This document shows positions 1 to 39,567 of a DNA stretch of 39,567 nucleotides, piece after piece. Numbering within the stretch: the stretch's first letter is position 1; each line of letters opens with the position of its first letter. The position numbers and the translations under genes were made by a program. The notes under the pieces were generated by a model. That model made no database searches, was not told where the DNA came from, and saw nothing but the letters and a program-made list of their open reading frames with translations. This stretch comes from a virus, in the IMG/VR virus record IMGVR_UViG_3300025141_008995, positions 1-39,567 of that record. One strand, given 5' to 3'.

Positions 1-2
1 CT

Positions 3-218
3 ATTAACGGTGCTATTGTAATGAGCAACTCTGCGCCTACTTCCACCATTATACAATCCGCCGATGAGTTTAAGCCGAGCAAGGGTGAAAGTTTATGCCG
101 AGCGTTTACGCGGAAAGGAAAATGCGCCTCGTGTCGCGCGTGTTGGTCAAAATCGGTTAAGGTTATAAAATACGCGCTTCATGGAAATAAAGTTAAGGAT
201 AAATGGTTTACGGTCTAA
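3..218 (+). CDS. Partial phage protein, Cys-rich C-terminus (Gp88-like?)
   Basis: The reading frame is open to the left edge, so only the last 71 codons are seen. An internal Met lies at base 21, but the upstream codons are also open and the protein probably starts outside the window. The tail has a compact cysteine cluster (LCRAFTRKGKCASCRACW) followed by a basic stretch and a YALHGNK segment. From memory this arrangement resembles the C-terminus of phage Gp88-type proteins; that match is uncertain. The stop is followed after about 24 bases by a terminator-like hairpin. No function is assigned. Confidence 0.5.
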   Translation: MNGAIVMSNSAPTSTIIQSADEFKPSKGESLCRAFTRKGKCASCRACWSKSVKVIKYALHGNKVKDKWFTV

Positions 219-228
219 AAATTGAGGG

Positions 229-260
229 GGCGGGCCCGGACCTGCCATTTTGGCAGTTTA
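229..260 (+). repeat. 32-bp repeat, copy 1, with terminator-like hairpin
   Basis: This block is identical to 879-910. It holds a short GC palindrome (CGGGCCCG) and then CTGCCATTTTGGCAG (242-256), a 6-bp stem with a 3-base loop followed by a T-rich run. It sits just after the stop of the first gene and just before the next promoter, so it is read as a transcription terminator or 3'-end element. Confidence 0.7.
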
Positions 261-277
261 TTTTCTTGGTTTTATGC

Positions 278-306
278 TTGACAGTAGCATAAAATTATGG
301 TATAAT
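278..306 (+). promoter_or_regulatory. Consensus sigma70 promoter, leaderless start
   Basis: The -35 box is TTGACA (278-283), the spacer is 17 bases and the -10 box is TATAAT (301-306). The expected transcription start, 6-7 bases past the -10 box, falls on the ATG at 313. Confidence 0.85.
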
Positions 307-312
307 ATCTAT

Positions 313-507
313 ATGAAAATGACACGACAACACTTCCAAGCATTGGCTACCATGACTGCCGATATTATTGTTTCTATTAACGCAACCAAAGACCAGTGCA
401 TTAAAATCACTGATGAGGTCATTGCCGTTTGTAAAGAAGCAAACCCTAAGTTTGACGCTGACCGCTTCGAGACTTGGATTCAAGATATTTTGATAAATAA
501 TTCCTAG
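313..507 (+). CDS. Small hypothetical protein (64 aa)
   Basis: Function not recognised. The protein is mostly helical by composition, without signal peptide or membrane segment, and starts MKMTRQHFQALATMTADI. ATG 313 is chosen because a perfect sigma70 promoter ends at 306. A longer in-frame start at 250 would lie inside the upstream hairpin and promoter and is rejected. There is no Shine-Dalgarno sequence because the mRNA should begin at or next to the ATG. It is the first of several independent small plus-strand transcription units. Confidence 0.7.
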   Translation: MKMTRQHFQALATMTADIIVSINATKDQCIKITDEVIAVCKEANPKFDADRFETWIQDILINNS

Positions 508-514
508 AAAACAC

Positions 515-543
515 TTGACAATGCGCTTCCGCCATGTTATAAT
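515..543 (+). promoter_or_regulatory. Consensus sigma70 promoter with extended -10
   Basis: TTGACA (515-520), a 17-base spacer and TATAAT (538-543), preceded by TG one base upstream (TGTTATAAT). The ATG of the next gene is at 551, 7 bases after the -10 box, so the transcript should be leaderless or nearly so. Confidence 0.85.
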
Positions 544-550
544 AACTACA

Positions 551-769
551 ATGAAATACCTCATCAACCTTTACTCACAGTTTGTCGCTAAACGCTTCGA
601 GCATCTTTACAACAATTCTTATAACCACAGGCAAGACATTAAAGCCATGAAGGTTCTTAACCACTACCGTTCAGTTCGGCGTTTGCTACCTTTGGAAAAA
701 TGTGGAAAGCATTTTGGTAACCATGACGGTTCTAAGAAAAAAGCATATTGTGCTACGCAAGGGTATTAA
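551..769 (+). CDS. Small basic hypothetical protein (72 aa)
   Basis: Function not recognised. The product is rich in His, Lys and Arg and starts MKYLINLYSQFVAKRFEHLY. An in-frame ATG at 515-523 lies inside the -35 region of the promoter, so the start at 551, directly behind the -10 box, is used. A strong intrinsic terminator (834-877) ends this unit. The basic composition would suit nucleic-acid binding, but no motif supports that. Confidence 0.65.
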   Translation: MKYLINLYSQFVAKRFEHLYNNSYNHRQDIKAMKVLNHYRSVRRLLPLEKCGKHFGNHDGSKKKAYCATQGY

Positions 770-833
770 CCCTTAACAGGTTTAGGGCAGGTTGAAAGCC
801 GAGGCGATATATGATACCTATCCTAACCCTTCC

Positions 834-877
834 AAACCCCTGTTTAAACGCGTGCAATGCCCTTCAAACAGGGGTTT
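834..877 (+). terminator. Strong rho-independent terminator
   Basis: A perfect 12-bp stem (AAACCCCTGTTT at 834-845 with its complement at 866-877) encloses a 20-base loop, and the 3' arm ends in TTTT. It follows the stop of the gene at 769 and precedes the second 32-bp repeat. Confidence 0.85.
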
Positions 878-878
878 T

Positions 879-910
879 GGCGGGCCCGGACCTGCCATTT
901 TGGCAGTTTA
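879..910 (+). repeat. 32-bp repeat, copy 2, with terminator-like hairpin
   Basis: Identical to 229-260, including the GC palindrome and CTGCCATTTTGGCAG (892-906). It again lies between a finished transcription unit and the next promoter. Confidence 0.7.
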
Positions 911-950
911 TACTATTTTGCAATATCCTAAAATATTTATAGGTTTTTAC

Positions 951-978
951 TTGCATTATCCGTCCGCCATGTTATAAT
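951..978 (+). promoter_or_regulatory. Sigma70 promoter with extended -10, leaderless start
   Basis: A perfect extended -10 (TGTTATAAT, hexamer 973-978) with a weaker -35 (TTGCAT 951-956, 16-base spacer). The bases around the -10 (CCGCCATGTTATAAT) match the promoter at 515-543. The ATG follows at 985, six bases after the -10 box. Confidence 0.75.
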
Positions 979-984
979 ATAGTC

Positions 985-1167
985 ATGAATAAGCATAAAA
1001 CACCTTCTCGCAATGTTAGCATTGCTAAAATCCCAAATACAAATAGTTATTTGGTTTCTTACACCCCAACAGGCGGAAAAGCCACTACGGCTACATTTTC
1101 CAGTCGCAATCGTGCCAAGTCCTTCGTTAGGCGAAATATCACAAGCAAAGGTGCTTATGCAGGGTAG
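985..1167 (+). CDS. Small basic hypothetical protein (60 aa)
   Basis: Function not recognised. The protein is basic and Ser/Thr-rich, beginning MNKHKTPSRNVSIAKIPN and ending in GAYAG. It has no Cys and no membrane segment. The start is fixed by the promoter, whose -10 box ends six bases upstream; there is no Shine-Dalgarno. Next downstream is another consensus promoter at 1236 that leads into a non-coding stretch. Confidence 0.65.
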   Translation: MNKHKTPSRNVSIAKIPNTNSYLVSYTPTGGKATTATFSSRNRAKSFVRRNITSKGAYAG

Positions 1168-1235
1168 GTAGGTAGGGTATCGGCGTTTGTGAGAGTCCGC
1201 CCCAAGGAACGCTTGGAAAAAACTCACATTTTTAC

Positions 1236-1264
1236 TTGACTTTTGACTTTCTCAATGGTATAAT
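1236..1264 (+). promoter_or_regulatory. Sigma70 promoter for a non-coding transcript
   Basis: TTGACT (1236-1241), a 17-base spacer and TATAAT (1259-1264). No start codon lies near the predicted start site (about 1271). Instead the structured stretch 1271-1373 begins there. Confidence 0.8.
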
Positions 1265-1270
1265 AGTAAA

Positions 1271-1373
1271 CTAGCAAGTGGGGCAACGTCACCCATTGGG
1301 CTTCCTGGGTCGGAGATATCCGTAAAGCTTCCATGAACGTTGGAAATGCCAAAGAAATCCTCGCTTGCTTTTT
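1271..1373 (+). ncRNA. Candidate structured small RNA (about 103 nt)
   Basis: Starts where the 1236-1264 promoter should initiate. AGCAAG (1273-1278) can pair with CTTGCT (1364-1369), directly followed by a T run, so the whole RNA would be closed by a terminal stem with an intrinsic terminator. Inside are a CGGA-GATA-TCCG hairpin with a GNRA-like loop, a TTCCA/TGGAA hairpin with a 7-base loop, and GGG/CCC pairings near the 5' end. No sensible protein is encoded: the overlapping frame at 1333-1599 is made partly of TTTGACTTTTT repeats. It does not match any RNA family I know. Confidence 0.5.
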
Positions 1374-1508
1374 CACCCTGGGGCAGCGTGCCACATTGCT
1401 ATACAAAATAGTTTTGACTTTTTTAAGCGTAAAGTGTTTTTGCACCTTATACCTGGATAGGATCTACGATCGCTGGGGGATTAAGCTTGACTTTTTCCTG
1501 GCCCAAGG

Positions 1509-1523
1509 CTGCCATTTTGGCAG
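1509..1523 (+). terminator. CTGCCATTTTGGCAG hairpin, copy 3
   Basis: The same 15-base inverted repeat as in the 32-bp repeats, here without the GC-rich left part. It is followed by a GC palindrome (GCCGCGCGGC) and a short T run. It probably ends a transcript coming from the left. Confidence 0.55.
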
Positions 1524-1581
1524 TTTCGAGACTCCGCCGCGCGGCTCTTTTAAAACTATGCAAAGTATTTTGACTTTTTTC

Positions 1582-1610
1582 TTGACAATACTAGTTTGAT
1601 ATGTTATAAT
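1582..1610 (+). promoter_or_regulatory. Consensus sigma70 promoter with extended -10
   Basis: TTGACA (1582-1587), a 17-base spacer and TATAAT (1605-1610), preceded by TGT. It lies immediately after a TTTGACTTTTTT repeat. An ATG follows at 1614 and a GTG at 1617, right at the expected transcription start. Confidence 0.8.
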
Positions 1611-1613
1611 GAC

Positions 1614-1676
1614 ATGGTGATCAGCATCCAGACCCACGACTTGGATCGCCGCACGCCACTATTAGGATACAAATGA
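1614..1676 (+). CDS. Possible 20-codon micropeptide (or short RNA)
   Basis: ATG 1614 (or GTG 1617) opens a 20-codon frame, MVISIQTHDLDRRTPLLGYK, directly behind a perfect promoter and ending just before a TTTGACTTTTTT repeat. Its placement copies the leaderless genes nearby. Because it is so short, it could equally be a non-coding RNA of about 60-75 nt. No homologue is recognised. Confidence 0.3.
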   Translation: MVISIQTHDLDRRTPLLGYK

Positions 1677-1738
1677 GTTTTGACTTTTTTTCACCTAAAA
1701 TATATTTGAAATAATCAGTGATTTTTGACTTTTTTCAC

Positions 1739-1767
1739 TTGACATATAGGGGAGGCTACGGTATAAT
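1739..1767 (+). promoter_or_regulatory. Consensus sigma70 promoter, leaderless start
   Basis: TTGACA (1739-1744), a 17-base spacer and TATAAT (1762-1767). The ATG of the coiled-coil gene follows six bases later at 1774. Confidence 0.85.
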
Positions 1768-1773
1768 AATCGC

Positions 1774-2133
1774 ATGGGAAAACACAGAACACCAGAATCA
1801 TTACTCGCTGAGGCTCTTAAGAAGGTTGAAGCACTCAAATTACAAGTCGCTACGAAATCATTGGCTACTGACCCTCGTATGTTAGCAATAACAGCAGAGG
1901 AAAAGGCACTAAAGCAAGAATTGCTCAAGATACAGCGTTGGCTAAATCCCGTTACAGGATTGGCTAGTCGTATCACGAAATTGACTGCACAGATTCGTGA
2001 AGCGGAAGAAAATCTCCAAAACTCTAGTCAGCGTGATATGGAAATCCATATTCGTTTGTCGGAATTGGAAGAAAAGCGTAAGGTAACAGCATCAGAAATC
2101 TCAACAGAGGAAATGCTGATTACTAATGGCTAG
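1774..2133 (+). CDS. Coiled-coil hypothetical protein (119 aa)
   Basis: A charged, Lys/Glu/Leu-rich helical protein with strong heptad character over about residues 5-110, consistent with a long coiled coil. No signal peptide, Cys or catalytic motif is seen. The start follows a perfect sigma70 promoter by six bases, so the mRNA should be leaderless. It overlaps the next gene by 8 bases (ATGGCTAG), which suggests translational coupling. Function unknown. Confidence 0.75.
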   Translation: MGKHRTPESLLAEALKKVEALKLQVATKSLATDPRMLAITAEEKALKQELLKIQRWLNPVTGLASRITKLTAQIREAEENLQNSSQRDMEIHIRLSELEEKRKVTASEISTEEMLITNG

Positions 2134-2356
2134 GTTTAATTACTACGCAGGGGATAGGTTTATTGAAAATCTATCCCTTGGCTCTCGCTCTTGCCCTGAA
2201 TGCAAAGTTTTTTCGCTCTATGTTGAGTCTAGGAAAGAAAAGCGTATAGGGTGTAAGCATTGTCTAGGGGAATGGTCGCTTAAAGAAGATGGCTATAGTT
2301 TGCGCAGAGAGCGTTGGGATAATGTTAGACCTTGGCATCTTGACGAACACCCATAA
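2126..2356 (+). CDS. Zinc-ribbon hypothetical protein (76 aa)
   Basis: Two CxxC knuckles, SCPEC (about residues 23-26) and CKHC (about 43-46), separated by a short basic beta-like segment, form a typical zinc ribbon. The Trp-rich tail (WDNVRPWHLDEHP) is unusual. It overlaps the upstream coiled-coil gene and should be co-transcribed with it. A CTGCCATTTTGGCA hairpin starts at the stop codon. Nucleic-acid or protein binding is plausible; no specific role is known. Confidence 0.7.
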   Translation: MARFNYYAGDRFIENLSLGSRSCPECKVFSLYVESRKEKRIGCKHCLGEWSLKEDGYSLRRERWDNVRPWHLDEHP

Positions 2357-2370
2357 CTGCCATTTTGGCA
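2357..2370 (+). terminator. CTGCCATTTTGGCA hairpin, copy 4
   Basis: One more copy of the short inverted repeat, starting directly after the stop codon of the zinc-ribbon gene. The last base of the copy differs (C instead of G) and the T tail is missing, so termination may be weak. Confidence 0.5.
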
Positions 2371-2487
2371 CGTTAGGGCCCCGCCGCGCTCGTAACTCGC
2401 GCTCCTATAATAACTTATGGCATAAAACTTTGACTTTTTGACCCTAAAAGAAAATAAAGAAATATGCCAATTTATGTAAGTTTAGAG

Positions 2488-2515
2488 TTGCAAACACTTT
2501 AGGAACAAGTATAAT
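2488..2515 (+). promoter_or_regulatory. Probable sigma70 promoter leading into a hairpin
   Basis: TTGCAA (2488-2493), a 16-base spacer and TATAAT (2510-2515). The predicted start overlaps the inverted repeat at 2519-2542, and no gene follows. Confidence 0.5.
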
Positions 2516-2518
2516 ATA

Positions 2519-2542
2519 CAATCTAGCAACAACGCTAGATTG
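2519..2542 (+). terminator. 9-bp hairpin with T-rich tail
   Basis: CAATCTAGC (2519-2527) and its complement GCTAGATTG (2534-2542) enclose a 6-base loop and are followed by TTCTTTAAT. This is terminator-like, but it sits on a promoter start site, so it could also be an operator or a transcription attenuator. Confidence 0.5.
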
Positions 2543-2604
2543 TTCTTTAATATAAATCCGAATCTTTGACTTTTTCTATACGGATATGTCTATTATAGTG
2601 TATA

Positions 2605-2680
2605 GGGGGTAAATGGGCAATTTTGAGTCATCTTTATGGTGCAGGAAATTGGGTAGGTTCAATTCCTACCACCTCCACCA
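2605..2680 (+). tRNA. tRNA-like element with intact T-arm and CCA (pseudo-tRNA?)
   Basis: The 3' half is convincing: T-stem GTAGG/CCTAC (2653-2657, 2665-2669), T-loop TTCAATT, acceptor strand CACCTCC, discriminator A and encoded CCA at 2678-2680. Counting back 76 nt reaches GGGGGTA (2605-2611), which pairs with the acceptor strand with one G-U and one A-C mismatch. A 4-bp D-like stem (2613-2616 with 2628-2631) is possible, but position 8 is A and no good anticodon stem forms. It is best called a degenerate tRNA, a tRNA-like structure or a captured tRNA 3' end. The anticodon cannot be assigned. Confidence 0.45.
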
Positions 2681-2699
2681 TTGTTTGACTTTTTCTGTT

Positions 2700-3140
2700 A
2701 TCGAGAGCGTCTCAAATTGTTTTCCTAGCGCGTCGAAAAGAAAAATCAACATATGGTATGAAGTTTTTAGAAACCTCGGAAAATATTTTATAACAACACT
2801 AGATGTTGTGTGTCCCTTTGACTTTTTCAAGTTAAGGGGGCATTTTTTTTTGTATAGTTAAATAGGATATGGATCGCCGCGTCAGGATGAGAAAAAAATG
2901 GTAATATATGCTTTGACTTTTTTCATAGTAGCCCTGAAATTAACAAAAAAATACCAAAAAAATGGCATATATATTTCAGTTTGTGCGTGATATTGTGATG
3001 TTTTCTCCAATTTGTGTGGTATTTTTTAATTTTTTTACTTCATTATTGGTGTAGCAAATAGTAAAAAACAACAGTAAATGTAAAAAAATGCTAGTATATT
3101 ACAAATTACATAACCTTTTTCTATGTATAAAAAGAAAAAG
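2700..3140. other. AT-rich intergenic region without convincing genes
   Basis: No supported protein gene is seen on either strand. It contains a 6-bp hairpin (ACAACA-CTAGA-TGTTGT near 2802-2818), two TTTGACTTTTT copies, an 11-codon frame at 2870-2905 (too short to support), long A and T runs, and a CTGAAAT/ATTTCAG inverted repeat around 2934-2980 with a nested CCA(A7)TGG. It lies between convergent transcription units and could hold a replication or regulatory element. Confidence 0.5.
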
Positions 3141-3186
3141 AGGTAAGACCTTTGCTATAAATTGCTTAGAATCTTACCCCTTTTTG
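3131..3186. terminator. Bidirectional terminator between convergent operons
   Basis: GGTAAGA (3142-3148) pairs with TCTTACC (3172-3178), flanked by an A-rich run on the left and a T run on the right. Each strand therefore ends its hairpin with a U tract, as expected where plus-strand genes from the left meet the minus-strand operon. Confidence 0.7.
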
Positions 3187-3192
3187 TGTATG

Positions 3193-3224
3193 TTATTACC
3201 TTGTTATTACCTTATTATTACCTT
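3193..3224. repeat. Three tandem TTATTACCTT repeats, 11-bp period
   Basis: TTATTACCTT occurs at 3193, 3204 and 3215, exactly 11 bases apart, just before the end of the minus-strand gene at 3231. Phasing on one DNA face could suit a protein-binding site. It could also be a simple slippage product. Confidence 0.6.
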
Positions 3225-3230
3225 GTATTT

Positions 3231-3527
3231 CTATGTTGGTTTCTTATAATCTCTCCAACTACTCCATACTACATTATCATTAGCCATATCAACTACACAA
3301 GCATATATTCCTTCGCTTCTCCATCTTCGTAACCATGCCCTAGCACAGTTAATAGCAAATCCTTTATATGTCCATGAGTGTCCATAACTATTCATAATAG
3401 TATTCCACTTATCATGCCCTAACCATGTATGATTAGATTTATCTAATAACTTTACGCAAAAACCTGTATTATGTTGGTTGAATGAAGGTAATCCTTCCCA
3501 TTCTGGACTATTGTAATCTTTATCCAT
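3231..3527 (-). CDS. Hypothetical protein (98 aa), Trp-rich
   Basis: Last gene of the long minus-strand operon. The protein is rich in aromatic residues (WLGHDKWN, WTYKGF, WLRRWRSEG, VVWSSWRDY). It shows no signal peptide or membrane segment. It starts one base after the stop of the upstream gene. Function unknown. Confidence 0.65.
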   Translation of the reverse strand: MDKDYNSPEWEGLPSFNQHNTGFCVKLLDKSNHTWLGHDKWNTIMNSYGHSWTYKGFAINCARAWLRRWRSEGIYACVVDMANDNVVWSSWRDYKKPT

Positions 3528-3528
3528 A

Positions 3529-3768
3529 TTAGTAATTCCAATAAGGGTAAAAAGAATTGTATTCTAAGGTATATGGATTTGGGTATGGACAGGTTGGACA
3601 GTATGTTTGTTCTTCCCAATGTATGCTGTGTGTTTCTAGTCTGTGGTTTAGATACCTAACTCTTGATTCACACGACATAGACAACCCCAAAAAAATTATA
3701 CATACGAGCGTTCTAAGGAATGCCATTGTGTAAAATGATTTCTCAAAAAGTTCTTCTAACTTACGCAC
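3529..3768 (-). CDS. Putative lipoprotein, paralogue of the 4215-4439 gene
   Basis: The segment TMAFLRTLVCIIFLGLSMSC is a hydrophobic signal-like stretch ending in a Cys, resembling a lipobox. The mature part is Tyr/Pro-rich (CPTCPYPNPYTLEYNS). GTG 3768 has a G-rich ribosome site (AAGGGG) and the residues before the internal ATG at 3726 are shared with the paralogue (EK.FYTMAF), so the longer start is used; ATG 3726 would give a shorter, more typical signal peptide. The DNA for this segment is a 45-bp repeat shared with the gene at 4215. A surface or exclusion role is possible but unproved. Confidence 0.6.
   Translation of the reverse strand: MRKLEELFEKSFYTMAFLRTLVCIIFLGLSMSCESRVRYLNHRLETHSIHWEEQTYCPTCPYPNPYTLEYNSFYPYWNY
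3691..3735. repeat. 45-bp direct repeat, copy 1
   Basis: Matches 4359-4403 with a single mismatch. It encodes the shared signal-like segment of the two small lipoprotein-type genes. This is recent duplication or gene conversion, since the remainder of the genes has diverged. Confidence 0.85.
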
Positions 3769-3950
3769 TTTGTTCCCCTTCTTACGAGTTCTCTCACATA
3801 GTAACGCTTCTTATCATCGCTTGGGAATACTCTTGTTTTAATTGAAAGCAAGTTCTTATCCTTGTTTGTAATTGTTTCAATGTATTTCTCTGCTTTTGAT
3901 TTTTGGTCAAAACCTCTTAAGGTTCTGTATTTGCTGTATTTCTTTTTCAT
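3756..3950 (-). CDS. Small basic hypothetical protein (64 aa)
   Basis: Starts MKKKYSKYRTLRGFDQKSKAEK and is rich in Lys and Arg throughout. No membrane segment and no recognised domain. It overlaps the start of the downstream lipoprotein-type gene by 13 bases. The pattern resembles short phage proteins of the SPOR-like or nucleic-acid-binding type, but nothing decides this. Confidence 0.6.
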   Translation of the reverse strand: MKKKYSKYRTLRGFDQKSKAEKYIETITNKDKNLLSIKTRVFPSDDKKRYYVRELVRRGTKCVS

Positions 3951-3964
3951 TGTTTATTCGTTGT

Positions 3965-4063
3965 TTAGTTATTGTAGAATAAGAAGAATCCCCAATACGC
4001 TAATATAGGGAAAAAAATAAAGAATGCGACTAAGGCTTCTTTAAGTATCTCTTTCTTTTTCAT
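3965..4063 (-). CDS. Tiny single-pass membrane protein (32 aa)
   Basis: A 32-codon frame starts MKKKEILKEALVAFF and continues into one hydrophobic segment of about 19 residues ending FFLFYNN. The positive N-terminus and the single helix predict N-in topology. It begins 5 bases after the stop of the 48-aa gene and fills an otherwise empty gap in the operon. Tiny phage membrane proteins often act in lysis control or host takeover; here the role is unknown. Confidence 0.5.
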   Translation of the reverse strand: MKKKEILKEALVAFFIFFPILAYWGFFLFYNN

Positions 4064-4068
4064 GTTGT

Positions 4069-4215
4069 TTATTTGTTTTTTAATGCTTTGTTTAGTGCGT
4101 CAATAGCATCGTAAACCTTTTTGTCTGCTAAGAATCCATCTTTGTTGGTCTTAGGTATTCTATTTTTCAAGTCTTTTAGGACGACTTTAATATGTTTGGA
4201 GAGAGTTTTATCCAT
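4069..4215 (-). CDS. Small hypothetical protein (48 aa)
   Basis: A Lys-rich 48-codon frame, starting MDKTLSKHIKVVLKDLKN and ending LNKALKNK. ATG 4215 overlaps the stop of the upstream gene as TAATG, the coupling used throughout this genome, which supports it being real despite its size. Function unknown. Confidence 0.55.
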   Translation of the reverse strand: MDKTLSKHIKVVLKDLKNRIPKTNKDGFLADKKVYDAIDALNKALKNK

Positions 4216-4439
4216 TACGGTATCATTTTGTTATATTCTTCACACCAATAGCAGTTCGGCATAGGCATATTCTCTTGGAAATGAAATTGGTGGTTTATCC
4301 AATACGCTTCCGAATATACATCTTCTGCCATGCTACATGAGCATAAAGAAAAAATAAGAAAAATTATACATACGAGCGTTCTAATGAATGCCATTGTGTA
4401 AAAGCCTTTCTCACATATTCGTTCTAGGAGGTCAATCAT
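4215..4439 (-). CDS. Putative lipoprotein, paralogue of the 3529-3768 gene
   Basis: Shares FYTMAFxRTLVCIIFL with the downstream paralogue, followed by FSLCSC, a lipobox-like end of the hydrophobic segment. The mature part is short and acidic/aromatic with a CYWCEE motif. ATG 4439 overlaps the upstream stop (ATGA). The internal ATG at about 4397 would give a conventional lipoprotein signal peptide, so the true start is uncertain. Confidence 0.6.
   Translation of the reverse strand: MIDLLERICEKGFYTMAFIRTLVCIIFLIFSLCSCSMAEDVYSEAYWINHQFHFQENMPMPNCYWCEEYNKMIP
4359..4403. repeat. 45-bp direct repeat, copy 2
   Basis: 44 of 45 bases match 3691-3735. It lies at the same position in the paralogous gene, over the signal-like segment. 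Confidence 0.85.
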
Positions 4440-4732
4440 TTTATTTGTGCTGACCTCACTCTGCCGTAAAAATCATCAAACCCTTCCTCGATAGTAATCA
4501 TAATACCATCTGTGAGATAACATTGAATGTGTGTAACTTCTTTCTTTCCTGTCTTTTCGTTTTCTCCGTAAACAGGAACAATCCTAACAATCTGTGAAGT
4601 GTTGATAAGTGCTGTTTCGTAACCACCTTTCTGAGCCGACCAAAATGGAATGTATCCTCTAGGATATGCGCCTTTGGTAATCGGTGTTGCTAGTGCTAAC
4701 GAAGTTAGTAGTGATGCTAAAATTAGTTTCAT
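4436..4732 (-). CDS. Putative secreted protein (98 aa)
   Basis: The N-terminus MKLILASLLTSLALATPITKG is a clear Sec-type signal peptide with likely cleavage after ALA. The mature part is about 80 residues, beta-rich, with a single Cys (IQCYLTDG). It overlaps both neighbours by 4 bases (ATGA). Export to the periplasm of a Gram-negative host is inferred. No family is recognised. Confidence 0.65.
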   Translation of the reverse strand: MKLILASLLTSLALATPITKGAYPRGYIPFWSAQKGGYETALINTSQIVRIVPVYGENEKTGKKEVTHIQCYLTDGIMITIEEGFDDFYGRVRSAQIK

Positions 4733-4980
4733 TCGTTTATCTCTGTTTGTATCATTGTTTCAATCCATACAGTATCCCACATATCTAACAGTTGAGCATA
4801 AGGAGTTCCCCTTAAATCTGTTTTCTTTGTGTATTCTTCATATGCGATTTGGTGTCGTTCATAGTCTGTTTTAATTGGAGTGCTACACCCCAAAAAAATT
4901 GAAATAGTAACAATATATGCTACTATGGAAAGTAATGTAATTACATTTAATTTTTTACTTCTTGGTTGTCTATTCTCCAT
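4729..4980 (-). CDS. Putative lipoprotein (83 aa)
   Basis: A basic start is followed by a hydrophobic stretch (VITLLSIVAYIVTISIFLGCS) with a good lipobox, FLGC, at about residues 29-32. The mature part is short, charged and helical. It lies between a membrane protein and a secreted protein in the same operon. By size and arrangement it could be an outer-membrane spanin-like lipoprotein paired with the gene at 4970, but that is a guess. Confidence 0.65.
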   Translation of the reverse strand: MENRQPRSKKLNVITLLSIVAYIVTISIFLGCSTPIKTDYERHQIAYEEYTKKTDLRGTPYAQLLDMWDTVWIETMIQTEINE

Positions 4981-5152
4981 CTTTTACTCCTAATCTTCTT
5001 AGGTGGTTATTAGCATCTATGTATGCTTTCATTAGTTCATCTTGGGTTTCCATAATGTTTTCAATGTCTTCCGTCATTTTACGCCCAACAAAAAACCCTC
5101 CGATTACCCCTCCTAAAAGAAATAGCCCTATATTTAGTATCACTTCTATCAT
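4970..5152 (-). CDS. Small membrane protein with cytoplasmic or periplasmic helix (60 aa)
   Basis: One N-terminal membrane segment (about residues 3-22, ILNIGLFLLGGVIGGFFVG, with a Gly-rich face) is followed by a charged helix likely to form a coiled coil. It overlaps the next gene by 11 bases and the upstream gene by 4. Topology and position next to a lipoprotein would fit an inner-membrane spanin, but the family is not recognised. Confidence 0.6.
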   Translation of the reverse strand: MIEVILNIGLFLLGGVIGGFFVGRKMTEDIENIMETQDELMKAYIDANNHLRRLGVKDGE

Positions 5153-5481
5153 TTTTCTAACCCAAACATTTCATTTAATTCATTAGAGGTAGGAATATCA
5201 TATTTTTTCCCCATAAGTTCGTCCCATTTATCCCAATACAGTTTTGGCATTTTGATAAGTTTCTTTACATCAAGCATATCAAAACCCTCTGTATCTGCTA
5301 TGAAGTTTAATATGATATTAAGAACCATTTTCGATGATACTTCTTCATCTCCGAAAATAGAATCACAAATATCTATGTATTCGCTACCCATACAAGCAAA
5401 CAAAAGAGCAGTATCAGTAGGCTTAAAAGAACCTTTGAATAACTTGACTATGGATTCATCATATATTGAATACTCACTCAT
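5149..5481 (-). CDS. Hypothetical protein (110 aa)
   Basis: Acidic protein starting MSEYSIYDESIVKLFKGSFK, with no membrane segment or Cys pair. It starts at the stop codon of the sigma-like gene (TAATG), so the two are tightly coupled. The pairing would suit a partner or regulator of the sigma-like protein, but that is inference from position only. Confidence 0.6.
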   Translation of the reverse strand: MSEYSIYDESIVKLFKGSFKPTDTALLFACMGSEYIDICDSIFGDEEVSSKMVLNIILNFIADTEGFDMLDVKKLIKMPKLYWDKWDELMGKKYDIPTSNELNEMFGLEK

Positions 5482-6050
5482 TACGCTTCCTCCTTGTAAT
5501 CGCTGAAAATATTTTGTAAGTGAGATATTAAAACCTTAACATCTCGTTTCTCTTTTTCCATAACCCTAGCCAGTTTTGATACATTCAGATTACCATTAGG
5601 CTTAATTAGGCTAAAATCATTTAGCAAGTGTTTTAATACATCTTTACATTCTGTATTCATTCTAACATCTGCCAACAGTCCACTCACATCAAATGCTTCT
5701 GTAAGGATACTTTCATCTCCAAGTAAATCTTCATCAAGAGAAAACCCTCGTCTAATGTTCATTTTCTTGGTAATGTTCCTACCTGTATTATTCTTTTTAT
5801 TCCACAAGCATGATTTAATATACTTATGAAACTCTCCTGTATCGAAGAAATCATCAAACTCTAGTTCTTGTTTTCTTCCGAATGCTTCACACGCATCACA
5901 AGCAGTAATGTATAACTCTTGGCAAGAATCATCAAAACTGTTTACTACTGTATCTCCTCCAATGCGATGGGCAATCATAAAGATTAGTCTGCCGTATCGC
6001 TTTCTTATTCTTTCTACTTGGTCGTTTGTTATGCTATATTGTTTTTTCAT
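5481..6050 (-). CDS. Sigma-factor-like protein (189 aa)
   Basis: Residues about 10-95 follow the layout of sigma70 region 2: a helix with IRKRYGRLIFMIAHRI, then DDSCQELYITACDACEAF (compare DLxQEgxxgLxxAxxxF), then a helix FHKYIKSCLWNKKNNTGR like the region 2.3/2.4 helix. The C-terminal 50 residues (LNVSKLARVMEKEKRDVKVLISHL) look like a helix-turn-helix. The length is near that of T4 gp55, the late sigma. It could direct host RNA polymerase to phage promoters such as the RCCTTTWATA motif. The assignment rests on motif pattern only. Confidence 0.5.
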   Translation of the reverse strand: MKKQYSITNDQVERIRKRYGRLIFMIAHRIGGDTVVNSFDDSCQELYITACDACEAFGRKQELEFDDFFDTGEFHKYIKSCLWNKKNNTGRNITKKMNIRRGFSLDEDLLGDESILTEAFDVSGLLADVRMNTECKDVLKHLLNDFSLIKPNGNLNVSKLARVMEKEKRDVKVLISHLQNIFSDYKEEA

Positions 6051-6669
6051 TGTTCCAATCCTCGTTAATTTGCATTCTAATTTTTTCTTCTATTTTTGGT
6101 TCACGCTCACTCTGTAAATCGTTTTCTATGCAGTAGTTGTGGCAGTAATCACAATTTTCAGAGTTTTCTTGTTCTCCGCCACCATGCCAACCCATTTCAC
6201 AAACTTCTTCAGATGTAATATCATCGGAAGTTTCTGCTTTTACTTCGCCGTCAAAACCACTTATGCTTCCCTTAAACATCATTCCGTATTCGGCAAAGTC
6301 TAAGTGAAACTCTAATTCGGGGTGCTGTCTAATCATAGCATAAATCACTTTTTGCATAGGACTCCATGCTGTATCAAAAGTATATTGAATATATGTATCT
6401 TGGACATAAAGACTTGTTTCGCAAGCACCCCACTTAGTTCCCCAATTTTCATTTTCCCAATCGTAACCACTATGTATGTTTTCATCTTTTACTGTGCTAT
6501 ATCCATTGTCAATAACTTCTTGTGGCATAGGAACAAACTTGTTACAGTCTAAATCGTTTATGATTTCATCTTGGGGTTGCCACCCTGTTCCTTTTGCTTT
6601 TTCAACAAAAGCCTCAAGGTCTTCTTTTTTACCTTCTATGGTTAATGCGTTTTCACACCAATTTGGCAT
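6034..6669 (-). CDS. Api92/YubB-like (DUF1281-type) protein
   Basis: The N-terminus MPNWCENALTIEGKKEDL is the hallmark of Api92-like proteins with a ferredoxin-like YubB domain, common in phages and plasmids with unknown role. The middle contains TKWGACE and FDTAWSPM, also typical of that family. A Cys cluster (CDYCHNYC, about residue 173 onward) may bind metal and is an addition I do not recall from the family. It has a strong Shine-Dalgarno (AGGAGG). Confidence 0.7.
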   Translation of the reverse strand: MPNWCENALTIEGKKEDLEAFVEKAKGTGWQPQDEIINDLDCNKFVPMPQEVIDNGYSTVKDENIHSGYDWENENWGTKWGACETSLYVQDTYIQYTFDTAWSPMQKVIYAMIRQHPELEFHLDFAEYGMMFKGSISGFDGEVKAETSDDITSEEVCEMGWHGGGEQENSENCDYCHNYCIENDLQSEREPKIEEKIRMQINEDWNNEKTI

Positions 6670-6979
6670 CGTTTTCCTCCTGTTCTAATATTATGTTATC
6701 CGTAAATGGCAACAATGGTTGCTCAATGAGTTTTTCCCCTACTCCCAACTCTCGGTGTGGAGTAAAGATTGTTTCTTTGTTCCAACATTGTGGTATTTCT
6801 CCTCTTTGGGATACTCTACCATCAGCACCAAAACAAGAAGCGTATTCTTGTATTAAAGCATTTGCTTTTCCTAAAGGTGTATTCCTAGAACGAGTTACCT
6901 TTAGGGCGAAACCTACTTCGGAAGTAACAATGTTTAACGCCCCCCATAATTCTTGTGGAATTGGCTGAACCTTAACCAT
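6653..6979 (-). CDS. Hypothetical protein (108 aa)
   Basis: No recognised domain. It starts MVKVQPIPQELWGALNIVTS and contains two Cys far apart. It overlaps its neighbours by 8 and 17 bases, which places it in the same coupled operon as the ATPase/VWA module. The Api92-type gene next to it suggests a shared accessory module. Confidence 0.6.
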   Translation of the reverse strand: MVKVQPIPQELWGALNIVTSEVGFALKVTRSRNTPLGKANALIQEYASCFGADGRVSQRGEIPQCWNKETIFTPHRELGVGEKLIEQPLLPFTDNIILEQEENDAKLV

Positions 6980-7724
6980 TAGCCAATTCCTTTTCTATTA
7001 AAATCATCTCTTGCTCAACAAAAGCCTTTGGCATTGTGTGATTCTTAAAGTAATTCAAGTCCATTTCCCATTTCGTTAAGGTTTTACCCCATCGTGTTCT
7101 GTCTGCTTCATCACGAATATAACTAAAAGCCTTTTTACACATAGCAAAGAAAGAATGCTTTTCATATCTTTTAGATATGAAAGGCGAACACCCATTTGTT
7201 AGTGTTGGGTCAATATGGCATGATTTAGACGAATATCCTCTCACTTGAAAATATCTTCTCCATACATTTTCGCTATATTTTATTTCGCACTCAATCACAG
7301 GAACATTCATTTCTCTTACGCCCCTAATGATGTCTACTAACTTTATTACTTTCTCGCTATTTCGCAGAGTATCAAAGTGTGCGAGTTCTCGACTGTATGT
7401 TCTTCCTTGATTTATATCACTTTCCATCAGTTGTCTAGCAACTAATGCTAATGCTTTTGTAGAAACAACTAAGCCTAAACCTTTACTGTTTTCTACGATT
7501 TCACACCTTGAATCGTTGCTATTTACAATGGAAACGAAAACTCGTAAACCCTCGTCCTCAACATTTCCTACCTTTTTGGTAAACGAGAGAATCTTTTTAA
7601 CTTCCATTGCCTCGCCATACTCGTAAGAAAAATTATCAAGATTGGCTAAAGTAGGGAATAGTGTTAGAAACGGCAACTTGCCATTTACTGTTAGTTTTGT
7701 TTTTTTATTTCGGAACTTGCTCAT
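6972..7724 (-). CDS. Hypothetical protein linked to the VWA module (250 aa)
   Basis: A soluble mixed alpha/beta protein with a basic N-terminus (MSKFRNKKTKLTVNGKLPFL) and a Cys pair too dispersed to call a zinc site. It starts one base after the stop of the VWA gene (TAACATG). The constant neighbourhood suggests it works with the ATPase/VWA set. No known family is recognised. Confidence 0.6.
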   Translation of the reverse strand: MSKFRNKKTKLTVNGKLPFLTLFPTLANLDNFSYEYGEAMEVKKILSFTKKVGNVEDEGLRVFVSIVNSNDSRCEIVENSKGLGLVVSTKALALVARQLMESDINQGRTYSRELAHFDTLRNSEKVIKLVDIIRGVREMNVPVIECEIKYSENVWRRYFQVRGYSSKSCHIDPTLTNGCSPFISKRYEKHSFFAMCKKAFSYIRDEADRTRWGKTLTKWEMDLNYFKNHTMPKAFVEQEMILIEKELANG

Positions 7725-7725
7725 G

Positions 7726-8649
7726 TTATTCTAAAGTTGAGTCTAAAAGGGTCATTAAAGTAGAGAACATTTTATTGGTCATGCCCTCTAGGGATTCGGT
7801 AGAACAAATAACATTATCTCCATAAATATCTCTTTGTTCATTTTCGCTCATTTCTCTTCCAATCATCATGGAAAAGTTTGGGATACCACGCAAGTATTTG
7901 TTGCGAAGTTCTTTCGTTTCTACATTGTATAAACTTCTTCCTTCTTCTCCTACAACAGCGTATGTTTCGCCATCAGTAAGATTGAAAATAATAGTGTTTT
8001 TTGTAGTAATGTTTTTTGACATCCACGAACACAATGCAGGCAAAACTCCATATTCGGCAGTATAACTTCCTTGAGTTTCGCCGTCAATAGTAAATGGCAT
8101 ATAACAGTCCATTCCAAGAATCTCGTCAAAGTTGTTTATACCCCTTTTGGTATTTGTAAGAACTCTAGTTAGATTTAGAAATGCCCCTTTAGTGCCTAGT
8201 TGATTCGCTTTTACTCCGCCACAAGATTTAAGAAAAACCTCAAACTTGAGTTGGTTATTTAAGACCTTATCAACCGCTTTTCCAAAAGCAGAACAAATAG
8301 CATTGCTTACTTGAAGTCGGCTTACGCGCAAATCATCATTGTTACTTACATAACTACTCATTGAACCACTACCATCAATCAACATAACTATTGTTGTGTC
8401 TGATGTTGGAATGTGTTGATGCGCCTTGAAAATAGTTTCCGTAAAAGGGTAGCGATAAGCCAAACGACTATCTAATCTCCCCTTTGTTGTAGATATTTTT
8501 CTAGGTCTTTTAGATTCAAGTAAAAGCCCCATTTGATTTGTAAAACGATTATACAATCTATCACGAAGTATTATCGTATCGCTAGTAGGCTCATCTATAA
8601 ACGCATCTTTAGTAAAAGTAACTGTTTGTTTTGTAGCATCTGATGGCAT
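7726..8649 (-). CDS. VWA-domain protein with MIDAS (CobT C-terminal-like)
   Basis: A von Willebrand A fold is shown by TTIVMLIDGSGSMSSY at about residues 85-100, with the metal-ion-dependent adhesion site D92-x-S94-x-S96, a later Thr-containing strand and IIFNLTDGETY (about residue 225), the third MIDAS segment. In MoxR/VWA and CobS/CobT pairs such a domain couples a AAA+ ATPase to a client. Here it follows the CobT-like HExxH protein and a zinc-site protein in one operon. The role is probably protein or metal-centre remodelling; the client is unknown. Confidence 0.8.
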   Translation of the reverse strand: MPSDATKQTVTFTKDAFIDEPTSDTIILRDRLYNRFTNQMGLLLESKRPRKISTTKGRLDSRLAYRYPFTETIFKAHQHIPTSDTTIVMLIDGSGSMSSYVSNNDDLRVSRLQVSNAICSAFGKAVDKVLNNQLKFEVFLKSCGGVKANQLGTKGAFLNLTRVLTNTKRGINNFDEILGMDCYMPFTIDGETQGSYTAEYGVLPALCSWMSKNITTKNTIIFNLTDGETYAVVGEEGRSLYNVETKELRNKYLRGIPNFSMMIGREMSENEQRDIYGDNVICSTESLEGMTNKMFSTLMTLLDSTLE

Positions 8650-9357
8650 TTATGAAACCCCCAATGTGTGTTTATCTACGATAAAAACTTTATTATCGCT
8701 GAAGCGTATAGATGCTTTCATTTCTGTGTTACCACAACCGCAGAACATTCTTTCATTATTAAGATACTGAGGCGATGGTGTGTTTGGGATTTCATTACAC
8801 TCATCACAAGCATCAGCATTAAAAATAACATTTGATGGTTTTCCTTCAACAATGCTTTGATTTACATTTGACCTAGCAATCTCAACAGCGTTATGAGCGT
8901 TAAAATCACTTCCAAAAGCATACCCCTCTTTTAACAAATATGAAATCGCAGAGTCAATATCATCAACAGTCTTATCTGCTACCCCAACGGTAGCCGAAAC
9001 GATGCTCATGTTTTCTACATTTTCTTTTGCGGATTCAATTCTTTCGTCTAAAGTTTTTGGTAAGGGATACTTGCTGTAATGGGCAGTTGCTTTTGATTCG
9101 CCTTGCCGTATCATACGGTCAAAATACTTATCTTCTTTGCTGTATTGTCCAAAGTAAAACTCAACTTCTTCGTTGAGAGCCACTCGTGATTCTTGGCAAA
9201 TATCTCTATCTGCCATTCTGTGAGTATTCATCAGATTCCATTCTTTCTCGTATGCTTCCCTATCTTCAATAGTATATTGAGAGATAACGAGGTCTGATTG
9301 GTCGAGAGCATCTTTCATCGGATGCGTCATTTCATAAAGTTCTAGTTTTCTAGTCAT
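8650..9357 (-). CDS. Hypothetical protein with Cys-rich C-terminal motif (235 aa)
   Basis: ATG 9357 is used; an upstream in-frame TTG overlaps the preceding gene. The first 150 residues are helical and charged. Residues about 180-215 contain CDECNE and then FCGCGN, two Cys pairs that could form a zinc knuckle. The gene sits between the HExxH part and the VWA part of the CobT-like pair and ends one base before the VWA start, so it is probably a third component. No known family is recognised. Confidence 0.65.
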   Translation of the reverse strand: MTRKLELYEMTHPMKDALDQSDLVISQYTIEDREAYEKEWNLMNTHRMADRDICQESRVALNEEVEFYFGQYSKEDKYFDRMIRQGESKATAHYSKYPLPKTLDERIESAKENVENMSIVSATVGVADKTVDDIDSAISYLLKEGYAFGSDFNAHNAVEIARSNVNQSIVEGKPSNVIFNADACDECNEIPNTPSPQYLNNERMFCGCGNTEMKASIRFSDNKVFIVDKHTLGVS

Positions 9358-9358
9358 G

Positions 9359-10585
9359 TTAGTTTGTTGCGTCAAAAATTATGGTGGAGAAATCCACCTT
9401 AAACCCACTAGCATCAAAATGCTCTGTGGTGTGATGGACACTAATGTCCTTAAATGCTTCAATCTCAGCAAGGAAAGTGGCAGGTAAAAGTTTTGGCTTA
9501 TTACGCTTCTGTCTTTGCTCAGAAAGTTTTACGGCTAGTTTTTTACCTATGGAAACTTGAACTTCTCCTTTGGTAACTTCCGCATCTTCAAACTCAATAC
9601 CTTCAGAATCCTCTTTGGCTCTTAAAACCATTTTATCATCTTCGGACATTTCGTTTAGTAAATCTTCTTCGGCATCGGTCATGGATTTTTCACTCATGTA
9701 TAAATCCATATAATCGACACCCCCCAATGTTGTCTCAAAATTAGTTTGCTTGTTCTTAAACAAATCTTCGATATGTTTACGAATAACATCGGCAAACTTT
9801 GAGAAAATTAAAGGGGTATACTCCTTTGGCGTTTGGTTCAGAATCAAAGACTTATCGCCAAATCTTTCTTCAATGAAAGAGTCGTTGATAAATCCTTTGT
9901 GCTGAAACAACAATCGAAAGGCTACATTGAACAAACTATTTTCATTCAATTCGCCACTCTCATACTTTGGAGCAAAATGCTCCTTAAAGATTCGTGTAGA
10001 CATCTTTTCTTCATACTTCGCCAAGTTTGGTGGGGCAAGAGAATCAATCCTAATATCTTCAACAGCGTTCAACAAAAATGCTAAATCATTACAAGCAGTT
10101 CGTAAAAACATAACATTTTCAGTTACCTCTGTATCGTTACTATACAAAGTCTTAAAGTCTAAAGTAGAATCAGAAAGAACAATATCATAAATACTTGTCC
10201 ATTCTTCATCTCCTGTTTCAACAAAAAGAGAATCCATACATTTACAAATCATACCAAAACAAGAAGCCCATGTTTGCCTTTCGGAATCGGAAAGTTTTAT
10301 ATGATGAAGTTCGTGAATCATACAACCAAGTGTATCATCTATTCGTCCATCTTCTAGTAAATGTGTAGGAATGTAGATAATGTTTTCATCTACGGAAGCC
10401 TTTGCCCCCTCATTTTGTTCTGTTGGAAACTCTACCTTTACGCCACTATCGGGAACAATAATATCTCGGTAATGAGTTATTAAAGTGCGAATATCGAAAA
10501 GCGTCTTGGCAGACAAAGAATCAATCTTCGCCCCACCAAGCCATCTTTCCATATATTCAGCGTCAATAGAAACAGGGTCAAACAT
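9359..10585 (-). CDS. CobT-like protein with HExxH motif (408 aa)
   Basis: MIHELHHIKLSD (HELHH at about residues 91-95) gives a metallopeptidase-type metal site. LLNAVEDIRIDSLAP further on recalls the ExxRI segment of CobT-family proteins. The C-terminal 130 residues are acidic and then basic, and the VWA domain that usually ends CobT is missing; it is encoded separately at 7726-8649. The start overlaps the ATPase stop (TAATG). It is likely the adaptor or protease-like partner of the AAA+ ATPase. Proteolytic activity is not shown. Confidence 0.7.
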   Translation of the reverse strand: MFDPVSIDAEYMERWLGGAKIDSLSAKTLFDIRTLITHYRDIIVPDSGVKVEFPTEQNEGAKASVDENIIYIPTHLLEDGRIDDTLGCMIHELHHIKLSDSERQTWASCFGMICKCMDSLFVETGDEEWTSIYDIVLSDSTLDFKTLYSNDTEVTENVMFLRTACNDLAFLLNAVEDIRIDSLAPPNLAKYEEKMSTRIFKEHFAPKYESGELNENSLFNVAFRLLFQHKGFINDSFIEERFGDKSLILNQTPKEYTPLIFSKFADVIRKHIEDLFKNKQTNFETTLGGVDYMDLYMSEKSMTDAEEDLLNEMSEDDKMVLRAKEDSEGIEFEDAEVTKGEVQVSIGKKLAVKLSEQRQKRNKPKLLPATFLAEIEAFKDISVHHTTEHFDASGFKVDFSTIIFDATN

Positions 10586-11409
10586 TAGTTTTCTTCTTTA
10601 TCTGTTGAGCCACCGTAAACGCCAAGTGAGTCTGCGTATTCACGAAGAATGTTCGCATCATTTAGAATGTTGCTACTATCTTGCTTGAACATGGATAAGA
10701 TTACATTATCTAAAATGTCTTTCAATGCGAAAGTTTTAGTTAATTCAGCAACCATCAAAACAGCCCTTGTAGAAATGCGTGTTGATAGTTTTGCTTGGTC
10801 AAACATTTTATGAGAGTAATCATATAGTTTAAGCAATGAATCACATTTTTCAGCAACTTCAGCACTTATAGTTTTCTTGATATAAGTTTTAAGGCTACGC
10901 CCTTTGATATACTCAAGATTAAAAATAGCAAAACGGTCTTGTAACGCTCGGTCAATACTTCTTGTTGAAGAATACTCTAAGCCAACATTAGCAGTTGCCA
11001 TAAACCTAACGCCTTTGGCAACATTTACTATTCTATCTTCATCTTTCTCATCAACACGAATGTTTTGACGGAAATCTAAGATTGGAAAAATAATATTATA
11101 TGCGTCATCAGAACCTCTTGATAATTCATCTAAGATTACAAGTGTATTGGGTTTCTGAATCGCTTTTAGGAAATCTGCTTCTTGGAACTTGGTGCTACCA
11201 TTTTCCAATGTGAAATATCCAATGAGTGATGACCTAGCATCTTGTGTCGAACCGCAGTTGATAACGACAGGTTCAAGATTCAACTCTTTAGCAATCTCAA
11301 CCGCTAAAGTAGTTTTACCTGTTCCTGTTGCCCCTGTGATAAGAACATTTTGTTTTTGATTTACCATTTCTGTTAGAATGGATTTTTTAGTTTTATTTAT
11401 TACAAACAT
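10585..11409 (-). CDS. CobS/MoxR-like AAA+ ATPase (274 aa)
   Basis: Walker A GATGTGKT (residues 26-33), Walker B VILDELSRG (91-99), sensor segment FMATANVG and an arginine-finger segment RALQDRF fit the MoxR/CbbQ/CobS branch of AAA+. Cobalt-chelatase-like CobS genes are known from T4-like phages. It is the first gene after the sigma70 promoter at 11451-11479, with a leader of about 30 bases and no clear Shine-Dalgarno. Together with the HExxH and VWA genes it forms an ATPase-driven remodelling module. Confidence 0.85.
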   Translation of the reverse strand: MFVINKTKKSILTEMVNQKQNVLITGATGTGKTTLAVEIAKELNLEPVVINCGSTQDARSSLIGYFTLENGSTKFQEADFLKAIQKPNTLVILDELSRGSDDAYNIIFPILDFRQNIRVDEKDEDRIVNVAKGVRFMATANVGLEYSSTRSIDRALQDRFAIFNLEYIKGRSLKTYIKKTISAEVAEKCDSLLKLYDYSHKMFDQAKLSTRISTRAVLMVAELTKTFALKDILDNVILSMFKQDSSNILNDANILREYADSLGVYGGSTDKEEN

Positions 11410-11450
11410 AAGTGTTTAATTGGCAGTATGCCTAGTTATTGTGAATGTAT

Positions 11451-11479
11451 ATTATACCATAGCCTAAAGTATTAGTCAA
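11451..11479 (-). promoter_or_regulatory. Consensus sigma70 promoter of the ATPase/VWA operon
   Basis: On the minus strand TTGACT (11479-11474), a 17-base spacer and TATAAT (11456-11451). It lies behind a terminator and before the first gene of an uninterrupted run of minus-strand genes to 3231, so it probably drives them early with host polymerase. Confidence 0.85.
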
Positions 11480-11497
11480 GTATAAAACACGCAAAAT

Positions 11498-11536
11498 GAA
11501 AAAGAAATAAGGGGCTATGTCTTAGACATAACCCCT
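11498..11536 (-). terminator. Intrinsic terminator after the 11572-11862 gene
   Basis: AGGGG-C-TATGTC (11510-11521) pairs with GACATA-A-CCCCT (11525-11536) around a 3-base loop. On the minus strand the hairpin is followed by TTATTTCTTTTT. It isolates the operon below from transcription above. Confidence 0.8.
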
Positions 11537-11571
11537 ATAAAAAAAGTGTATATTACTACTTAGTTTGTATA

Positions 11572-11862
11572 TTAACCATTTGTATGGTAATAACGAATCT
11601 TGTTAGTTTTGAAAGTCTTGAAACGACCCTTCGCAGGACGATAATTCTTTAGCATATGAGACTCCTTCGCAGTCAAAGACCAATTTTGGTTTTGGATTTT
11701 TGCCCACTTTGTGGTCATATTTGCAATTTGAGTATCAGACATATCACTCACATCAAAGCCACGCAAAGTGCTTTGATTTTGTGAAGTCATTAAGACATTT
11801 CGGTTACTTTCGCTACCGTTACGGTAACGGAAAGATTTAGGTTTAATCGGATTAGAAGCCAT
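11572..11862 (-). CDS. Basic hypothetical protein (96 aa)
   Basis: Starts MASNPIKPKSFRYRNGSESN and is rich in Asn, Lys and Arg, with no Cys and no membrane segment. It forms its own transcription unit: a promoter-like RCCTTTWATA motif and a long structured leader upstream, a terminator downstream. A nucleic-acid-binding role would fit the charge. No known family is recognised. Confidence 0.65.
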   Translation of the reverse strand: MASNPIKPKSFRYRNGSESNRNVLMTSQNQSTLRGFDVSDMSDTQIANMTTKWAKIQNQNWSLTAKESHMLKNYRPAKGRFKTFKTNKIRYYHTNG

Positions 11863-11983
11863 GTTTTTTTATTTTATTTTGGGAACTTGTTAGTAAATGA
11901 AGCAGTAAAGTATTATTGTATTTCTTTACCTCACACCGCTTATGTGGGTGGAATCAGTAAAGATGAACCCTACCGCTTCACTA
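11863..11983 (-). promoter_or_regulatory. Structured 5' leader of the 11572-11862 gene
   Basis: The RNA expected from the motif at 11984-11993 begins GUGAAGCGGUA (11981-11971), which pairs over 11 positions (two G-U) with UACUGCUUCAU (11907-11897). Inside, CUUUAC (11962-11957) pairs with GUAAAG (11929-11924), and a CACA/TGTG or CACC/GGTG hairpin caps it. The remaining leader is A-rich and lacks a Shine-Dalgarno. It may be a regulatory leader RNA. Confidence 0.5.
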
Positions 11984-11993
11984 TATTAAAGGC
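11984..11993 (-). promoter_or_regulatory. RCCTTTWATA promoter-like motif (copy 1)
   Basis: GCCTTTAATA on the minus strand, followed by TAGTGAAG. It lies just below a cluster of terminator hairpins (12030-12123) and just before a structured leader, the place where a promoter is needed. It is the only copy far from a start codon (122 bases). Confidence 0.55.
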
Positions 11994-12043
11994 ACAACGG
12001 AGGGGGTTTTGGCGATAAAAACCTTAAATATTATAGAAAATAC

Positions 12044-12123
12044 AGGGCGAAAATATACAATAATACTTTCGCCCTATAATCCTATACGAACCCAAACTTG
12101 GGGTCGGACTGCCAAAATGGCAG
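12044..12123 (-). terminator. Hairpin cluster after the 12137-12499 gene
   Basis: Three inverted repeats follow the stop codon on the minus strand: CTGCCATTTTGGCAG (12123-12109, fifth copy of that hairpin), CCCAAACTTGGG (12102-12091) and a 9-bp stem AGGGCGAAA/TTTCGCCCT (12075-12067 with 12052-12044) followed by a T-rich run. Together they should end transcription. Confidence 0.7.
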
Positions 12124-12136
12124 TTTCTTTTATATT

Positions 12137-12499
12137 TTATTCTTCAGCAGTTTGGCTCTCTTTAGGAGATTCTTCTTTATCCATATCAGACATCAGTTGC
12201 TCTAAAGCATTTTTCATATCTTCCATATCTTCAGCCCAAGAAGGTAATTCACAATCAAAAGCAATTTCTCTCGGAACTACTTGTATTACAAACTCATGGT
12301 TTTCTGGAATCTTAAAACCCCACTTGGATTGTCCTTTATTTTTATGAGTTTCTATGATTTTATCGCAGTCGGCTTGGCTTTTATAGATTGAGAGGATATT
12401 CATTTGAGCATCTCCTCCCATTCTATCTTTTTCTTGTTCAAGAAGCAAAAATAGTTTTGGATACTCTTGTTCTTTTTCTTTGCTTTTGATTTTATTCAT
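12137..12499 (-). CDS. Hypothetical protein (120 aa)
   Basis: Soluble, acidic C-terminus (MSDMDKEESPKESQTAEE). The middle resembles a small alpha/beta protein (ILSIYKSQADCDKIIETH, FVIQVVPREI), typical of short single-domain phage proteins. The ATG is preceded directly by AAAAGTCAA, the reverse of the TTTGACTTTT repeat, instead of a Shine-Dalgarno. Function unknown. Confidence 0.65.
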   Translation of the reverse strand: MNKIKSKEKEQEYPKLFLLLEQEKDRMGGDAQMNILSIYKSQADCDKIIETHKNKGQSKWGFKIPENHEFVIQVVPREIAFDCELPSWAEDMEDMKNALEQLMSDMDKEESPKESQTAEE

Positions 12500-12773
12500 T
12501 TGACTTTTCTCGGTTACTAAACCTTTCTGAGCGTTGCCTAATCGTTTCGGTGTTATTCCTATTGTAAGGTTTCATACCTTCAATTCGTCTTTCCAAACCT
12601 TCTTGGCGTAAGTTACAATCACTACAATCTACTTTTGCTACTAAGTCTTTGGTTATCCAACCGCATAAAAACATTAACGCCAGCGAAACCCAGCAAATCA
12701 TCTTTGGGTGTTTTTCTTCGTCAGGCTTAATAACTTTTTTAGTTACTTTCTTTGGTGCTTTCTTTGTTGCCAT
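12492..12773 (-). CDS. Single-pass membrane protein (93 aa)
   Basis: A Lys-rich N-terminus (MATKKAPKKVTKKVIK), one membrane helix at about residues 25-43 (MICWVSLALMFLCGWI) and then a charged helical tail with CSDC near the membrane. N-in topology is predicted from charge. The start follows AAAAAAGTCAA directly. It could belong to lysis or envelope functions, but nothing decides this. Confidence 0.65.
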   Translation of the reverse strand: MATKKAPKKVTKKVIKPDEEKHPKMICWVSLALMFLCGWITKDLVAKVDCSDCNLRQEGLERRIEGMKPYNRNNTETIRQRSERFSNREKSNE

Positions 12774-12782
12774 TTGACTTTT

Positions 12783-13007
12783 TTACGCTGTGGCTTCTTC
12801 TGGTTTAGAAGTAGTTTCTTCTACAGGAGGTGCGTCATCGCCTAAAACTTCTTCAAGTTCGGCAATCTTTTTTAGTGTTTCCTGTTCGTGGGCGAGAGCC
12901 TGCTCAAGATTTGTTTCTGCTTTTTCAACATACTCCGCTACACCTTTAAGGTTATTTCGGTATTGCGAAAGAGCAAACTGTAAATGTTCTATTGCTTTTT
13001 TGTTCAT
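12783..13007 (-). CDS. Coiled-coil hypothetical protein (74 aa)
   Basis: Helical throughout with heptads over residues 5-55 (LQFALSQYRNNLKGVAEYVE) and an acidic, Pro-containing tail. No membrane segment. A TTTGACTTTTTT copy lies about 30 bases upstream on the other strand. It looks like a small structural or scaffold-type protein, but function is unknown. Confidence 0.65.
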   Translation of the reverse strand: MNKKAIEHLQFALSQYRNNLKGVAEYVEKAETNLEQALAHEQETLKKIAELEEVLGDDAPPVEETTSKPEEATA

Positions 13008-13046
13008 AATAATTTTTAGTTTTTTGAGAAGTCTTCTTTGACTTTT

Positions 13047-13232
13047 TTAAGGACGAGCGTTACGGGTAAAAAATATATCTGTAACTGTTCCAGCAGCGAT
13101 TGCCCAGATAAATAACAAGGACGGGAGGGCTGGAAATACAATGATTGACATCCACACAACACTAACAAAATTGAGTGCGGATATAAGTAACCTAAACAGA
13201 TGAAGTGAGGTTAAGTTTGACAGGCTTTTCAT
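13047..13232 (-). CDS. Small membrane protein (61 aa)
   Basis: ATG 13232 is chosen: a longer frame to 13298 would begin in the tandem AAAAAAGTCAAAGC array and only translate the repeats (KKVKAT). From the chosen start the protein has two hydrophobic stretches (LHLFRLLISALNFVSVVWM and IVFPALPSLLFIWAIAAGTV), probably two membrane helices. It has holin-like size and topology, but so do many phage membrane proteins. Confidence 0.6.
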   Translation of the reverse strand: MKSLSNLTSLHLFRLLISALNFVSVVWMSIIVFPALPSLLFIWAIAAGTVTDIFFTRNARP

Positions 13233-13245
13233 TGCTTTGACTTTT

Positions 13246-13584
13246 TTAAATGGGGTTGCTTTGACTTTTTTGAATAGGGTCGCTTTGACTTTTTTCACAA
13301 TCAGCTATTAGTTTAGTTAAGTACCAATGCGCTTTTTTAAGATCTTCTACCCCATCTTTGTATTTGTATCTTGATACGTATTTAATAATATTTCCTTCTA
13401 CGAAGTTCATGTCCCAGGACAAAATATAATCAGTAGTTTCTATGCCCTTGGTGTAGTGAGCGGGGTGATTAATATGGATTTCTTCATAACTGCCTACAGA
13501 TTCCGTAACAGAATTTTTATACTTCCTCTGCTCCGCTCGTAGACGATCCGCACTCTTTCTTTCTTCGGCTATTCTATCTAACAT
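13246..13584 (-). CDS. DUF3310-family phage protein
   Basis: The core INHPAHYTKGIETTDYI...FVEGNIIKYVSRYKYKDGVEDLKKAHWYL matches the DUF3310 signature (NHPxHY, GNxxKYxxR, LKKAxWYL) found in many phages, function unknown. The last 15 residues (KSQSDPIQKSQSNPI) are translated tandem TTTGACTTTTTT-type repeats and look like a late addition to the gene. The start lies four bases after an RCCTTTWATA motif with no Shine-Dalgarno. Confidence 0.8.
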   Translation of the reverse strand: MLDRIAEERKSADRLRAEQRKYKNSVTESVGSYEEIHINHPAHYTKGIETTDYILSWDMNFVEGNIIKYVSRYKYKDGVEDLKKAHWYLTKLIADCEKSQSDPIQKSQSNPI

Positions 13585-13588
13585 ACTG

Positions 13589-13598
13589 TATAAAAGGC
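13589..13598 (-). promoter_or_regulatory. RCCTTTWATA promoter-like motif (copy 2)
   Basis: GCCTTTTATA, then CAGT, then the ATG at 13584. It lies just below a strong terminator (13617-13654), so transcription has to restart here; this is the best local argument that the motif is a promoter. Confidence 0.65.
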
Positions 13599-13616
13599 AA
13601 GTAGTTAGTGTTTTTG

Positions 13617-13654
13617 TGAGAAAAGGGGGGAATACTTTTATAGCATTCCCCCCT
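13617..13654 (-). terminator. Strong intrinsic terminator after hsp20-like gene
   Basis: GGGGGGAAT (13625-13633) pairs perfectly with ATTCCCCCC (13645-13653) around an 11-base loop. On the minus strand it is followed by TTTTCTC. Confidence 0.9.
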
Positions 13655-13661
13655 ACTTCAA

Positions 13662-14090
13662 TTACATTAGTTTAACAGACTCAGCCTCTTTCTTAATAGG
13701 CAACTCAAGGAAGAGCATGCCGTTCTTAAATGAAGTCTTAGCCCCACGCGCATCGTAGCTGTCATCGATTCCAATAGTAAACTGGACTGGCTTCTTGCTA
13801 ATCCCGTTATGAATGGTCTCAAATCCTTCCCCCCAATCTTCTGACTCAGCTGAGACTGAGATTGAGGTTTCGTTTGCGGTAACTGAGATGTTATCCTTAC
13901 CATACCCTGCCATTGCGAAACGCAACCCCAGAGTATTTTTGTTATTAGAGATGACGCAATCGCAAGGCGGGTAATTTGGTAGTTTTACCGTACTTGAATT
14001 TGCAACCTCTTCAGCCACAAAGGGCTTTCTTAGAAATTCGCCTGCGACCTCGTCAAACAAGCGATCAAAATGTGTGTAATAATAGTTCAT
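13662..14090 (-). CDS. Small heat-shock protein (Hsp20 family)
   Basis: The alpha-crystallin domain spans about residues 45-140: LGLRFAMAGYGKDNISVTA, then ISVSAES, then the terminal strand NGMLFLELPIKKE. The C-terminal I-x-I/V motif is weak (VKLM). T4-like phages of aquatic bacteria often carry hsp20. It acts as an ATP-independent holdase, perhaps protecting virion assembly. It has its own leader with a strong Shine-Dalgarno (AAAGGAGG) and a terminator right after the stop, so it is a single-gene unit. Confidence 0.85.
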   Translation of the reverse strand: MNYYYTHFDRLFDEVAGEFLRKPFVAEEVANSSTVKLPNYPPCDCVISNNKNTLGLRFAMAGYGKDNISVTANETSISVSAESEDWGEGFETIHNGISKKPVQFTIGIDDSYDARGAKTSFKNGMLFLELPIKKEAESVKLM

Positions 14091-14155
14091 AATAATTTAC
14101 CTCCTTTCGGACGGTTATTGGATATCCCAAAATTGGCAATATCCGAATTATATAG
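14091..14155 (-). promoter_or_regulatory. Leader of hsp20-like gene with CTATATAA box and hairpin
   Basis: On the minus strand CTATATAATT (14155-14146) is a candidate promoter box. The leader then forms GGATAT (14144-14139) paired with ATATCC (14125-14120), with an inner CCAATTTTGG stem, before the AAAGGAGG ribosome site. A thermosensor role is conceivable because it precedes a heat-shock gene, but no clear pairing of the ribosome site is seen. Confidence 0.45.
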
Positions 14156-14163
14156 TTGTTTTA

Positions 14164-14373
14164 TTATTCGTCAGCTGTTTCAGTCTCGTCGTCTGAACCA
14201 GTAACAAACTCTGCAACGTCGTTTCCAGCCTCTTGGACTGTATCAACTGCAGTATTAATCGCCGAGCATGAGAATAGAAAAATCCCAGCAAGGGCACCCA
14301 AAACAAACATGAAAATTGATTTCCAGCTTGCCAGGATAAGATTGTTAATGTTATTTAGAATTTGTTTCCACAT
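14164..14373 (-). CDS. Small lipoprotein or membrane protein (69 aa)
   Basis: A hydrophobic segment at about residues 18-37 (SIFMFVLGALAGIFLFSCS) ends in LFSC, a lipobox-like site. The mature part is short and acidic (DETETADE). The ribosome site AAGGAGGT is strong, as for the hsp20-like gene. It lies five bases after the hldD stop. Function unknown. Confidence 0.6.
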   Translation of the reverse strand: MWKQILNNINNLILASWKSIFMFVLGALAGIFLFSCSAINTAVDTVQEAGNDVAEFVTGSDDETETADE

Positions 14374-14378
14374 AAGAT

Positions 14379-15398
14379 TTATACCTCCTTGGTATTATAG
14401 TTAGAGCCTTCAGCATCTTTTGTGAGAAAATTAATATATTTTTTAACTCCCTCACCAATGCTTAAAAACGGCTCTTTGTAGCCAGCACCCCGCAACTTCG
14501 TCACCGAGGCTTGCGTATCGTACTGGTATTGCTCTTGAATGTCTTCGGGCATCTCGATATATTTAACCCCGAAGTAATTTTCGTACCCCATATTGTGGAA
14601 TACGTGAGATGCGACACAGTTAAAAGATTCGGCTTGTCCTGTACCTACATTAAATAGTCCATTCACATCTTCATTTTCTAACAGCCAATAGATTACTTTG
14701 CAACAATCATCCACGTGAACAAAATCTCTGCGTTGTTCTCCATGGTCAAACTCGTCCTCGTAAGATTTAAATAGGTGTATGTGGGGGTTCTCTTCTTCCC
14801 CAAAGGTCAGGATCTGATCATGCATTTTCAACATAATACTTCTCATGTGTCCTTTATGCTCTTCATGAGGACCGTACACATTAAAGAACTTTAAACCTAC
14901 CAGTTGAGGAGGTTTGCCTCCCCCATTATCAATAGATTCAAATATTCTATGATCGACCATAGCCTTTGTTCTTGCATATGGGTTTAAAGGGTTAAGTTTA
15001 GCTAAATGCTCTAAAGCATCATCATCAAAATGTCCATGTTCTCCACCTCCATACGTAGCTGCAGAGGAAGCGTACATAAACCTAATTTGTAGCCTCTTAC
15101 AAGCCTCATAAAGATCCATGGTGAAATCTACATTGTTGGTAAGTAATTCGTCTGACGCTGGCGCTGTGGTGTCAGAAATGGCTCCTAGGTGAATTACTGC
15201 TGCAATTCTACCTTCCCACCTCTCTAAAAACTTAATAAGGTCATTAGGATGGATATCAGCTGGGAACCCACGAGAGTTGTCAACGTAATCACACGTGTAC
15301 ACTGGGCTTCCATGCAATCCTGCATTCGCAGCTTGGTCATCTATAAGGCTTATAAGGTTTTTCCCTATAAAGCCACTGCTTCCTGTTACTATTATCAT
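14379..15398 (-). CDS. hldD: ADP-glyceromanno-heptose 6-epimerase
   Basis: Catalyses the last step of ADP-heptose synthesis, ADP-D-glycero- to ADP-L-glycero-D-manno-heptose. Short-chain dehydrogenase fold: nucleotide loop GSSGFIG (residues 6-12), YASSAATYGG, the active-site region NPYARTKAM, then FFNVYGPHEEHKGHM, FNVGTGQAESFN and LRGAGYKEPF, all hallmarks of HldD (the E. coli enzyme has YASSAATYGG, FNVYGPREGHKGSM, FNLGTGRAESF). 339 aa compared with about 310 in bacteria. It starts six bases after an RCCTTTWATA motif. The kinase and nucleotidyltransferase steps are encoded at 38278-39415. Confidence 0.9.
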   Translation of the reverse strand: MIIVTGSSGFIGKNLISLIDDQAANAGLHGSPVYTCDYVDNSRGFPADIHPNDLIKFLERWEGRIAAVIHLGAISDTTAPASDELLTNNVDFTMDLYEACKRLQIRFMYASSAATYGGGEHGHFDDDALEHLAKLNPLNPYARTKAMVDHRIFESIDNGGGKPPQLVGLKFFNVYGPHEEHKGHMRSIMLKMHDQILTFGEEENPHIHLFKSYEDEFDHGEQRRDFVHVDDCCKVIYWLLENEDVNGLFNVGTGQAESFNCVASHVFHNMGYENYFGVKYIEMPEDIQEQYQYDTQASVTKLRGAGYKEPFLSIGEGVKKYINFLTKDAEGSNYNTKEV

Positions 15399-15404
15399 AT
15401 ACGC

Positions 15405-15414
15405 TATTAAAGGT
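15405..15414 (-). promoter_or_regulatory. RCCTTTWATA promoter-like motif (copy 3)
   Basis: ACCTTTAATA followed by GCGTAT and the ATG of hldD at 15398. The stretch ACCTTTAATAGCGTA is identical to the one before the Clp-like gene (22076). The motif overlaps the last codons of the upstream gene. Confidence 0.6.
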
Positions 15415-15766
15415 TACTAATGCACGCTTTTGTAACATTTGTAGTATGATATCCTTCAACTCCACCTATTTCAACCAAAACATAATAACCGCCTGCCTTT
15501 GCGGTCCTTTTTAAGGCTGAATGGTACCTATCGGTAGCTTTTTTCATAAGGTTGTAATACTTCGCTGATCCTTTTTGGATCCCTTCATTTTGTATTTTAA
15601 TATACTCTGGTATTGATTTGTAAACAATTTTGGAGTCAACGACACCAATAGTATGAATGCTTTCATTATATCCTACGGAAGTACCATGCCGTACTTTATC
15701 GACAGCTATAGTTCCAACTAGAAATGAGCAAAGCAAAATGGAAGTAATTAGTAAGTTTTGTAACAT
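15407..15766 (-). CDS. Putative periplasmic Skp/OmpH-like protein (119 aa)
   Basis: ATG 15766 sits one base after the upstream stop (TAACATG), a spacing used repeatedly here. The N-terminus (LLITSILLCSFLVGTIAVD) is a signal peptide or anchor. The mature part (IGVVDSKIVYKSIPEYIKIQ, then a charged helix with KYYNLMKKATDRYHSALKRT) resembles the start of Skp/OmpH chaperones, which begin with a VVDxxxV strand and a coiled-coil arm, though the helix is short. It follows the virion-type paralogue trio. Confidence 0.45.
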   Translation of the reverse strand: MLQNLLITSILLCSFLVGTIAVDKVRHGTSVGYNESIHTIGVVDSKIVYKSIPEYIKIQNEGIQKGSAKYYNLMKKATDRYHSALKRTAKAGGYYVLVEIGGVEGYHTTNVTKACISNL

Positions 15767-15767
15767 G

Positions 15768-16538
15768 TTAAGTATTTTCGACACGGTAATATACTGTGGA
15801 AATTAGGTACACTTGAGTAGCACCTTCTATTGCAGTAAGGTTAAAGGCGGTATTTTCAGCTAAGGAAACACCATAAGGAAAACTAATAGAATCGGATGTC
15901 GCTAATTTTCCAATGTGCTGTCCTCCAAAGAGAAAGATGGTTCCGTCCCACCCTCCAGCGTGGAAATAATAAGCAGCCATAGATGCAGTACCAGAACCAC
16001 GTGTAGATGCCTGAATTCCATATATCACAAACCTTTTACCTGCTCCAGGAGCTGCCATCCATTCCGTAGTCGCTTGAGAGCCCAGGCTACCTCCCGCACT
16101 GAAATTAAGACCGCTGGCAGCTAAATACGAATCTTCAGAAGGTCTTATATTTACGTCAAGCCCTCCTGTAGGGGCTATCACATTCCTTTTTAATGTTAAT
16201 ACATTACCTACATTAGCTACAGAGGACTCAACTGCTGTTTCAATGTCTTGTGTGTCTGTTTTAATAGTGTCCAAAACAGCATCAATTCCCGTTAACAGCA
16301 CCTCATTTGCAGCTGTGTCTACTTGTATTGCCTCTACTGCGGTTTCAATTGCTTCCGTGTCTACTTTAATAGTATCTAAAACAGCATCAATCTCAGTGTT
16401 TTTAGTGAGAATGTTATTTAACGACGTGCCAGACACATTAACAGTGCCAGAGATATCTAAGCTTTCTGCAATATCAGTAACTACAGACACTGCGGTAGAG
16501 GAGGCGCCTGTGTAGCCTACGTAACCTCCGTTCTCCAT
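15768..16538 (-). CDS. Virion-type protein, paralogue 3 with coiled-coil repeats
   Basis: The C-terminal 120 residues (APGAGKRFVIYGIQAST, then a beta-rich end IYLISTVYYRVE-like) match the two preceding genes. The N-terminal half carries a degenerate repeat of about 40 residues: IDAVLDTIKVDTEAIETAVE and IDAVLDTIKTDTQDIETAVE with I/V heptads, a trimeric coiled coil as in phage fibres. It is likely a fibre or decoration protein with an oligomerisation stalk. It starts at the upstream stop (TAATG). Confidence 0.65.
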   Translation of the reverse strand: MENGGYVGYTGASSTAVSVVTDIAESLDISGTVNVSGTSLNNILTKNTEIDAVLDTIKVDTEAIETAVEAIQVDTAANEVLLTGIDAVLDTIKTDTQDIETAVESSVANVGNVLTLKRNVIAPTGGLDVNIRPSEDSYLAASGLNFSAGGSLGSQATTEWMAAPGAGKRFVIYGIQASTRGSGTASMAAYYFHAGGWDGTIFLFGGQHIGKLATSDSISFPYGVSLAENTAFNLTAIEGATQVYLISTVYYRVENT

Positions 16539-16948
16539 TATACGTCTACCACAGTGTAGTATAAAGCGAGCAGATTCAAAGGACTACTTTCCGCACTTGG
16601 AGTGTTTATTTGATCAAAATATACTTTTTTGTTGTCTCCGCAAAGTATGGGCGTGCTGTAAGAAGGAAACAAAGGTCCCTTTATGTTACAAGCTACCTGA
16701 GTTAGGTTTTGTAGGGAATGACCAGCATTCGCAATGGTGCCTGAAGTAGATATTACAGCTCCTGAGAAGTAATCCCCAGCCGTGTCATTAGTTCCTGCTG
16801 CCAACCCAAAAATCGCATATTCTTTACCTACACCAGGAGCCCCTAAAAGCTCAGTATCTGCAGATAAGTTATCAATAGCATTGAGAGCAGTGAGTGCATG
16901 GTGCTCACTAATCTTCTGTACTGAAGGGATATAAGCGTTAATAGCCAT
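16538..16948 (-). CDS. Virion-type protein, paralogue 2
   Basis: A beta-rich protein of 136 aa sharing the motif GAPGVGKEYAIFGLAAGT and the same C-terminal pattern (LLALYYTVVDV) with its neighbours. No membrane segment. The tandem arrangement suggests duplication of a surface or tail component. Exact place in the virion is unknown. Confidence 0.6.
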   Translation of the reverse strand: MAINAYIPSVQKISEHHALTALNAIDNLSADTELLGAPGVGKEYAIFGLAAGTNDTAGDYFSGAVISTSGTIANAGHSLQNLTQVACNIKGPLFPSYSTPILCGDNKKVYFDQINTPSAESSPLNLLALYYTVVDV

Positions 16949-16952
16949 TACA

Positions 16953-17360
16953 CTAAGATACTTTTACTGTTGTAATATGCACACAAGCTAGATTAGTTCC
17001 GGTAGGGGTTGAATAAGACCAAAAATGTAAACCTTGGTTTTCTCCTACCGCTATAGGCTGAATGAAGCTTTGAAAGAAAGGCCCTTCTTTAGTAGCTACG
17101 GCTAGAGTTAAATCTGTGCCTCCTGAAGACAGCAGTTTATAACCGAAGAGATTGCTACCTGCAGTCCCTGCTTGTACACCCCAAATTAAAAATTGAAAAC
17201 CCGCTCCTGGGGAAGGTAACCATTCTACAGTTTCACCATCTGCGATTCCGGCAGGTATTGAGGAGATGGTTGCGGAAAGACCTAGGTTCTCCCGAACATG
17301 TTGGACTGTCGGTCCTCCGGCTCTGCCGAAGTGGGGTGCTGAAGATAAATCGTATGCCAT
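16953..17360 (-). CDS. Virion-type protein, paralogue 1
   Basis: 135 aa, beta-rich, with SPGAGFQFLIWGVQAGT and a C-terminal NLACVHITTVKVS strand that align with the two downstream genes. The N-terminus (PHFGRAGGPTVQHVREN) is unique. The start is preceded by CTCTATATAAAG, a possible late promoter box overlapping the rmlD stop. Probably a head decoration or tail-fibre component. Confidence 0.6.
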   Translation of the reverse strand: MAYDLSSAPHFGRAGGPTVQHVRENLGLSATISSIPAGIADGETVEWLPSPGAGFQFLIWGVQAGTAGSNLFGYKLLSSGGTDLTLAVATKEGPFFQSFIQPIAVGENQGLHFWSYSTPTGTNLACVHITTVKVS

Positions 17361-17366
17361 ATTACT

Positions 17367-18101
17367 TTATATAGAGGATTTCATGGAACAATCTACAGGA
17401 TAATCGTAAGGTAAATTTATATCTTTATAAGGTACGGATTTAACCTCGGGGAATTCCTCACGAGCTAAGTCTATAACCGCTTTCCGCTTAGTTCCTATGT
17501 TTAGAATACCTTTTTTATTTTTACAAATAGCCTCTACAATCTTCTTAGCGATGATATCCACCCAATCCTTAGACGTGTAAACATCCCTAAACGCTTGAGT
17601 TAATTGTTTTTTATCCTCTCCCCAAGTCTCTCGTTTAACAAAAGAAGTTCTAATAATTAGATCGGTTTTAGAAAAATGTGATTCCCCTGCCAATTTGGTA
17701 AAACCGTAAAACGTAGTAGGTCCTGTTTTACTTCGGGGGGTGTAATTTCCTTCTATGCCAGGATAAACATAATCAGTAGAAATATAAACAACTTTAACCT
17801 TTGATACTTCATCAAACGCGTAAGCAATGTTTGCGGCTCCAAAAATGTTCGACTCGATTACCTTTCTTTGAAACTTGGGGTTTTCAGCTTTGGGGACATC
17901 GGTCCACGCAGCTGCATGTATTACTAAATCGTACTTAGTATTTCTAGCGAACTCTGCAACTTCTACAACATCTTCTACTCTAAGCTCTGCACGTGTCGGT
18001 GCGTCTACCTCAGCCCCTTCATCTATAAGAAGAGGTATGAGTTCAGAGCCTAACGCACCACTACCCCCGGTTACTAAAATCTTTCGTTCTACTAATCTCA
18101 T
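17367..18101 (-). CDS. rmlD: dTDP-4-dehydrorhamnose reductase
   Basis: Reduces dTDP-4-keto-L-rhamnose to dTDP-L-rhamnose. SDR fold with GGSGALGSEL near the N-terminus, then VIHAAAWTDVPKAE (compare VVNAAAYTxVDxAE), YISTDYVYPG, and the catalytic Y-x3-K in FYGFTKLAGE. The length is 244 aa, below the usual 290-300, with a reduced substrate domain. The start overlaps the rmlB 3' end by about 40 bases. The family ending is intact but short. Confidence 0.85.
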   Translation of the reverse strand: MRLVERKILVTGGSGALGSELIPLLIDEGAEVDAPTRAELRVEDVVEVAEFARNTKYDLVIHAAAWTDVPKAENPKFQRKVIESNIFGAANIAYAFDEVSKVKVVYISTDYVYPGIEGNYTPRSKTGPTTFYGFTKLAGESHFSKTDLIIRTSFVKRETWGEDKKQLTQAFRDVYTSKDWVDIIAKKIVEAICKNKKGILNIGTKRKAVIDLAREEFPEVKSVPYKDINLPYDYPVDCSMKSSI

Positions 18102-19044
18102 CTTTTAAAAATCCTTCTAAGGTTTGATATACTTTTTCCCCTAGGAATTCTTCTGTTTTCTTATTGTTAAGTCTATAAACTCTGTCATGTCCTAATCTAT
18201 CTTCGACGTGGACAGTTTTTAACTCCATCCCTAGTTGTTTTGCAATGTACTTGACGATTTCTATATTTTTATAATGAAATCCTGATCCGATATTGTATTC
18301 TTCATTTTCTGCAGACGAAAACATTAATTCCAAAATAGTTTGGCAATTATCATCCACGTGCATCCACTCACGAGACTGAAGACCATCACCGTAAATAGGA
18401 ATTTCCAAATCTCCTTTAATGGCTTTAAACACTTTTGGAATGAATTTTTCGGGGTTTTGGTTTGGTCCGAAATTATTGCAGGTTCTCGTGATGAGGTAGG
18501 GCACGTCGAATGTCCTTGCAGCTGCTTGAACCAAGAGCTCTGCAGAAGCTTTCGTTGCTGAATAATACGAAGACGGGCGAAGCTTAAAGGATTCATCAGA
18601 GGATTGTCGTCCTTGTAGGTCGTACATATCCCCATAGACTTCATCCGTAGATATTTGGATAAATTTCTTGAGTTTTTTGGCATGTTTAAAGTACTCTAAT
18701 AGGTTAAGAACGCCTTCTACATTAGTCTTAACGAAAGGGCGTCCGTTGGTAATGGAATTGTCTACATGAGTCTCCGCAGCAAAATTAACAACGTACTTAG
18801 CTTTTAAAAGTGCATCCTGCTCAAGGTCTGGTAGTTTGTTAAAGTCGATACAAATATCCTCTTTCATAAAACGATATCGCTTTATGTCTTGACGCATTCT
18901 TTCGGAGAGTCGTGTATGGTCAGCGGCGTAGGTTTCTTTATCGATGTTGATAATCTTTAACTTAGTATTTTCATACACAGCGTGTATAAATCTAGACCCA
19001 ATAAAACCTAAACCCCCAGTAATTACAATCGTATCATTTTCCAC
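18061..19044 (-). CDS. rmlB: dTDP-glucose 4,6-dehydratase
   Basis: Converts dTDP-glucose to dTDP-4-keto-6-deoxyglucose. Nucleotide loop GGLGFIGSRF, FAAETHVDNSI, ISTDEVYGDM (catalytic Thr-Asp-Glu), SYYSATKASAELL (Y-x3-K) and RTCNNFGPNQNPEKFIP are diagnostic. 327 aa is normal for the family. The start overlaps the rmlA stop, giving an rmlA-rmlB-rmlD cluster transcribed together. Confidence 0.92.
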   Translation of the reverse strand: MENDTIVITGGLGFIGSRFIHAVYENTKLKIINIDKETYAADHTRLSERMRQDIKRYRFMKEDICIDFNKLPDLEQDALLKAKYVVNFAAETHVDNSITNGRPFVKTNVEGVLNLLEYFKHAKKLKKFIQISTDEVYGDMYDLQGRQSSDESFKLRPSSYYSATKASAELLVQAAARTFDVPYLITRTCNNFGPNQNPEKFIPKVFKAIKGDLEIPIYGDGLQSREWMHVDDNCQTILELMFSSAENEEYNIGSGFHYKNIEIVKYIAKQLGMELKTVHVEDRLGHDRVYRLNNKKTEEFLGEKVYQTLEGFLKDEISRTKDFSNRG

Positions 19045-19778
19045 TACGCAAACTCCTTAATCGATTCTTTCCATAGTGTATGTGAAGCTTTTGCTAACGA
19101 ATCAAAAGTACCGCAATCAATCCAAGTTCCTTGTACTCTATGAACTCCTAACTGCTGGTCTTTTAGGTACATATTGTTAATATCAGTAATTTCTAGTTCT
19201 CCTCTAGCCGAGGCGGTAAGTTTTGAACACTTCTCGAAGATAGTATTATCATACATGTAAAGACCTATTACTGCATCAGAGGATGGGGGGTTGTTAGGTT
19301 TTTCTATAATGGTGATTGGCAACCCGTTTTCCGAATATTCCACAACTCCAAATCTTTCAGGGTCGGGGACTTCTTTAACGAAAATGGTTGCTCCTTTAGA
19401 AACAGCCTCAAACTCCCGCACGGCAGGCGCGATATCTTCAAAGATTAGATTATCCCCAAGGATAACTAGGCAATTATCATCACCTACAAATGTTTCCGCT
19501 TTTGCTAAAGCATCGGCAATCCCGCCTTCTCCTTCTTGGTAGGCGTAATGTAATTTATTCAACCCAAAGGCTTCACCGTTTTTCAGCACTCGAATAAAAT
19601 CACCCGCGTGCGGACCTCCAGTAACAACCATAACATCTTCAATTCCAGCGTCAACCACTGTCTGAATAGGATGATACACCATAGGCTTATCATAAACAGG
19701 CAATAAATGCTTGTTTGTAGCTGCCGTTAACGGCAGTAACCTCGTCCCTAAACCCCCAGCTAATATTACGGCTTTCAT
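19044..19778 (-). CDS. rmlA: Glucose-1-phosphate thymidylyltransferase (short form)
   Basis: Makes dTDP-glucose. The nucleotide-binding signature GGLGTRLLPLT (residues 8-18) is followed by NKHLLPVYDKPMVYHP, VILGDNLI and the late motif WIDCGTFDSL. The 244-aa form lacks the C-terminal allosteric segment of the roughly 290-aa enzyme, as in many phage and archaeal forms. A terminator hairpin ends in a T run that touches the ATG, so transcription from above may be cut here. Confidence 0.88.
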   Translation of the reverse strand: MKAVILAGGLGTRLLPLTAATNKHLLPVYDKPMVYHPIQTVVDAGIEDVMVVTGGPHAGDFIRVLKNGEAFGLNKLHYAYQEGEGGIADALAKAETFVGDDNCLVILGDNLIFEDIAPAVREFEAVSKGATIFVKEVPDPERFGVVEYSENGLPITIIEKPNNPPSSDAVIGLYMYDNTIFEKCSKLTASARGELEITDINNMYLKDQQLGVHRVQGTWIDCGTFDSLAKASHTLWKESIKEFA

Positions 19779-19818
19779 AAAAAAAAATGGCTCCCTAACA
19801 ATTATAGTCAGAAGCCAT
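19779..19818 (-). terminator. Terminator-like hairpin abutting the rmlA start codon
   Basis: ATGGCT (19787-19792) pairs with AGCCAT (19813-19818), and on the minus strand the stem is followed by about eight T bases that run into the ATG at 19778. A TATAAT lies in the loop, but no -35 box at the right distance is found. Confidence 0.6.
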
Positions 19819-19835
19819 GATTTTATAACAAATTT

Positions 19836-19997
19836 TTACCGAGAAACATTACTAAACTTACCCATTTTTAGAGGTTTTCCGACACTTCGCGTTATTTTAT
19901 AGTTTAAGTCTTCACTAAGGTCCATTTCGCGTGTACGGTGTCCCTTCGGAGGAGGGGCATCCTTCTTTTTATTAGGACGTACAGTTATTTTAGCCAT
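19836..19997 (-). CDS. Small basic hypothetical protein (53 aa)
   Basis: A 53-codon frame starting MAKITVRPNKKKDAPPPKGH, proline- and lysine-rich, ending FSNVSR. The ATG overlaps the upstream stop (TAATG). It is the last gene before the terminator at 19779-19818. The basic N-terminus could bind DNA or a capsid inner surface. Function unknown. Confidence 0.6.
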   Translation of the reverse strand: MAKITVRPNKKKDAPPPKGHRTREMDLSEDLNYKITRSVGKPLKMGKFSNVSR

Positions 19998-20512
19998 TAG
20001 TAATTAATCAACCACGACTCAAACTCAGCACACCCACCATTTGCGGGGATTGACGCATATACCTTAACAAAATTAATAATGCCTTGTATATCTAACTGCG
20101 CTGGATCCATTGTGAATGAGAACGAGCCAGTACAACCGCTTCCGCGATCGGTTAACCCTTTAGCTCTGCGATAATACCCAGGATTGGTCGTGTATATGTA
20201 ACCTTGACCATCAGTAATAACTCCAAGGGTTGTAGAATACCCCGTGCCACTTAAAGTGTGCCATTGCGTTTCCGAGGCGCTAAATTGGTATGAGGATACA
20301 ATATACTCGTTTACAGCCACACTACCATTAAGATGTAATGAGGAGGTAGACGCGTTTGTTGAACCTACAAGGCTCTCTTGGTGTATTTGCCATGAAAAAC
20401 CTAATGTTTGCTCGTGGATAAACCACGGAGTGTCTCCGCCACCAGAGGTGTCGGCAGCAGAAATGCCCGTGTTAGTGAGCGGGTCAGTTTGGGTTGCGAA
20501 GGGTACGGGCAT
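19997..20512 (-). CDS. Probable virion structural protein (171 aa)
   Basis: Ser/Thr/Gly-rich and beta-rich throughout (STSSLHLNGSVAVNEYIVSS, GYSTTLGVITDGQGYIYTT), with two Cys. The composition is that of decoration or tail-fibre proteins. It has its own CTATATAA box at 20533-20540, about 20 bases before the ATG. No enzymatic motif is seen. The exact role is unknown. Confidence 0.5.
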   Translation of the reverse strand: MPVPFATQTDPLTNTGISAADTSGGGDTPWFIHEQTLGFSWQIHQESLVGSTNASTSSLHLNGSVAVNEYIVSSYQFSASETQWHTLSGTGYSTTLGVITDGQGYIYTTNPGYYRRAKGLTDRGSGCTGSFSFTMDPAQLDIQGIINFVKVYASIPANGGCAEFESWLINY

Positions 20513-20532
20513 AATTTGTGAGTCTGTCTAAA

Positions 20533-20540
20533 TTATATAG
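20533..20540 (-). promoter_or_regulatory. CTATATAA box, possible late promoter
   Basis: CTCCTATATAATT on the minus strand lies in the gap between the 85-aa and the 171-aa gene. The same core occurs at 14148-14155 (hsp20-like gene) and 17367-17374 (virion paralogue 1). Confidence 0.4.
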
Positions 20541-20570
20541 GAGTTTCGTTTTGTTTGATTAATAAAATAA

Positions 20571-20828
20571 TCACTTTGTAGGCGGTGAAAACTCCTTTTT
20601 AATCCAGCTTAGGTCATTAGCCATTCTAGTTTGCTCTATTTTAACCGCTGCAAGATCACTTCGCAGCTGTTCTAGTAGTAAAACGGTCTGTGTTTCATAA
20701 GTATCCATTCGGCTCTCTAGATTTTCCATTCTAGCACTAAGAGTTCCCCACGACACCCCCACAATAAAAAGACTGCAAATTAATGTCCAAGATTCACGGA
20801 TTGATGTATTGGGGATAAGTGTTTTCAT
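20571..20828 (-). CDS. Membrane-anchored coiled-coil protein (85 aa)
   Basis: A hydrophobic segment at about residues 15-30 (WTLICSLFIVGVSWGTL) is followed by a coiled coil (MENLESRMDTYETQTVLLLE) and a basic-acidic tail. Size and plan recall XhlA/Rz-type small phage membrane proteins, but no signature is present. It starts six bases after the Clp-like gene. Confidence 0.55.
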   Translation of the reverse strand: MKTLIPNTSIRESWTLICSLFIVGVSWGTLSARMENLESRMDTYETQTVLLLEQLRSDLAAVKIEQTRMANDLSWIKKEFSPPTK

Positions 20829-20834
20829 CTAATA

Positions 20835-22076
20835 TTAGATAGTAGATGAGACACCGCCAACACTAAGGTTTTTCCCTTGAAATTTTGGTTTATAGATTTT
20901 ACTCTTATCTCCCGAAAGTATTTTATCAGCAATAAGTAATGTAATATTCTTTTTAATAAACCTTTTAATATTACGGGCTCCATAATCCTCGGAATATCCA
21001 TTATCAACCACATACTCTACAAGTTTCTTTGTTATTCGTACGGGGATCTTTTTCAAATTTAATCTTGTAATTTGCCGAACATTATCCTTTGTTAAAGCAT
21101 TGAAGTGCACTACTTGGTCAATTCTGTTAATGAACTCAGGAGAAAACTCGGTTTTGAATGCCTCTTCGACCGTACCTCGAATGTCCTTATAGGCAAGACT
21201 ACTGCTTCCAAACCCTAAAGATTTTTTGCCTAAGTTACCTTTAATACCAACGTTACTTGTAAAGATGATAATAGAATTAGAGAAATCCAACGTATCCCCA
21301 TGGCTATCTGTTATATTTCCTTCATCTAACAACCCCAATAGAAGATCGTGCAGTTTAGTATTAGCCTTTTCAATCTCGTCAAACAAAATAACCCATTGGG
21401 AGCTTTCTTCCGCTTTATCAGACAATAACCCCTTTTCATTAAAACCGATATACCCAGGAGGGCTGCCGATTAACTTCGCATACTCATGAGGGTTGGAATA
21501 CTCAGCACAGTTTATCTTTAGCAGTTTTTTAGGTTCTCCAAAATACTTCTCTGCTACTTGGCGAGCTACTTCTGTTTTTCCTACCCCGGTTGGACCAATA
21601 AAAAACAACGACATAAAACTTTCGAAACCTGAGTTCATGAGTTTAAAAGTATCCACCATAGCAGTTATAGCTTCATCTTGCCCGATAACATTTTTTTTAA
21701 TCTCTACAGCGACTTGGTTAATTTTCTTCAAGTCGTACGAAACTAATTTTTTAGCTTCTTCGTCCTCGGCTTCTGCTATATTGTAATGCTTGCATGCCGT
21801 TTCAGCAGTAAGCTGTGGGTAAACTTCAGTAACAGCCTCGTAAGCAGCCTCAGCGAATATGGAAGCCTCTCCGTATTTCTTCGACAGAGCGGTGTAGTTT
21901 GCAATTAAGGATTTCGAAATAAACTCAGCAAAATCGGACATTTTAAATCCGGGAGTTGCTATTTTCTCGTCTAAATTCTCAAATAGGTTTTCTACAAAAG
22001 TAAAATCTACTTTTCTAACCCTAATAAAACAATCAAGCACCTGACTGTATACAATATAATTTTTAGACTTAGCCAT
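20835..22076 (-). CDS. Clp/Hsp100-like AAA+ ATPase (413 aa)
   Basis: The first 120 residues are an unknown helical domain. The rest is a class-I Clp second-ring ATPase: IGQDEAI, Walker A GPTGVGKT (161-168), pore loop GSPPGYIGF (204-212), Walker B VILFDEIEKA (229-238), sensor 1 IIFTSNVG, Arg finger FSPEFINRIDQVV and sensor 2 YGARNIKR. Only one ATPase ring is present and there is no N-domain or ClpP-binding IGL loop visible. It may unfold a host or phage protein. It starts six bases after an RCCTTTWATA motif. Confidence 0.85.
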   Translation of the reverse strand: MAKSKNYIVYSQVLDCFIRVRKVDFTFVENLFENLDEKIATPGFKMSDFAEFISKSLIANYTALSKKYGEASIFAEAAYEAVTEVYPQLTAETACKHYNIAEAEDEEAKKLVSYDLKKINQVAVEIKKNVIGQDEAITAMVDTFKLMNSGFESFMSLFFIGPTGVGKTEVARQVAEKYFGEPKKLLKINCAEYSNPHEYAKLIGSPPGYIGFNEKGLLSDKAEESSQWVILFDEIEKANTKLHDLLLGLLDEGNITDSHGDTLDFSNSIIIFTSNVGIKGNLGKKSLGFGSSSLAYKDIRGTVEEAFKTEFSPEFINRIDQVVHFNALTKDNVRQITRLNLKKIPVRITKKLVEYVVDNGYSEDYGARNIKRFIKKNITLLIADKILSGDKSKIYKPKFQGKNLSVGGVSSTI

Positions 22077-22082
22077 TTACGC

Positions 22083-22092
22083 TATTAAAGGT
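22083..22092 (-). promoter_or_regulatory. RCCTTTWATA promoter-like motif (copy 4)
   Basis: ACCTTTAATA, then GCGTAA and the ATG of the Clp-like gene. It sits in a 22-base gap, outside any coding sequence, and shares 15 bases with copy 3. Confidence 0.65.
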
Positions 22093-22098
22093 GTAAGG

Positions 22099-22434
22099 CT
22101 ACTGTTTTCCCATTTTTATATCATCAAAACTAATATTCTCTACGCTTTCAGTAGCAGATTTCGGGAGTTTATCTTGATGCATAGCTAATCTTATCATAGA
22201 ATCCAACAATTTAACCTTTCTCTCGTTAGCGTGAAGAGAAATATCCAGGCATTTCACCATCTCTGTTTTAGCTTTATCGTCAGCAGGATCTAAATCCACC
22301 ATCTCTCGGAAGTACTCAAAAGCCTCTAAGGCTCGTTGCCTGTCTTCAGCGCACTCTTTTAGAATCTCCTTTCCCGTAAGTTGAATTCTGTTTGGAGAAA
22401 AATAGGATTTTTTAGGGTAATACGTTGAGGGCAT
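22099..22434 (-). CDS. Helical hypothetical protein (111 aa)
   Basis: The sequence is almost entirely helical (ECAEDRQRALEAFEYFREMV, DISLHANERKVKLLDSMIRL) with a basic N-terminus (YYPKKSYFSPNRIQLTGKEI). It has no membrane segment. ATG 22434 overlaps the stop of the 48-aa gene (TAATG). It resembles small terminase-subunit or scaffold proteins in layout only. Confidence 0.55.
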   Translation of the reverse strand: MPSTYYPKKSYFSPNRIQLTGKEILKECAEDRQRALEAFEYFREMVDLDPADDKAKTEMVKCLDISLHANERKVKLLDSMIRLAMHQDKLPKSATESVENISFDDIKMGKQ

Positions 22435-22580
22435 TACTTCTTAGGGGTTTTAGATTTTTTACTTTTGGCAGTAGCTTTCTTTTCAGCAGCTTTCTTTTCA
22501 GCAGCTTTCTTTTCAGCAGCTTCTTTCTCGTCAACTTCTGCTTGTTGAGCAATAATCATTCTTCGTCTAGGTGATGGCAT
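22434..22580 (-). CDS. Low-complexity Lys/Ala-rich protein (48 aa)
   Basis: Contains three exact AAEKK units encoded by a tandem 15-base repeat, followed by a Lys-rich tail (KSKKSKTPKK). The composition resembles histone H1-like or DNA-condensing tails. It couples to its neighbours by TAATG and a 2-base gap. It may help pack DNA or bind RNA; not proven. Confidence 0.55.
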   Translation of the reverse strand: MPSPRRRMIIAQQAEVDEKEAAEKKAAEKKAAEKKATAKSKKSKTPKK

Positions 22581-22582
22581 TA

Positions 22583-23098
22583 TTATTTTCCGTGTTTAAA
22601 TTTACCCTTACTCATTGAAGGGGTTCTCCAGTCTGTAGGAAGGCTGTCGGTACCAGCCCCACCATGCTTTACTTTAGTTCGCTTAGAGTACTTATCTATT
22701 TCAGATGAGTCTGTACCCGCGGTAAACCCTTTAACAACTTTATTGTCTGATTTGTCCCCCCATGTACCTCTAGTAACAACATAAATTCTATCAGATTGAG
22801 GTGTTGTGAACTTTGTACCGAATTCCGAGGTTTTTAAAGCTACACCAATTGAAGGAAATGATGGAATTTTTGATTTTGCAGCGGTAACTTTACCTTTCTT
22901 ATTGGGAGCAGCATCCTTATACATTGAGAATTCCTTCTCAAGTAGGCTTAGCACAGTATCCTCTGTGTAGCCCGAAAAACGGTCTGCGAACCCAGGCTCA
23001 GCCATTTTACTCTCTACAAAAAGCTTAAAGTCTTCCGACTTGCGGTCTGCCGTGTCTACATGGACCCGGTGTTCATCTTTATTTCCAAAAATATTCAT
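22583..23098 (-). CDS. Hypothetical protein (171 aa)
   Basis: Soluble and basic with a Gly/Lys-rich tail (TPSMSKGKFKHGK). The middle contains the beta-like segment SDRIYVVTRGTWGD. No catalytic motif is recognised. The genes around it (low-complexity Lys/Ala-rich protein, cupin, Clp-like) do not decide the role. Confidence 0.55.
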   Translation of the reverse strand: MNIFGNKDEHRVHVDTADRKSEDFKLFVESKMAEPGFADRFSGYTEDTVLSLLEKEFSMYKDAAPNKKGKVTAAKSKIPSFPSIGVALKTSEFGTKFTTPQSDRIYVVTRGTWGDKSDNKVVKGFTAGTDSSEIDKYSKRTKVKHGGAGTDSLPTDWRTPSMSKGKFKHGK

Positions 23099-23104
23099 AG
23101 TATA

Positions 23105-23329
23105 TTATCTAGGTTCTTCACCTACTCTGAAACTAATAATCTCGTGATTATCTCCCAACCCTTTCAGATACTTTTCCGCTGCGGACTCAGTTTTAAAGTG
23201 AGCTACAAACGAAAAAATATCCTTAGTATCATCTGGAGACTCTCCTCTTATAAATCGGTGACACACGCTGTACCCTTTCCTTAATGTTTGGCGAATTATA
23301 TTCAACCCTTTGTATGCTTCTATTGCCAT
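23105..23329 (-). CDS. Small hypothetical protein (74 aa)
   Basis: ATG 23329 is chosen because it has a GAGG ribosome site; a longer frame reaches into the upstream gene. The protein starts MAIEAYKGLNIIRQTLRKGY and has an alpha/beta pattern (FSFVAHFKTESAAEKYLKGL) like a small ferredoxin-like fold. It overlaps the upstream gene by 10 bases. Function unknown. Confidence 0.55.
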   Translation of the reverse strand: MAIEAYKGLNIIRQTLRKGYSVCHRFIRGESPDDTKDIFSFVAHFKTESAAEKYLKGLGDNHEIISFRVGEEPR

Positions 23330-23637
23330 TTTAATTCCTCTGCAGGGTTCGGTAGCAGTTTTATAGGAGTATTCTCTAAATCCACTAGCCAATCTGGAGG
23401 TACATCACCGGAATCCTCCGGGTTGTCCAAAACAATAATGATAGGCTCCTCTTCTTCTTTGTGGCACCACCCCATAATAAGCTCATAAATACGCACAAGA
23501 CCTGCGATAAACTGCAGAACTGCGGAACATATCTCCCTCGCTACAAACTTAAGAATCCCACTCCAAACCCAAATCTTATAGATTACTGGGCTCAGAAAGA
23601 ACAAATACACTCCTACGGTCATTATGCTTTGTATCAT
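23320..23637 (-). CDS. Membrane-anchored hypothetical protein (105 aa)
   Basis: Two hydrophobic stretches near the N-terminus (IMTVGVYLFFLSPVIYKIW, EICSAVLQFIAGLVRIYEL) precede an acidic, Pro-rich soluble tail (NPEDSGDVPPDWLVDLENTP). The start has the ribosome site GGAG and overlaps the upstream stop. Topology would fit a holin- or envelope-associated protein. No family is recognised. Confidence 0.5.
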   Translation of the reverse strand: MIQSIMTVGVYLFFLSPVIYKIWVWSGILKFVAREICSAVLQFIAGLVRIYELIMGWCHKEEEEPIIIVLDNPEDSGDVPPDWLVDLENTPIKLLPNPAEELKWQ

Positions 23638-24074
23638 TACTTATTCTCCGGTAACCACCACTCCTTATCCACGAATTCAAAAGCTCCTGCTCTCTCCTCA
23701 TCTGGATTTTCAGGGTCGTATTTCTTTGTTACTAGGTACAACAAACCACATGGCTCGTCTCCTACGCAAGTTAGCCCATGCCATTCGCCAGCTTTTACAT
23801 GAATAACGCCTGGATTATGCTCGCCAATAAAAAACTTTTCGGGACCGTTTTCGTGAGTGTAAATTCCAACTTGAGCCATTCCTTTAAGAATGCAAAAGTA
23901 ATCATCTTGGTGCTTATGGCGGTGCCAAGCTTTGACGACCCCCGGATATAGGATTGAGTAATTGATTTGATAGTCTAATGCCTTGTGAGGTTGTATGTCT
24001 ACACAAGCATAAATATCATTCAGACTCCAACCCCGTGCGTCGGCGAACTTAGGAAGAGGGTGAATCGTCGTCAA
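23637..24074 (-). CDS. rmlC: RmlC-like cupin, dTDP-4-dehydrorhamnose 3,5-epimerase-type
   Basis: A 145-aa cupin: WHRHKHQDDYFCILKGMAQV gives the metal or catalytic His cluster and the conserved glycine strand, VIHVKAGEWHGL is the second cupin motif, and the ending YDPENPDEERAGAFEFVDKEW is characteristic of RmlC/sugar-epimerase proteins. RmlC is normally about 180 aa, so this is a compact form like FdtA/WxcM-type 3,4-ketoisomerases. With rmlA, B and D it can complete dTDP-L-rhamnose synthesis. The overlap with the next gene is 26 bases. Confidence 0.7.
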   Translation of the reverse strand: MTTIHPLPKFADARGWSLNDIYACVDIQPHKALDYQINYSILYPGVVKAWHRHKHQDDYFCILKGMAQVGIYTHENGPEKFFIGEHNPGVIHVKAGEWHGLTCVGDEPCGLLYLVTKKYDPENPDEERAGAFEFVDKEWWLPENK

Positions 24075-24294
24075 AGTCTTTCTCTAGTTGGTCGTTTAGG
24101 AGTTGTGTTTTCGGATTTTTTTTATCCTTTAAGAGAGCCTTAATTCCGTTTAACTCTGCATCCATACGCATCAAAGACATTTCGACTGCCTTATTACTTG
24201 CGTGGAAAACGCATTTGTTTTTAACCCATGCAAACACAGGACACCATACGGTACCTAGTAAAAAGGATACCCCTGCAATATATAAATCATTCAT
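24049..24294 (-). CDS. Single-pass membrane protein (81 aa)
   Basis: An N-terminal membrane helix (about residues 5-24, IAGVSFLLGTVWCPVFAWV), then a helical charged domain with an acidic tail (DFDDDSPSS). Ribosome site GGAG lies upstream of ATG 24294. Its stop lies inside the start of the cupin gene. It resembles holins or small envelope proteins, without proof. Confidence 0.55.
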   Translation of the reverse strand: MNDLYIAGVSFLLGTVWCPVFAWVKNKCVFHASNKAVEMSLMRMDAELNGIKALLKDKKNPKTQLLNDQLEKDFDDDSPSS

Positions 24295-25252
24295 TTGTAA
24301 ATCTCCCCATTAAAGTTTTATCTATCTCTGCTTTTCTTTGTTTAGTCTTGCCATCGTCGAGAGAATACCACCCTTTGGTCGGTGATGTTACCGTCCCCTC
24401 TTTATAGTATAAATCGCAGAGACCGTGCCCTTTCGTCAGACCTTTATCGTATAAAAGTTCGAAAGTGCATTCTTGAAACGGCTTAGAAATCTTGTTTTTA
24501 ACCGCTTTGATTGTTCCTGTAATACCAGACGGGTTTTTCATCTTATCGTATAAAACATCATTTTTGCCAGACGCAGCTTCTAGGGAAGTCCCACAGTAAT
24601 ACAGTAGTGCTTTACCCCCGCCAGCTCTCGTTCTAGGGTCTCCAAACATAACGCCTACTTTACTTCGTACTTGGTTAATAATAATCAACCCTGCCTTGTA
24701 CTTCCTAAGCATCGGATTAATTCTCCTTAAGCACTGACCTGCAACCTTTGCACGTAAAGCTCCCCCCATCTCGGAGTTTTTGCCAAATTCGTCTAACATC
24801 TCTTTTCGTGTTGGAGAAACTCCAATAGAATCATATCCAATCAGGATAGGAGTGTCTGGATCTTGTTCCCGAATAGCTTTAATAGTATTCTCGATAGTCT
24901 CAAAACAATCTTCCAAAGCTTCAGGCTGAAAGTACAAAAGCTTATTCGCATCAACGCCAAGAGTTTTTGCAAAAGATGGAGAATACGCATGTTCATTGTC
25001 TATCATAACAGTGTAAAATCCTTTCTTCTGAGCTCCGATAAAAGCGTGCGTTAAAAACACCGTCTTAGCAGTACTACTTTCTCCGTAAATTTCAGTGATA
25101 GACCCAATCGGATATCCCTTCTCAGCATCCCCAGAGATAATTTTATTTAAAGCGTATGATCCAGAATCAACGTACCCAAAAACCTGATCTTGGTCGGATA
25201 AAATAGAAGCCCCCTCGAGCTTCTTACAAATGTCATCTAATAGACTTCCCAT
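24287..25252 (-). CDS. RecA/UvsX-family recombinase (321 aa)
   Basis: Forms the strand-exchange filament. Walker A is GESSTAKT (residues 57-64) in place of the bacterial GPESSGKT, with Ala at the usual Gly. Then MIDNEHAY, LIGYDSIGVS (Walker B Asp about 141), GGALRAKVAG, and the L2-type LIIINQVRSKVGVMFG, where NQ is the conserved sensor. RxxxGG (RTRAGGGKAL) is also present. The C-terminal RecA domain is absent, as in UvsX/RecA of phages. It starts four bases after an RCCTTTWATA motif. Confidence 0.9.
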   Translation of the reverse strand: MGSLLDDICKKLEGASILSDQDQVFGYVDSGSYALNKIISGDAEKGYPIGSITEIYGESSTAKTVFLTHAFIGAQKKGFYTVMIDNEHAYSPSFAKTLGVDANKLLYFQPEALEDCFETIENTIKAIREQDPDTPILIGYDSIGVSPTRKEMLDEFGKNSEMGGALRAKVAGQCLRRINPMLRKYKAGLIIINQVRSKVGVMFGDPRTRAGGGKALLYYCGTSLEAASGKNDVLYDKMKNPSGITGTIKAVKNKISKPFQECTFELLYDKGLTKGHGLCDLYYKEGTVTSPTKGWYSLDDGKTKQRKAEIDKTLMGRFTNE

Positions 25253-25256
25253 AACA

Positions 25257-25266
25257 TATAAAAGGC
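25257..25266 (-). promoter_or_regulatory. RCCTTTWATA promoter-like motif (copy 5)
   Basis: GCCTTTTATA starts right after the stop of the upstream epimerase gene and is followed by TGTT and the ATG of the recombinase. Confidence 0.65.
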
Positions 25267-26235
25267 TTAATTTTTAGATTTTTGGTACCAATCAACATAT
25301 CTTTTTATTCCTTCCTCGTAAGGAACTTCAGGATTGTAGTTATGTCTTTCTTTTATTTTAGAAATAGAGGACTGAGTTTTTGTAGGCTCACCGGCTTGTA
25401 TTGTCATCTCCTCGCAGTTGGGGATTTTATGCATATGCACGCCTATTTCAGCAACCATTTCATGCAGTTCTACAGGCTCTCCCCTCCCTATATTAAAAAT
25501 TTCAAAACCTTGAACATCAGACATGCAGCAAAAAATACCTTCTATAATATCAGAAATATAAGTATAGTCTCTAAACGTCTCTCCTTGACTACCGTACAAT
25601 TGTATGGGGGTCCCTTCATCAATAGCTTTTGTAAACTTTGCTATTGCCATGTCAGGGCGTTGTCTAGGACCGTATACTGTAAAGAACCGTAACCCTAACA
25701 TAGGTATTTTAGTTAGCTTGTGGTAAGTGTAACAGACCTCTTCAAGAGCTTTTTTGCTTCCTGCATAAGGAGATAAAGGTTTAGATACGTTCATACTCTC
25801 CTCCCATGGAAACACTTTAACACCTCCATAGACGCTCGAGGATGAAGCAAAAATAAGCTTAGCCCTCCACCTGTACGGAGAATTTTCAAGAGCGCGTAAC
25901 AAGCTTAAACTTTTAATTAAGTTATTTTGGTAATACTTTTCAGGGTCGTCCAAGGAAGGTCGAACTCCTGCATGTGCAGCTAAGTGTATAACATAATCAA
26001 ACCCTGTAGTCATTAGAGTTTTGGTAACTTCCTCTCCTGAAAAATCACCTTCAATCAACTTGTACATAGGGTTATCGAGGTTGGCAGACACATTCCTACG
26101 TTTAAGCTTACTAGGGTAGTCTGGATGGTACTGCCCAAACGTATCACACCCCCAAACTTCATAACCTTCAGACAGCAATCTGTCTGCTAGATTAGAACCT
26201 ATAAACCCGGCTATCCCTGTTATGAATACTCTCAT
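25267..26235 (-). CDS. NAD-dependent nucleotide-sugar epimerase (GalE/CapI-like)
   Basis: SDR fold: TGIAGFIGSNLADRL near the N-terminus, HLAAHAGVRPSLDDP, ASSSSVYGGVKVFPW, the catalytic SPYAGSKKALEEV (Y-x3-K), LRFFTVYGPRQRPDMA and FNIGRGEPVEL. The AGVR and YGPRQRPDMA pieces are typical of UDP-glucuronate 4-epimerases (CapI). 322 aa is normal. Substrate cannot be fixed from sequence alone. It overlaps the GT2 gene by 4 bases and heads the glycan island. Confidence 0.85.
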   Translation of the reverse strand: MRVFITGIAGFIGSNLADRLLSEGYEVWGCDTFGQYHPDYPSKLKRRNVSANLDNPMYKLIEGDFSGEEVTKTLMTTGFDYVIHLAAHAGVRPSLDDPEKYYQNNLIKSLSLLRALENSPYRWRAKLIFASSSSVYGGVKVFPWEESMNVSKPLSPYAGSKKALEEVCYTYHKLTKIPMLGLRFFTVYGPRQRPDMAIAKFTKAIDEGTPIQLYGSQGETFRDYTYISDIIEGIFCCMSDVQGFEIFNIGRGEPVELHEMVAEIGVHMHKIPNCEEMTIQAGEPTKTQSSISKIKERHNYNPEVPYEEGIKRYVDWYQKSKN

Positions 26236-26951
26236 ACTTTAAAAAGTGAGTACTTGTACTCTGAATCCTCGAAGTAAAATTTAAAATGTTCAGGGTTAAT
26301 TTCTTTCTCCTTTGTACTATCATCTAGGGAACGGTTACCTCCGTGCCATGCATAAATCATTACAGCTTGCTTGACGTGTACAAAACCGGGTTTTACTTTC
26401 CATATTTCTTTTGCTGTATGCCAATCACATGCCCTTCGGCAAAAAACAAGTTCCATCTTTTCGTATACGGAATGTCGATAAATATATTGACCTCCGTCTA
26501 CGCCCCAGCCAGGTTCCCCTGTAGGGTCCCAATCAGCCAAAGTGCAATAAGCTACTTTATCCGTCTCATCTTTGGTGTACCTATCCCCATAAGCTAATAC
26601 ACTGTCAGTACCGCTCAAGGCACCTACAAGAGTGGTTAATTTATCCGTAGCGTGGTGTATATCATCATCCCAAGGGGCGATAAACTCACCCTCGGCCCTT
26701 GTTATTCCTACCGCTCTAGGGATAGAAACACAGCCCGAATTTCTAGGCAGTTTAACATACTTAATACGAGGTTCGTTCTCGACAGCCTCTTTCATAATCT
26801 TTTCCGTATCATCGGAAGAACCATCGTCTACTACAATAAGTTCCCAATCTTTATAGCAACTGTTTACGAGCTCATAAAACCTCTTCTTTAAGAAGTCTGC
26901 TCTGTTATAAGTCGGCATGATGCACGACACTAATCCTTTTTTATACTTCAT
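26232..26951 (-). CDS. Family 2 glycosyltransferase
   Basis: GT-A fold: SCIMPTYNRADFLKKR, then LIVVDDGSSDDTEKI (nucleotide-binding DDGS) and FIAPWDDDIHHATDKL with the metal-binding DxD. ATG 26951 is used in place of an upstream TTG. 239 aa is enough for one GT2 domain. It transfers a sugar to an unknown acceptor. The start overlaps the upstream deacetylase-like gene by 11 bases. Confidence 0.85.
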   Translation of the reverse strand: MKYKKGLVSCIMPTYNRADFLKKRFYELVNSCYKDWELIVVDDGSSDDTEKIMKEAVENEPRIKYVKLPRNSGCVSIPRAVGITRAEGEFIAPWDDDIHHATDKLTTLVGALSGTDSVLAYGDRYTKDETDKVAYCTLADWDPTGEPGWGVDGGQYIYRHSVYEKMELVFCRRACDWHTAKEIWKVKPGFVHVKQAVMIYAWHGGNRSLDDSTKEKEINPEHFKFYFEDSEYKYSLFKV

Positions 26952-27606
26952 GAACAAATTTAAAATTTACATCATTATTTTCAATGTAGGAACACACCTT
27001 ATCAAACGTCTCAGCAATTCCATTACTGCATGTGTCGTGGGTATGTCCGTGGGCGATAATTGTCTTCGGGGCGATCTTCGCAATAAGTTTGTTTAATAAC
27101 CCCTCTTCTAAAGGAGCCTCATCAGCGAGATTCCAATTGTAATATAGAACTTTAATCTTACCTTGGTAACTCTCACCTAGTTCCAAATAATCCTCGTGGC
27201 TGTATAAATGGGTATAATTCCTTTTTACCATCGCCTTTACAGAGTCATCACATAAACCCCAATGAGGTCCCCGAAAGACTTTCCGGTAGGGTAACTTCGC
27301 TTCCTCAAAAATACTTTCCGCCATGTGTAAGGCTGCGTACGCCTGGTCGTAAGAATACATTTTAAACTCTTCTTGGTTGTGGTGTAATCCGTGAACCGCC
27401 AAAGATACATTTCCATTGCTTATATGATCTCTAAGCTTATCACAAAACTCTGGATCTGCGTACACGGGAAATCCCCTTAAATAAGGAATTGAAAAAAAGG
27501 ACAATTTTATGTCCGGAAATCTTTCAACTAACTTATCGATAGTCTCCATACAATTCTCTGGGGGCAGGAAATGTAAATCATCATACTCTAATACTAAATT
27601 AACCAT
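26941..27606 (-). CDS. Polysaccharide deacetylase-like (NodB-fold) protein
   Basis: Contains the set expected of a carbohydrate esterase 4 or DUF2334-type fold: LEYDDLHFLP (first Asp pair), LAVHGLHHNQEE (HxxxH-like metal site), FRGPHWG and TIIAHGHTHDTC. 221 aa. It may remove acetyl groups from a sugar or sugar nucleotide in the glycan made by the island. Activity is inferred from motifs, and the order departs from classical NodB enough that the substrate is open. Confidence 0.65.
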   Translation of the reverse strand: MVNLVLEYDDLHFLPPENCMETIDKLVERFPDIKLSFFSIPYLRGFPVYADPEFCDKLRDHISNGNVSLAVHGLHHNQEEFKMYSYDQAYAALHMAESIFEEAKLPYRKVFRGPHWGLCDDSVKAMVKRNYTHLYSHEDYLELGESYQGKIKVLYYNWNLADEAPLEEGLLNKLIAKIAPKTIIAHGHTHDTCSNGIAETFDKVCSYIENNDVNFKFVHEV

Positions 27607-28219
27607 TTTTTGAAAATCCGAGATCCCTCATAAAATATTTTCTGTTATCCTCAAGGAAAGCTCCATCTCCATAAAAGATCTTTTTGCAGTTTTTTGAGAT
27701 ATAATATAACGCTATCTCTACAAGCAATAATTTCATGATACCGTTTTTTAAATGATCCTTATGCCCCATAAAAGCGTGGACTGCAACACCTCCTAGCCAA
27801 ACTACCATTTCCCCCAAAGCGACATGCTTTCCAGATGGACTGATGATGGAAAACATGTGAAGACCACCACTATAATCACCGTCCCTCACATTTGTGTAAG
27901 GGGTATAATCATCTACAGGCCAATCTGGGCCTATATCGTGCCAGGCGAAATCAATAGCATTATATCTTTTGTTTATTGGACGTCCTTGCTTTAAATCGCC
28001 TCCGTAGCTCTCATAGATGTCCACTAAATCATCATGAGGTACTTTACCGACCAGGTTAAACAGGTACCCAAGTTTTTTTGCTTTTCTGTGGTCAGTGCGG
28101 GCATTTGTTGTGATAGTTTCATTCCAATACTCCTCCTTTGAAGAGGGTAACTCCGATCTCAATAAATGGGGGGTAACACTACCAAACCAAGTATCCAGAG
28201 TGCGGGGGGTTACCTTCAT
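27599..28219 (-). CDS. Hypothetical protein, possibly GNAT-like (206 aa)
   Basis: ATG 28219 is used: it overlaps the methyltransferase stop (TAATG) and has a strong ribosome site (GGAGGAAGG). The last 60 residues (GIMKLLLVEIALYYISKNC, then IFYGDGAFLEDNRKYFMRDLGF) look like the end of an acetyltransferase fold, as in GNAT or FemAB-type proteins. The N-terminal half is not recognised. In this setting it might acylate a sugar. Confidence 0.45.
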   Translation of the reverse strand: MKVTPRTLDTWFGSVTPHLLRSELPSSKEEYWNETITTNARTDHRKAKKLGYLFNLVGKVPHDDLVDIYESYGGDLKQGRPINKRYNAIDFAWHDIGPDWPVDDYTPYTNVRDGDYSGGLHMFSIISPSGKHVALGEMVVWLGGVAVHAFMGHKDHLKNGIMKLLLVEIALYYISKNCKKIFYGDGAFLEDNRKYFMRDLGFSKNG

Positions 28220-28725
28220 TATACCTTCCTCCGAAACAAACAAGAAGTATTATGGTTTTTCTGTTGTATTTCGACAACCTCAAAATCAGTATTTTTAAAT
28301 AACTCAGAAAAACCATCCTTTGATACTCGCCAGTAGTCCCCAAAACTAGGAGGCTCGGCGTGGTAAGGATATTCCCATGGGCAGTCTATAATTAACCACC
28401 CTCCTGGCTTAATAAGCCTTTCCACTTCTTTAGGGATATCCCACAAGTTAGGAACATGTTCGATTACTTGCACACATAAAATAATATCATAAGCCTTGGA
28501 AGGTAAATCACAGCCTGTAATATCTCCTACAATATCAGGTCCCCATGCAGGGTCTGCGTCAAATGTCTCTACTGTGTACTTTGGAAAAAGGGGGGTGTAC
28601 TCACCTCCAGGCGGGTCACCCGCAATTCCTACGTATAACAACTGTCCCTCTGACTGCTGTGCATTAATTATCTCAGCAAAATGTGTGACTGAATCAGTGC
28701 ATTGTTGTCTCGCTTGGCTAACCAT
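28219..28725 (-). CDS. SAM-dependent methyltransferase (type 11-like)
   Basis: LLYVGIAGDPPGGEYTPLF is a degenerate motif I, with FDADPAWGPDIVGDI as the acidic loop after beta-2, then AYDIILCVQVIEHVPNLWD (typical type 11 motif with EHV) and LIKPGGWLIIDCPWEY. 168 aa. It probably methylates a sugar or other small product in the island. The start has GGGAG and overlaps the upstream GT stop. Confidence 0.8.
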   Translation of the reverse strand: MVSQARQQCTDSVTHFAEIINAQQSEGQLLYVGIAGDPPGGEYTPLFPKYTVETFDADPAWGPDIVGDITGCDLPSKAYDIILCVQVIEHVPNLWDIPKEVERLIKPGGWLIIDCPWEYPYHAEPPSFGDYWRVSKDGFSELFKNTDFEVVEIQQKNHNTSCLFRRKV

Positions 28726-29408
28726 TAGAATCTCCCATTGAAATAATCCTCCCCATATCTCTCATGTTGTCCCAAAGTACTTTCCTGATGCTCTACAATA
28801 ATAGCATTCTCCAAATACGCCATGGGCACATTTTTCATCAGACACTTTTGAGAGTGTTGCCCGTCCTCATTACCGCTCTGACCCTCCATCAAGTCAGGCT
28901 CGAACTTCCAATCTTTAACCACGTGGGCAGGAGCGACACGAGCAAAACCTCCAACATGGTTTACCATTCTTAAAGTGTAATACGTATCCATCTCCTCACT
29001 ATACTTAACAGTATGGGCATGACCCCTAGGACCTCCAGGGTTTCCGATAAGACCAACAGGATAGGGGGAGAATACCGCATTCGGAAATACCTTACTAACT
29101 TCTTCAATATGTTTTAAAAACTGACCGGACTTAATAATACAATCATCATCCATTTTAATAATAATATCTCCCTTAAGCTGCGGAATAATTCTATTCATTC
29201 CTTCAGCAATTCCAATATTTTCTTCCCAAATGTGAACTTTGATTTTACTCTTATGCTCCAAATAAAACTTCATCTCCTTAGAGGGTTCAACCCCCTGAAA
29301 ACAAATATGGTGTTCGTAATCCGAATGCCCCCCTAATGTCTCAATAGAGCGTATAAGGTTCTTTAAATAATAATCCCTTCCTAGGGTAAATGTGTAAATG
29401 CTAATCAT
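28725..29408 (-). CDS. Family 2-like glycosyltransferase
   Basis: ISIYTFTLGRDYYLKNLIRS is a GT2-type start, WEENIGIAEGMNRI corresponds to the NxGxxxAxNxG segment, and DIIIKMDDDCIIK supplies the DxD metal site. The end carries EHQESTLGQHERYG. 227 aa. It overlaps the radical SAM gene by 8 bases. Donor and acceptor are unknown. Confidence 0.8.
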   Translation of the reverse strand: MISIYTFTLGRDYYLKNLIRSIETLGGHSDYEHHICFQGVEPSKEMKFYLEHKSKIKVHIWEENIGIAEGMNRIIPQLKGDIIIKMDDDCIIKSGQFLKHIEEVSKVFPNAVFSPYPVGLIGNPGGPRGHAHTVKYSEEMDTYYTLRMVNHVGGFARVAPAHVVKDWKFEPDLMEGQSGNEDGQHSQKCLMKNVPMAYLENAIIVEHQESTLGQHERYGEDYFNGRF

Positions 29409-30891
29409 GTGATGATCTTAATATGTTTGGTGGGATACTCCCCTGCCCCATGCTATGTTCAAATTTTACGATGCCTCCAGCCGGGTTAAATGGTATGTTT
29501 AAAGTACTTCGAACCTCGGCTTCTAATTTATCTCTTTCTTCTACTAACTCTTCGGGGGTAATATGGTCAGTCCACACATAAGAGGCGTACCCACCATCTG
29601 GGTCTCCTTTATAATAGTCTGGTTTGGACAAATAATCTAGTTCCTTTTGGTACAACTTATCTCCTGTTCTAGGTTGGATATACACCCATTTCCCATCCTC
29701 TCTAATAGCACTGTCGAAATACGGCGAGCCTGGATATGTTGTAATGATAGTACAATCGAAATCATCAGGCTTAACTTCAAGAAGCCAGTTTTTAGTATTC
29801 TCAATAGTTTGTTTGCTTTCCCCTGCGTGCCCTATAGACATTAACGCTTTAACCTTTAAGCCTGCTTCCTTAGCGTACTTAATACATCTTGTATTAGCGG
29901 CGACATCTGCATTCTTCTCTATATTAATTAGAATCCGTTCGTCTCCTGACTCAAAGCCTGTAAGTAACCACCTGAAACCGGCTTTATACATTAAGCTAGC
30001 TTGCTTTTGGGTAAAAAGTTCTGCTTTTACAAACCCTCTCAGCTTGAACTCTTCTCCTACCTCTTCTTGCAGGGCTATAAGTTGCTCTAACAAGGTTTCC
30101 CATTCTTTGTTAACGTTTAATTCGTCGTCGTAAAACATGAAACCTGTAAACCCGTACGTTTCGTACAGGTGGCGAATCTCCGAGACAACCGACGCTCCAT
30201 CCCTAGTCCTAATCCTTCGCAAGAATGGAGAATTTCTCCCCCCGCAAAAAGTACATTTAAAAGGGCATCCTAACTGGCAGATGATGCTTGTGGCGTTGTT
30301 TCCCTCAATATCGTAATGGTAGGATTCTACGTCTACGAGATGCCTAGCCGGAAAGGGTAGCTCCGCCAAGTCAGAATTAGATAGGAAAAGATCTCCTTTC
30401 GGTTCATCAGCGTCTATCACACCTTTCTCAAGTTTTAACGCTTCAAATATCGCCTTCTCTCCATCCCCAGCAACTAAAACATCAAAAAGATTTAAAAGGG
30501 CTTCTACATCAACAGTAGCTCTTCCTTTTTCCTCTTTCAACACATCTTTCAGCTCTTTCTTCATCGCGGAATGCATAAGGGAAACGTGCGTACCTCCTAA
30601 AATTACCTTGGTAGATTTGTTAACCTCTTTAATGGCATTCCTTACCTTTAATGCAAAAGGGACTTGGGGGGTAGTCGCAGTGATCCCAAAAGTTCTTGTT
30701 TTAGGGTATTGCTTCATGTAAGAATTTATTACTTCTTCACTATCTTCAACCCCCGCTAAATCTAAAAAATCAACAACATAATCCTCTTCCTCCAGGCAGG
30801 CTGCTACTTTTAAAATTCCAATATGCATAAAAACCCTTTCATCTAATAAAAAGGGAGAGGATGGTGTAATCAAACAGATTCTTTCTTTCAT
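29401..30891 (-). CDS. B12-binding radical SAM enzyme (496 aa)
   Basis: The N-terminal 150 residues form a cobalamin-binding Rossmann-like domain (FMHIGILKVAACLEEEDYVV, VILGGTHVSL, VLVAGDGEKAI). Residues C209, C213 and C216 (CPFKCTFC) bind the 4Fe-4S cluster that cleaves SAM. Later segments GFMFYDDELNV and TGFESGDERILINIEKN are typical of the BchE/MiaB-like group. In a glycan island it could C-methylate or rearrange a sugar. The host must supply cobalamin if it is used. Confidence 0.85.
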   Translation of the reverse strand: MKERICLITPSSPFLLDERVFMHIGILKVAACLEEEDYVVDFLDLAGVEDSEEVINSYMKQYPKTRTFGITATTPQVPFALKVRNAIKEVNKSTKVILGGTHVSLMHSAMKKELKDVLKEEKGRATVDVEALLNLFDVLVAGDGEKAIFEALKLEKGVIDADEPKGDLFLSNSDLAELPFPARHLVDVESYHYDIEGNNATSIICQLGCPFKCTFCGGRNSPFLRRIRTRDGASVVSEIRHLYETYGFTGFMFYDDELNVNKEWETLLEQLIALQEEVGEEFKLRGFVKAELFTQKQASLMYKAGFRWLLTGFESGDERILINIEKNADVAANTRCIKYAKEAGLKVKALMSIGHAGESKQTIENTKNWLLEVKPDDFDCTIITTYPGSPYFDSAIREDGKWVYIQPRTGDKLYQKELDYLSKPDYYKGDPDGGYASYVWTDHITPEELVEERDKLEAEVRSTLNIPFNPAGGIVKFEHSMGQGSIPPNILRSSHD

Positions 30892-31475
30892 TTCCCTAAA
30901 TGTAATCCTAAGTGTCTAGCTAAAGCTATAGTGCCTTTTCCATGAAAACCAAACTGACCTTTATAAGGCATGTCTTCTACGGAAAATAGGTAAGCAAGGT
31001 CATGCGGGGCATACTTTATACCTAACTCGACCATTGCTTCGTTTACAGTTCTACAAAGGAAAACATCTTCTGGTTCTGATCTTCCATCGTATTCTGTAAA
31101 ATAAGAAGAGTACTTCAAAAACTTTTTGGACCGTATTGAAAAACCTCCGTTACCTACAGTTTTAGACATCTCCCACGGCTGAGTGTACCACGGGGCTCCA
31201 ATATAATCGTAATCTAAAAATTTATCGTCCCAAGCGTCCAGGTTTACGGGGTGCCCATCCGCCTGTACAATCATGCAAAAATCCGATTCGATATGCTCAC
31301 TTAATTCATGCACTATAAACTTATTATAGTCTTCTATAGAATTTAAATTATCCTGAAAAAGTTTACAGTCATAAAAATCAATTTCTGTCTTTAACCACTC
31401 GACCAATTTAGGAATATTTTCATTAACTCCATCAGCACAAACTAAAGTTACGTTAGAAAGATCTAATTTACTCAT
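30888..31475 (-). CDS. DUF5672-family putative glycosyltransferase
   Basis: FCMIVQADGHPVNLDAWDDK, then YDYIGAPWYTQ, TVGNGGFSIRSKKFL, PEDVFLCRT and FGFHGKGTIALA match DUF5672 proteins, thought to be glycosyltransferases. 195 aa. The start overlaps the neighbouring GT2-like gene by 8 bases. It belongs to the run of sugar-transfer genes. Confidence 0.8.
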   Translation of the reverse strand: MSKLDLSNVTLVCADGVNENIPKLVEWLKTEIDFYDCKLFQDNLNSIEDYNKFIVHELSEHIESDFCMIVQADGHPVNLDAWDDKFLDYDYIGAPWYTQPWEMSKTVGNGGFSIRSKKFLKYSSYFTEYDGRSEPEDVFLCRTVNEAMVELGIKYAPHDLAYLFSVEDMPYKGQFGFHGKGTIALARHLGLHLGK

Positions 31476-32235
31476 CGAATGTACTCAAAGGTAGAAAGGG
31501 GGATAGGGTGTCTTCAAACTGGAAGTGGTGGGATAAAGAGGGTACTGGAGAGATGCACAAATGTTCTTCGTACACTAAGTTGATTGTATTAGCTTCTGTT
31601 ACTGTAGGATCAATTCCGTACTTTGTAAGTTTCTCATATTTATCCCAATGCTTGATTAAAATATCTTTATGCAATCCAATAGTACCTGTCGTATTAACTA
31701 CGTTCCGCCAATGTCTATTTTTTCCCAAAAACAAATAAGAAGGATGCATGGGGGTGAACTTATTATGGTACCTGTCCGGATAGTCTACAGGGTGAACTAC
31801 AACTTCATTACCTACAAGCTTCTTAATTTCAAGATAGGCGTCAATGCATTCATCCAAAGTGGACTCTACCATTAAATAATCATCCTCAATAAAAAACAAA
31901 AAACCACTCAACTTAGCCTTTGAATAGTTATAACATGTTTTTAAGCTGTTTCCGTTTCCAGTACCTTCCATAGGGATGAGAGTAAACTCAAATCCGTACT
32001 TAGATGATACTGTATCGAACATCTTTAAGAGCTCTGCTGAGGAATTATCGTCTGCAATGTACAGGCTTAACGGGTTTGTTAACTTTCCGTTTTCGGTATA
32101 GTTTTTAATTGATTTTGCCAACGAAGTAAAACACTTCGTAATAACTTCTAATTTCGTACCGAACGGACGAACTCTACCCCCTCCAGAATAAGCATTTACC
32201 CTGTCACAACTTCTATAAATTATGTTAACATTCAT
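31468..32235 (-). CDS. Family 2-like glycosyltransferase
   Basis: SLYIADDNSSAELL (DDxS motif) and GFLFFIEDDYLMVEST (DxD-like EDD) show a GT-A fold. The end (EEHLCISPVPSLSHHFQFED) is reminiscent of glycosyltransferases with a His pair near the acceptor site. 255 aa. Likely a glycosyl transferase of the glycan island, acceptor unknown. Confidence 0.7.
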   Translation of the reverse strand: MNVNIIYRSCDRVNAYSGGGRVRPFGTKLEVITKCFTSLAKSIKNYTENGKLTNPLSLYIADDNSSAELLKMFDTVSSKYGFEFTLIPMEGTGNGNSLKTCYNYSKAKLSGFLFFIEDDYLMVESTLDECIDAYLEIKKLVGNEVVVHPVDYPDRYHNKFTPMHPSYLFLGKNRHWRNVVNTTGTIGLHKDILIKHWDKYEKLTKYGIDPTVTEANTINLVYEEHLCISPVPSLSHHFQFEDTLSPFLPLSTFDE

Positions 32236-32237
32236 AT

Positions 32238-32957
32238 CTAAACGTACGTTGCCCCTTCCCTTTTAAAGACTGCAGCAGGGTGGGTTTTATCCATTTCATT
32301 AACTAAATTTTTCTTCATCCCCTCCGCAATAGCATGAGGCAATCCTTGATTGCCTATGAACATATCTGCGGCTCCAATTACATTAGCAAGTTTCACCAAC
32401 GTAGGAGTTTCAATATACTCTATCTTTTGCTCAAAAGTATACTCCCAAACTTTATGGTCAAAAGGAAGACCTACAAAAACTGCAGACTTAGCCAACTGCT
32501 CCGCTATGGATTCCCAATAGAAATGATTTCCTTGGTATCGTACACTTCGAGACACAACGATATTTTTACCTTCTGGAAGTGTAATTTTTTCAGGGGCTTC
32601 AAGCCATTTAAAAGTTGCTAATTCATGAGGTATTTGAAACGCCTCCAAATGAGAATAGGTAAGGTTGTTAAAATTAACATGCCCCCTAAAAGAATCTAGA
32701 TTGTACGTTATCTCTTCACCATTCCACTCTCGAACTTCGTGGATATAATACTGACTCTCAAGAAGAGGTTTTAATAGTTGGATGGTTTGAGAGTTTAATT
32801 TTGTTTTCCCTCGAGACGGTTTCGCACCTACGAGTTCACCTTCCCCTCCTTTAGGGTCTAAATATAAAATTCCCGTACCAAAATGTTTTATTACGGGTAG
32901 GGAAAATATAATATCCCCCATATCTCCAGAATGCTTATACGTCTTCCCAGAAGCCAT
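32238..32957 (-). CDS. GT9-like glycosyltransferase (heptosyltransferase-type)
   Basis: GDMGDIIFSLPVIKHFG at the N-terminus is the GDxxxxxPxxxxL segment of family 9 (LPS heptosyltransferases). SRSVRYQG and FVGLPFDHKVWE stand at the donor-domain start, and ADMFIGNQGLPHAIAEGM is the donor-binding motif (compare DTGPxHLAAA). It has 239 aa, while WaaC/F have about 320-350, so it is short. It may use the ADP-heptose the phage helps to make. Confidence 0.65.
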   Translation of the reverse strand: MASGKTYKHSGDMGDIIFSLPVIKHFGTGILYLDPKGGEGELVGAKPSRGKTKLNSQTIQLLKPLLESQYYIHEVREWNGEEITYNLDSFRGHVNFNNLTYSHLEAFQIPHELATFKWLEAPEKITLPEGKNIVVSRSVRYQGNHFYWESIAEQLAKSAVFVGLPFDHKVWEYTFEQKIEYIETPTLVKLANVIGAADMFIGNQGLPHAIAEGMKKNLVNEMDKTHPAAVFKREGATYV

Positions 32958-34128
32958 GTTGTACTAAAAGTTGCTTATACAGGTTTAGGCGGTGGACAAC
33001 TTGTTTGTTTATATCATACAACTCATCAGTAACCGACTTTAAGTTTAAACCCATTTCACGACAGCCTTTCGGGTCTTTCGCTAATTTCGATAGTCTTGCG
33101 ACCCACTCGCTTCTTGGATTTGTTTTATCTATTAAATACCCCGTTTCTCCATTTATAATCAATTCATCATATGCGCCACAGTCAGTCGCGACTAAAGGCA
33201 GACCATACCTTCCACATTCTGCAACTTTAATATCAGACTTAGAATCATTAAAATTATTCCATTCAAGGGGGGCGATTCCGACATCCATTTGGGTAAACAT
33301 ATACCCGTATTGAAAGGACGGCATAGCGTTAAAAACTCCGAAATTTCGATGTTTAATACCTGCGGTTAAAAGCTTGGTATAGTTGTCCCAAACATCCTGC
33401 TGCCAGTCTCCCTTTTCGCCCGGTTGTAAAGGTGGTCTCCCGAAAAACTTCCACTCTACATTTTCGGGACCTGCTTTAATGTTAACCCCCATTGCCATAG
33501 TTGGAACTTGCTTCAAATCTTGTTCGTGGTGAATTCCACCAACCCAACCAATTCTCATAGGTCCTTTCTTTCTGGGGGTCCAAGGAGCATTCCAACAAGG
33601 CAAGTCATAATCAATAGCGTTTTTCATAACCGCTAAAGTTCGGTTGCAGTAAGGTGCAATTCTCTCAGCAAACTTTCTTTGGGTTACTGTAACCAAGTCC
33701 GCATTAGAGTATACAAATTGAGTCAGTTCATCTAACTTATTTTCTTTGTATAGATTCCACAGTCTGTGACCTTCGTATAAATCTGTAAGTAAATCATCCG
33801 TATCGTAATGAAAAAACTTGCCCTTTTCTTTTAGTACTTGGACTAGTTTAAAGAGGTAGGGTGCACCGTAATTTGGAATATTTTGAGTGAATACAATATC
33901 AGCCCACTCAATATCAGACAAATCGGGCTCCTCGTCATACTTTTTTTCTTTTTCGTTATAGCAAAGGGGGTTCTGATTAAATCTTATCTCTACTTCCCCA
34001 GAAAACTTTTCAGCAAGTTTCCGCATAGGCATTAAGATGCGATAATAAGCACAACCACCCTCATTGGCAGCAACCGCAAGAATTTTCATCTTGCGGTTAA
34101 CTTTCTTCGTTTCTCCTTCGTCAGGCAC
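32935..34128 (-). CDS. Family 4-like glycosyltransferase (397 aa)
   Basis: GT-B fold with a GT1/GT4-type end: VGIAPLEWNNFNDSKSDIKV, then ECGRYGLPLVATDCGAYDEL (EX7E motif) and ETGYLID. The start is GTG 34128, which overlaps the SSB stop (TAGTG); the ATG at 34089 (KILAVAANEGGCAYY) is the alternative start and gives a 384-aa protein. It overlaps the GT9 gene by 23 bases. A retaining sugar transferase of unknown donor. Confidence 0.85.
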   Translation of the reverse strand: MPDEGETKKVNRKMKILAVAANEGGCAYYRILMPMRKLAEKFSGEVEIRFNQNPLCYNEKEKKYDEEPDLSDIEWADIVFTQNIPNYGAPYLFKLVQVLKEKGKFFHYDTDDLLTDLYEGHRLWNLYKENKLDELTQFVYSNADLVTVTQRKFAERIAPYCNRTLAVMKNAIDYDLPCWNAPWTPRKKGPMRIGWVGGIHHEQDLKQVPTMAMGVNIKAGPENVEWKFFGRPPLQPGEKGDWQQDVWDNYTKLLTAGIKHRNFGVFNAMPSFQYGYMFTQMDVGIAPLEWNNFNDSKSDIKVAECGRYGLPLVATDCGAYDELIINGETGYLIDKTNPRSEWVARLSKLAKDPKGCREMGLNLKSVTDELYDINKQVVHRLNLYKQLLVQHGFWEDV

Positions 34129-34862
34129 TATAGACCTTTTAAATGGGACAAGTAATCCTCGTCACCGTCTTCTTTGGAGTTCGAACTTTCAACTACTTCT
34201 TTAGGAGGTTCGGGAGTATCGTCTCCGGTAATCTCCATAACAAGCTTTTTAAGGTCCTCGTAACTAGCAACCTTAATCAAGCCATGAACATCATGAAGAG
34301 TGTCCATATACTCTGCGGTTTCCTTATCCGAACCTAGAGGTGATTGCTTAGGCTTCGGCGCCGACTTGGAATAGTCTGGCCACTGCCCTGATTTATCCTT
34401 AACGATTTTAAAATCATGACCTACGTTCACATCAGTGATGTCGCCATAATCCTCGTCAAAGAAACAATCTAAGATTTTACTGAAAAGTTTGATACCTACA
34501 GAAAGAATCTTTACCTCTCCTGTTGCACGTTCAACTGCGTTCAAGTAAAATCTCTTGCGAGCTTTAATTTGACGAGCCAAATCCATATTTGCTTCATCCT
34601 TAGTGTTCCAAAGTTTAAAGCTGAGATCACACATTGGGCATTCTCCACCTTTAACTTTAGGGCAGTGATAGTTTCGGTCGTTAATACGATGGATTCCGGT
34701 CTCGGAGTAAAACTCCTGAGTTTCATCCTTCCAAGGAAGGACACGAACAATAGTTTCGCCTTCCTCCATCATTAAAAACTTCTTTAGGAAGTCTGCATTA
34801 TCCTTGCTAGCAACTTTGTTAATTTGATTGTATTTATTTTTTAGATTTTCTATGTTTACCAT
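34128..34862 (-). CDS. T4 gp32-like single-stranded DNA-binding protein
   Basis: Coats single-stranded DNA in replication and recombination. Zinc ligands H66, C67, C75 and C78 (YHCPKVKGGECPMC) resemble the H-C-C-C site of T4 gp32. The OB-fold core follows (RFYLNAVERATGEVKILSVG). The C-terminal tail is acidic (SSNSKEDGDEDYLSHLKGL), as needed to contact the recombinase and helicase. The leader between this gene and the upstream stop is almost pure A, see the entry at 34863. Confidence 0.88.
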   Translation of the reverse strand: MVNIENLKNKYNQINKVASKDNADFLKKFLMMEEGETIVRVLPWKDETQEFYSETGIHRINDRNYHCPKVKGGECPMCDLSFKLWNTKDEANMDLARQIKARKRFYLNAVERATGEVKILSVGIKLFSKILDCFFDEDYGDITDVNVGHDFKIVKDKSGQWPDYSKSAPKPKQSPLGSDKETAEYMDTLHDVHGLIKVASYEDLKKLVMEITGDDTPEPPKEVVESSNSKEDGDEDYLSHLKGL

Positions 34863-34882
34863 GGTATTTTTTTTGTTTTTTT
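34863..34882 (-). promoter_or_regulatory. Poly-A leader before the gp32-like gene
   Basis: Between the upstream TAA and the ATG the mRNA reads A-run (part of nine As), C, eight As, UACC, with no Shine-Dalgarno. T4 gp32 represses its own translation by binding an unstructured A/U-rich region; this leader is well suited to the same control. This is inference. Confidence 0.45.
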
Positions 34883-35323
34883 TTATTCTGAAATTAATTT
34901 CACTTCTGCCCGCTTATTGGCGGACAGTTGGACCAGCATATCTTTCTGGTGGTCCATAGACGAAAGGATATTTTTAGCGAGGTTGTATTTCTGCTGTGCT
35001 TCGATAACCTCTGCTCTCATATCAATGAGCTCAGGCACAACCAATACATAGGTGTTTAAATGTGATTCAGTCACCTTCTGCCCTTTGCCAGTTAACTCTA
35101 CCCTACGAAGCTCTTTATGTTTCGCTTCGCTCATATCCAACTTTGTGGAGAGCATGTCTTGAACCTTTTTAGCATAGGCTAATACGGCTCCAAAAAATGC
35201 GTACAATGCAGAATGCTCTAGCATCGTTTTGTTTACTTCCGTCTCATCAATCTCCACATACTTTTTAACTAGGGGGAGGTAGTGCTCTGAAAGCTTTTCG
35301 TAAGTTTCTATAATATCGCTCAT
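34883..35323 (-). CDS. Helical protein, possible UvsY-like mediator (146 aa)
   Basis: Almost all helix: a middle block SALYAFFGAVLAYAKKVQDM, LRRVELTGKGQKVTES and a C-terminal coiled-coil block NLAKNILSSMDHQKDMLVQL. Size, charge and location beside a gp32-like SSB are what one expects of the T4 UvsY mediator, which loads UvsX on gp32-covered DNA. There is no clear primary-sequence match. An alternative is a helicase-loader or scaffold protein. Confidence 0.4.
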   Translation of the reverse strand: MSDIIETYEKLSEHYLPLVKKYVEIDETEVNKTMLEHSALYAFFGAVLAYAKKVQDMLSTKLDMSEAKHKELRRVELTGKGQKVTESHLNTYVLVVPELIDMRAEVIEAQQKYNLAKNILSSMDHQKDMLVQLSANKRAEVKLISE

Positions 35324-35328
35324 CGTAG

Positions 35329-35338
35329 TATAAAAGGT
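35329..35338 (-). promoter_or_regulatory. RCCTTTWATA promoter-like motif (copy 6)
   Basis: ACCTTTTATA begins right at the stop of the HExxH gene, then CTACG and the ATG at 35323. Confidence 0.65.
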
Positions 35339-35682
35339 TATTCTTTACTGAAAATATAGGCAAATAATTCTTTATTTAACCCATGCAAAGTTTGCAGCAT
35401 ATTTGAGGTGACAGTGGTTAGATATTCGTTCCCTATTTGGGGCATTTCATCATCATCACCTAAACCAAACAACTCCCAACCTACATGACAGATTTCATGA
35501 AGTAAAGTTCCTTTGTAATCCGGAATAGATTGGGTAGGGTCTATTGTAATAGTAGCTAGTGGAAACTCAACGCATCCATACAAGCTCTCCTTTGCCAGTG
35601 ATTTTTGAACAATATCAAACTGTTTAAATCCGAGATCTAATGTCATCGGATGTTCGTGCTTTGGGTATTTTTTTGTAGCCAT
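35338..35682 (-). CDS. HExxH protein (114 aa), putative zinc peptidase-like
   Basis: KGTLLHEICHVGWELFGLGD holds a consensus HExxH metal site (HEICH, about residues 65-69) with a Glu in EMPQIGNEYLTTV that could be the third ligand. The size is that of small phage zincin-like proteins related to SprT/ImmA. It sits between helicase and the possible mediator in the replication cluster. Peptidase activity is not shown. Confidence 0.65.
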   Translation of the reverse strand: MATKKYPKHEHPMTLDLGFKQFDIVQKSLAKESLYGCVEFPLATITIDPTQSIPDYKGTLLHEICHVGWELFGLGDDDEMPQIGNEYLTTVTSNMLQTLHGLNKELFAYIFSKE

Positions 35683-36962
35683 TATGTTCCTTCCTTAATT
35701 ACTAACCTATTATAGTCCATTGTGGTAGGAAATATAAACCTAGCTTTACCATTTCTAGATTTGATTACGTACACTCTAGCTTTTGAGGAATCAAATTCTT
35801 CCTCATTTTGGTTAATTGAAAATACTAAATCACAAACTCTAGTTTTTCCGTAAGAATCAGCTAGTTCCGTGTCTGTAATTATAGAGACCTTCTTCCCGTC
35901 CCTATTAGTTTGTGTAGCTGTCCACACAAGGCAGTTTAACTCGCTAGCTAAACCTCGAAGTTCTTGAGCGAGTCTTTCCTGTCCTTGATATTCTGCTAAG
36001 TTGGAATCTGTATTTAACAACTCCAAATAATCTATAATTATAACAGACGGGACAAAATCATGATAGTTTTTTAGTTGTGCAAGGTATGCTCGAATTGTAT
36101 TTACGTTTGCTCTTTTTGTAGGGAACTCTTTAATTCTCAAGTTTCCCAGATTTTCTACGCTAGAGGATATAGTGTCCAATCTCTCTTTTAACGTATCCCT
36201 CTTGTGCTTCAATTCGATTTGTTTAATTCTCGTAAAGATACTATCCAATCTTTGAGCAACTCTATCTTCAGACATTTCCAAAGACAAATACAAAACATTA
36301 TGACCGTCAATACATGAGCGTACTGCTTGATTGGCAAGATACAGAGACTTGCCAACTCCAGGAGGGGCTACGACCATAGCTAATTCCTTAGCTGCCATTC
36401 CACCTTCCAATGAAGCGTTCAAAGTATCAAATACCGTTAGGAACTTTGGAGTTAAATCCTCTTTAGATAAACGGTCCCACCTATCATCTACAGTTGTGAA
36501 GTAATCTGTGCCTAAATCTATCTCTCTGCTTACAGACATCGCATCCCGAATCAAATCATGGATATTGTCGTATTGTTTTTTATTGATAAGATCAACAGAT
36601 TCAATAATAGCTTCCTTCAAAGCCTGTTGCTTAGCGAACTCCTCTACTGAATCCAACAAGTACTCTGCGCTAGAGATAGACTTTTCATCTAAAGTGTTAA
36701 TTAAATTTATCTCGTCTTTGTAATCCGAAAATAACTCACTAGACAACTTTAAACTTTTAACCTCCTCTAACACGTGGTCATCTGCAGGAAGGGTTTTATA
36801 CTTTGTATAATAGTCCCTAACTACGGAATAAATTTTCTGGTGAGAAGGGTATTCAAAATACTCTGGCTTAAGCATCGGCATTGCTTGAGACAAAAATGTC
36901 TCGTCCGATTTAGCCAAGTATAAAATACCTCTTTGTATATTTTCTGAGAATTCGTATGCCAT
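35682..36962 (-). CDS. DnaB-family replicative helicase (426 aa)
   Basis: The N-terminal helical domain (about residues 1-110) with EYFEYPSHQKIYSVV is typical of DnaB/gp41. The RecA-fold motor has Walker A APPGVGKS (199-206), LYLSLEMSEDRVAQRL (H1a-type), VIIIDYLELL with Walker B Asp 311, and WTATQTNRDG near the end (H3). ATG 36962 is chosen in place of GTG 36965. It unwinds DNA at the fork and lies in the replication cluster after dUTPase. Confidence 0.9.
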   Translation of the reverse strand: MAYEFSENIQRGILYLAKSDETFLSQAMPMLKPEYFEYPSHQKIYSVVRDYYTKYKTLPADDHVLEEVKSLKLSSELFSDYKDEINLINTLDEKSISSAEYLLDSVEEFAKQQALKEAIIESVDLINKKQYDNIHDLIRDAMSVSREIDLGTDYFTTVDDRWDRLSKEDLTPKFLTVFDTLNASLEGGMAAKELAMVVAPPGVGKSLYLANQAVRSCIDGHNVLYLSLEMSEDRVAQRLDSIFTRIKQIELKHKRDTLKERLDTISSSVENLGNLRIKEFPTKRANVNTIRAYLAQLKNYHDFVPSVIIIDYLELLNTDSNLAEYQGQERLAQELRGLASELNCLVWTATQTNRDGKKVSIITDTELADSYGKTRVCDLVFSINQNEEEFDSSKARVYVIKSRNGKARFIFPTTMDYNRLVIKEGT

Positions 36963-36967
36963 CACCC

Positions 36968-36977
36968 TATAAAAGGC
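36968..36977 (-). promoter_or_regulatory. RCCTTTWATA promoter-like motif (copy 7)
   Basis: GCCTTTTATA followed by GGGTG and the ATG at 36962. It lies in the 24-base gap after the dUTPase stop. Confidence 0.65.
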
Positions 36978-36986
36978 GACAAAGTA

Positions 36987-37430
36987 TCAAAAATTTCCAG
37001 TACTTCCAAAACCTCCAGAACTTCTGGATGTTTCTTCCTCAAAGAACTCTTCCTTGCTTACAGGGACAAGTGTAACGGTAGGTAATTCATTTATTACCAT
37101 TTGGGCAAACCTTTCTCCTGGTTTAAGTTGGAAACTGTTATAAAGGTCACAGTTCCGTACAGCAACCATTATAGGTCCTTTATACCCAGCATCTATAGTT
37201 CCCGGGGCATTTGTAATTACAATTCCTCTTTTAGCATAAGAGCTTCTAAGGCGTATTTGCCCTTCATACCCCGGTGGGATATCAAGACGAAGTCCTGTAT
37301 CTACAAATGCCGTATTTCTAGGACCAACAGTAATGTCTTCGCTTGACCGTAAATCAAACCCTGCGTCGTCTCCATGCGCGTACTCTGGGTTCTTGTTTTC
37401 TGAAGTGTTGTATACTCGAACAGTAACCAT
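36987..37430 (-). CDS. dut: dUTP diphosphatase (trimeric dUTPase)
   Basis: All five dUTPase motifs are present: DDAGFDLRS (1), RLRSSYAKRGI (2, usually RSGLA), GTIDAGYKGPI (3), ERFAQMVI (4) and RSSGGFGSTG (5, mobile P-loop-like tail). 147 aa is standard. It hydrolyses dUTP to dUMP and pyrophosphate, preventing uracil in phage DNA and feeding dTMP synthesis. It follows the zinc-ribbon gene by 2 bases. Confidence 0.93.
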   Translation of the reverse strand: MVTVRVYNTSENKNPEYAHGDDAGFDLRSSEDITVGPRNTAFVDTGLRLDIPPGYEGQIRLRSSYAKRGIVITNAPGTIDAGYKGPIMVAVRNCDLYNSFQLKPGERFAQMVINELPTVTLVPVSKEEFFEEETSRSSGGFGSTGNF

Positions 37431-37432
37431 AA

Positions 37433-37924
37433 TTAAATGTGGTCTTTTCCTTTTCTTATTCCTTCTTTGTCTCCTTTAGTCATCCGGGAGACATGTTCGG
37501 TGGCAATATTTTTCCCCGCCACTTGCGTTAGTTTTCTTGCGTTTTTCTTACGCAGGGCAGCCTCTTTTTTTGTAACCTTTTTCGCCACACCTTCTTTCGC
37601 CCAATACTCATGATCTATACCCATTTTAGAGTAAGGGGAAACTCCGGTCTCACATTGTGTAGCCTTCTCGGCGTTTTTCACTTCGTCTTCGAGCCACTTT
37701 CTCTCATTTTTCTTTCTGTTCTCTAGAGACCCGTAGAATTTAGGGGTGCCTCCCCCTTTTATAGATACGCCTCCTGTGGTTTGCGCCTTTGAAAGGTCGT
37801 ATGTTAAGGGGCATCTTCGCTTCCCGCACTCGGGACATGTAGATGTTTTTTCTCTTTCTTCGTATGTGCGAAGATCAGTGTGATTTAAATCACATTTCTT
37901 ACAATAGTAGTCATAACTTGGCAT
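37433..37924 (-). CDS. FmdB-type zinc-ribbon protein (163 aa)
   Basis: MPSYDYYCKKCDLNHTDLRT is the FmdB-type start (MPxYxYxC), with the second knuckle CPECGKRRC at about residues 30-38. The remainder is basic and helical (KEAALRKKNARKLTQV). It may regulate or bind nucleic acid; such proteins occur in many phages without assigned function. A good ribosome site (AAGGAG) precedes ATG 37924. Confidence 0.75.
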   Translation of the reverse strand: MPSYDYYCKKCDLNHTDLRTYEEREKTSTCPECGKRRCPLTYDLSKAQTTGGVSIKGGGTPKFYGSLENRKKNERKWLEDEVKNAEKATQCETGVSPYSKMGIDHEYWAKEGVAKKVTKKEAALRKKNARKLTQVAGKNIATEHVSRMTKGDKEGIRKGKDHI

Positions 37925-37925
37925 A

Positions 37926-38285
37926 TTAATCTCCTTGGGTCACCCTATAGCTATCCCCTTCGGAATGGTATGTAGAAAATTCAAACAGTTCAGTATCTTC
38001 CACAGCTTCCATTTGGTGTCTCAGCAAAGGTGGGACATCAAAAACATCCCCCGCACTAAGAAGAACTTCCACCGCATTATCTAGGTCATTTTCTTCTCCA
38101 TGTCTTAAAATTAATTTTCCTGACTGTACATAAAACGTCTCAGTTTTTCTCCGATGGTAGTGGTAAGAGCATTTTTTTCCTTTATTAAAAAATAAAAGCT
38201 TGCCGCAGTATTTCTCGGAATTAGCAATCCATAGCTCATACCCCCAACCTTTTGGGTGGTATTCTGATTGTTTTACATTACTCAT
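37926..38285 (-). CDS. Cupin, mannose-6-phosphate isomerase-like (119 aa)
   Basis: Single cupin domain: GKKCSYHYHRRKTETFYVQ gives the HxH(x4)E metal site, SGKLILRHG the core glycine strand, and GDVFDVPPLLRHQMEA the second motif with His. The plan matches type-II phosphomannose isomerase C-terminal or sugar-isomerase cupins. It sits just below the split HldE genes, suggesting a part in sugar-phosphate supply. Substrate unknown. Confidence 0.7.
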   Translation of the reverse strand: MSNVKQSEYHPKGWGYELWIANSEKYCGKLLFFNKGKKCSYHYHRRKTETFYVQSGKLILRHGEENDLDNAVEVLLSAGDVFDVPPLLRHQMEAVEDTELFEFSTYHSEGDSYRVTQGD

Positions 38286-39051
38286 AAATTTTATCCGGGT
38301 TTATAGTATGACACCCAAGTTTGGTTACGGAAATAGCGGCACACTTGTTTGCAAACCTAATAGAAGCCCCTACGTCGTCTGTAGTTAAAAAACAAGAAAC
38401 GAAAGCTGATAAAAAGGTATCACCTGCGCCAGTTGGGTCAAACATATCTACTTTCTCTGCAGGGAAAGTAGTATTTTTATACTTGGTTCCTTTAGATCCT
38501 AACGTAACTATGTACTTATTACTTTTGTCTTCGTGCACCAACGCCTCGTACTCAAGCTCATTTAGTTTTATATAAGCCCCTTTAACTCCATTCAAATAAC
38601 TCTTTTTAGTGTCTATGAACAACTTTGCATCGTAAAGGTACGCCTTGTCAGAAATCTCCGCTAAAACATGTAAGGGTAAAAAGCCTTTATCGTAATCAGA
38701 AATAACTATTGCGTCAAAATTCTTAAAACAAGGTAAAGTTTCAACCTTTAGTTTGCTAACTGGAGTGTCTTCTCGATCTAATCTAATGAGTTGTTGGCTA
38801 GACCGACTATCAATGATTCTTGTTTTTTTGATAGGCTCATGATTGTGAATGAAAGTAACCTCATTCCCTAGCGCAGTTAGATTACTTTGTACGTTTCCGC
38901 CCATTCCTTCCTTCTCCTCCCACTTGTTTATTTTTACTACAGGGACAGGAGCCTCAGGGCTAATTCTATCAACTGTACCAAACAAATACTTGTCTATGCA
39001 CAGCTCACCTAGCAGAAGAATCTTCGATGGTTTTAGTAGAGGAATATCCAT
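38278..39051 (-). CDS. hldA: Heptose-7-phosphate kinase (HldE N-terminal domain-like)
   Basis: A PfkB/ribokinase-fold kinase. The N-terminus ILLLGELCIDKYLFGTVDRI followed by SPEAPVPVV matches HldE/RfaE domain I, and DPTGAGDTFLSAF near the C-terminus is the catalytic anion-hole motif. It should make D-glycero-beta-D-manno-heptose 1,7-bisphosphate. 257 aa compared with about 315 in HldE domain I, so peripheral parts are trimmed. It overlaps the next gene by 47 bases. Confidence 0.85.
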   Translation of the reverse strand: MDIPLLKPSKILLLGELCIDKYLFGTVDRISPEAPVPVVKINKWEEKEGMGGNVQSNLTALGNEVTFIHNHEPIKKTRIIDSRSSQQLIRLDREDTPVSKLKVETLPCFKNFDAIVISDYDKGFLPLHVLAEISDKAYLYDAKLFIDTKKSYLNGVKGAYIKLNELEYEALVHEDKSNKYIVTLGSKGTKYKNTTFPAEKVDMFDPTGAGDTFLSAFVSCFLTTDDVGASIRFANKCAAISVTKLGCHTINPDKIYE

Positions 39052-39415
39052 TTATTTTAGGGAAAAAGTGTAGGGAGGTTACACCTAAACGGTGTCCGAT
39101 AACCTTTTTATTTTTATATTCATCCCCCACTATTATAGTATCGACTTGACAATATTTAACAAGATCTTCTAATTCTGCGTCAGAACTGAAAATCACAACT
39201 TGATCCACACACTCCAAAGCCTCTAGGATAAATTTTCTATCTTTTTGGGAGTTTACAGGGCGAGAATCACCTTTCAACTCTTTTACTCTAGAGTCAGAAT
39301 CTATACCTACGATCAGGTGATCTCCGTGTGCCTTAGCCCACTTCAGTAACTTTACGTGCCCTTTATGAAGCACGTCAAAACAACCGTTAACCCAAACGCA
39401 TTTTTTATCGCCCAT
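39005..39415 (-). CDS. hldC: Heptose-1-phosphate adenylyltransferase (HldE C-terminal domain-like)
   Basis: Cytidylyltransferase fold: VNGCFDVLHKGHVKLL contains the HxGH catalytic motif, VGIDSDSRVKELKG and RPVNSQKDR follow as in RfaE domain II, then DTIIVGDEYKNKKVIG and NGYSSTKTIE (compare YSTTxII). ATG 39415 overlaps the RNR stop (TAATG); an upstream GTG at 39427 is less likely. Makes ADP-heptose from heptose 1-phosphate and ATP. In most bacteria it is fused to the kinase, here it is separate. Confidence 0.85.
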   Translation of the reverse strand: MGDKKCVWVNGCFDVLHKGHVKLLKWAKAHGDHLIVGIDSDSRVKELKGDSRPVNSQKDRKFILEALECVDQVVIFSSDAELEDLVKYCQVDTIIVGDEYKNKKVIGHRLGVTSLHFFPKINGYSSTKTIEDSSAR

Positions 39416-39567
39416 TAAAGCTCGCACACTCCACTTTTACAAGTGTCAATTGACTCGACTGATTCTTGAATTTTACCTTCTTTAATAAGAGTATCCAAAT
39501 CGATGTCTTTAGCGTTTACAGCTTCTAAAGGTTCATTTCCCCTAGACCCTGCTCGATAAAAAGTAAA
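39415..39567 (-). CDS. nrdA: Ribonucleotide reductase large subunit, C-terminal end (partial)
   Basis: The frame is open to the right edge, giving the last 50 residues. The end, DTCKSGVCEL, copies the redox-active C-x4-C tail of class Ia RNR alpha subunits (E. coli NrdA ends in CESGACKI), which passes electrons from thioredoxin or glutaredoxin to the active site. A preceding FYRAGSRGNEPLEAV segment fits the end of the barrel region. Only the tail is seen, so the class and completeness are inferred. Confidence 0.6.
   Translation of the reverse strand, partial: FTFYRAGSRGNEPLEAVNAKDIDLDTLIKEGKIQESVESIDTCKSGVCEL

What the first reader, a model, noticed from the sequence alone, without database searches (positions are those of the whole stretch)
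278..1774. Battery of near-perfect sigma70 promoters giving leaderless mRNAs
Four small genes (ATG at 313, 551, 985 and 1774) lie only 6-7 bases after a TATAAT box, three of them with an exact TTGACA and 17-base spacer. Transcription should therefore start on or beside the A of the start codon, with no room for a Shine-Dalgarno. Genes inside the minus-strand operons often have strong AGGAGG sites, so this is a choice and not a general habit of the genome. It could ensure immediate early translation by 70S ribosomes.
Basis: partly seen in the sequence, partly recalled or inferred. Interest (0 to 1): 0.75.

Follow-up and report, generated by a model that had tools for sequence, protein, structure and literature searches.

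The report
Phage early genes without mRNA leaders
In this uncultured phage and its relatives, very strong promoters sit so close to the start codons of small early genes that the messages should begin at, or within about three bases of, the first codon; this arrangement is kept across at least eight related genomes, so it is almost certainly real, although leaderless messages themselves are already known in biology.

Summary
ATGs at 313, 551, 985 and 1774 lie 6, 7, 6 and 6 bases after TATAAT; three promoters are perfect 12/12. It is far beyond chance. In eight non-redundant loci of one phage lineage (the window plus seven relatives), 102 strong promoters have an ORF-opening ATG at offset 6 in 28 cases, 7 in 15, 9 in 7, and 5 or 8 in none (about 1.2 expected per offset; P 2e-30, 1e-12, 2e-4). 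Position +7, the expected start of transcription, is A in 47 of 50, implying leaders of 0, 1 or 3 bases. All four ORFs have homologs at the same spacing (6-7, once 9), with purifying selection measurable for two families. GP88, whose 3' end opens the window, is leaderless only in this lineage. The 1774 gene is leaderless here and in one relative but has a roughly 40-50-base leader with an SD or weak SD-like site in five others, so the state is switchable. "Operon genes often have strong SDs" is not supported, and a second promoter-like motif also abuts start codons. No transcript is mapped; the host is unknown.

The parts
1..218 (+). 3' part of a GP88-family gene (PF17338), cut by the contig end; leaderless in relatives
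   Evidence: the reading aligns with the C-terminus of the GP88 proteins of L153/L154; Pfam on relatives; upstream regions compared
242..256 (+). hairpin CTGCCATTTTGGCAG followed by T-rich DNA, probable terminator between cassettes; repeated at 892, 1509 and about 2357
278..306 (+). promoter TTGACA-17-TATAAT, TG before the -10
313..507 (+). 64-aa ORF, predicted leaderless; homologs in 6 other loci of the lineage
   Evidence: dN/dS about 0.15-0.3
515..543 (+). promoter TTGACA-17-TATAAT
551..769 (+). 72-aa ORF, predicted leader of 0-1 base; homologs in 6 other loci
892..906 (+). hairpin CTGCCATTTTGGCAG, probable terminator
951..978 (+). promoter with extended -10 (TGTTATAAT) and weak -35 (TTGCAT, 16-base spacer)
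985..1167 (+). 60-aa ORF, predicted leaderless; homologs in L155 and L237 at the same spacing
1236..1264 (+). promoter TTGACT-17-TATAAT that appears to drive a non-coding RNA
1271..1373 (+). conserved structured RNA ending in a T run; homologs in L153, L154 and L262
   Evidence: no Rfam family
1582..1610 (+). promoter TTGACA-17-TATAAT
1614..1676 (+). 20-codon ORF (ATG at offset 3, GTG at offset 6); no homolog found, uncertain
1739..1767 (+). promoter TTGACA-17-TATAAT
1774..2133 (+). 119-aa ORF, leaderless here and in L155; the ortholog has a long leader with an SD or weak SD-like site in five relatives
2126..2356 (+). 76-aa ORF overlapping the end of the 1774 gene, probably co-transcribed; no clear SD

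Best explanation
This is the early region of a large contractile-tailed phage lineage known only from metagenomes. It is built of small one-gene cassettes: host sigma-70-type consensus promoter (TTGACA-N17-TATAAT, usually with TG before the -10), then 6, 7 or 9 bases, then the start codon, often closed by a short hairpin terminator. Host RNA polymerase should start at the A seven bases after the -10 box, giving mRNAs with 0, 1 or 3 bases before AUG, which ribosomes start by recognising the 5'-terminal or near-terminal AUG instead of an SD. Shown here: spacing, its conservation, absence of SD, purifying selection on two of the four families, and switching between SD-led and leaderless orthologs. 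Inferred: the start site itself, early timing, the initiating ribosome form, and the benefit (compact self-contained cassettes that can be gained and lost singly).
For: Four perfect promoters, all in the first 1.8 kb. Relatives carry similar batteries, mostly in the same place and strand relative to the AAA-ATPase operon. 102 promoters in 8 loci: offsets 6 (28), 7 (15), 9 (7), none at 5 or 8, expected 1.17. A at +7 in 47/50 and C/T at +6 in 44/50, whereas promoters without an adjacent ATG have A at +7 in only 12/52; at offset 6 the A is given by the ATG itself, but 19 of the 22 at offsets 7 and 9 also have it. 62 ORFs, 52 of them in 13 families with at least two members. dN 0.13-0.36 against dS 0.74-2.5 for the closest homologs of the 313 and 551 ORFs. 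Start Met aligned in homologs. GP88 leaderless in this lineage but in SD/operon context elsewhere. 1774 orthologs: ATG 48-58 bases after the -10 with an SD or SD-like site in 5 relatives, 6 bases in W and L155. Controls: promoters scoring 11/12 or more with an ATG at 5-9: lineage 39/83, T4 0/5, SPO1 0/3, HTVC008M 0/7, P-SSM2 1/5. Literature: a -10 box about 6-7 bp before the ORF marks leaderless genes in Deinococcus (PMC12340547), and TA-like signals about 10-12 bp upstream mark them in bacteria generally (PMC3160421).
Against: No transcript has been mapped and the host is unknown. The promoters are consensus matches. About half of the 102 promoters have no ATG at offsets 5-9 (they precede RNAs, SD-led genes, GTG starts, or nothing recognised), so leaderless is common, not universal. 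dS is saturated or unmeasured for the 985 and 1774 pairs with L155, so selection is not measured there. No terminator was found between genes 313 and 551, so 551 may also be read from a longer mRNA. The control phages have few promoters of this score.
Confidence: 0.87

Rival explanations
1. Leaderless architecture is a by-product of genome compaction and cassette shuffling: selection acts on short self-sufficient promoter-gene units, with no special translational purpose.
For: One promoter per small gene, terminators between several units, variable gene content and order between relatives; second promoter-like motif also abutting ATGs.
Against: Offsets are strictly 6, 7 or 9 with A at +7, and 52 of 62 ORFs fall into families that keep it over large divergence; compaction alone would also allow 10-20-base leaders, which are nearly absent. 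It is compatible with the main explanation and concerns only the reason.
Confidence: 0.5
2. One reading: leaderless mRNAs guarantee early translation by 70S ribosomes when normal initiation is limiting or altered by the phage.
For: Leaderless mRNAs can be initiated by 70S ribosomes (general knowledge); these are the strongest promoters of the window; codon 2 is AAA in 34 of 62, favourable for leaderless starts by general knowledge.
Against: A second promoter-like class also abuts start codons of operon genes; the 1774 ortholog has a long leader in five relatives; predicted 5' ends are not less folded than shuffles by any clear margin (mean z +0.45).
Confidence: 0.25
3. The promoters drive longer or non-coding transcripts and the nearby ATGs are coincidence or mis-called starts.
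For: Some promoters of the same kind do precede apparent non-coding RNAs (window 1236-1264).
Against: 28+15+7 ATGs against about 1.2 expected per offset, homologs aligned from Met1, purifying selection where it could be measured.
Confidence: 0.03

Closest known systems
Leaderless (TA-led, -10-adjacent) bacterial genes, e.g. Deinococcus radiodurans (PMC12340547) and the survey PMC3160421
   Same: -10 box about 6-7 bp before the ORF, no SD, transcription expected to start at the start codon
   Different: Here in a phage, with near-perfect -35 and -10 and often TG, grouped as a battery of one-gene units
Mycobacteriophage cluster O (Corndog) promoters PL1, PR2 and PL2 (PMC4351075)
   Same: SigA-like promoters whose predicted +1 is the first base of the start codon
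   Different: Three promoters in phages of an actinobacterium, a group in which leaderless mRNAs are common; here up to about 10 per locus, small one-gene units, no relationship found to those phages
Phage lambda cI mRNA from PRM (classic leaderless mRNA, general knowledge)
   Same: mRNA begins with AUG
   Different: A single maintenance gene of a temperate phage, not an early battery
SPO1 host-takeover module (terminal redundancy)
   Same: Many small early genes in one region (annotation; strong host-type promoters by general knowledge)
   Different: Promoter-like sites in the 1-13 kb stretch have no ATG at 5-9 bases (0 of 15 at score 9 or more)

Membership tests
Leaderless genes of the -10-adjacent (TA-led) kind | -10 box about 6-7 bp (0-3 base leader) before the start codon | tested here: met
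   gaps 6, 7, 6, 6 in the window; 50 of 102 promoters in the lineage
Leaderless genes of the -10-adjacent (TA-led) kind | no Shine-Dalgarno before the start | tested here: met
   no SD match for 313, 551, 985, 1774
Leaderless genes of the -10-adjacent (TA-led) kind | transcription start mapped at the start codon | not testable with these tools
   indirect support only: A at +7 in 47/50
Leaderless genes of the -10-adjacent (TA-led) kind | the start codon is the one used | tested here: inconclusive
   homologs align from Met1, but the 313 family has a second in-frame ATG two codons on in all three aligned members; no peptide data
SPO1-like host-takeover module | battery of small genes each with its own strong host-sigma promoter | tested here: met
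SPO1-like host-takeover module | SD-led translation of those genes | tested here: not met
   leadered exceptions in relatives
[quoted passage not shown]
   compared with PMC4351075
Corndog-type leaderless phage promoters | related phage genes / actinobacterial host | tested here: inconclusive
   replication genes closest to SPO1-like phages, GP88 in Acinetobacter, Pelagibacter and Roseobacter phages, the 38278-39051 protein in cyanophages; host unknown

The most novel reading that the evidence does not exclude
A phage lineage that runs most of its transcription units as leaderless mRNAs, from host sigma-70 early promoters and from a second, lineage-variable promoter class that also abuts start codons, and that also encodes a tag-less mini-tmRNA in or next to this region, i.e. 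a coordinated remodelling of translation initiation and ribosome rescue during infection.
Probability: 0.15. Interest if true: 0.85.

Novelty: new variant of a known kind. Interest (0 to 1): 0.55.

Why it matters
Leaderless mRNAs in phages are known mostly as single cases. Here whole batteries are kept over several divergent phage genomes, with orthologs that differ in having or lacking a long leader. That makes a clean natural comparison for asking when leaderless initiation pays, and a set of ready-made strong promoters for testing it in laboratory strains. It also warns annotators: gene callers that want an SD may move these starts.

Tried and rejected
Looking for relatives by the 1774 protein in viral contigs gave none and DNA search in named phages gave none; the AAA-ATPase, GP88 and 313 proteins worked. 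No tRNA by ARAGORN and no Rfam hit at curated cut-offs in the window. Host: not established; no psbA in nine records. Low folding of the 5' ends as a signature was tested and not supported. TTTGACTTTTT, 14 copies all on the + strand, was considered as stoperators or as -35 remnants; not resolved. Bacterial genome hits of the mini-tmRNA pattern look, by eye, mostly like ends of ordinary tmRNAs.

Full report
What was claimed. Four small genes lie 6-7 bases after a TATAAT box, three with a perfect -35, so their mRNAs should be leaderless, by choice.

Check. The sequence is as described. Promoters at 278-306, 515-543, 1582-1610 and 1739-1767 match TTGACA-17-TATAAT perfectly; they are the only such matches in 39.6 kb and the reversed pattern has none. 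The ATGs at 313, 551, 985 and 1774 follow the -10 box by 6, 7, 6 and 6 bases. The promoter of 985 has a weak -35 (TTGCAT) but TGT before TATAAT. None of the four starts has an SD.

Relatives. The record is a virus fragment. The AAA-ATPase gene at 10585-11409 found seven relatives at 57-68% protein identity; a GP88-family gene, whose 3' end is window 1-218, found more. Relatives carry batteries of near-perfect promoters, mostly in the same place and orientation. In two records of the lineage I read a tail sheath, baseplate wedge, portal, terminase, DNA polymerase and ribonucleotide reductase, so these are contractile-tailed phages; the window has a DnaB-like helicase, UvsX-like recombinase and SSB.

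Statistics. In eight non-redundant loci I listed 102 promoters by score alone. ATGs opening an ORF of at least 20 codons lie at offset 6 in 28, 7 in 15, 9 in 7; none at 4, 5, 8, 10 or 11; expectation 1.17 per offset from local background (P 2e-30, 1e-12, 2e-4). A smaller peak at offset 0 (8) comes partly from ATGs in frame with the offset-6 start. -10-like boxes without a -35 show 6 of 291 at offset 6. In the 50 cases the base at +7 is A in 47 and the base before it a pyrimidine in 44, the usual initiator (general knowledge); so offsets 6, 7 and 9 mean leaders of 0, 1 and 3 bases. Known phages scanned the same way do not show this: T4 0/5, SPO1 0/3, HTVC008M 0/7, P-SSM2 1/5 at score 11 or more, against 39/83 in the lineage; these controls are small.

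Genes are real. 62 such ORFs were collected from ten loci (two of them close relatives of others in the set); 52 fall into 13 families with at least two members. The window ORFs align with homologs from Met1. For the closest homologs of 313 and 551, dN is 0.13-0.36 and dS 0.74-2.5; for the pairs of 985 and 1774 with L155 dS is saturated, so there only the conserved protein sequence speaks.

The state switches. GP88 is leaderless in this lineage and lies in operons or behind SD-like sites in most of the other phages listed (named phages). The 1774 protein is leaderless in the window and in L155, but in L239, L237, L262, L152 and L153 the ATG lies 48-58 bases after the -10 box, behind an SD (AAGGAG, AGGAG) or, in L237, only a weak SD-like stretch. 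For this gene the leader is thus either almost nil or about 40-50 bases.

In the minus-strand operons strong SDs are a minority: about 7 of 61 assigned starts have a 6-base or longer match and 4-base matches are near the random level. The motif CCTTTWATA occurs 9 times in the window against 1.9 expected; 6 of its 7 minus-strand copies lie 2-6 bases before a start codon (P about 1e-12 under a simple model). Relatives have CTAAATAA or CTATAATA in similar places. This may be a second promoter class with short leaders; it is a lead, not a demonstration.

Mechanism. Most likely the host polymerase starts at or next to the A of the start codon and ribosomes recognise the 5'-terminal AUG. That translation uses 70S ribosomes, and that it serves early timing, are inferences from general knowledge; 5' ends are not unusually unfolded (mean z +0.45). 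Compact one-gene cassettes are an equally good reason.

Known or new. Leaderless genes with the -10 box 6-7 bp before the ORF are well described in Deinococcus (PMC12340547) and widespread in bacteria (PMC3160421). Cluster O mycobacteriophages have three predicted cases (PMC4351075). A conserved battery of such one-gene units in a phage lineage was not found in the papers searched, which cover open-access text only. I file it as a new variant of a known kind.

Side result. The window has at 2605-2680 a tRNA-like element (tmRNA model 25.4 bits, below the cut-off of 47). L153/L154 and L238 have versions of 78 and 81 bases scoring 67 bits, above the cut-off, with no tag domain. A pattern scan of viral contigs gave further ones. 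In 14 sequences that I picked by eye, G3-U70, the alanine identity pair, is invariant while pairs 4:69, 5:68 and 6:67 vary with pairing kept. The window copy lacks the TTCGAC and GGACG blocks and has one acceptor mismatch.

Noticed in passing
window 2605-2680 (+); L153 12225-12148, L154 14540-14463, L238 12712-12632; viral loci L264-L268, L271, L273, L274, L276, L277, L280, L281: Short (70-84 base) tmRNA-like RNAs: acceptor and T arm of tmRNA with invariant G3-U70 and covarying pairs, but no tag-coding domain. The window copy is degenerate. I found no paper describing tag-less mini-tmRNAs in phages in two searches of the held library.
   Followed up: partly
window 1271-1373 (+); L154 about 14760-14640, L153, L262 about 1046: Conserved structured RNA behind its own 11/12 promoter, with no Rfam match.
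   Followed up: partly
window minus strand: 36976, 35337, 25265, 22091, 15413, 13597: CCTTTWATA 2-6 bases before start codons of operon genes; relatives have CTAAATAA or CTATAATA instead. Possible second promoter class, also with short leaders.
   Followed up: partly
window, 14 copies between 1413 and 13284, + strand only: Repeat TTTGACTTTTT, always in one orientation; also in relatives, sometimes as the -35 of a promoter. Operator, promoter remnant or something else; not resolved.
   Followed up: no
window 242, 892, 1509 and about 2357; L007 minus strand 20414, 20017, 19681, 18882: Near-identical palindrome GCCATTTTGGC upstream of promoters, probably the terminator of the previous cassette, shared with one relative.
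   Followed up: no
window 14379-15398, 17367-18101, 18061-19044, 25267-26235: Four ORFs matching the nucleotide-sugar epimerase family phrog_540 (one of them over part of its length), with a glycosyltransferase and a heptose-kinase/adenylyltransferase-like gene elsewhere in the window.
   Followed up: no

Follow-up and report, generated by a model that had tools for sequence, protein, structure and literature searches.

A putative split, four-gene version of the viral MoxR-vWA-metallopeptidase module in marine T4-superfamily phages

Four adjacent genes on the minus strand of a viral DNA fragment appear to be a viral MoxR-vWA-metallopeptidase (cobST) module that is split into four components. 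The window, i.e., the whole stretch of 39,567 nucleotides analyzed here (IMG/VR virus record IMGVR_UViG_3300025141_008995), and the other carriers of the module belong to a marine phage lineage, assigned to the T4 superfamily because T4 portal and gp23 were found in large relatives of the window. While the viral MoxR-vWA pair itself is already known, the separation of the HExxH and VWA parts and an additional, new helical subunit set the version described here apart from it.

Gene order, promoter and downstream genes

The first gene of the module encodes a 274-aa AAA+ ATPase of the MoxR/CobS-midasin clade (10585-11409), followed by genes for a 408-aa HExxH protein (9359-10585), a 241-aa middle protein (8650-9375) and a 307-aa VWA protein (7726-8649), all on the minus strand. 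The stop codon of the AAA+ gene overlaps the ATG of the HExxH gene (TAATG), an ATG in frame with the middle gene lies a single base past the HExxH stop codon, and the gap between the middle and VWA genes is 0 nt. These open reading frame coordinates, with overlaps or gaps of 0-1 base, bear out a preliminary description of this DNA that placed the four genes in one coupled operon. The listed start of the middle gene is a TTG at 9375, yet the ATG at 9357 is the likelier one. A programmed frameshift from the HExxH gene into the middle gene was also considered and discarded, since every homologue begins at a start codon of its own and, in the window, this ATG follows 1 base past the HExxH stop codon. 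Without exception, this order of the four genes recurs in 11 other distinct lineages of marine viruses, i.e., in 12/12 with the window included, and two further truncated contigs agree with it. Throughout this split clade, HExxH and VWA are encoded by separate genes, with the middle gene always between them. The window also carries genes encoding an Hsp20 and a ClpA-like ATPase.

Ahead of the AAA+ gene lies a sigma70-type extended -10 promoter (11451-11479, minus strand; TTGACT-17-TATAAT with TGG before the -10) that matches 11 of 12 consensus positions (p = 0.003 in comparison with shuffled copies of the same upstream region). A TGn-extended promoter precedes the AAA+ gene in 13/13 lineages where this gene is seen, located 55-108 nt ahead of its start and with at least 10/12 matches in 12 of the 13. 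The consensus sigma70 promoter described earlier is thus confirmed as near-consensus, of the extended -10 type and with equivalents in other lineages. A terminator-like hairpin (11510-11536, minus strand), with a 12-pair stem including 6 GC pairs and a T-rich tail, sets the module apart from the upstream gene encoding a 96-aa protein. Since the promoter is of the host type, early synthesis is likely and the module is probably expressed early, although such a promoter is compatible with a role late in infection too. The T4 late promoter TATAAATA was rejected as an element ahead of the module, as its sole match in the window, below chance expectation, is at 934-941. A literature search on the transcription timing of cyanophage cobS found no paper that covered all of these subjects together.

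One base past the VWA gene, a gene on the same strand encodes a 250-aa protein of a family without assignment (6972-7724), homologues of which adjoin the VWA or a sigma-like gene in eight lineages. Of the downstream region 6653-7724, which had been suggested as a possible part of the module, 6972-7724 thus lies in the conserved neighborhood, whereas 6653-6979 is conserved but located elsewhere in the related record L001. Further downstream, a 189-aa protein resembles sigma-70 region 2 (5481-6050, minus strand), with Pfam Sigma70_r2 matching 12/13 members of its family (best E 1.3e-5) and phrog_351 (RNA polymerase sigma factor) matching 9/13 (best 6.5e-5). The homologous gene is found directly after the VWA gene or up to ~1.7 kb downstream and is present in all complete loci, with other genes standing between it and the module in several lineages. 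Its identity as T4 gp55 was not supported by profile comparison, which gave no match to the two gp55 sequences used.

The four proteins and their relatives

The AAA+ protein matches Pfam AAA_5 (1e-15) and phrog_249 (1e-30), displays the Walker A motif GATGTGKTT and shares 57-68% identity with its relatives, in agreement with its original identification. In comparison with cyanophage CobS, hhalign gave a probability of 98% (E 2e-13), and the PDB search identified midasin (2e-39), CobS (4e-14) and NorQ (3e-12), while the TIGR01650 CobS model was matched only far under its cut-off. The protein lacks the N-terminal extension found in several single-chain systems. Cellular relatives of the AAA+ protein were found on five Bacteroidia contigs, where the flanks checked showed no HExxH or VWA partner.

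The HExxH protein is composed of a zinc-protease-like domain, a helical middle, a poorly ordered linker and a C-terminal beta hairpin. As described earlier for this CobT-like protein, it carries an HExxH motif, here H91-E92-x-x-H95 (HELHH in the window), which is invariant in 13/13 homologues, as is the following N173..E176-D177-x-R179-I180-D181, in which E176 of EDxRID is the likely third (Glu) ligand. This invariant site suggests a catalytic peptidase, and the protein is regarded here as a putative minigluzincin-like zinc protease. Using Foldseek, the AlphaFold model of the zincin part matched abylysin, selecase and jannalysin over ~70 residues with best probabilities of 0.96-0.99 and E-values of 0.6-1.4, which is weak support by itself because the E-values exceed 0.1; proabylysin, of the same family, is also a weak sequence match (E 0.68). 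In profile-profile comparison, the single-chain proteins of Bacteroides phages and fecal phages matched with 91% (E 1e-6) across HExxH and EDxRI, while the N-terminal half of the cyanophage peptidase reached E 0.001 at a probability of only 22%. The case for homology to the N-terminal half of the phage peptidase/CobT is hence carried more by the Bacteroides-phage forms, by synteny and by the order of the motifs than by the cyanophage match; no close relative was found in annotated phages.

The VWA protein matches phrog_459 and is homologous to the C-terminal half of the phage peptidase/CobT (hhalign 97.5%, E 8e-12, against the single-chain cyanophage/Ochrobactrum peptidase; profile-profile 92% against the Bacteroides-phage and fecal-phage proteins), with two marginal matches as its relatives in annotated phages. 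Its MIDAS looks complete, comprising D92-x-S94-x-S96 (DGSGS), T197 and D226, none of which varies among the 13 homologues, in line with the separate MIDAS VWA protein recognized before. Together, the matches of the VWA (E 8e-12) and HExxH (E 1e-6) proteins support the proposal that the two halves of CobT are encoded separately here with an extra gene between them.

The middle protein consists of a conserved helical core (residues ~19-127) and a variable C-terminal part with four cysteines, the whole 241-aa protein in the window having five. It had been described as a Cys-rich zinc protein, which is not borne out: the four-Cys pattern CxxC..CxC is found in 5/13 homologues, and three homologues of 114-132 aa lack the whole C-terminal domain bearing the Cys region. 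Neither Pfam and PHROGs nor fold searches of the PDB and, for viral folds, BFVD gave a match, the fold searches yielding nothing at E <= 0.001. Two origins, a relocated linker and an AAA N-terminal extension, were considered and rejected, as profile comparisons found nothing against cyanophage peptidases, cyanophage CobS, the single-chain Bacteroides-phage proteins or AAA N-terminal extensions. Gene position and co-conservation alone suggest that it is probably a tether between the protease and the VWA/AAA+ proteins.

Relation to single-chain and cellular systems

In the AAA tree, which includes unsupported forks and long branches, the carriers of the split form group together in a single clade amid single-chain lineages (support 97/98), and a single-chain protein adjoins the closest AAA+ relatives (L003, L004 and L005). 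Hundreds of T4-like cyanophages carry the viral pair of cobS and peptidase/cobT (phrog_249 and phrog_459), as do Ochrobactrum phage OC and the group 2.2 jumbo phages. Like the module in the window, this pair displays adjacent or near-adjacent AAA+ and HExxH, EDxRI and MIDAS VWA elements in the same motif order, T4-like carriers and a phage core neighborhood, and CobN was looked for in one such record (L033) and not found. In the annotated T4-like phages compared, the pair lies near gp55/46/47/45/44 instead of among structural genes. Unlike in the viral pair, where HExxH and VWA form one chain, they are split here by the gene encoding the new helical protein, the AAA+ gene comes first, and its product is without the N-terminal extension of several relatives. 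The AAA+ gene is also upstream of the HExxH/VWA gene in Bacteroides phage BS162P1 and fecal phages (L003, L004), whose AAA+ proteins are among the nearest relatives outside the split clade and whose motifs are HEGCH, EDERIE and LIDESGS. However, their HExxH and VWA parts form one chain of 599-618 aa, their AAA+ proteins have ~140 extra N-terminal residues, and no middle protein was found in these systems.

The preliminary description had overlooked that this kind of module is known in viruses (PMC7824862, PMC8651126), as well as the T4-like lineage and the linked sigma-like gene. Its statement that CobT is normally one polypeptide is correct for T4-like phages of bacteria, whereas halovirus HHTV-2 is reported to have a split cobT (PMC8651126). 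HHTV-2 resembles the window in that its VWA is encoded separately from the other part of cobT, with an AAA+ gene close by; in this archaeal virus, however, the VWA gene comes first and several small genes intervene, and a motif search found no HExxH in gp03-gp07, gp09 and gp10. Among cellular systems, NorQ/NorD, CbbQ/CbbO, CobS/CobT and midasin likewise pair a MoxR-clade AAA+ protein with a VWA protein, the latter remodeling a client or assisting in metal insertion, yet they lack the middle protein. We know of no HExxH protease in any of them. Minigluzincins and WLM proteins (abylysin, selecase, and Wss1 with Cdc48) may share the small HExxH zincin fold, for which the fold match is weak, and Wss1 acts together with an AAA+ ATPase (PMC4559962); here, by contrast, the putative zincin is set inside a larger, helical protein that has a VWA partner.

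Proposed mechanism and competing explanations

On balance, we lean toward the module being an ATP-driven protein-remodeling machine with a built-in minigluzincin-like protease, in split cobST form. The AAA+ protein would form a hexameric ring on which the VWA protein would dock, inserting a finger into the pore in the manner demonstrated for NorQ/NorD (PMC13036017). The MIDAS would grip an acidic side chain of the client, ATP hydrolysis would twist or pull it, and the minigluzincin-like domain would cut it, with the middle protein probably replacing the covalent linker in the protease-VWA/AAA+ assembly. The module is linked to a sigma-like gene in this clade and to gp55/46/47/45/44 elsewhere among T4-like phages, which favors a client in takeover of the host, in replication or in the late-transcription switch over a cobalt chelatase. 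More tentatively, it could be speculated that this is an early AAA+-driven metalloprotease, in which a clade-specific helical subunit couples a detachable protease to the MIDAS/AAA+ motor and directs it to the host transcription or replication machinery.

Possible, though not favored, is a chaperone-protease for virion assembly, in which the MoxR-vWA pair and the metallopeptidase assemble and trim T4-like structural proteins. Such an assembly role has been proposed for the single-chain form of group 2.2 jumbo phages, with the MoxR-vWA pair of Acidianus two-tailed virus as the parallel (PMC7824862); the carriers are T4-like, with heads needing proteolytic maturation, and Hsp20 and the ClpA-like ATPase are encoded in the same window. 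Yet a strong host-type promoter is conserved ahead of the module, the single-chain pair sits with replication and sigma genes instead of structural ones in the annotated phages compared, and the single-chain form is missing from some T4-like phages, cobS having been counted as cyanophage-specific among 26 T4-like genomes (PMC3037559).

A transcription switch in which the machine would clear away or process a host sigma or anti-sigma factor, and so let the linked sigma-like protein direct late transcription, is unlikely. Although a sigma-like gene follows in all complete loci and the single-chain pair of other T4-like phages lies near gp55 and gp45, this argument is one of linkage alone, interrupted by other genes in several lineages, and the sigma-like protein has no profile match to the two gp55 sequences. 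Quite improbable is that the AAA+ and VWA/HExxH proteins serve a host CobN as CobST and thereby raise cobalamin synthesis in infection, as annotation tradition and an explicit proposal (PMC8651126) would have it. While the AAA+ protein matches TIGR01650 (far under cut-off) and solved CobS chains (E 4e-14), the PDB search places it nearer midasin, CobT_C was found in only 1/13 VWA members (E 0.1), and the invariant HExxH/EDxRID suggests a catalytic peptidase. No CobT model matched the HExxH or VWA proteins above cut-off, comparison with cellular CobT sequences gave a marginal VWA match alone (E 0.62), and CobT was not among the matches of the cyanophage peptidase profile search. The preliminary description had seen no CobN, and CobN (PF02514) was found neither in the window nor in 17 related records, all 18 being fragments; its suggestion that the module remodels a protein instead of making cobalamin is probably right. 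Its further suggestion of counter-defence, by which the module would dismantle or cut a defence complex of the host at an early stage of infection, found no support and is the least likely reading: the promoter is early-type and host-side conflict systems use MoxR-vWA pairs (PMC7159879), but the module is constant over 12 distinct lineages, whereas most anti-defence genes are patchy, and PADLOC gave generic ATPase matches to the AAA+ protein and one weak VWA match.

The middle protein represents a conserved subunit family absent from every library used. The usual reading of phage cobS and cobT is that of auxiliary metabolic genes for vitamin B12, even though the second protein has an HExxH peptidase motif and the records searched yielded no CobN. 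As the peptidase, the MIDAS adaptor and the new third subunit are separate in these phages, the B12 reading becomes directly testable, part by part.

Gene layout and conservation of the module

The module comprises four minus-strand genes encoding an AAA+ ATPase (10585-11409, 274 aa), an HExxH protein (9359-10585, 408 aa), a middle protein (8650-9375, 241 aa from the listed TTG start, although an ATG at 9357 is likelier) and a VWA protein (7726-8649, 307 aa), followed by a further minus-strand gene at 6972-7724. From the AAA+ gene through to this last gene, the junctions read TAATG, TAA-C-ATG, TAA-ATG and TAA-C-ATG, and their tightness makes translational coupling likely. The AAA+ identity was unambiguous in family-profile searches; in single-sequence searches the HExxH protein had no informative match, and the VWA protein matched only phrog_459 'peptidase' (5e-4). 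Relatives came from scans of viral contigs in which the HExxH, AAA and VWA proteins served as queries, and loci were mapped using family HMMs from four or five members each. The order AAA-HExxH-middle-VWA was found in all complete loci, which represent distinct lineages (the window and the related marine viral records L001, L008, L010, L015, L021, L023, L025, L028, L029, L030 and L032), and the truncated loci of L007 and L022 agree with it. Identity to the window is 57-68% for AAA (closer relatives), 24-49% for HExxH, 18-30% for the middle protein and 34-49% for VWA; as the order is constant despite such divergence, the sequences indicate that the module is under selection. Invariant residues include H91-E92-H95 and E176-D177-R179-I180-D181 of the HExxH protein and the MIDAS set of the VWA protein. 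The module is thus real and conserved.

Relation to single-chain viral modules

A single-chain 'peptidase/CobT' of 699-745 aa, whose HExxH lies near residue 60 and whose DxSGS falls near 390-480, is encoded by cyanophage P-SSM3, ACG-2014f, S-SM1 and Ochrobactrum phage OC, where it adjoins or lies near 'CobS' inside a gp55-gp47-gp46 ... gp45-gp44 cluster; tblastn found this peptidase in 463 phage records. In profile comparisons, the VWA protein matched the C-terminal half of the cyanophage-type peptidase (E 8e-12) and the AAA protein its 'CobS' partner (E 2e-13), while the HExxH protein reached only E 0.001, at NxxEDxRI. Against the single-chain proteins of L003, L004 (Bacteroides phage BS162P1 and related fecal phages) and L005, which sit beside the closest AAA relatives, the HExxH protein gave E 1e-6, spanning HExxH and EDxRI, and the VWA protein E 6e-7. 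All split lineages fall into a single clade (97/98) of the AAA tree, set among single-chain lineages, so the split probably arose once. Whereas the viral single-chain pair holds HExxH and VWA in one chain, in the window's clade the protease and MIDAS parts are separate and accompanied by a further subunit; the split form is a variant of a known viral module.

Part of the novelty of the original claim, namely a split CobT and a CobST without CobN, has precedent. Iyer and co-workers reported the single-chain pair from jumbo phages and proposed that it acts in virion assembly (PMC7824862). Liu and co-workers, who gave the pair the name cobST, pointed out a split form in HHTV-2 and put forward the idea that the host's CobN is hijacked (PMC8651126). 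That the present module would serve the host's CobN is improbable, as no CobT model matches its HExxH and VWA proteins above cut-off, the peptidase site of the HExxH protein is invariant and no CobN was found in 18 records, all fragments.

What is new is the middle protein, found in the split clade only among the records examined and without a match in family and fold searches; it is a subunit specific to this clade. Its preliminary description as a Cys-rich zinc protein fails, as a CxxC..CxC-like set occurs in 5 of 13 homologues, is absent from those of L008, L015, L023, L025 and L029, and the region is missing from the proteins of L028, L030 and L032, which stop after about 114-132 residues. 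The conserved portion is an N-terminal helical core, for which the AlphaFold prediction has a pLDDT of about 90 or higher at residues 11-120, including a long helix (36-75). Judging from its position, the middle protein would be the best candidate for a tether in place of the single-chain linker.

AAA relatives also occur elsewhere. That of Microcystis phage Mel-JY01 (L002, 6170-7852) has about 280 additional N-terminal residues, and no HExxH/VWA gene was found in its flank. Those of Bacteroidia symbiont contigs (L034-L038) lie next to lipid-type genes, and no partner of the VWA/HExxH kind was seen in their vicinity.

Carrier phages and promoter

Portal_T4 was detected in 5 of 10 records tested and Gp23 in 4 of 10; one record in each list is the single-chain outgroup L033 and the rest are split-form, which places the split clade within the T4 superfamily. 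Neither was found in the window itself, a 39.6-kb record that is probably a fragment, and UvsX-like and DnaB-like genes are present there. The window further encodes a ClpA-like AAA+ protein (20835-22076, minus; phrog_4871 'ATP-dependent protease', 9e-84), similar in appearance to an ORF of L001 (467-1744), an Hsp20/alpha-crystallin protein (13662-14090, minus; Pfam 2e-7), as T4-like cyanophages also do, and an Api92-like protein (6034-6669, minus; Pfam DUF1281_C, 1e-7). Nucleotide-sugar epimerase and glycosyltransferase genes (14379-15398, 18061-19044, 25267-26235, 26232-26957 and 32935-34128, minus) suggest surface-glycan or DNA-sugar modification.

Just upstream of the module, on the minus strand, lie a terminator-like hairpin (11536-11510) and a promoter, TTGACT-17-TATAAT with TGG ahead of the -10 (11479-11451). 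At least 10 of 12 promoter positions matched in 12 of 13 regions upstream of AAA genes, each with p <0.04 and most <0.01 against shuffles of the same region; the L021 promoter has a weak -35 (9/12, p 0.36 against its own shuffles). TG stands one base ahead of the -10 in all 13. In T4, strong host-type promoters are early, and by analogy early expression of the module is likely. Other near-consensus sites in the window lie at 278-1739 on the plus strand amid short ORFs, with one at 39146 lacking the TG. The short-ORF cluster (250-2900, plus), with five near-perfect sigma70 promoters at 278, 515, 1236, 1582 and 1739, is likely an early small-gene region.

Possible mechanism and client

Given shared clade membership and the MIDAS, it is plausible that the VWA protein would dock on the AAA+ protein much as NorD does on NorQ, where cryo-EM revealed that a VWA finger occupies the AAA+ pore and that the linker of the partner undergoes an ATP-driven twist (PMC13036017). 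In its predicted structure, the zincin part of the HExxH protein resembles minigluzincins, and the minigluzincin-like protease Wss1 partners the AAA+ ATPase Cdc48 (PMC4559962). Taken together, these likenesses make a remodel-and-cut machine the most economical reading. Every complete locus has a sigma-70 region-2-like gene (5481-6050, minus, in the window) linked to the module, and it lies downstream wherever the locus reaches far enough. Its family shares a strongly conserved stretch, FDKYIKxxLWNxKNNxG (FHKYIKSCLWNKKNN in the window), and the protein is a candidate late sigma factor for this T4-like lineage. The linkage of this gene, along with the promoter, weakly tilts the client of the putative machine towards host takeover, replication or transcription.

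Follow-up and report, generated by a model that had tools for sequence, protein, structure and literature searches.

Seven copies of the 10-base motif RCCTTTWATA lie on the minus strand of the 39,567-nt window, the whole stretch of viral DNA analysed here, and the question is which kind of signal they represent and, if they are promoters, which sigma factor reads them. An earlier note had proposed a phage promoter class, and this proposal has gained strong comparative support from a fixed start-site signature, conservation at orthologous starts, placement at tRNA 5' ends and a -10-only design. With a probability of roughly 0.8, RCCTTTWATA is the window phage's version of a lineage-wide -10-only promoter class (class P, CTWTWATA-N3-Y|R), which would mostly produce leaderless starts, likely as part of a sigma cascade. 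The main feature was missed in the earlier note: the transcripts are expected to be leaderless, and a parallel host-type class (class H) appears to share this design.

All seven copies were recovered at the positions reported before (Table 1), and an eighth, absent from the earlier note, was found on the plus strand (21237-21246), antisense within the Clp-like gene. In dinucleotide-preserving shuffles, 0.9 copies are expected on both strands together, and eight copies were never reached in sets of 100 and 300 shuffles; the previous chance figure of 0.15 per strand was too low, the shuffles giving about 0.45. The reported gap of 4-6 bases to an ATG was confirmed in six copies (4, 6, 6, 4, 5 and 5), and the motif with an ATG at this distance occurs 6 times against 0.03 expected. 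All seven minus-strand copies continue as NNNY|R (0.21 in shuffles), while the antisense copy has neither an ATG nor a YR start dinucleotide at the correct place. The distance of the box in the window is fixed relative to the YR dinucleotide and not relative to the ATG, and the predicted transcription start site (TSS) lies five bases after the box, with the ATG at +1 to +3 in six copies. That the motif arose by chance or from the AT-rich base composition could be suspected from single-mismatch copies being no commoner than chance, but this is refuted by the shuffle tests and by orthologous conservation, and its probability is negligible.

Table 1. Features of the window; TSS are predicted.
Feature	Position	Strand	Details
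Class P box GCCTTTAATA	11984..11993	-	Predicted TSS G11979 (TAGT|G); 117-nt leader; gene 11572-11862
Class P box GCCTTTTATA	13589..13598	-	Predicted TSS A13584 = A of ATG (CAGT|ATG); DUF3310-type gene 13246-13584
Class P box ACCTTTAATA	15405..15414	-	Predicted TSS A15400 (GCGT|ATATG); 2-nt leader; epimerase 14379-15398
Class P box ACCTTTAATA	22083..22092	-	Predicted TSS A22078 (GCGT|AAATG); 2-nt leader; Clp-like AAA ATPase 20835-22076
Class P box GCCTTTTATA	25257..25266	-	Predicted TSS A25252 = A of ATG (TGTT|ATG); uvsX 24287-25252
Class P box ACCTTTTATA	35329..35338	-	Predicted TSS G35324 (CTAC|GATG); 1-nt leader; gene 34883-35323
Class P box GCCTTTTATA	36968..36977	-	Predicted TSS G36963 (GGGT|GATG); 1-nt leader; DnaB/gp41-like helicase
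Additional class P box CTATAATA	35708..35715	-	Predicted TSS A35703; 21-nt leader with Shine-Dalgarno; gene 35338-35682
Additional class P-type box CTATTATA	2590..2597	+	Predicted TSS 2602; 11-nt leader; gene 2613-2861
Class H promoter TTGACA-N17-TATAAT	278..318	+	TATAAT at 301; 6 nt, then ATG at 313; leaderless early gene
Class H promoter	515..556	+	TATAAT at 538; 7 nt, then ATG
Class H promoter	1739..1779	+	TATAAT at 1762; 6 nt, then ATG (gene 1774-2133)
Two further host-type promoters	1259 and 1605		
Class H promoter TTGACT-N17-TATAAT	11451..11479	-	Heads minus-strand gene run 11409 -> 5481, including the sigma-like gene
Sigma-like protein, 189 aa	5481..6050	-	Region-2-like domain and C-terminal helical/HTH-like domain; candidate class P reader
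Intrinsic-terminator-like hairpin	13620..13659	-	Just upstream of the 13589 box; -26 kcal/mol, z -5.4
Terminator-like hairpin	12041..12078	-	Upstream of the 11984 box; z -6.2 for the stretch
Structured 5' leader of gene 11572-11862	11863..11979	-	117 nt; -29 kcal/mol, z -4.4

Among the gene labels given previously, UvsX, the DnaB-like/gp41 helicase, the Clp-like AAA ATPase and the nucleotide-sugar epimerase are supported by PHROGs and Pfam matches, which also place the product of the DUF3310 gene in phage 'nucleotide kinase' families. The UvsY label of 34883-35323 is not supported, its matches in these databases being only to families of unknown function. For the helicase, the ATG at 36962 is the predicted start, and the listed GTG at 36965 would lie upstream of the predicted TSS. 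The box at 15405 and the stop codon of the preceding gene share bases. Since class P boxes fill the intergenic gap or even a stop codon, translation of the downstream genes should rely on their own new transcripts and not on read-through. The two copies described as lying just below terminators indeed have terminator-like hairpins directly upstream (the 13589 and 11984 boxes), and the copy described as opening a structured leader does so with a helix that begins at the predicted +1. A general rule of a hairpin at +1 in leadered class P transcripts was rejected, as it applies to 17 of 60 and is no different from small shifts.

The literal 10-mer is not enriched in relatives, and therefore orthologous gene starts were compared, where the counterpart CTATAATA was found. 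The lineage consensus is CTWTWATA, mostly CTATAATA, and among the sequences compared the exact 10-mer is a variant of the window phage alone; C before the box together with T at box position 2, as in the window, occurs at just one of 118 sites in relatives. The refuting condition set in the earlier note, absence of the motif from relatives, therefore applies to the literal 10-mer only. Dozens of related contigs have CTATAATA at a distance of exactly four bases from the start of uvsX and other genes, and in 662 kb of relatives it is followed by ATG at spacing 4 55 times, against about 3 at other spacings. A substitution scan showed that C0, T1, T3 and A5 of the box are essentially invariant, and in a de novo search for 8- and 9-mers enriched upstream of genes, both class P and class H ranked at the top or close to it. 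A pyrimidine precedes the ATG at 96 of 97 distinct leaderless class P sites, compared with 48% at Shine-Dalgarno-led starts. Class P lacks a -35 element (match 3.14 vs 2.91 shuffled, with almost no upstream information) and TGn, and its spacing is one base shorter than that of class H.

Conservation differs between genes. CTWTWAYA was found at 27 of 32 uvsX orthologs (30 of 32 when one mismatch is allowed), and class P at 10 of 13 orthologs of the nucleotidyltransferase 19044-19778, 5 of 18 of the helicase, 4 of 24 of gene 34883-35323 and 3 of 20 of the Clp-like ATPase. Class P was absent from orthologs of the control genes SSB, 22099 and 32935 (0/24, 0/22 and 0/22), and neither cyanophage Syn9 nor Rhodothermus phage RM378, used as negative controls, has it at spacing 4. 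For several window class P genes, orthologs without the box are common (13/18 for the helicase, 17/20 for Clp), which counts against the preferred reading. Class P genes of relatives also include gp32, terminase, a gp55-like sigma and tRNAs, and tRNA-Ile genes begin 0, 2, 2, 2 and 8 nt after the predicted class P TSS. An inverted-repeat (operator) reading of GCCATGCCTATAATAAGGCATGGC was rejected, as the repeat occurs only at uvsX in some clades and is not general. A weaker third box, CTATATAAW, was observed near structural genes.

The tRNA placement, with the motif 0-2 nt before tRNA-Ile genes, is a strong argument against a translation-initiation or mRNA-processing signal, an explanation suggested by the Shine-Dalgarno position of the motif and by its frequent occurrence at junctions inside co-directional gene runs. 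Boxes directly below terminators, the box at 35708-35715 of a leadered gene with its own Shine-Dalgarno sequence, and the spacing to the YR dinucleotide also speak against it, making this explanation very improbable.

Class H, TTGACA-N17-TGGTATAAT-N6-ATG, is present in the same phages and is also leaderless. At 54 class H sites the -35 match is 4.72 vs 2.91 shuffled, and the window contains six TTGAC-N17to19-TATAAT matches against 0.12 expected. In several relatives, the genes of the sigma family themselves are under class H. In the window, a class H promoter heads the operon that ends in the sigma-like gene, and a cascade from host sigma to phage sigma to CTWTWATA promoters is therefore plausible.

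The 5481-6050 family was present in 10 of the 12 contigs tested. Pfam Sigma70_r2 matches six of seven family members (best 3e-4), the window protein having an E of 0.017, below the Pfam cut-off. In a Foldseek search of the PDB with a deeper model, each listed match was either a sigma factor or a transcription complex that includes one (E from 0.017), and the top BFVD match is a phage ECF sigma (E 8.6e-4); the modelled protein has a sigma-factor-like fold. A PDB sequence search with the protein and its profile gave no significant match, and hhalign of the family against Syn9 gp55 and the RM378 sigma was not significant. The sigma assignment is weakened by the low sequence scores and by PDB fold matches at E values of only about 0.02. 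From the predicted C-terminal HTH-like domain a -35 contact would normally be expected, but class P has no -35 element, which also counts against this protein. The earlier attribution of the motif to 5481-6050 thus holds in that the protein is a sound sigma-family candidate by Pfam, Foldseek and BFVD, but it is weakened by a rival, the gp55-like sigma candidate under class P in relatives. Because of this second candidate the assignment is likely at most, and 5481-6050 is somewhat favoured as the class P reader.

The rival explanation is that class P is read by this gp55-like protein, a T4-like late sigma with region 2 only, which would be autoregulated from class P. Its gene (L076:7554-7943, minus strand, also in G020 and G035) begins at a leaderless class P box, the -10-only box resembles T4 late promoters, and the T4 late-sigma PHROG is matched weakly in six of the 12 contigs (best 2.3e-5) and not in the window fragment. 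However, a position under class P fits a downstream target better, the CTATATAAW box could be the target of this protein instead, and the host-type promoters of the 5481-6050 family in several relatives are as expected of an upstream regulator, so that the gp55-like reader is possible but rather doubtful. It is less probable still that class P is a host sigma-70 -10 element without -35, perhaps with a phage activator and with no need for a phage sigma. In its favour, a perfect TATAAT lies within CTATAATA, the class H promoters of these phages are clearly of host type, and -10-adjacent leaderless promoters are known in Deinococcus-Thermus (PMC12340547) and Actinobacteria (PMC3160421). Against this stand the invariant C before TATAAT, the absence of -35 and TGn and the shorter spacing. 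In addition, sigma-70 strongly requires A at position 2 of the -10 hexamer (the -11A contact), and this position is T in all six leaderless window copies and in the seventh copy.

Under the preferred reading of class P as a phage promoter, host sigma-70 would read the TTGACA/TGGTATAAT promoters of class H and express the early genes and the operon holding the phage sigma, which would then activate the class P genes: uvsX, the replicative helicase, the Clp-like ATPase and the nucleotide-sugar genes. RNA polymerase with the phage sigma would melt the box and initiate at the purine five bases downstream, mostly the A of the ATG or one or two bases earlier, giving leaderless or near-leaderless mRNA in which the box stands in for a Shine-Dalgarno sequence. 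Class P is probably the phage's own second transcription wave, via a phage-encoded sigma. For an uncultured T4-like marine phage group, this amounts to a transcription programme that is well defined and open to testing, and with the box start codons can be annotated accurately. The displacement of ribosome-binding sites by promoters at key replication genes implies that the hosts are proficient at translating leaderless mRNA, which can serve as a clue to their identity. The sole named close match is a 130,604-bp contig of a Prochlorococcus single-cell genome; psbA was not found in the contigs.

Promoters with only a -10 element are a known kind in phages, and the systematic leaderless architecture is the notable part. 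In the Deinococcus-Thermus and Actinobacteria leaderless promoters (TANNNT 6-7 bp before the ORF), the box likewise replaces the Shine-Dalgarno sequence and mRNA begins at AUG (PMC12340547, PMC3160421), but these are cellular genes, whereas in class P the leading C is invariant, T is accepted in place of the A, and a separate host-type class occurs alongside. With respect to a box fixed 5-7 bp before the start codon without Shine-Dalgarno, class P agrees in its spacing and Y|ATG rule; the near-invariant A of TANNNT is found in class H and is T in window class P. The phiEco32 gp36 sigma and its tAATGTAtA promoters are alike in a phage sigma and a single element without -35, with the start 6-8 bp downstream, but differ in the box and the sigma family, and a leaderless design is not mentioned in the part of the account consulted (PMC8948821).

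The relatives carry T4-type structural and recombination genes, and an A-family DNA polymerase is present in 10 of 12 contigs. Like the present phages, Far-T4 phages are uncultured members of the T4 superfamily, in which T4 transcription-regulation genes were not detected and phoH occurs in three of four clades (PMC4360716). phoH is not convincingly present here, with one sub-cut-off match in 12 contigs, and Far-T4 membership on this basis was rejected; class P is absent from RM378. T4 late promoters (TATAAATA; gp55-gp33-gp45) have a single 8-bp box at the -10 position and no conserved -35 (PMC2988020). The claim that the motif is unlike T4 late boxes is right for the sequence, as CTWTWATA and not TATAAATA is enriched at gene starts, but not for the architecture, since class P is also a single 8-bp box without -35. 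Class P differs further in its leaderless starts, and its candidate sigma 5481-6050 combines region 2 with a C-terminal HTH-like domain, against region 2 alone in the T4 late system. The gp45 sliding clamp (PF02916) gave no match in the 12 contigs, which are fragments, and a gp33 co-activator search gave none either there or in control genomes. The sigma family raises the question by what route T4-type late transcription came to be replaced in phages where the clamp was not found. Tentatively, this T4-superfamily lineage without detectable gp45 may use a three-step cascade from host sigma to a two-domain phage sigma to a gp55-like sigma, with systematically leaderless early and middle transcripts and some tRNAs beginning at the TSS. 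If so, the 5481-6050 family would correspond, as one natural chain, to the split gp55/gp33 pair; that such a single-chain counterpart seems to be missing in nature has been discussed as a puzzle for T4 (PMC2988020).

The seven minus-strand copies of RCCTTTWATA that the earlier note had taken for a phage promoter class were all recovered (11984, 13589, 15405, 22083, 25257, 35329 and 36968), and an additional copy lies antisense on the plus strand at 21237. Dinucleotide-preserving shuffles average 0.9 copies and none attains eight, while the motif followed by ATG within 4-6 bases occurs six times against 0.03 expected. Alignment of the sites also revealed a rule that the note had not stated, namely NNNY and then a purine after the box in 7/7 minus-strand copies; box and NNNYR together give seven sites in the window versus 0.21 in shuffles, and the antisense copy does not obey the rule. 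Because NNNY/R (the slash marking the start) matches pyrimidine-purine, the usual initiation dinucleotide in bacteria, transcription is predicted to start at the fifth base past the box. ATG lies at +1 to +3 of this predicted start in six of the seven copies, and the seventh has a 117-nt leader, with an RNA fold that starts at the predicted start base.

The literal 10-mer of the earlier note was not enriched in relatives (about 50 contigs encoding UvsX relatives). In a position-based comparison, CTATAATA was found precisely four bases upstream of the ATG in most of the relatives' uvsX genes, and at this spacing it precedes ATG 55 times in 662 kb, versus about three at other spacings. A substitution scan showed that box positions 0, 1, 3 and 5 are essentially fixed as C, T, T and A, and that positions 2 and 4 are A or T. 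This gives a lineage-wide box, CTWTWATA-N3-Y/R (class P), of which RCCTTTWATA is the window's version: C precedes the box and T occupies position 2 in 6/6 leaderless window copies, a combination found at 1/118 sites in relatives. A pyrimidine directly precedes ATG at 96/97 distinct leaderless sites, compared with 48% of Shine-Dalgarno-led starts, and no -35 signal was detected upstream of the box across these 97 sites. At orthologs of window genes, the box is present for uvsX (27/32), the nucleotidyltransferase (10/13) and the helicase (5/18), and absent for control genes such as SSB (0/24), 22099 (0/22) and 32935 (0/22); this contrast is fair because one start-codon rule was applied to every gene. 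The box was not seen at spacing four in cyanophage Syn9 or Rhodothermus phage RM378. An inverted repeat surrounds the -10 box upstream of uvsX in L016, L017, L019, L021, L032 and L038, and also L006 (GCCATGCCTATAATAAGGCATGGC; CCTTCTATAATAGAAGG), possibly an operator specific to uvsX.

On sequence grounds, the class P box is very probably a promoter and not a signal for translation. It occurs directly upstream of tRNA-Ile genes in four relatives and farther upstream in a fifth, precedes genes with both a leader and a Shine-Dalgarno sequence (e.g., the box at 35708-35715 in the window), and is found directly below terminator-like hairpins. Where the predicted start is 0-2 nt from the tRNA-Ile(UAU) gene, RNase P may have little or nothing to trim at the 5' end.

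Predicted promoter elements, sigma candidates and repeats in the window and related contigs
Feature	Location	Strand	Detail
Bases after class P box	window	minus	TAGT/G, CAGT/A, GCGT/A, GCGT/A, TGTT/A, CTAC/G, GGGT/G
tRNA-Ile(UAU)	L111:1466		predicted start is first base of tRNA
tRNA-Ile(UAU)	L133:6254		predicted start two bases upstream
tRNA-Ile(UAU)	L134:3984		predicted start two bases upstream
tRNA-Ile(UAU)	L138:6031		predicted start two bases upstream
tRNA-Ile	L142		predicted start eight bases upstream
Class H	window 301-1762	plus	five promoters
Class H	window 11456	minus	one promoter
gp55-like sigma candidate	L076:7554-7943	minus	
gp55-like sigma candidate	L078:17977-18348	minus	
gp55-like equivalents	G002, G003, G009, G033, G034, G035		
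CTATATAAW	window 14155, 17374, 20540	minus	
CTATATAAW	L088:958, L207:14277		
AAAAGTCAAA	window 1413-2921	minus	9 copies
AAAAGTCAAA	window 12499-13293	minus	6 copies

The relatives form a group within the T4 superfamily that has no close isolate. The longer ones encode homologs of gp17, gp18, gp20, gp21, gp23, gp41, gp46 and UvsX in a T4-like arrangement, and an A-family DNA polymerase is present in 10/12 contigs; the gp45 clamp had no match in the 12, and no psbA was found in the contigs. UvsX matched phage records only below 60% identity, and the sole close genome match was a contig within a Prochlorococcus single-cell assembly. This contig, QCKN01000003.1 (L171, G033; 130,604 bp; assembly AG-409-P03), is a phage contig of the same group, of about whole-genome size. 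In addition, AAAAGTCAAA occurs 15 times in the window, all on one strand, versus 0.32 expected, and runs directly into ATG at two places. In related contigs such as L080, L086 and L198, AAAAGTCAA likewise occurs often and with a strand bias, while Syn9 and RM378 have almost no AAAAGTCAAA. Guesses at the role of AAAAGTCAAA include origin or primase sites and an RNA-binding site.

The same phages carry a second, host-type class (class H), TTGACA-N17-TGGTATAAT-N6-ATG, with the full host consensus and an extended -10, which also places ATG at +1. Its 54 distinct sites match the -35 at 4.72 of 6 positions versus 2.91 when shuffled, and the window holds six TTGAC/TATAAT pairs versus 0.12 expected. 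The minus-strand promoter starts the gene run from 11409, which includes the sigma-like gene (5481-6050, minus strand), and in L106, L110, L112, L114 and L117 the sigma gene opens directly at a host-type promoter. Another early promoter-like element, GTGAC then TCGGTTATA with ATG about 10 nt on, has seven copies in G034 (L198; minus strand, 2329-7853), which suggests that this relative has another host type.

The 5481-6050 protein is the leading candidate reader of class P because of Pfam matches in its family and structural matches to sigma factors. The family is found in 10/12 contigs, and Pfam sigma region 2 matches 6/7 members (best 3e-4), the window protein by itself scoring under the cut-off. 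Its AlphaFold model (pLDDT 82) matched sigma factors throughout among the PDB matches listed (E from 0.017), and its top BFVD hit was a phage ECF sigma (E 8.6e-4). Alternatively, class P could be read by a second, shorter sigma-like protein of the relatives (114-135 aa, 50-90% identity), detected in a T4 late-sigma PHROG search; in several relatives this gp55-like gene is itself headed by a leaderless class P box. With the 5481-6050 protein as reader, the simplest order would be that host sigma leads to the 5481-6050 sigma, and this to the class P genes, the gp55-like sigma among them. A weak third box, CTATATAAW, occurs near some structural genes in relatives and below the capsid-gene terminator, its count in the window alone being within chance; it could be the target of whichever candidate does not read class P.

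Start sites, leaderless translation, timing and reader identity are predictions made by sequence comparison. T4 late promoters have 8-bp boxes and no -35, and are read by gp55 with gp33 and gp45 (PMC2988020), and in phiEco32 a phage-encoded sigma is used with a promoter made of a single element (PMC8948821). In Deinococcus-Thermus and Actinobacteria, leaderless -10-adjacent promoters are common (PMC12340547, PMC3160421). No precedent for a leaderless promoter class in T4-like phages was found in a search of open-licence papers, and class P is therefore regarded as a variant on known phage promoters. What is new here is best called a putative -10-only phage promoter class with its start site fused to the start codon.

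Follow-up and report, generated by a model that had tools for sequence, protein, structure and literature searches.

A candidate surface-glycan island exchanged between related phages in the gp32–UvsX slot of a T4-type phage

Between the replication genes of an uncultured T4-type phage lies a run of 11 genes whose families support a multi-enzyme glycan pathway, as proposed in a preliminary description of this DNA, and whose contents are swapped between related phages by recombination. The island probably coats or remodels the cell or virus surface. We read it as an exchangeable surface-glycan module whose likeliest acceptor is the host LPS core or outer-envelope glycan, modified at an early stage of infection, and give this reading a probability of roughly 0.45. 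Phage surface-glycan islands are already known as a kind, and this island falls within it. The window, meaning the whole 39,567-nucleotide stretch analyzed (IMG/VR record IMGVR_UViG_3300025141_008995), had no near-identical phage in GenBank by megablast.

The 11 ORFs form one unbroken minus-strand series, 34128 to 25267, with intergenic spacing of −25 to +2 bp, which bears out the tight packing noted earlier; the preliminary description counted ten genes but itself listed eleven functions. Its placement of the island between replication genes also holds: gp32 and DnaB lie upstream of it and UvsX downstream. Five or six products are glycosyltransferase-like, and they are accompanied by an epimerase, a DUF2334 protein, a methyltransferase and a radical SAM enzyme. 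No clear transmembrane segment was seen in the island proteins. The island and its borders are as follows (Pfam calls were counted when above the gathering score):

34128..34862, minus strand: gp32 single-strand DNA-binding protein, upstream island border (PF08804, 48.7 bits)
32935..34128, minus strand: GT4-type glycosyltransferase beside gp32 (PF13692, 35.5 bits; PHROG 7162 glycosyltransferase, 6e-36)
32238..32957, minus strand: GT9 or heptosyltransferase-fold glycosyltransferase, 239 aa (AlphaFold model, pLDDT 83)
31468..32235, minus strand: probable GT-A (GT2-like) glycosyltransferase (DDNSS and IEDDY motifs; SpsA match, E 0.4)
30888..31475, minus strand: DUF5672 protein, glycosyltransferase-like by context (PF18922, 75.8 bits)
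29401..30891, minus strand: radical SAM enzyme with a B12-binding-type N-terminal domain, 496 aa (PF04055, 72.9 bits; PF02310, 41.6 bits)
28725..29408, minus strand: GT2 glycosyltransferase (PF00535, 27.5 bits, above cut-off)
28219..28725, minus strand: short class I SAM methyltransferase (PF08241, Methyltransf_11, 37.5 bits)
27599..28243, minus strand: protein without an assigned family (no informative match)
26941..27606, minus strand: DUF2334/polysaccharide-deacetylase-like protein (PF10096, 36.1 bits)
26232..26957, minus strand: GT2 glycosyltransferase (PF00535, 95 bits)
25267..26235, minus strand: NDP-sugar epimerase/dehydratase (PF01370, 171.9 bits)
24287..25252, minus strand: UvsX/RecA recombinase, downstream island border (PF00154, 152 bits; PHROG 97)

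Most of the functions first proposed for these genes are confirmed by the listed matches, namely the GT4-type enzyme, the GT2-type enzymes at 26232 and 28725, the DUF5672 protein, the deacetylase-like protein, the methyltransferase and the epimerase, the last of which reached no NCBIfam equivalog cut-off. A third GT2-type enzyme, proposed at 31468, is plausible only: what speaks for it are its DDNSS and IEDDY motifs, common to relatives adjoining the radical-SAM gene in loci L042 and L045, and a very weak match to SpsA. A distant match to the DUF2334 protein likewise adjoins the radical-SAM gene, in L040. The possible acyltransferase at 27599 found no support in Pfam, PHROG, viral or PDB comparisons, and both methylation and acylation of the island product are possibilities only.

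The 32238 product, without a match in Pfam or PHROG, has the GT9/WaaC fold in its AlphaFold model, in agreement with the GT9 type first proposed (WaaC, WaaF and TibC at Z 12.3, 12.0 and 11.5, that is, within Z 11–12.3); two NDH-PSI chains follow at Z 10–10.7, after which scores drop to 7.2. Its likeness to these GT9 ADP-heptose transferases is one of fold, over ~200 residues, and genes for the donor are present in the same window. The island protein differs from them in having only 239 residues, no Pfam GT9 match and 10–16% identity.

Nucleotide-sugar genes lying outside the island were overlooked in the preliminary description:

14379..15398, minus strand: HldD, ADP-glyceromanno-heptose 6-epimerase (TIGR02197, 290.9 bits, cut-off 274.6)
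17367..18101, minus strand: RmlD-like reductase (TIGR01214, 102 bits, below the cut-off of 224)
18061..19044, minus strand: RmlB-like dTDP-glucose 4,6-dehydratase (TIGR01181, 294 bits, below the cut-off of 365)
19044..19778, minus strand: RmlA-like sugar-1-phosphate nucleotidylyltransferase (TIGR01207, 238.5 bits, below the cut-off of 360.65)
23637..24074, minus strand: cupin, FdtA/WbuC-like (PF14667, 31.4 bits; WbuC, 23 bits, below cut-off)
37926..38285, minus strand: small cupin (PF07883, 38 bits)
38278..39051, minus strand: HldE kinase-domain-like protein (best model TIGR02198, 157.9 bits, below the cut-off of 345)
39005..39427, minus strand: HldE adenylyltransferase-domain-like protein (best model TIGR02199, 121.5 bits, below the cut-off of 181.5)

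HldD is the sole donor-pathway equivalog call above its cut-off, and we infer the donor identities beyond it. Among the ORFs scanned in the 39.6-kb fragment there was no clear RmlC and neither a GmhA isomerase nor a GmhB phosphatase; weak matches to GmhA and to an HAD phosphatase occur in L013, a related virus. Relatives of the small cupin at 37926 occur in 14 viral loci, where they often adjoin HldE genes and the radical-SAM gene. The island is not the complete route that it had been taken for: except for the epimerase, the donor genes lie outside it (14379–19778 and 37926–39427), and no lipid-carrier initiating transferase (PF02397) or flippase (PF01943), the two families searched in the Wzx/Wzy test, was found in 24 records (fragments) in which the positive controls were detected. 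This suggests that the enzymes probably act on their acceptor from the cytoplasmic side and, together with the lack of clear transmembrane segments, points to an acceptor facing the cytosol.

The radical SAM enzyme resembles class B (cobalamin) enzymes by its domain make-up, with both PF04055 and PF02310 above cut-off. The cobalamin type first proposed thus stands at the level of domains, cobalamin use being only putative. The core carries the CxxxCxxC cluster motif as CPFKCTFC at residue 209, and PF02310 is present in 31 of the 32 family members. The nearest solved structure to the AF2 model (pLDDT 91) is AprD4 (PDB 6fd2; Z 29.1, rmsd 2.7, 397 residues, 21% identity), in match lists from which a missing family is not thereby absent. 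AprD4 is a 1,2-diol dehydratase acting on the sugar paromamine; since it is described as a dehydratase and not as a cobalamin methylase, the B12-binding-type domain is not proof of B12 use. The island enzyme lies far below the AprD4 cut-off (68.8 bits versus 500) and reached the cut-off of none of the NCBIfam B12-radical-SAM equivalogs (BchE, HpnJ, PhpK, AprD4, MgmA and others), its best score being 99.6 bits against a BchE cut-off of 481. With the class B methylases MgmA, TsrM and CysS it shares the domain and core fold (Z 25), the CxxxCxxC motif and PF02310, but it has no DxHxxG motif and stays below the equivalog cut-offs; GenK and GenD1 belong with these methylases by function. A link to B12 through a CobS/CobT cobaltochelatase, considered for the AAA and vWA genes at 7726–11409, was rejected: CobS scored 41.6 bits where its cut-off is 558 and was outscored by GvpN, and CobT_C gave no match.

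Viral relatives of the enzyme were found in 71 uncultured viral contigs, mostly as near full-length matches, whereas a collection of 50,697 phage records gave a single match, to a distant Streptomyces phage (26%). Bacterial copies commonly adjoin glycosyltransferase, epimerase and methyltransferase genes, as do viral copies, and in a quick tree search with some long branches, well-supported branches force at least seven changes between viruses and bacteria. The family also sits within the head-gene module of several unrelated phages, a location that fits a virion target equally.

In the mechanism we favor, ADP-heptose and probably dTDP-6-deoxyhexose would be made by the donor genes elsewhere in the genome, and the soluble GT9, GT4 and GT2-type enzymes would transfer these sugars, among others, onto an acceptor accessible from the cytoplasm. 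The radical SAM, methyltransferase and deacetylase-like enzymes would then tailor the product. The host LPS core or outer-envelope glycan may in this way be altered early in infection, for example shutting out competing phages; the early timing is suggested solely by the neighboring replication genes. Relatives recombine the contents of the gp32–UvsX module while retaining the GT4 and radical SAM genes. Pelagimyophage islands with glycosyltransferases, rfaE and radical-SAM cassettes have been read as modifying the host O-chain (PMC7029224). That host-recognition cluster likewise belongs to T4-like phages, in that case marine ones, is hypervariable and holds many glycosyltransferases and rfaE-type genes, but it adjoins tail-fiber genes, whereas here the gp32–UvsX slot is used and the GT4 gene and one radical-SAM family are kept (PMC7029224). 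Large fiber-like and tail-sheath-like ORFs (identified by eye) lie elsewhere than at the island in the relative G005.

The acceptor is probably either the LPS core of the host or a protein of the virion. We regard it as possible, if doubtful, that the island's enzymes act in the cytoplasm on proteins of the phage particle itself (capsid, decoration proteins or fibers), glycosylating them in the manner of a TibC-type protein heptosyltransferase system, shielding the particle or tuning its attachment, with the radical SAM enzyme modifying glycan or protein. TibC acts on a protein, and the GT9 model matches this heptosyltransferase too; the solved relatives nearest to the radical SAM enzyme include MgmA, the glutamine methylase of methyl-coenzyme M reductase. 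In L044 and L056 the radical-SAM gene lies between the prohead protease and major capsid genes, and in L027 and L069 it abuts the terminase, but these last are only two of ten terminase-matching records (distances by hand), so adjacency to the terminase was rejected as a general rule, and lone extra genes in head modules may be ordinary cargo. Three paralogous small proteins encoded between HldD and RmlD (15768–17360) would also suit a virion target, although no informative family match connects them with a virion role. In the window's own phage group, by contrast, the island lies beside replication genes. It appears unlikely that the radical-SAM family, uncharacterised but widespread and shared between glycan loci of bacteria and numerous uncultured phages, uses radical chemistry to tailor the virion surface at a capsid glycan or residue; if true, phages would have a particle modification of a new type.

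Comparison with syntenic relatives, named as a check in the preliminary description, gave a divided answer. The slot is conserved, and the GT4 and radical SAM genes are kept in every syntenic relative examined; the other sugar genes that fill it differ, which implies that there is no single conserved product. The GT4 gene, in the same place in L002–L010 and L061, is the second conserved anchor after the radical SAM gene. L009 and L010 agree at 98% across the island versus 68–72% on its helicase side, and L006 and L009 share a 94% block covering exactly one GT2 gene and the radical SAM gene. Between these two the radical SAM protein is 96% identical (93% at fourfold-degenerate sites), compared with 55% for DnaB. 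The radical SAM enzyme evolves more slowly than the helicase (74–77% versus 49–54% identity, with synonymous sites equally saturated). Recent transfer as the source of its high identity to the window's copy was rejected because its fourfold-degenerate sites (30–37% identity to the window) are as divergent as those of DnaB (32–46%); between L006 and L009, other members of the family, recent transfer is nonetheless shown by the figures above. The almost wholly different contents of close relatives could also mean that the genes are passenger metabolic cargo without a single dedicated product. We think this improbable, given the tight translational coupling in the window, the strong constraint on the radical SAM enzyme and the retention of both anchors.

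That the island serves to decorate the phage DNA with sugars and so protect it from restriction is very improbable, in line with the earlier doubt about DNA glucosylation: the island adjoins replication genes, and T4-type phages, known for DNA glucosylation, also carry glycosyltransferases, but PF00303 (thymidylate synthase/dCMP hydroxymethylase) is absent from the window and from 22 of 23 related records (the exception spans 273 kb), no island protein matched the T4-type DNA glucosyltransferase families, the enzymes are many more than in that system, and donors of the ADP-heptose and rhamnose type, like a deacetylase, are unexpected for a DNA base.

Sugar-gene islands of marine phages are known but usually loosely read as 'LPS genes'. 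The surface-glycan module that we favor here offers three handles on them: an ADP-heptose donor matched with a heptosyltransferase-fold enzyme in a single phage, a defined slot, gp32–UvsX, in and out of which genes move as cassettes, and a slowly evolving radical-SAM family that persists as its neighbors turn over. The substrate of this radical SAM enzyme, once found, would tell what these phages gain from rewriting surface sugars.

The sugar-gene block at 25267-34128 is filled by 11 ORFs, all on the minus strand, with -25 to +2 bp between neighbours. Upstream of the block lie DnaB and a single-strand binding protein of the gp32 type, and downstream UvsX. The tightly packed block among replication genes that the preliminary description reported is therefore present, although the ORF listing gives 11 genes rather than ten. 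Pfam matches support an epimerase, two GT2 proteins, a GT4-type protein, DUF5672, a DUF2334 deacetylase-like protein, a methyltransferase and a radical SAM protein with a B12-binding-type domain. The GT9-type call at 32238 has no family match but gains from alignment of its AlphaFold model to heptosyltransferases: WaaC, WaaF and TibC are the top structural matches (Z 11-12.3); two NDH-PSI chains come next, after which scores fall to Z ~7. The 31468 gene is probably GT-A, as judged from a motif only. Genes referred to below are:

29401..30891, minus strand: radical SAM enzyme (rSAM)
32238, minus strand: heptosyltransferase-like fold, model pLDDT 83
32935..34128, minus strand: GT4-type gene adjoining gp32
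27599, minus strand: no family assigned (previously a possible acyltransferase)

The gp32-UvsX slot is hypervariable. The syntenic relatives L002-L010 retain the order DnaB, small ORFs, gp32 and GT4, with rSAM after, and their remaining sugar genes are unlike those of the window. Cassette swaps are directly visible: from gp32 on, the islands of L009 and L010 are 98% identical, versus 68-72% on the helicase side, and a 94.4% block shared by L006 and L009 has the exact extent of one GT2 gene plus rSAM. G005, a relative's 98.5-kb record, has the same gene order as the window (DnaB 53%, gp32 46% identity); for its major head protein and terminase, the best hits come, at 29-35% identity, from T4-type phages and an uncultured phage of 595 kb. 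Its sugar island also holds nadE (NAD+ synthase; 8125-8859, L153; 182 bits, above cut-off). Megablast found no near relative of the window among GenBank phages.

Relatives of rSAM occur 71 times in viral contigs (43-76% identity, mostly near full-length), and genome contigs of bacteria and archaea encode one at 161 or more places (best 80 at 53-62%); among 50,697 phage records the sole match is Streptomyces phage SF3 (26% over 44%). Between the window and its relatives, protein identity is 74-77% for rSAM, 49-54% for DnaB, 46-53% for gp32 and 52-55% for GT4. Since fourfold-degenerate sites agree at just 30-37% in rSAM, against 32-46% in DnaB, its high identity reflects slow evolution, and recent transfer is ruled out as the source. 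In the rSAM tree, which comes from a quick search and has some long branches, the window falls with 26 viruses in all and one bacterial MAG in a supported group; across the whole tree, at least seven virus/bacterium changes are required. In bacteria and viruses alike, its neighbours are frequently glycosyltransferases, epimerases and methyltransferases. In L044 (5510-6937) and L056 (2345-3733), rSAM stands alone between prohead protease and major capsid genes, with no glycosyltransferase recognised nearby.

'Cobalamin enzyme' is a likely label for rSAM. PF02310 is matched by 31 of 32 family members, but the rSAM sequence lacks a DxHxxG motif, and the structure nearest its AlphaFold model (pLDDT 91), AprD4, is described as a radical SAM diol dehydratase (PMC5461906); MgmA, TsrM and CysS follow. 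The rSAM scored below every NCBIfam equivalog cut-off.

The preliminary gene list omitted sugar-donor genes of the window outside the island. HldD passes its equivalog cut-off. Proteins resembling the HldE kinase and adenylyltransferase, and others resembling RmlA, RmlB and RmlD, each have the expected model as best match but score below its cut-off; two cupins are also encoded. Judged from sequence and models, HldD, the HldE-like proteins and the GT9 gene fit together and are consistent with an ADP-heptose route. GmhA and GmhB were not found within the 39,567-base fragment; in the related virus L013, GmhA and a HAD phosphatase are each matched weakly. In two other relatives an HldE-type adenylyltransferase is joined to RpiB (ribose-5-phosphate isomerase B): in L006 (12458-13348), to which the family scan applies, beside a kinase and with a transaldolase-like gene, and in L012 (4212-5078) beside a kinase and an AraD-type epimerase, possibly for a different activated sugar.

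Small paralogues of 256, 136 and 135 aa, three in all, are encoded at 15768-17360, between HldD and the RmlD-like gene, and could be virion or decoration proteins. A single gene run at 7726-11409 comprises a MoxR-like AAA ATPase, a HELHH-motif protein and a vWA-like protein; a CobS/CobT identity for the AAA/vWA genes was checked and is unsupported. Positions 1-4400 (~4.4 kb), flanking the all-minus-strand gene array, contain no ORF above 120 aa on either strand and no Rfam match. ORFs 3529-3768 and 4215-4439 share a similar, lipoprotein-like N-terminal stretch with a cysteine and are apparently paralogues.

Hydropathy shows no clear transmembrane segment in any island protein (the 27599 protein has the highest value, 1.67), and a search of 24 records for a Wzx-type flippase (PF01943) and an initiating transferase (PF02397) found neither, while positive controls matched. 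The acceptor is therefore probably accessible from the cytoplasm, with the LPS core of the host and a virion protein as the candidates. Action on the virion is a serious alternative: rSAM sits between prohead protease and capsid gene in L044 and L056 and abuts terminase in L027 and L069, although terminase adjacency is seen in just 2 of 10 records with a terminase match. A role in DNA modification is disfavoured. We favour remodelling of the host envelope on two grounds: GT9 is paired with ADP-heptose genes, and the island's setting among replication genes is probably an early one.

Glycosyltransferases, rfaE and radical-SAM cassettes are already on record for phage sugar islands (PMC7029224), which makes the island's kind a known one. 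Without implying that the rSAM family is novel in the wider literature, what is new relative to that report is the slot, the cassette exchange there, the match of donor supply to heptosyltransferase and the persistent rSAM family. Host-envelope remodelling, the favoured reading, would agree with the proposal for pelagimyophages (PMC7029224).
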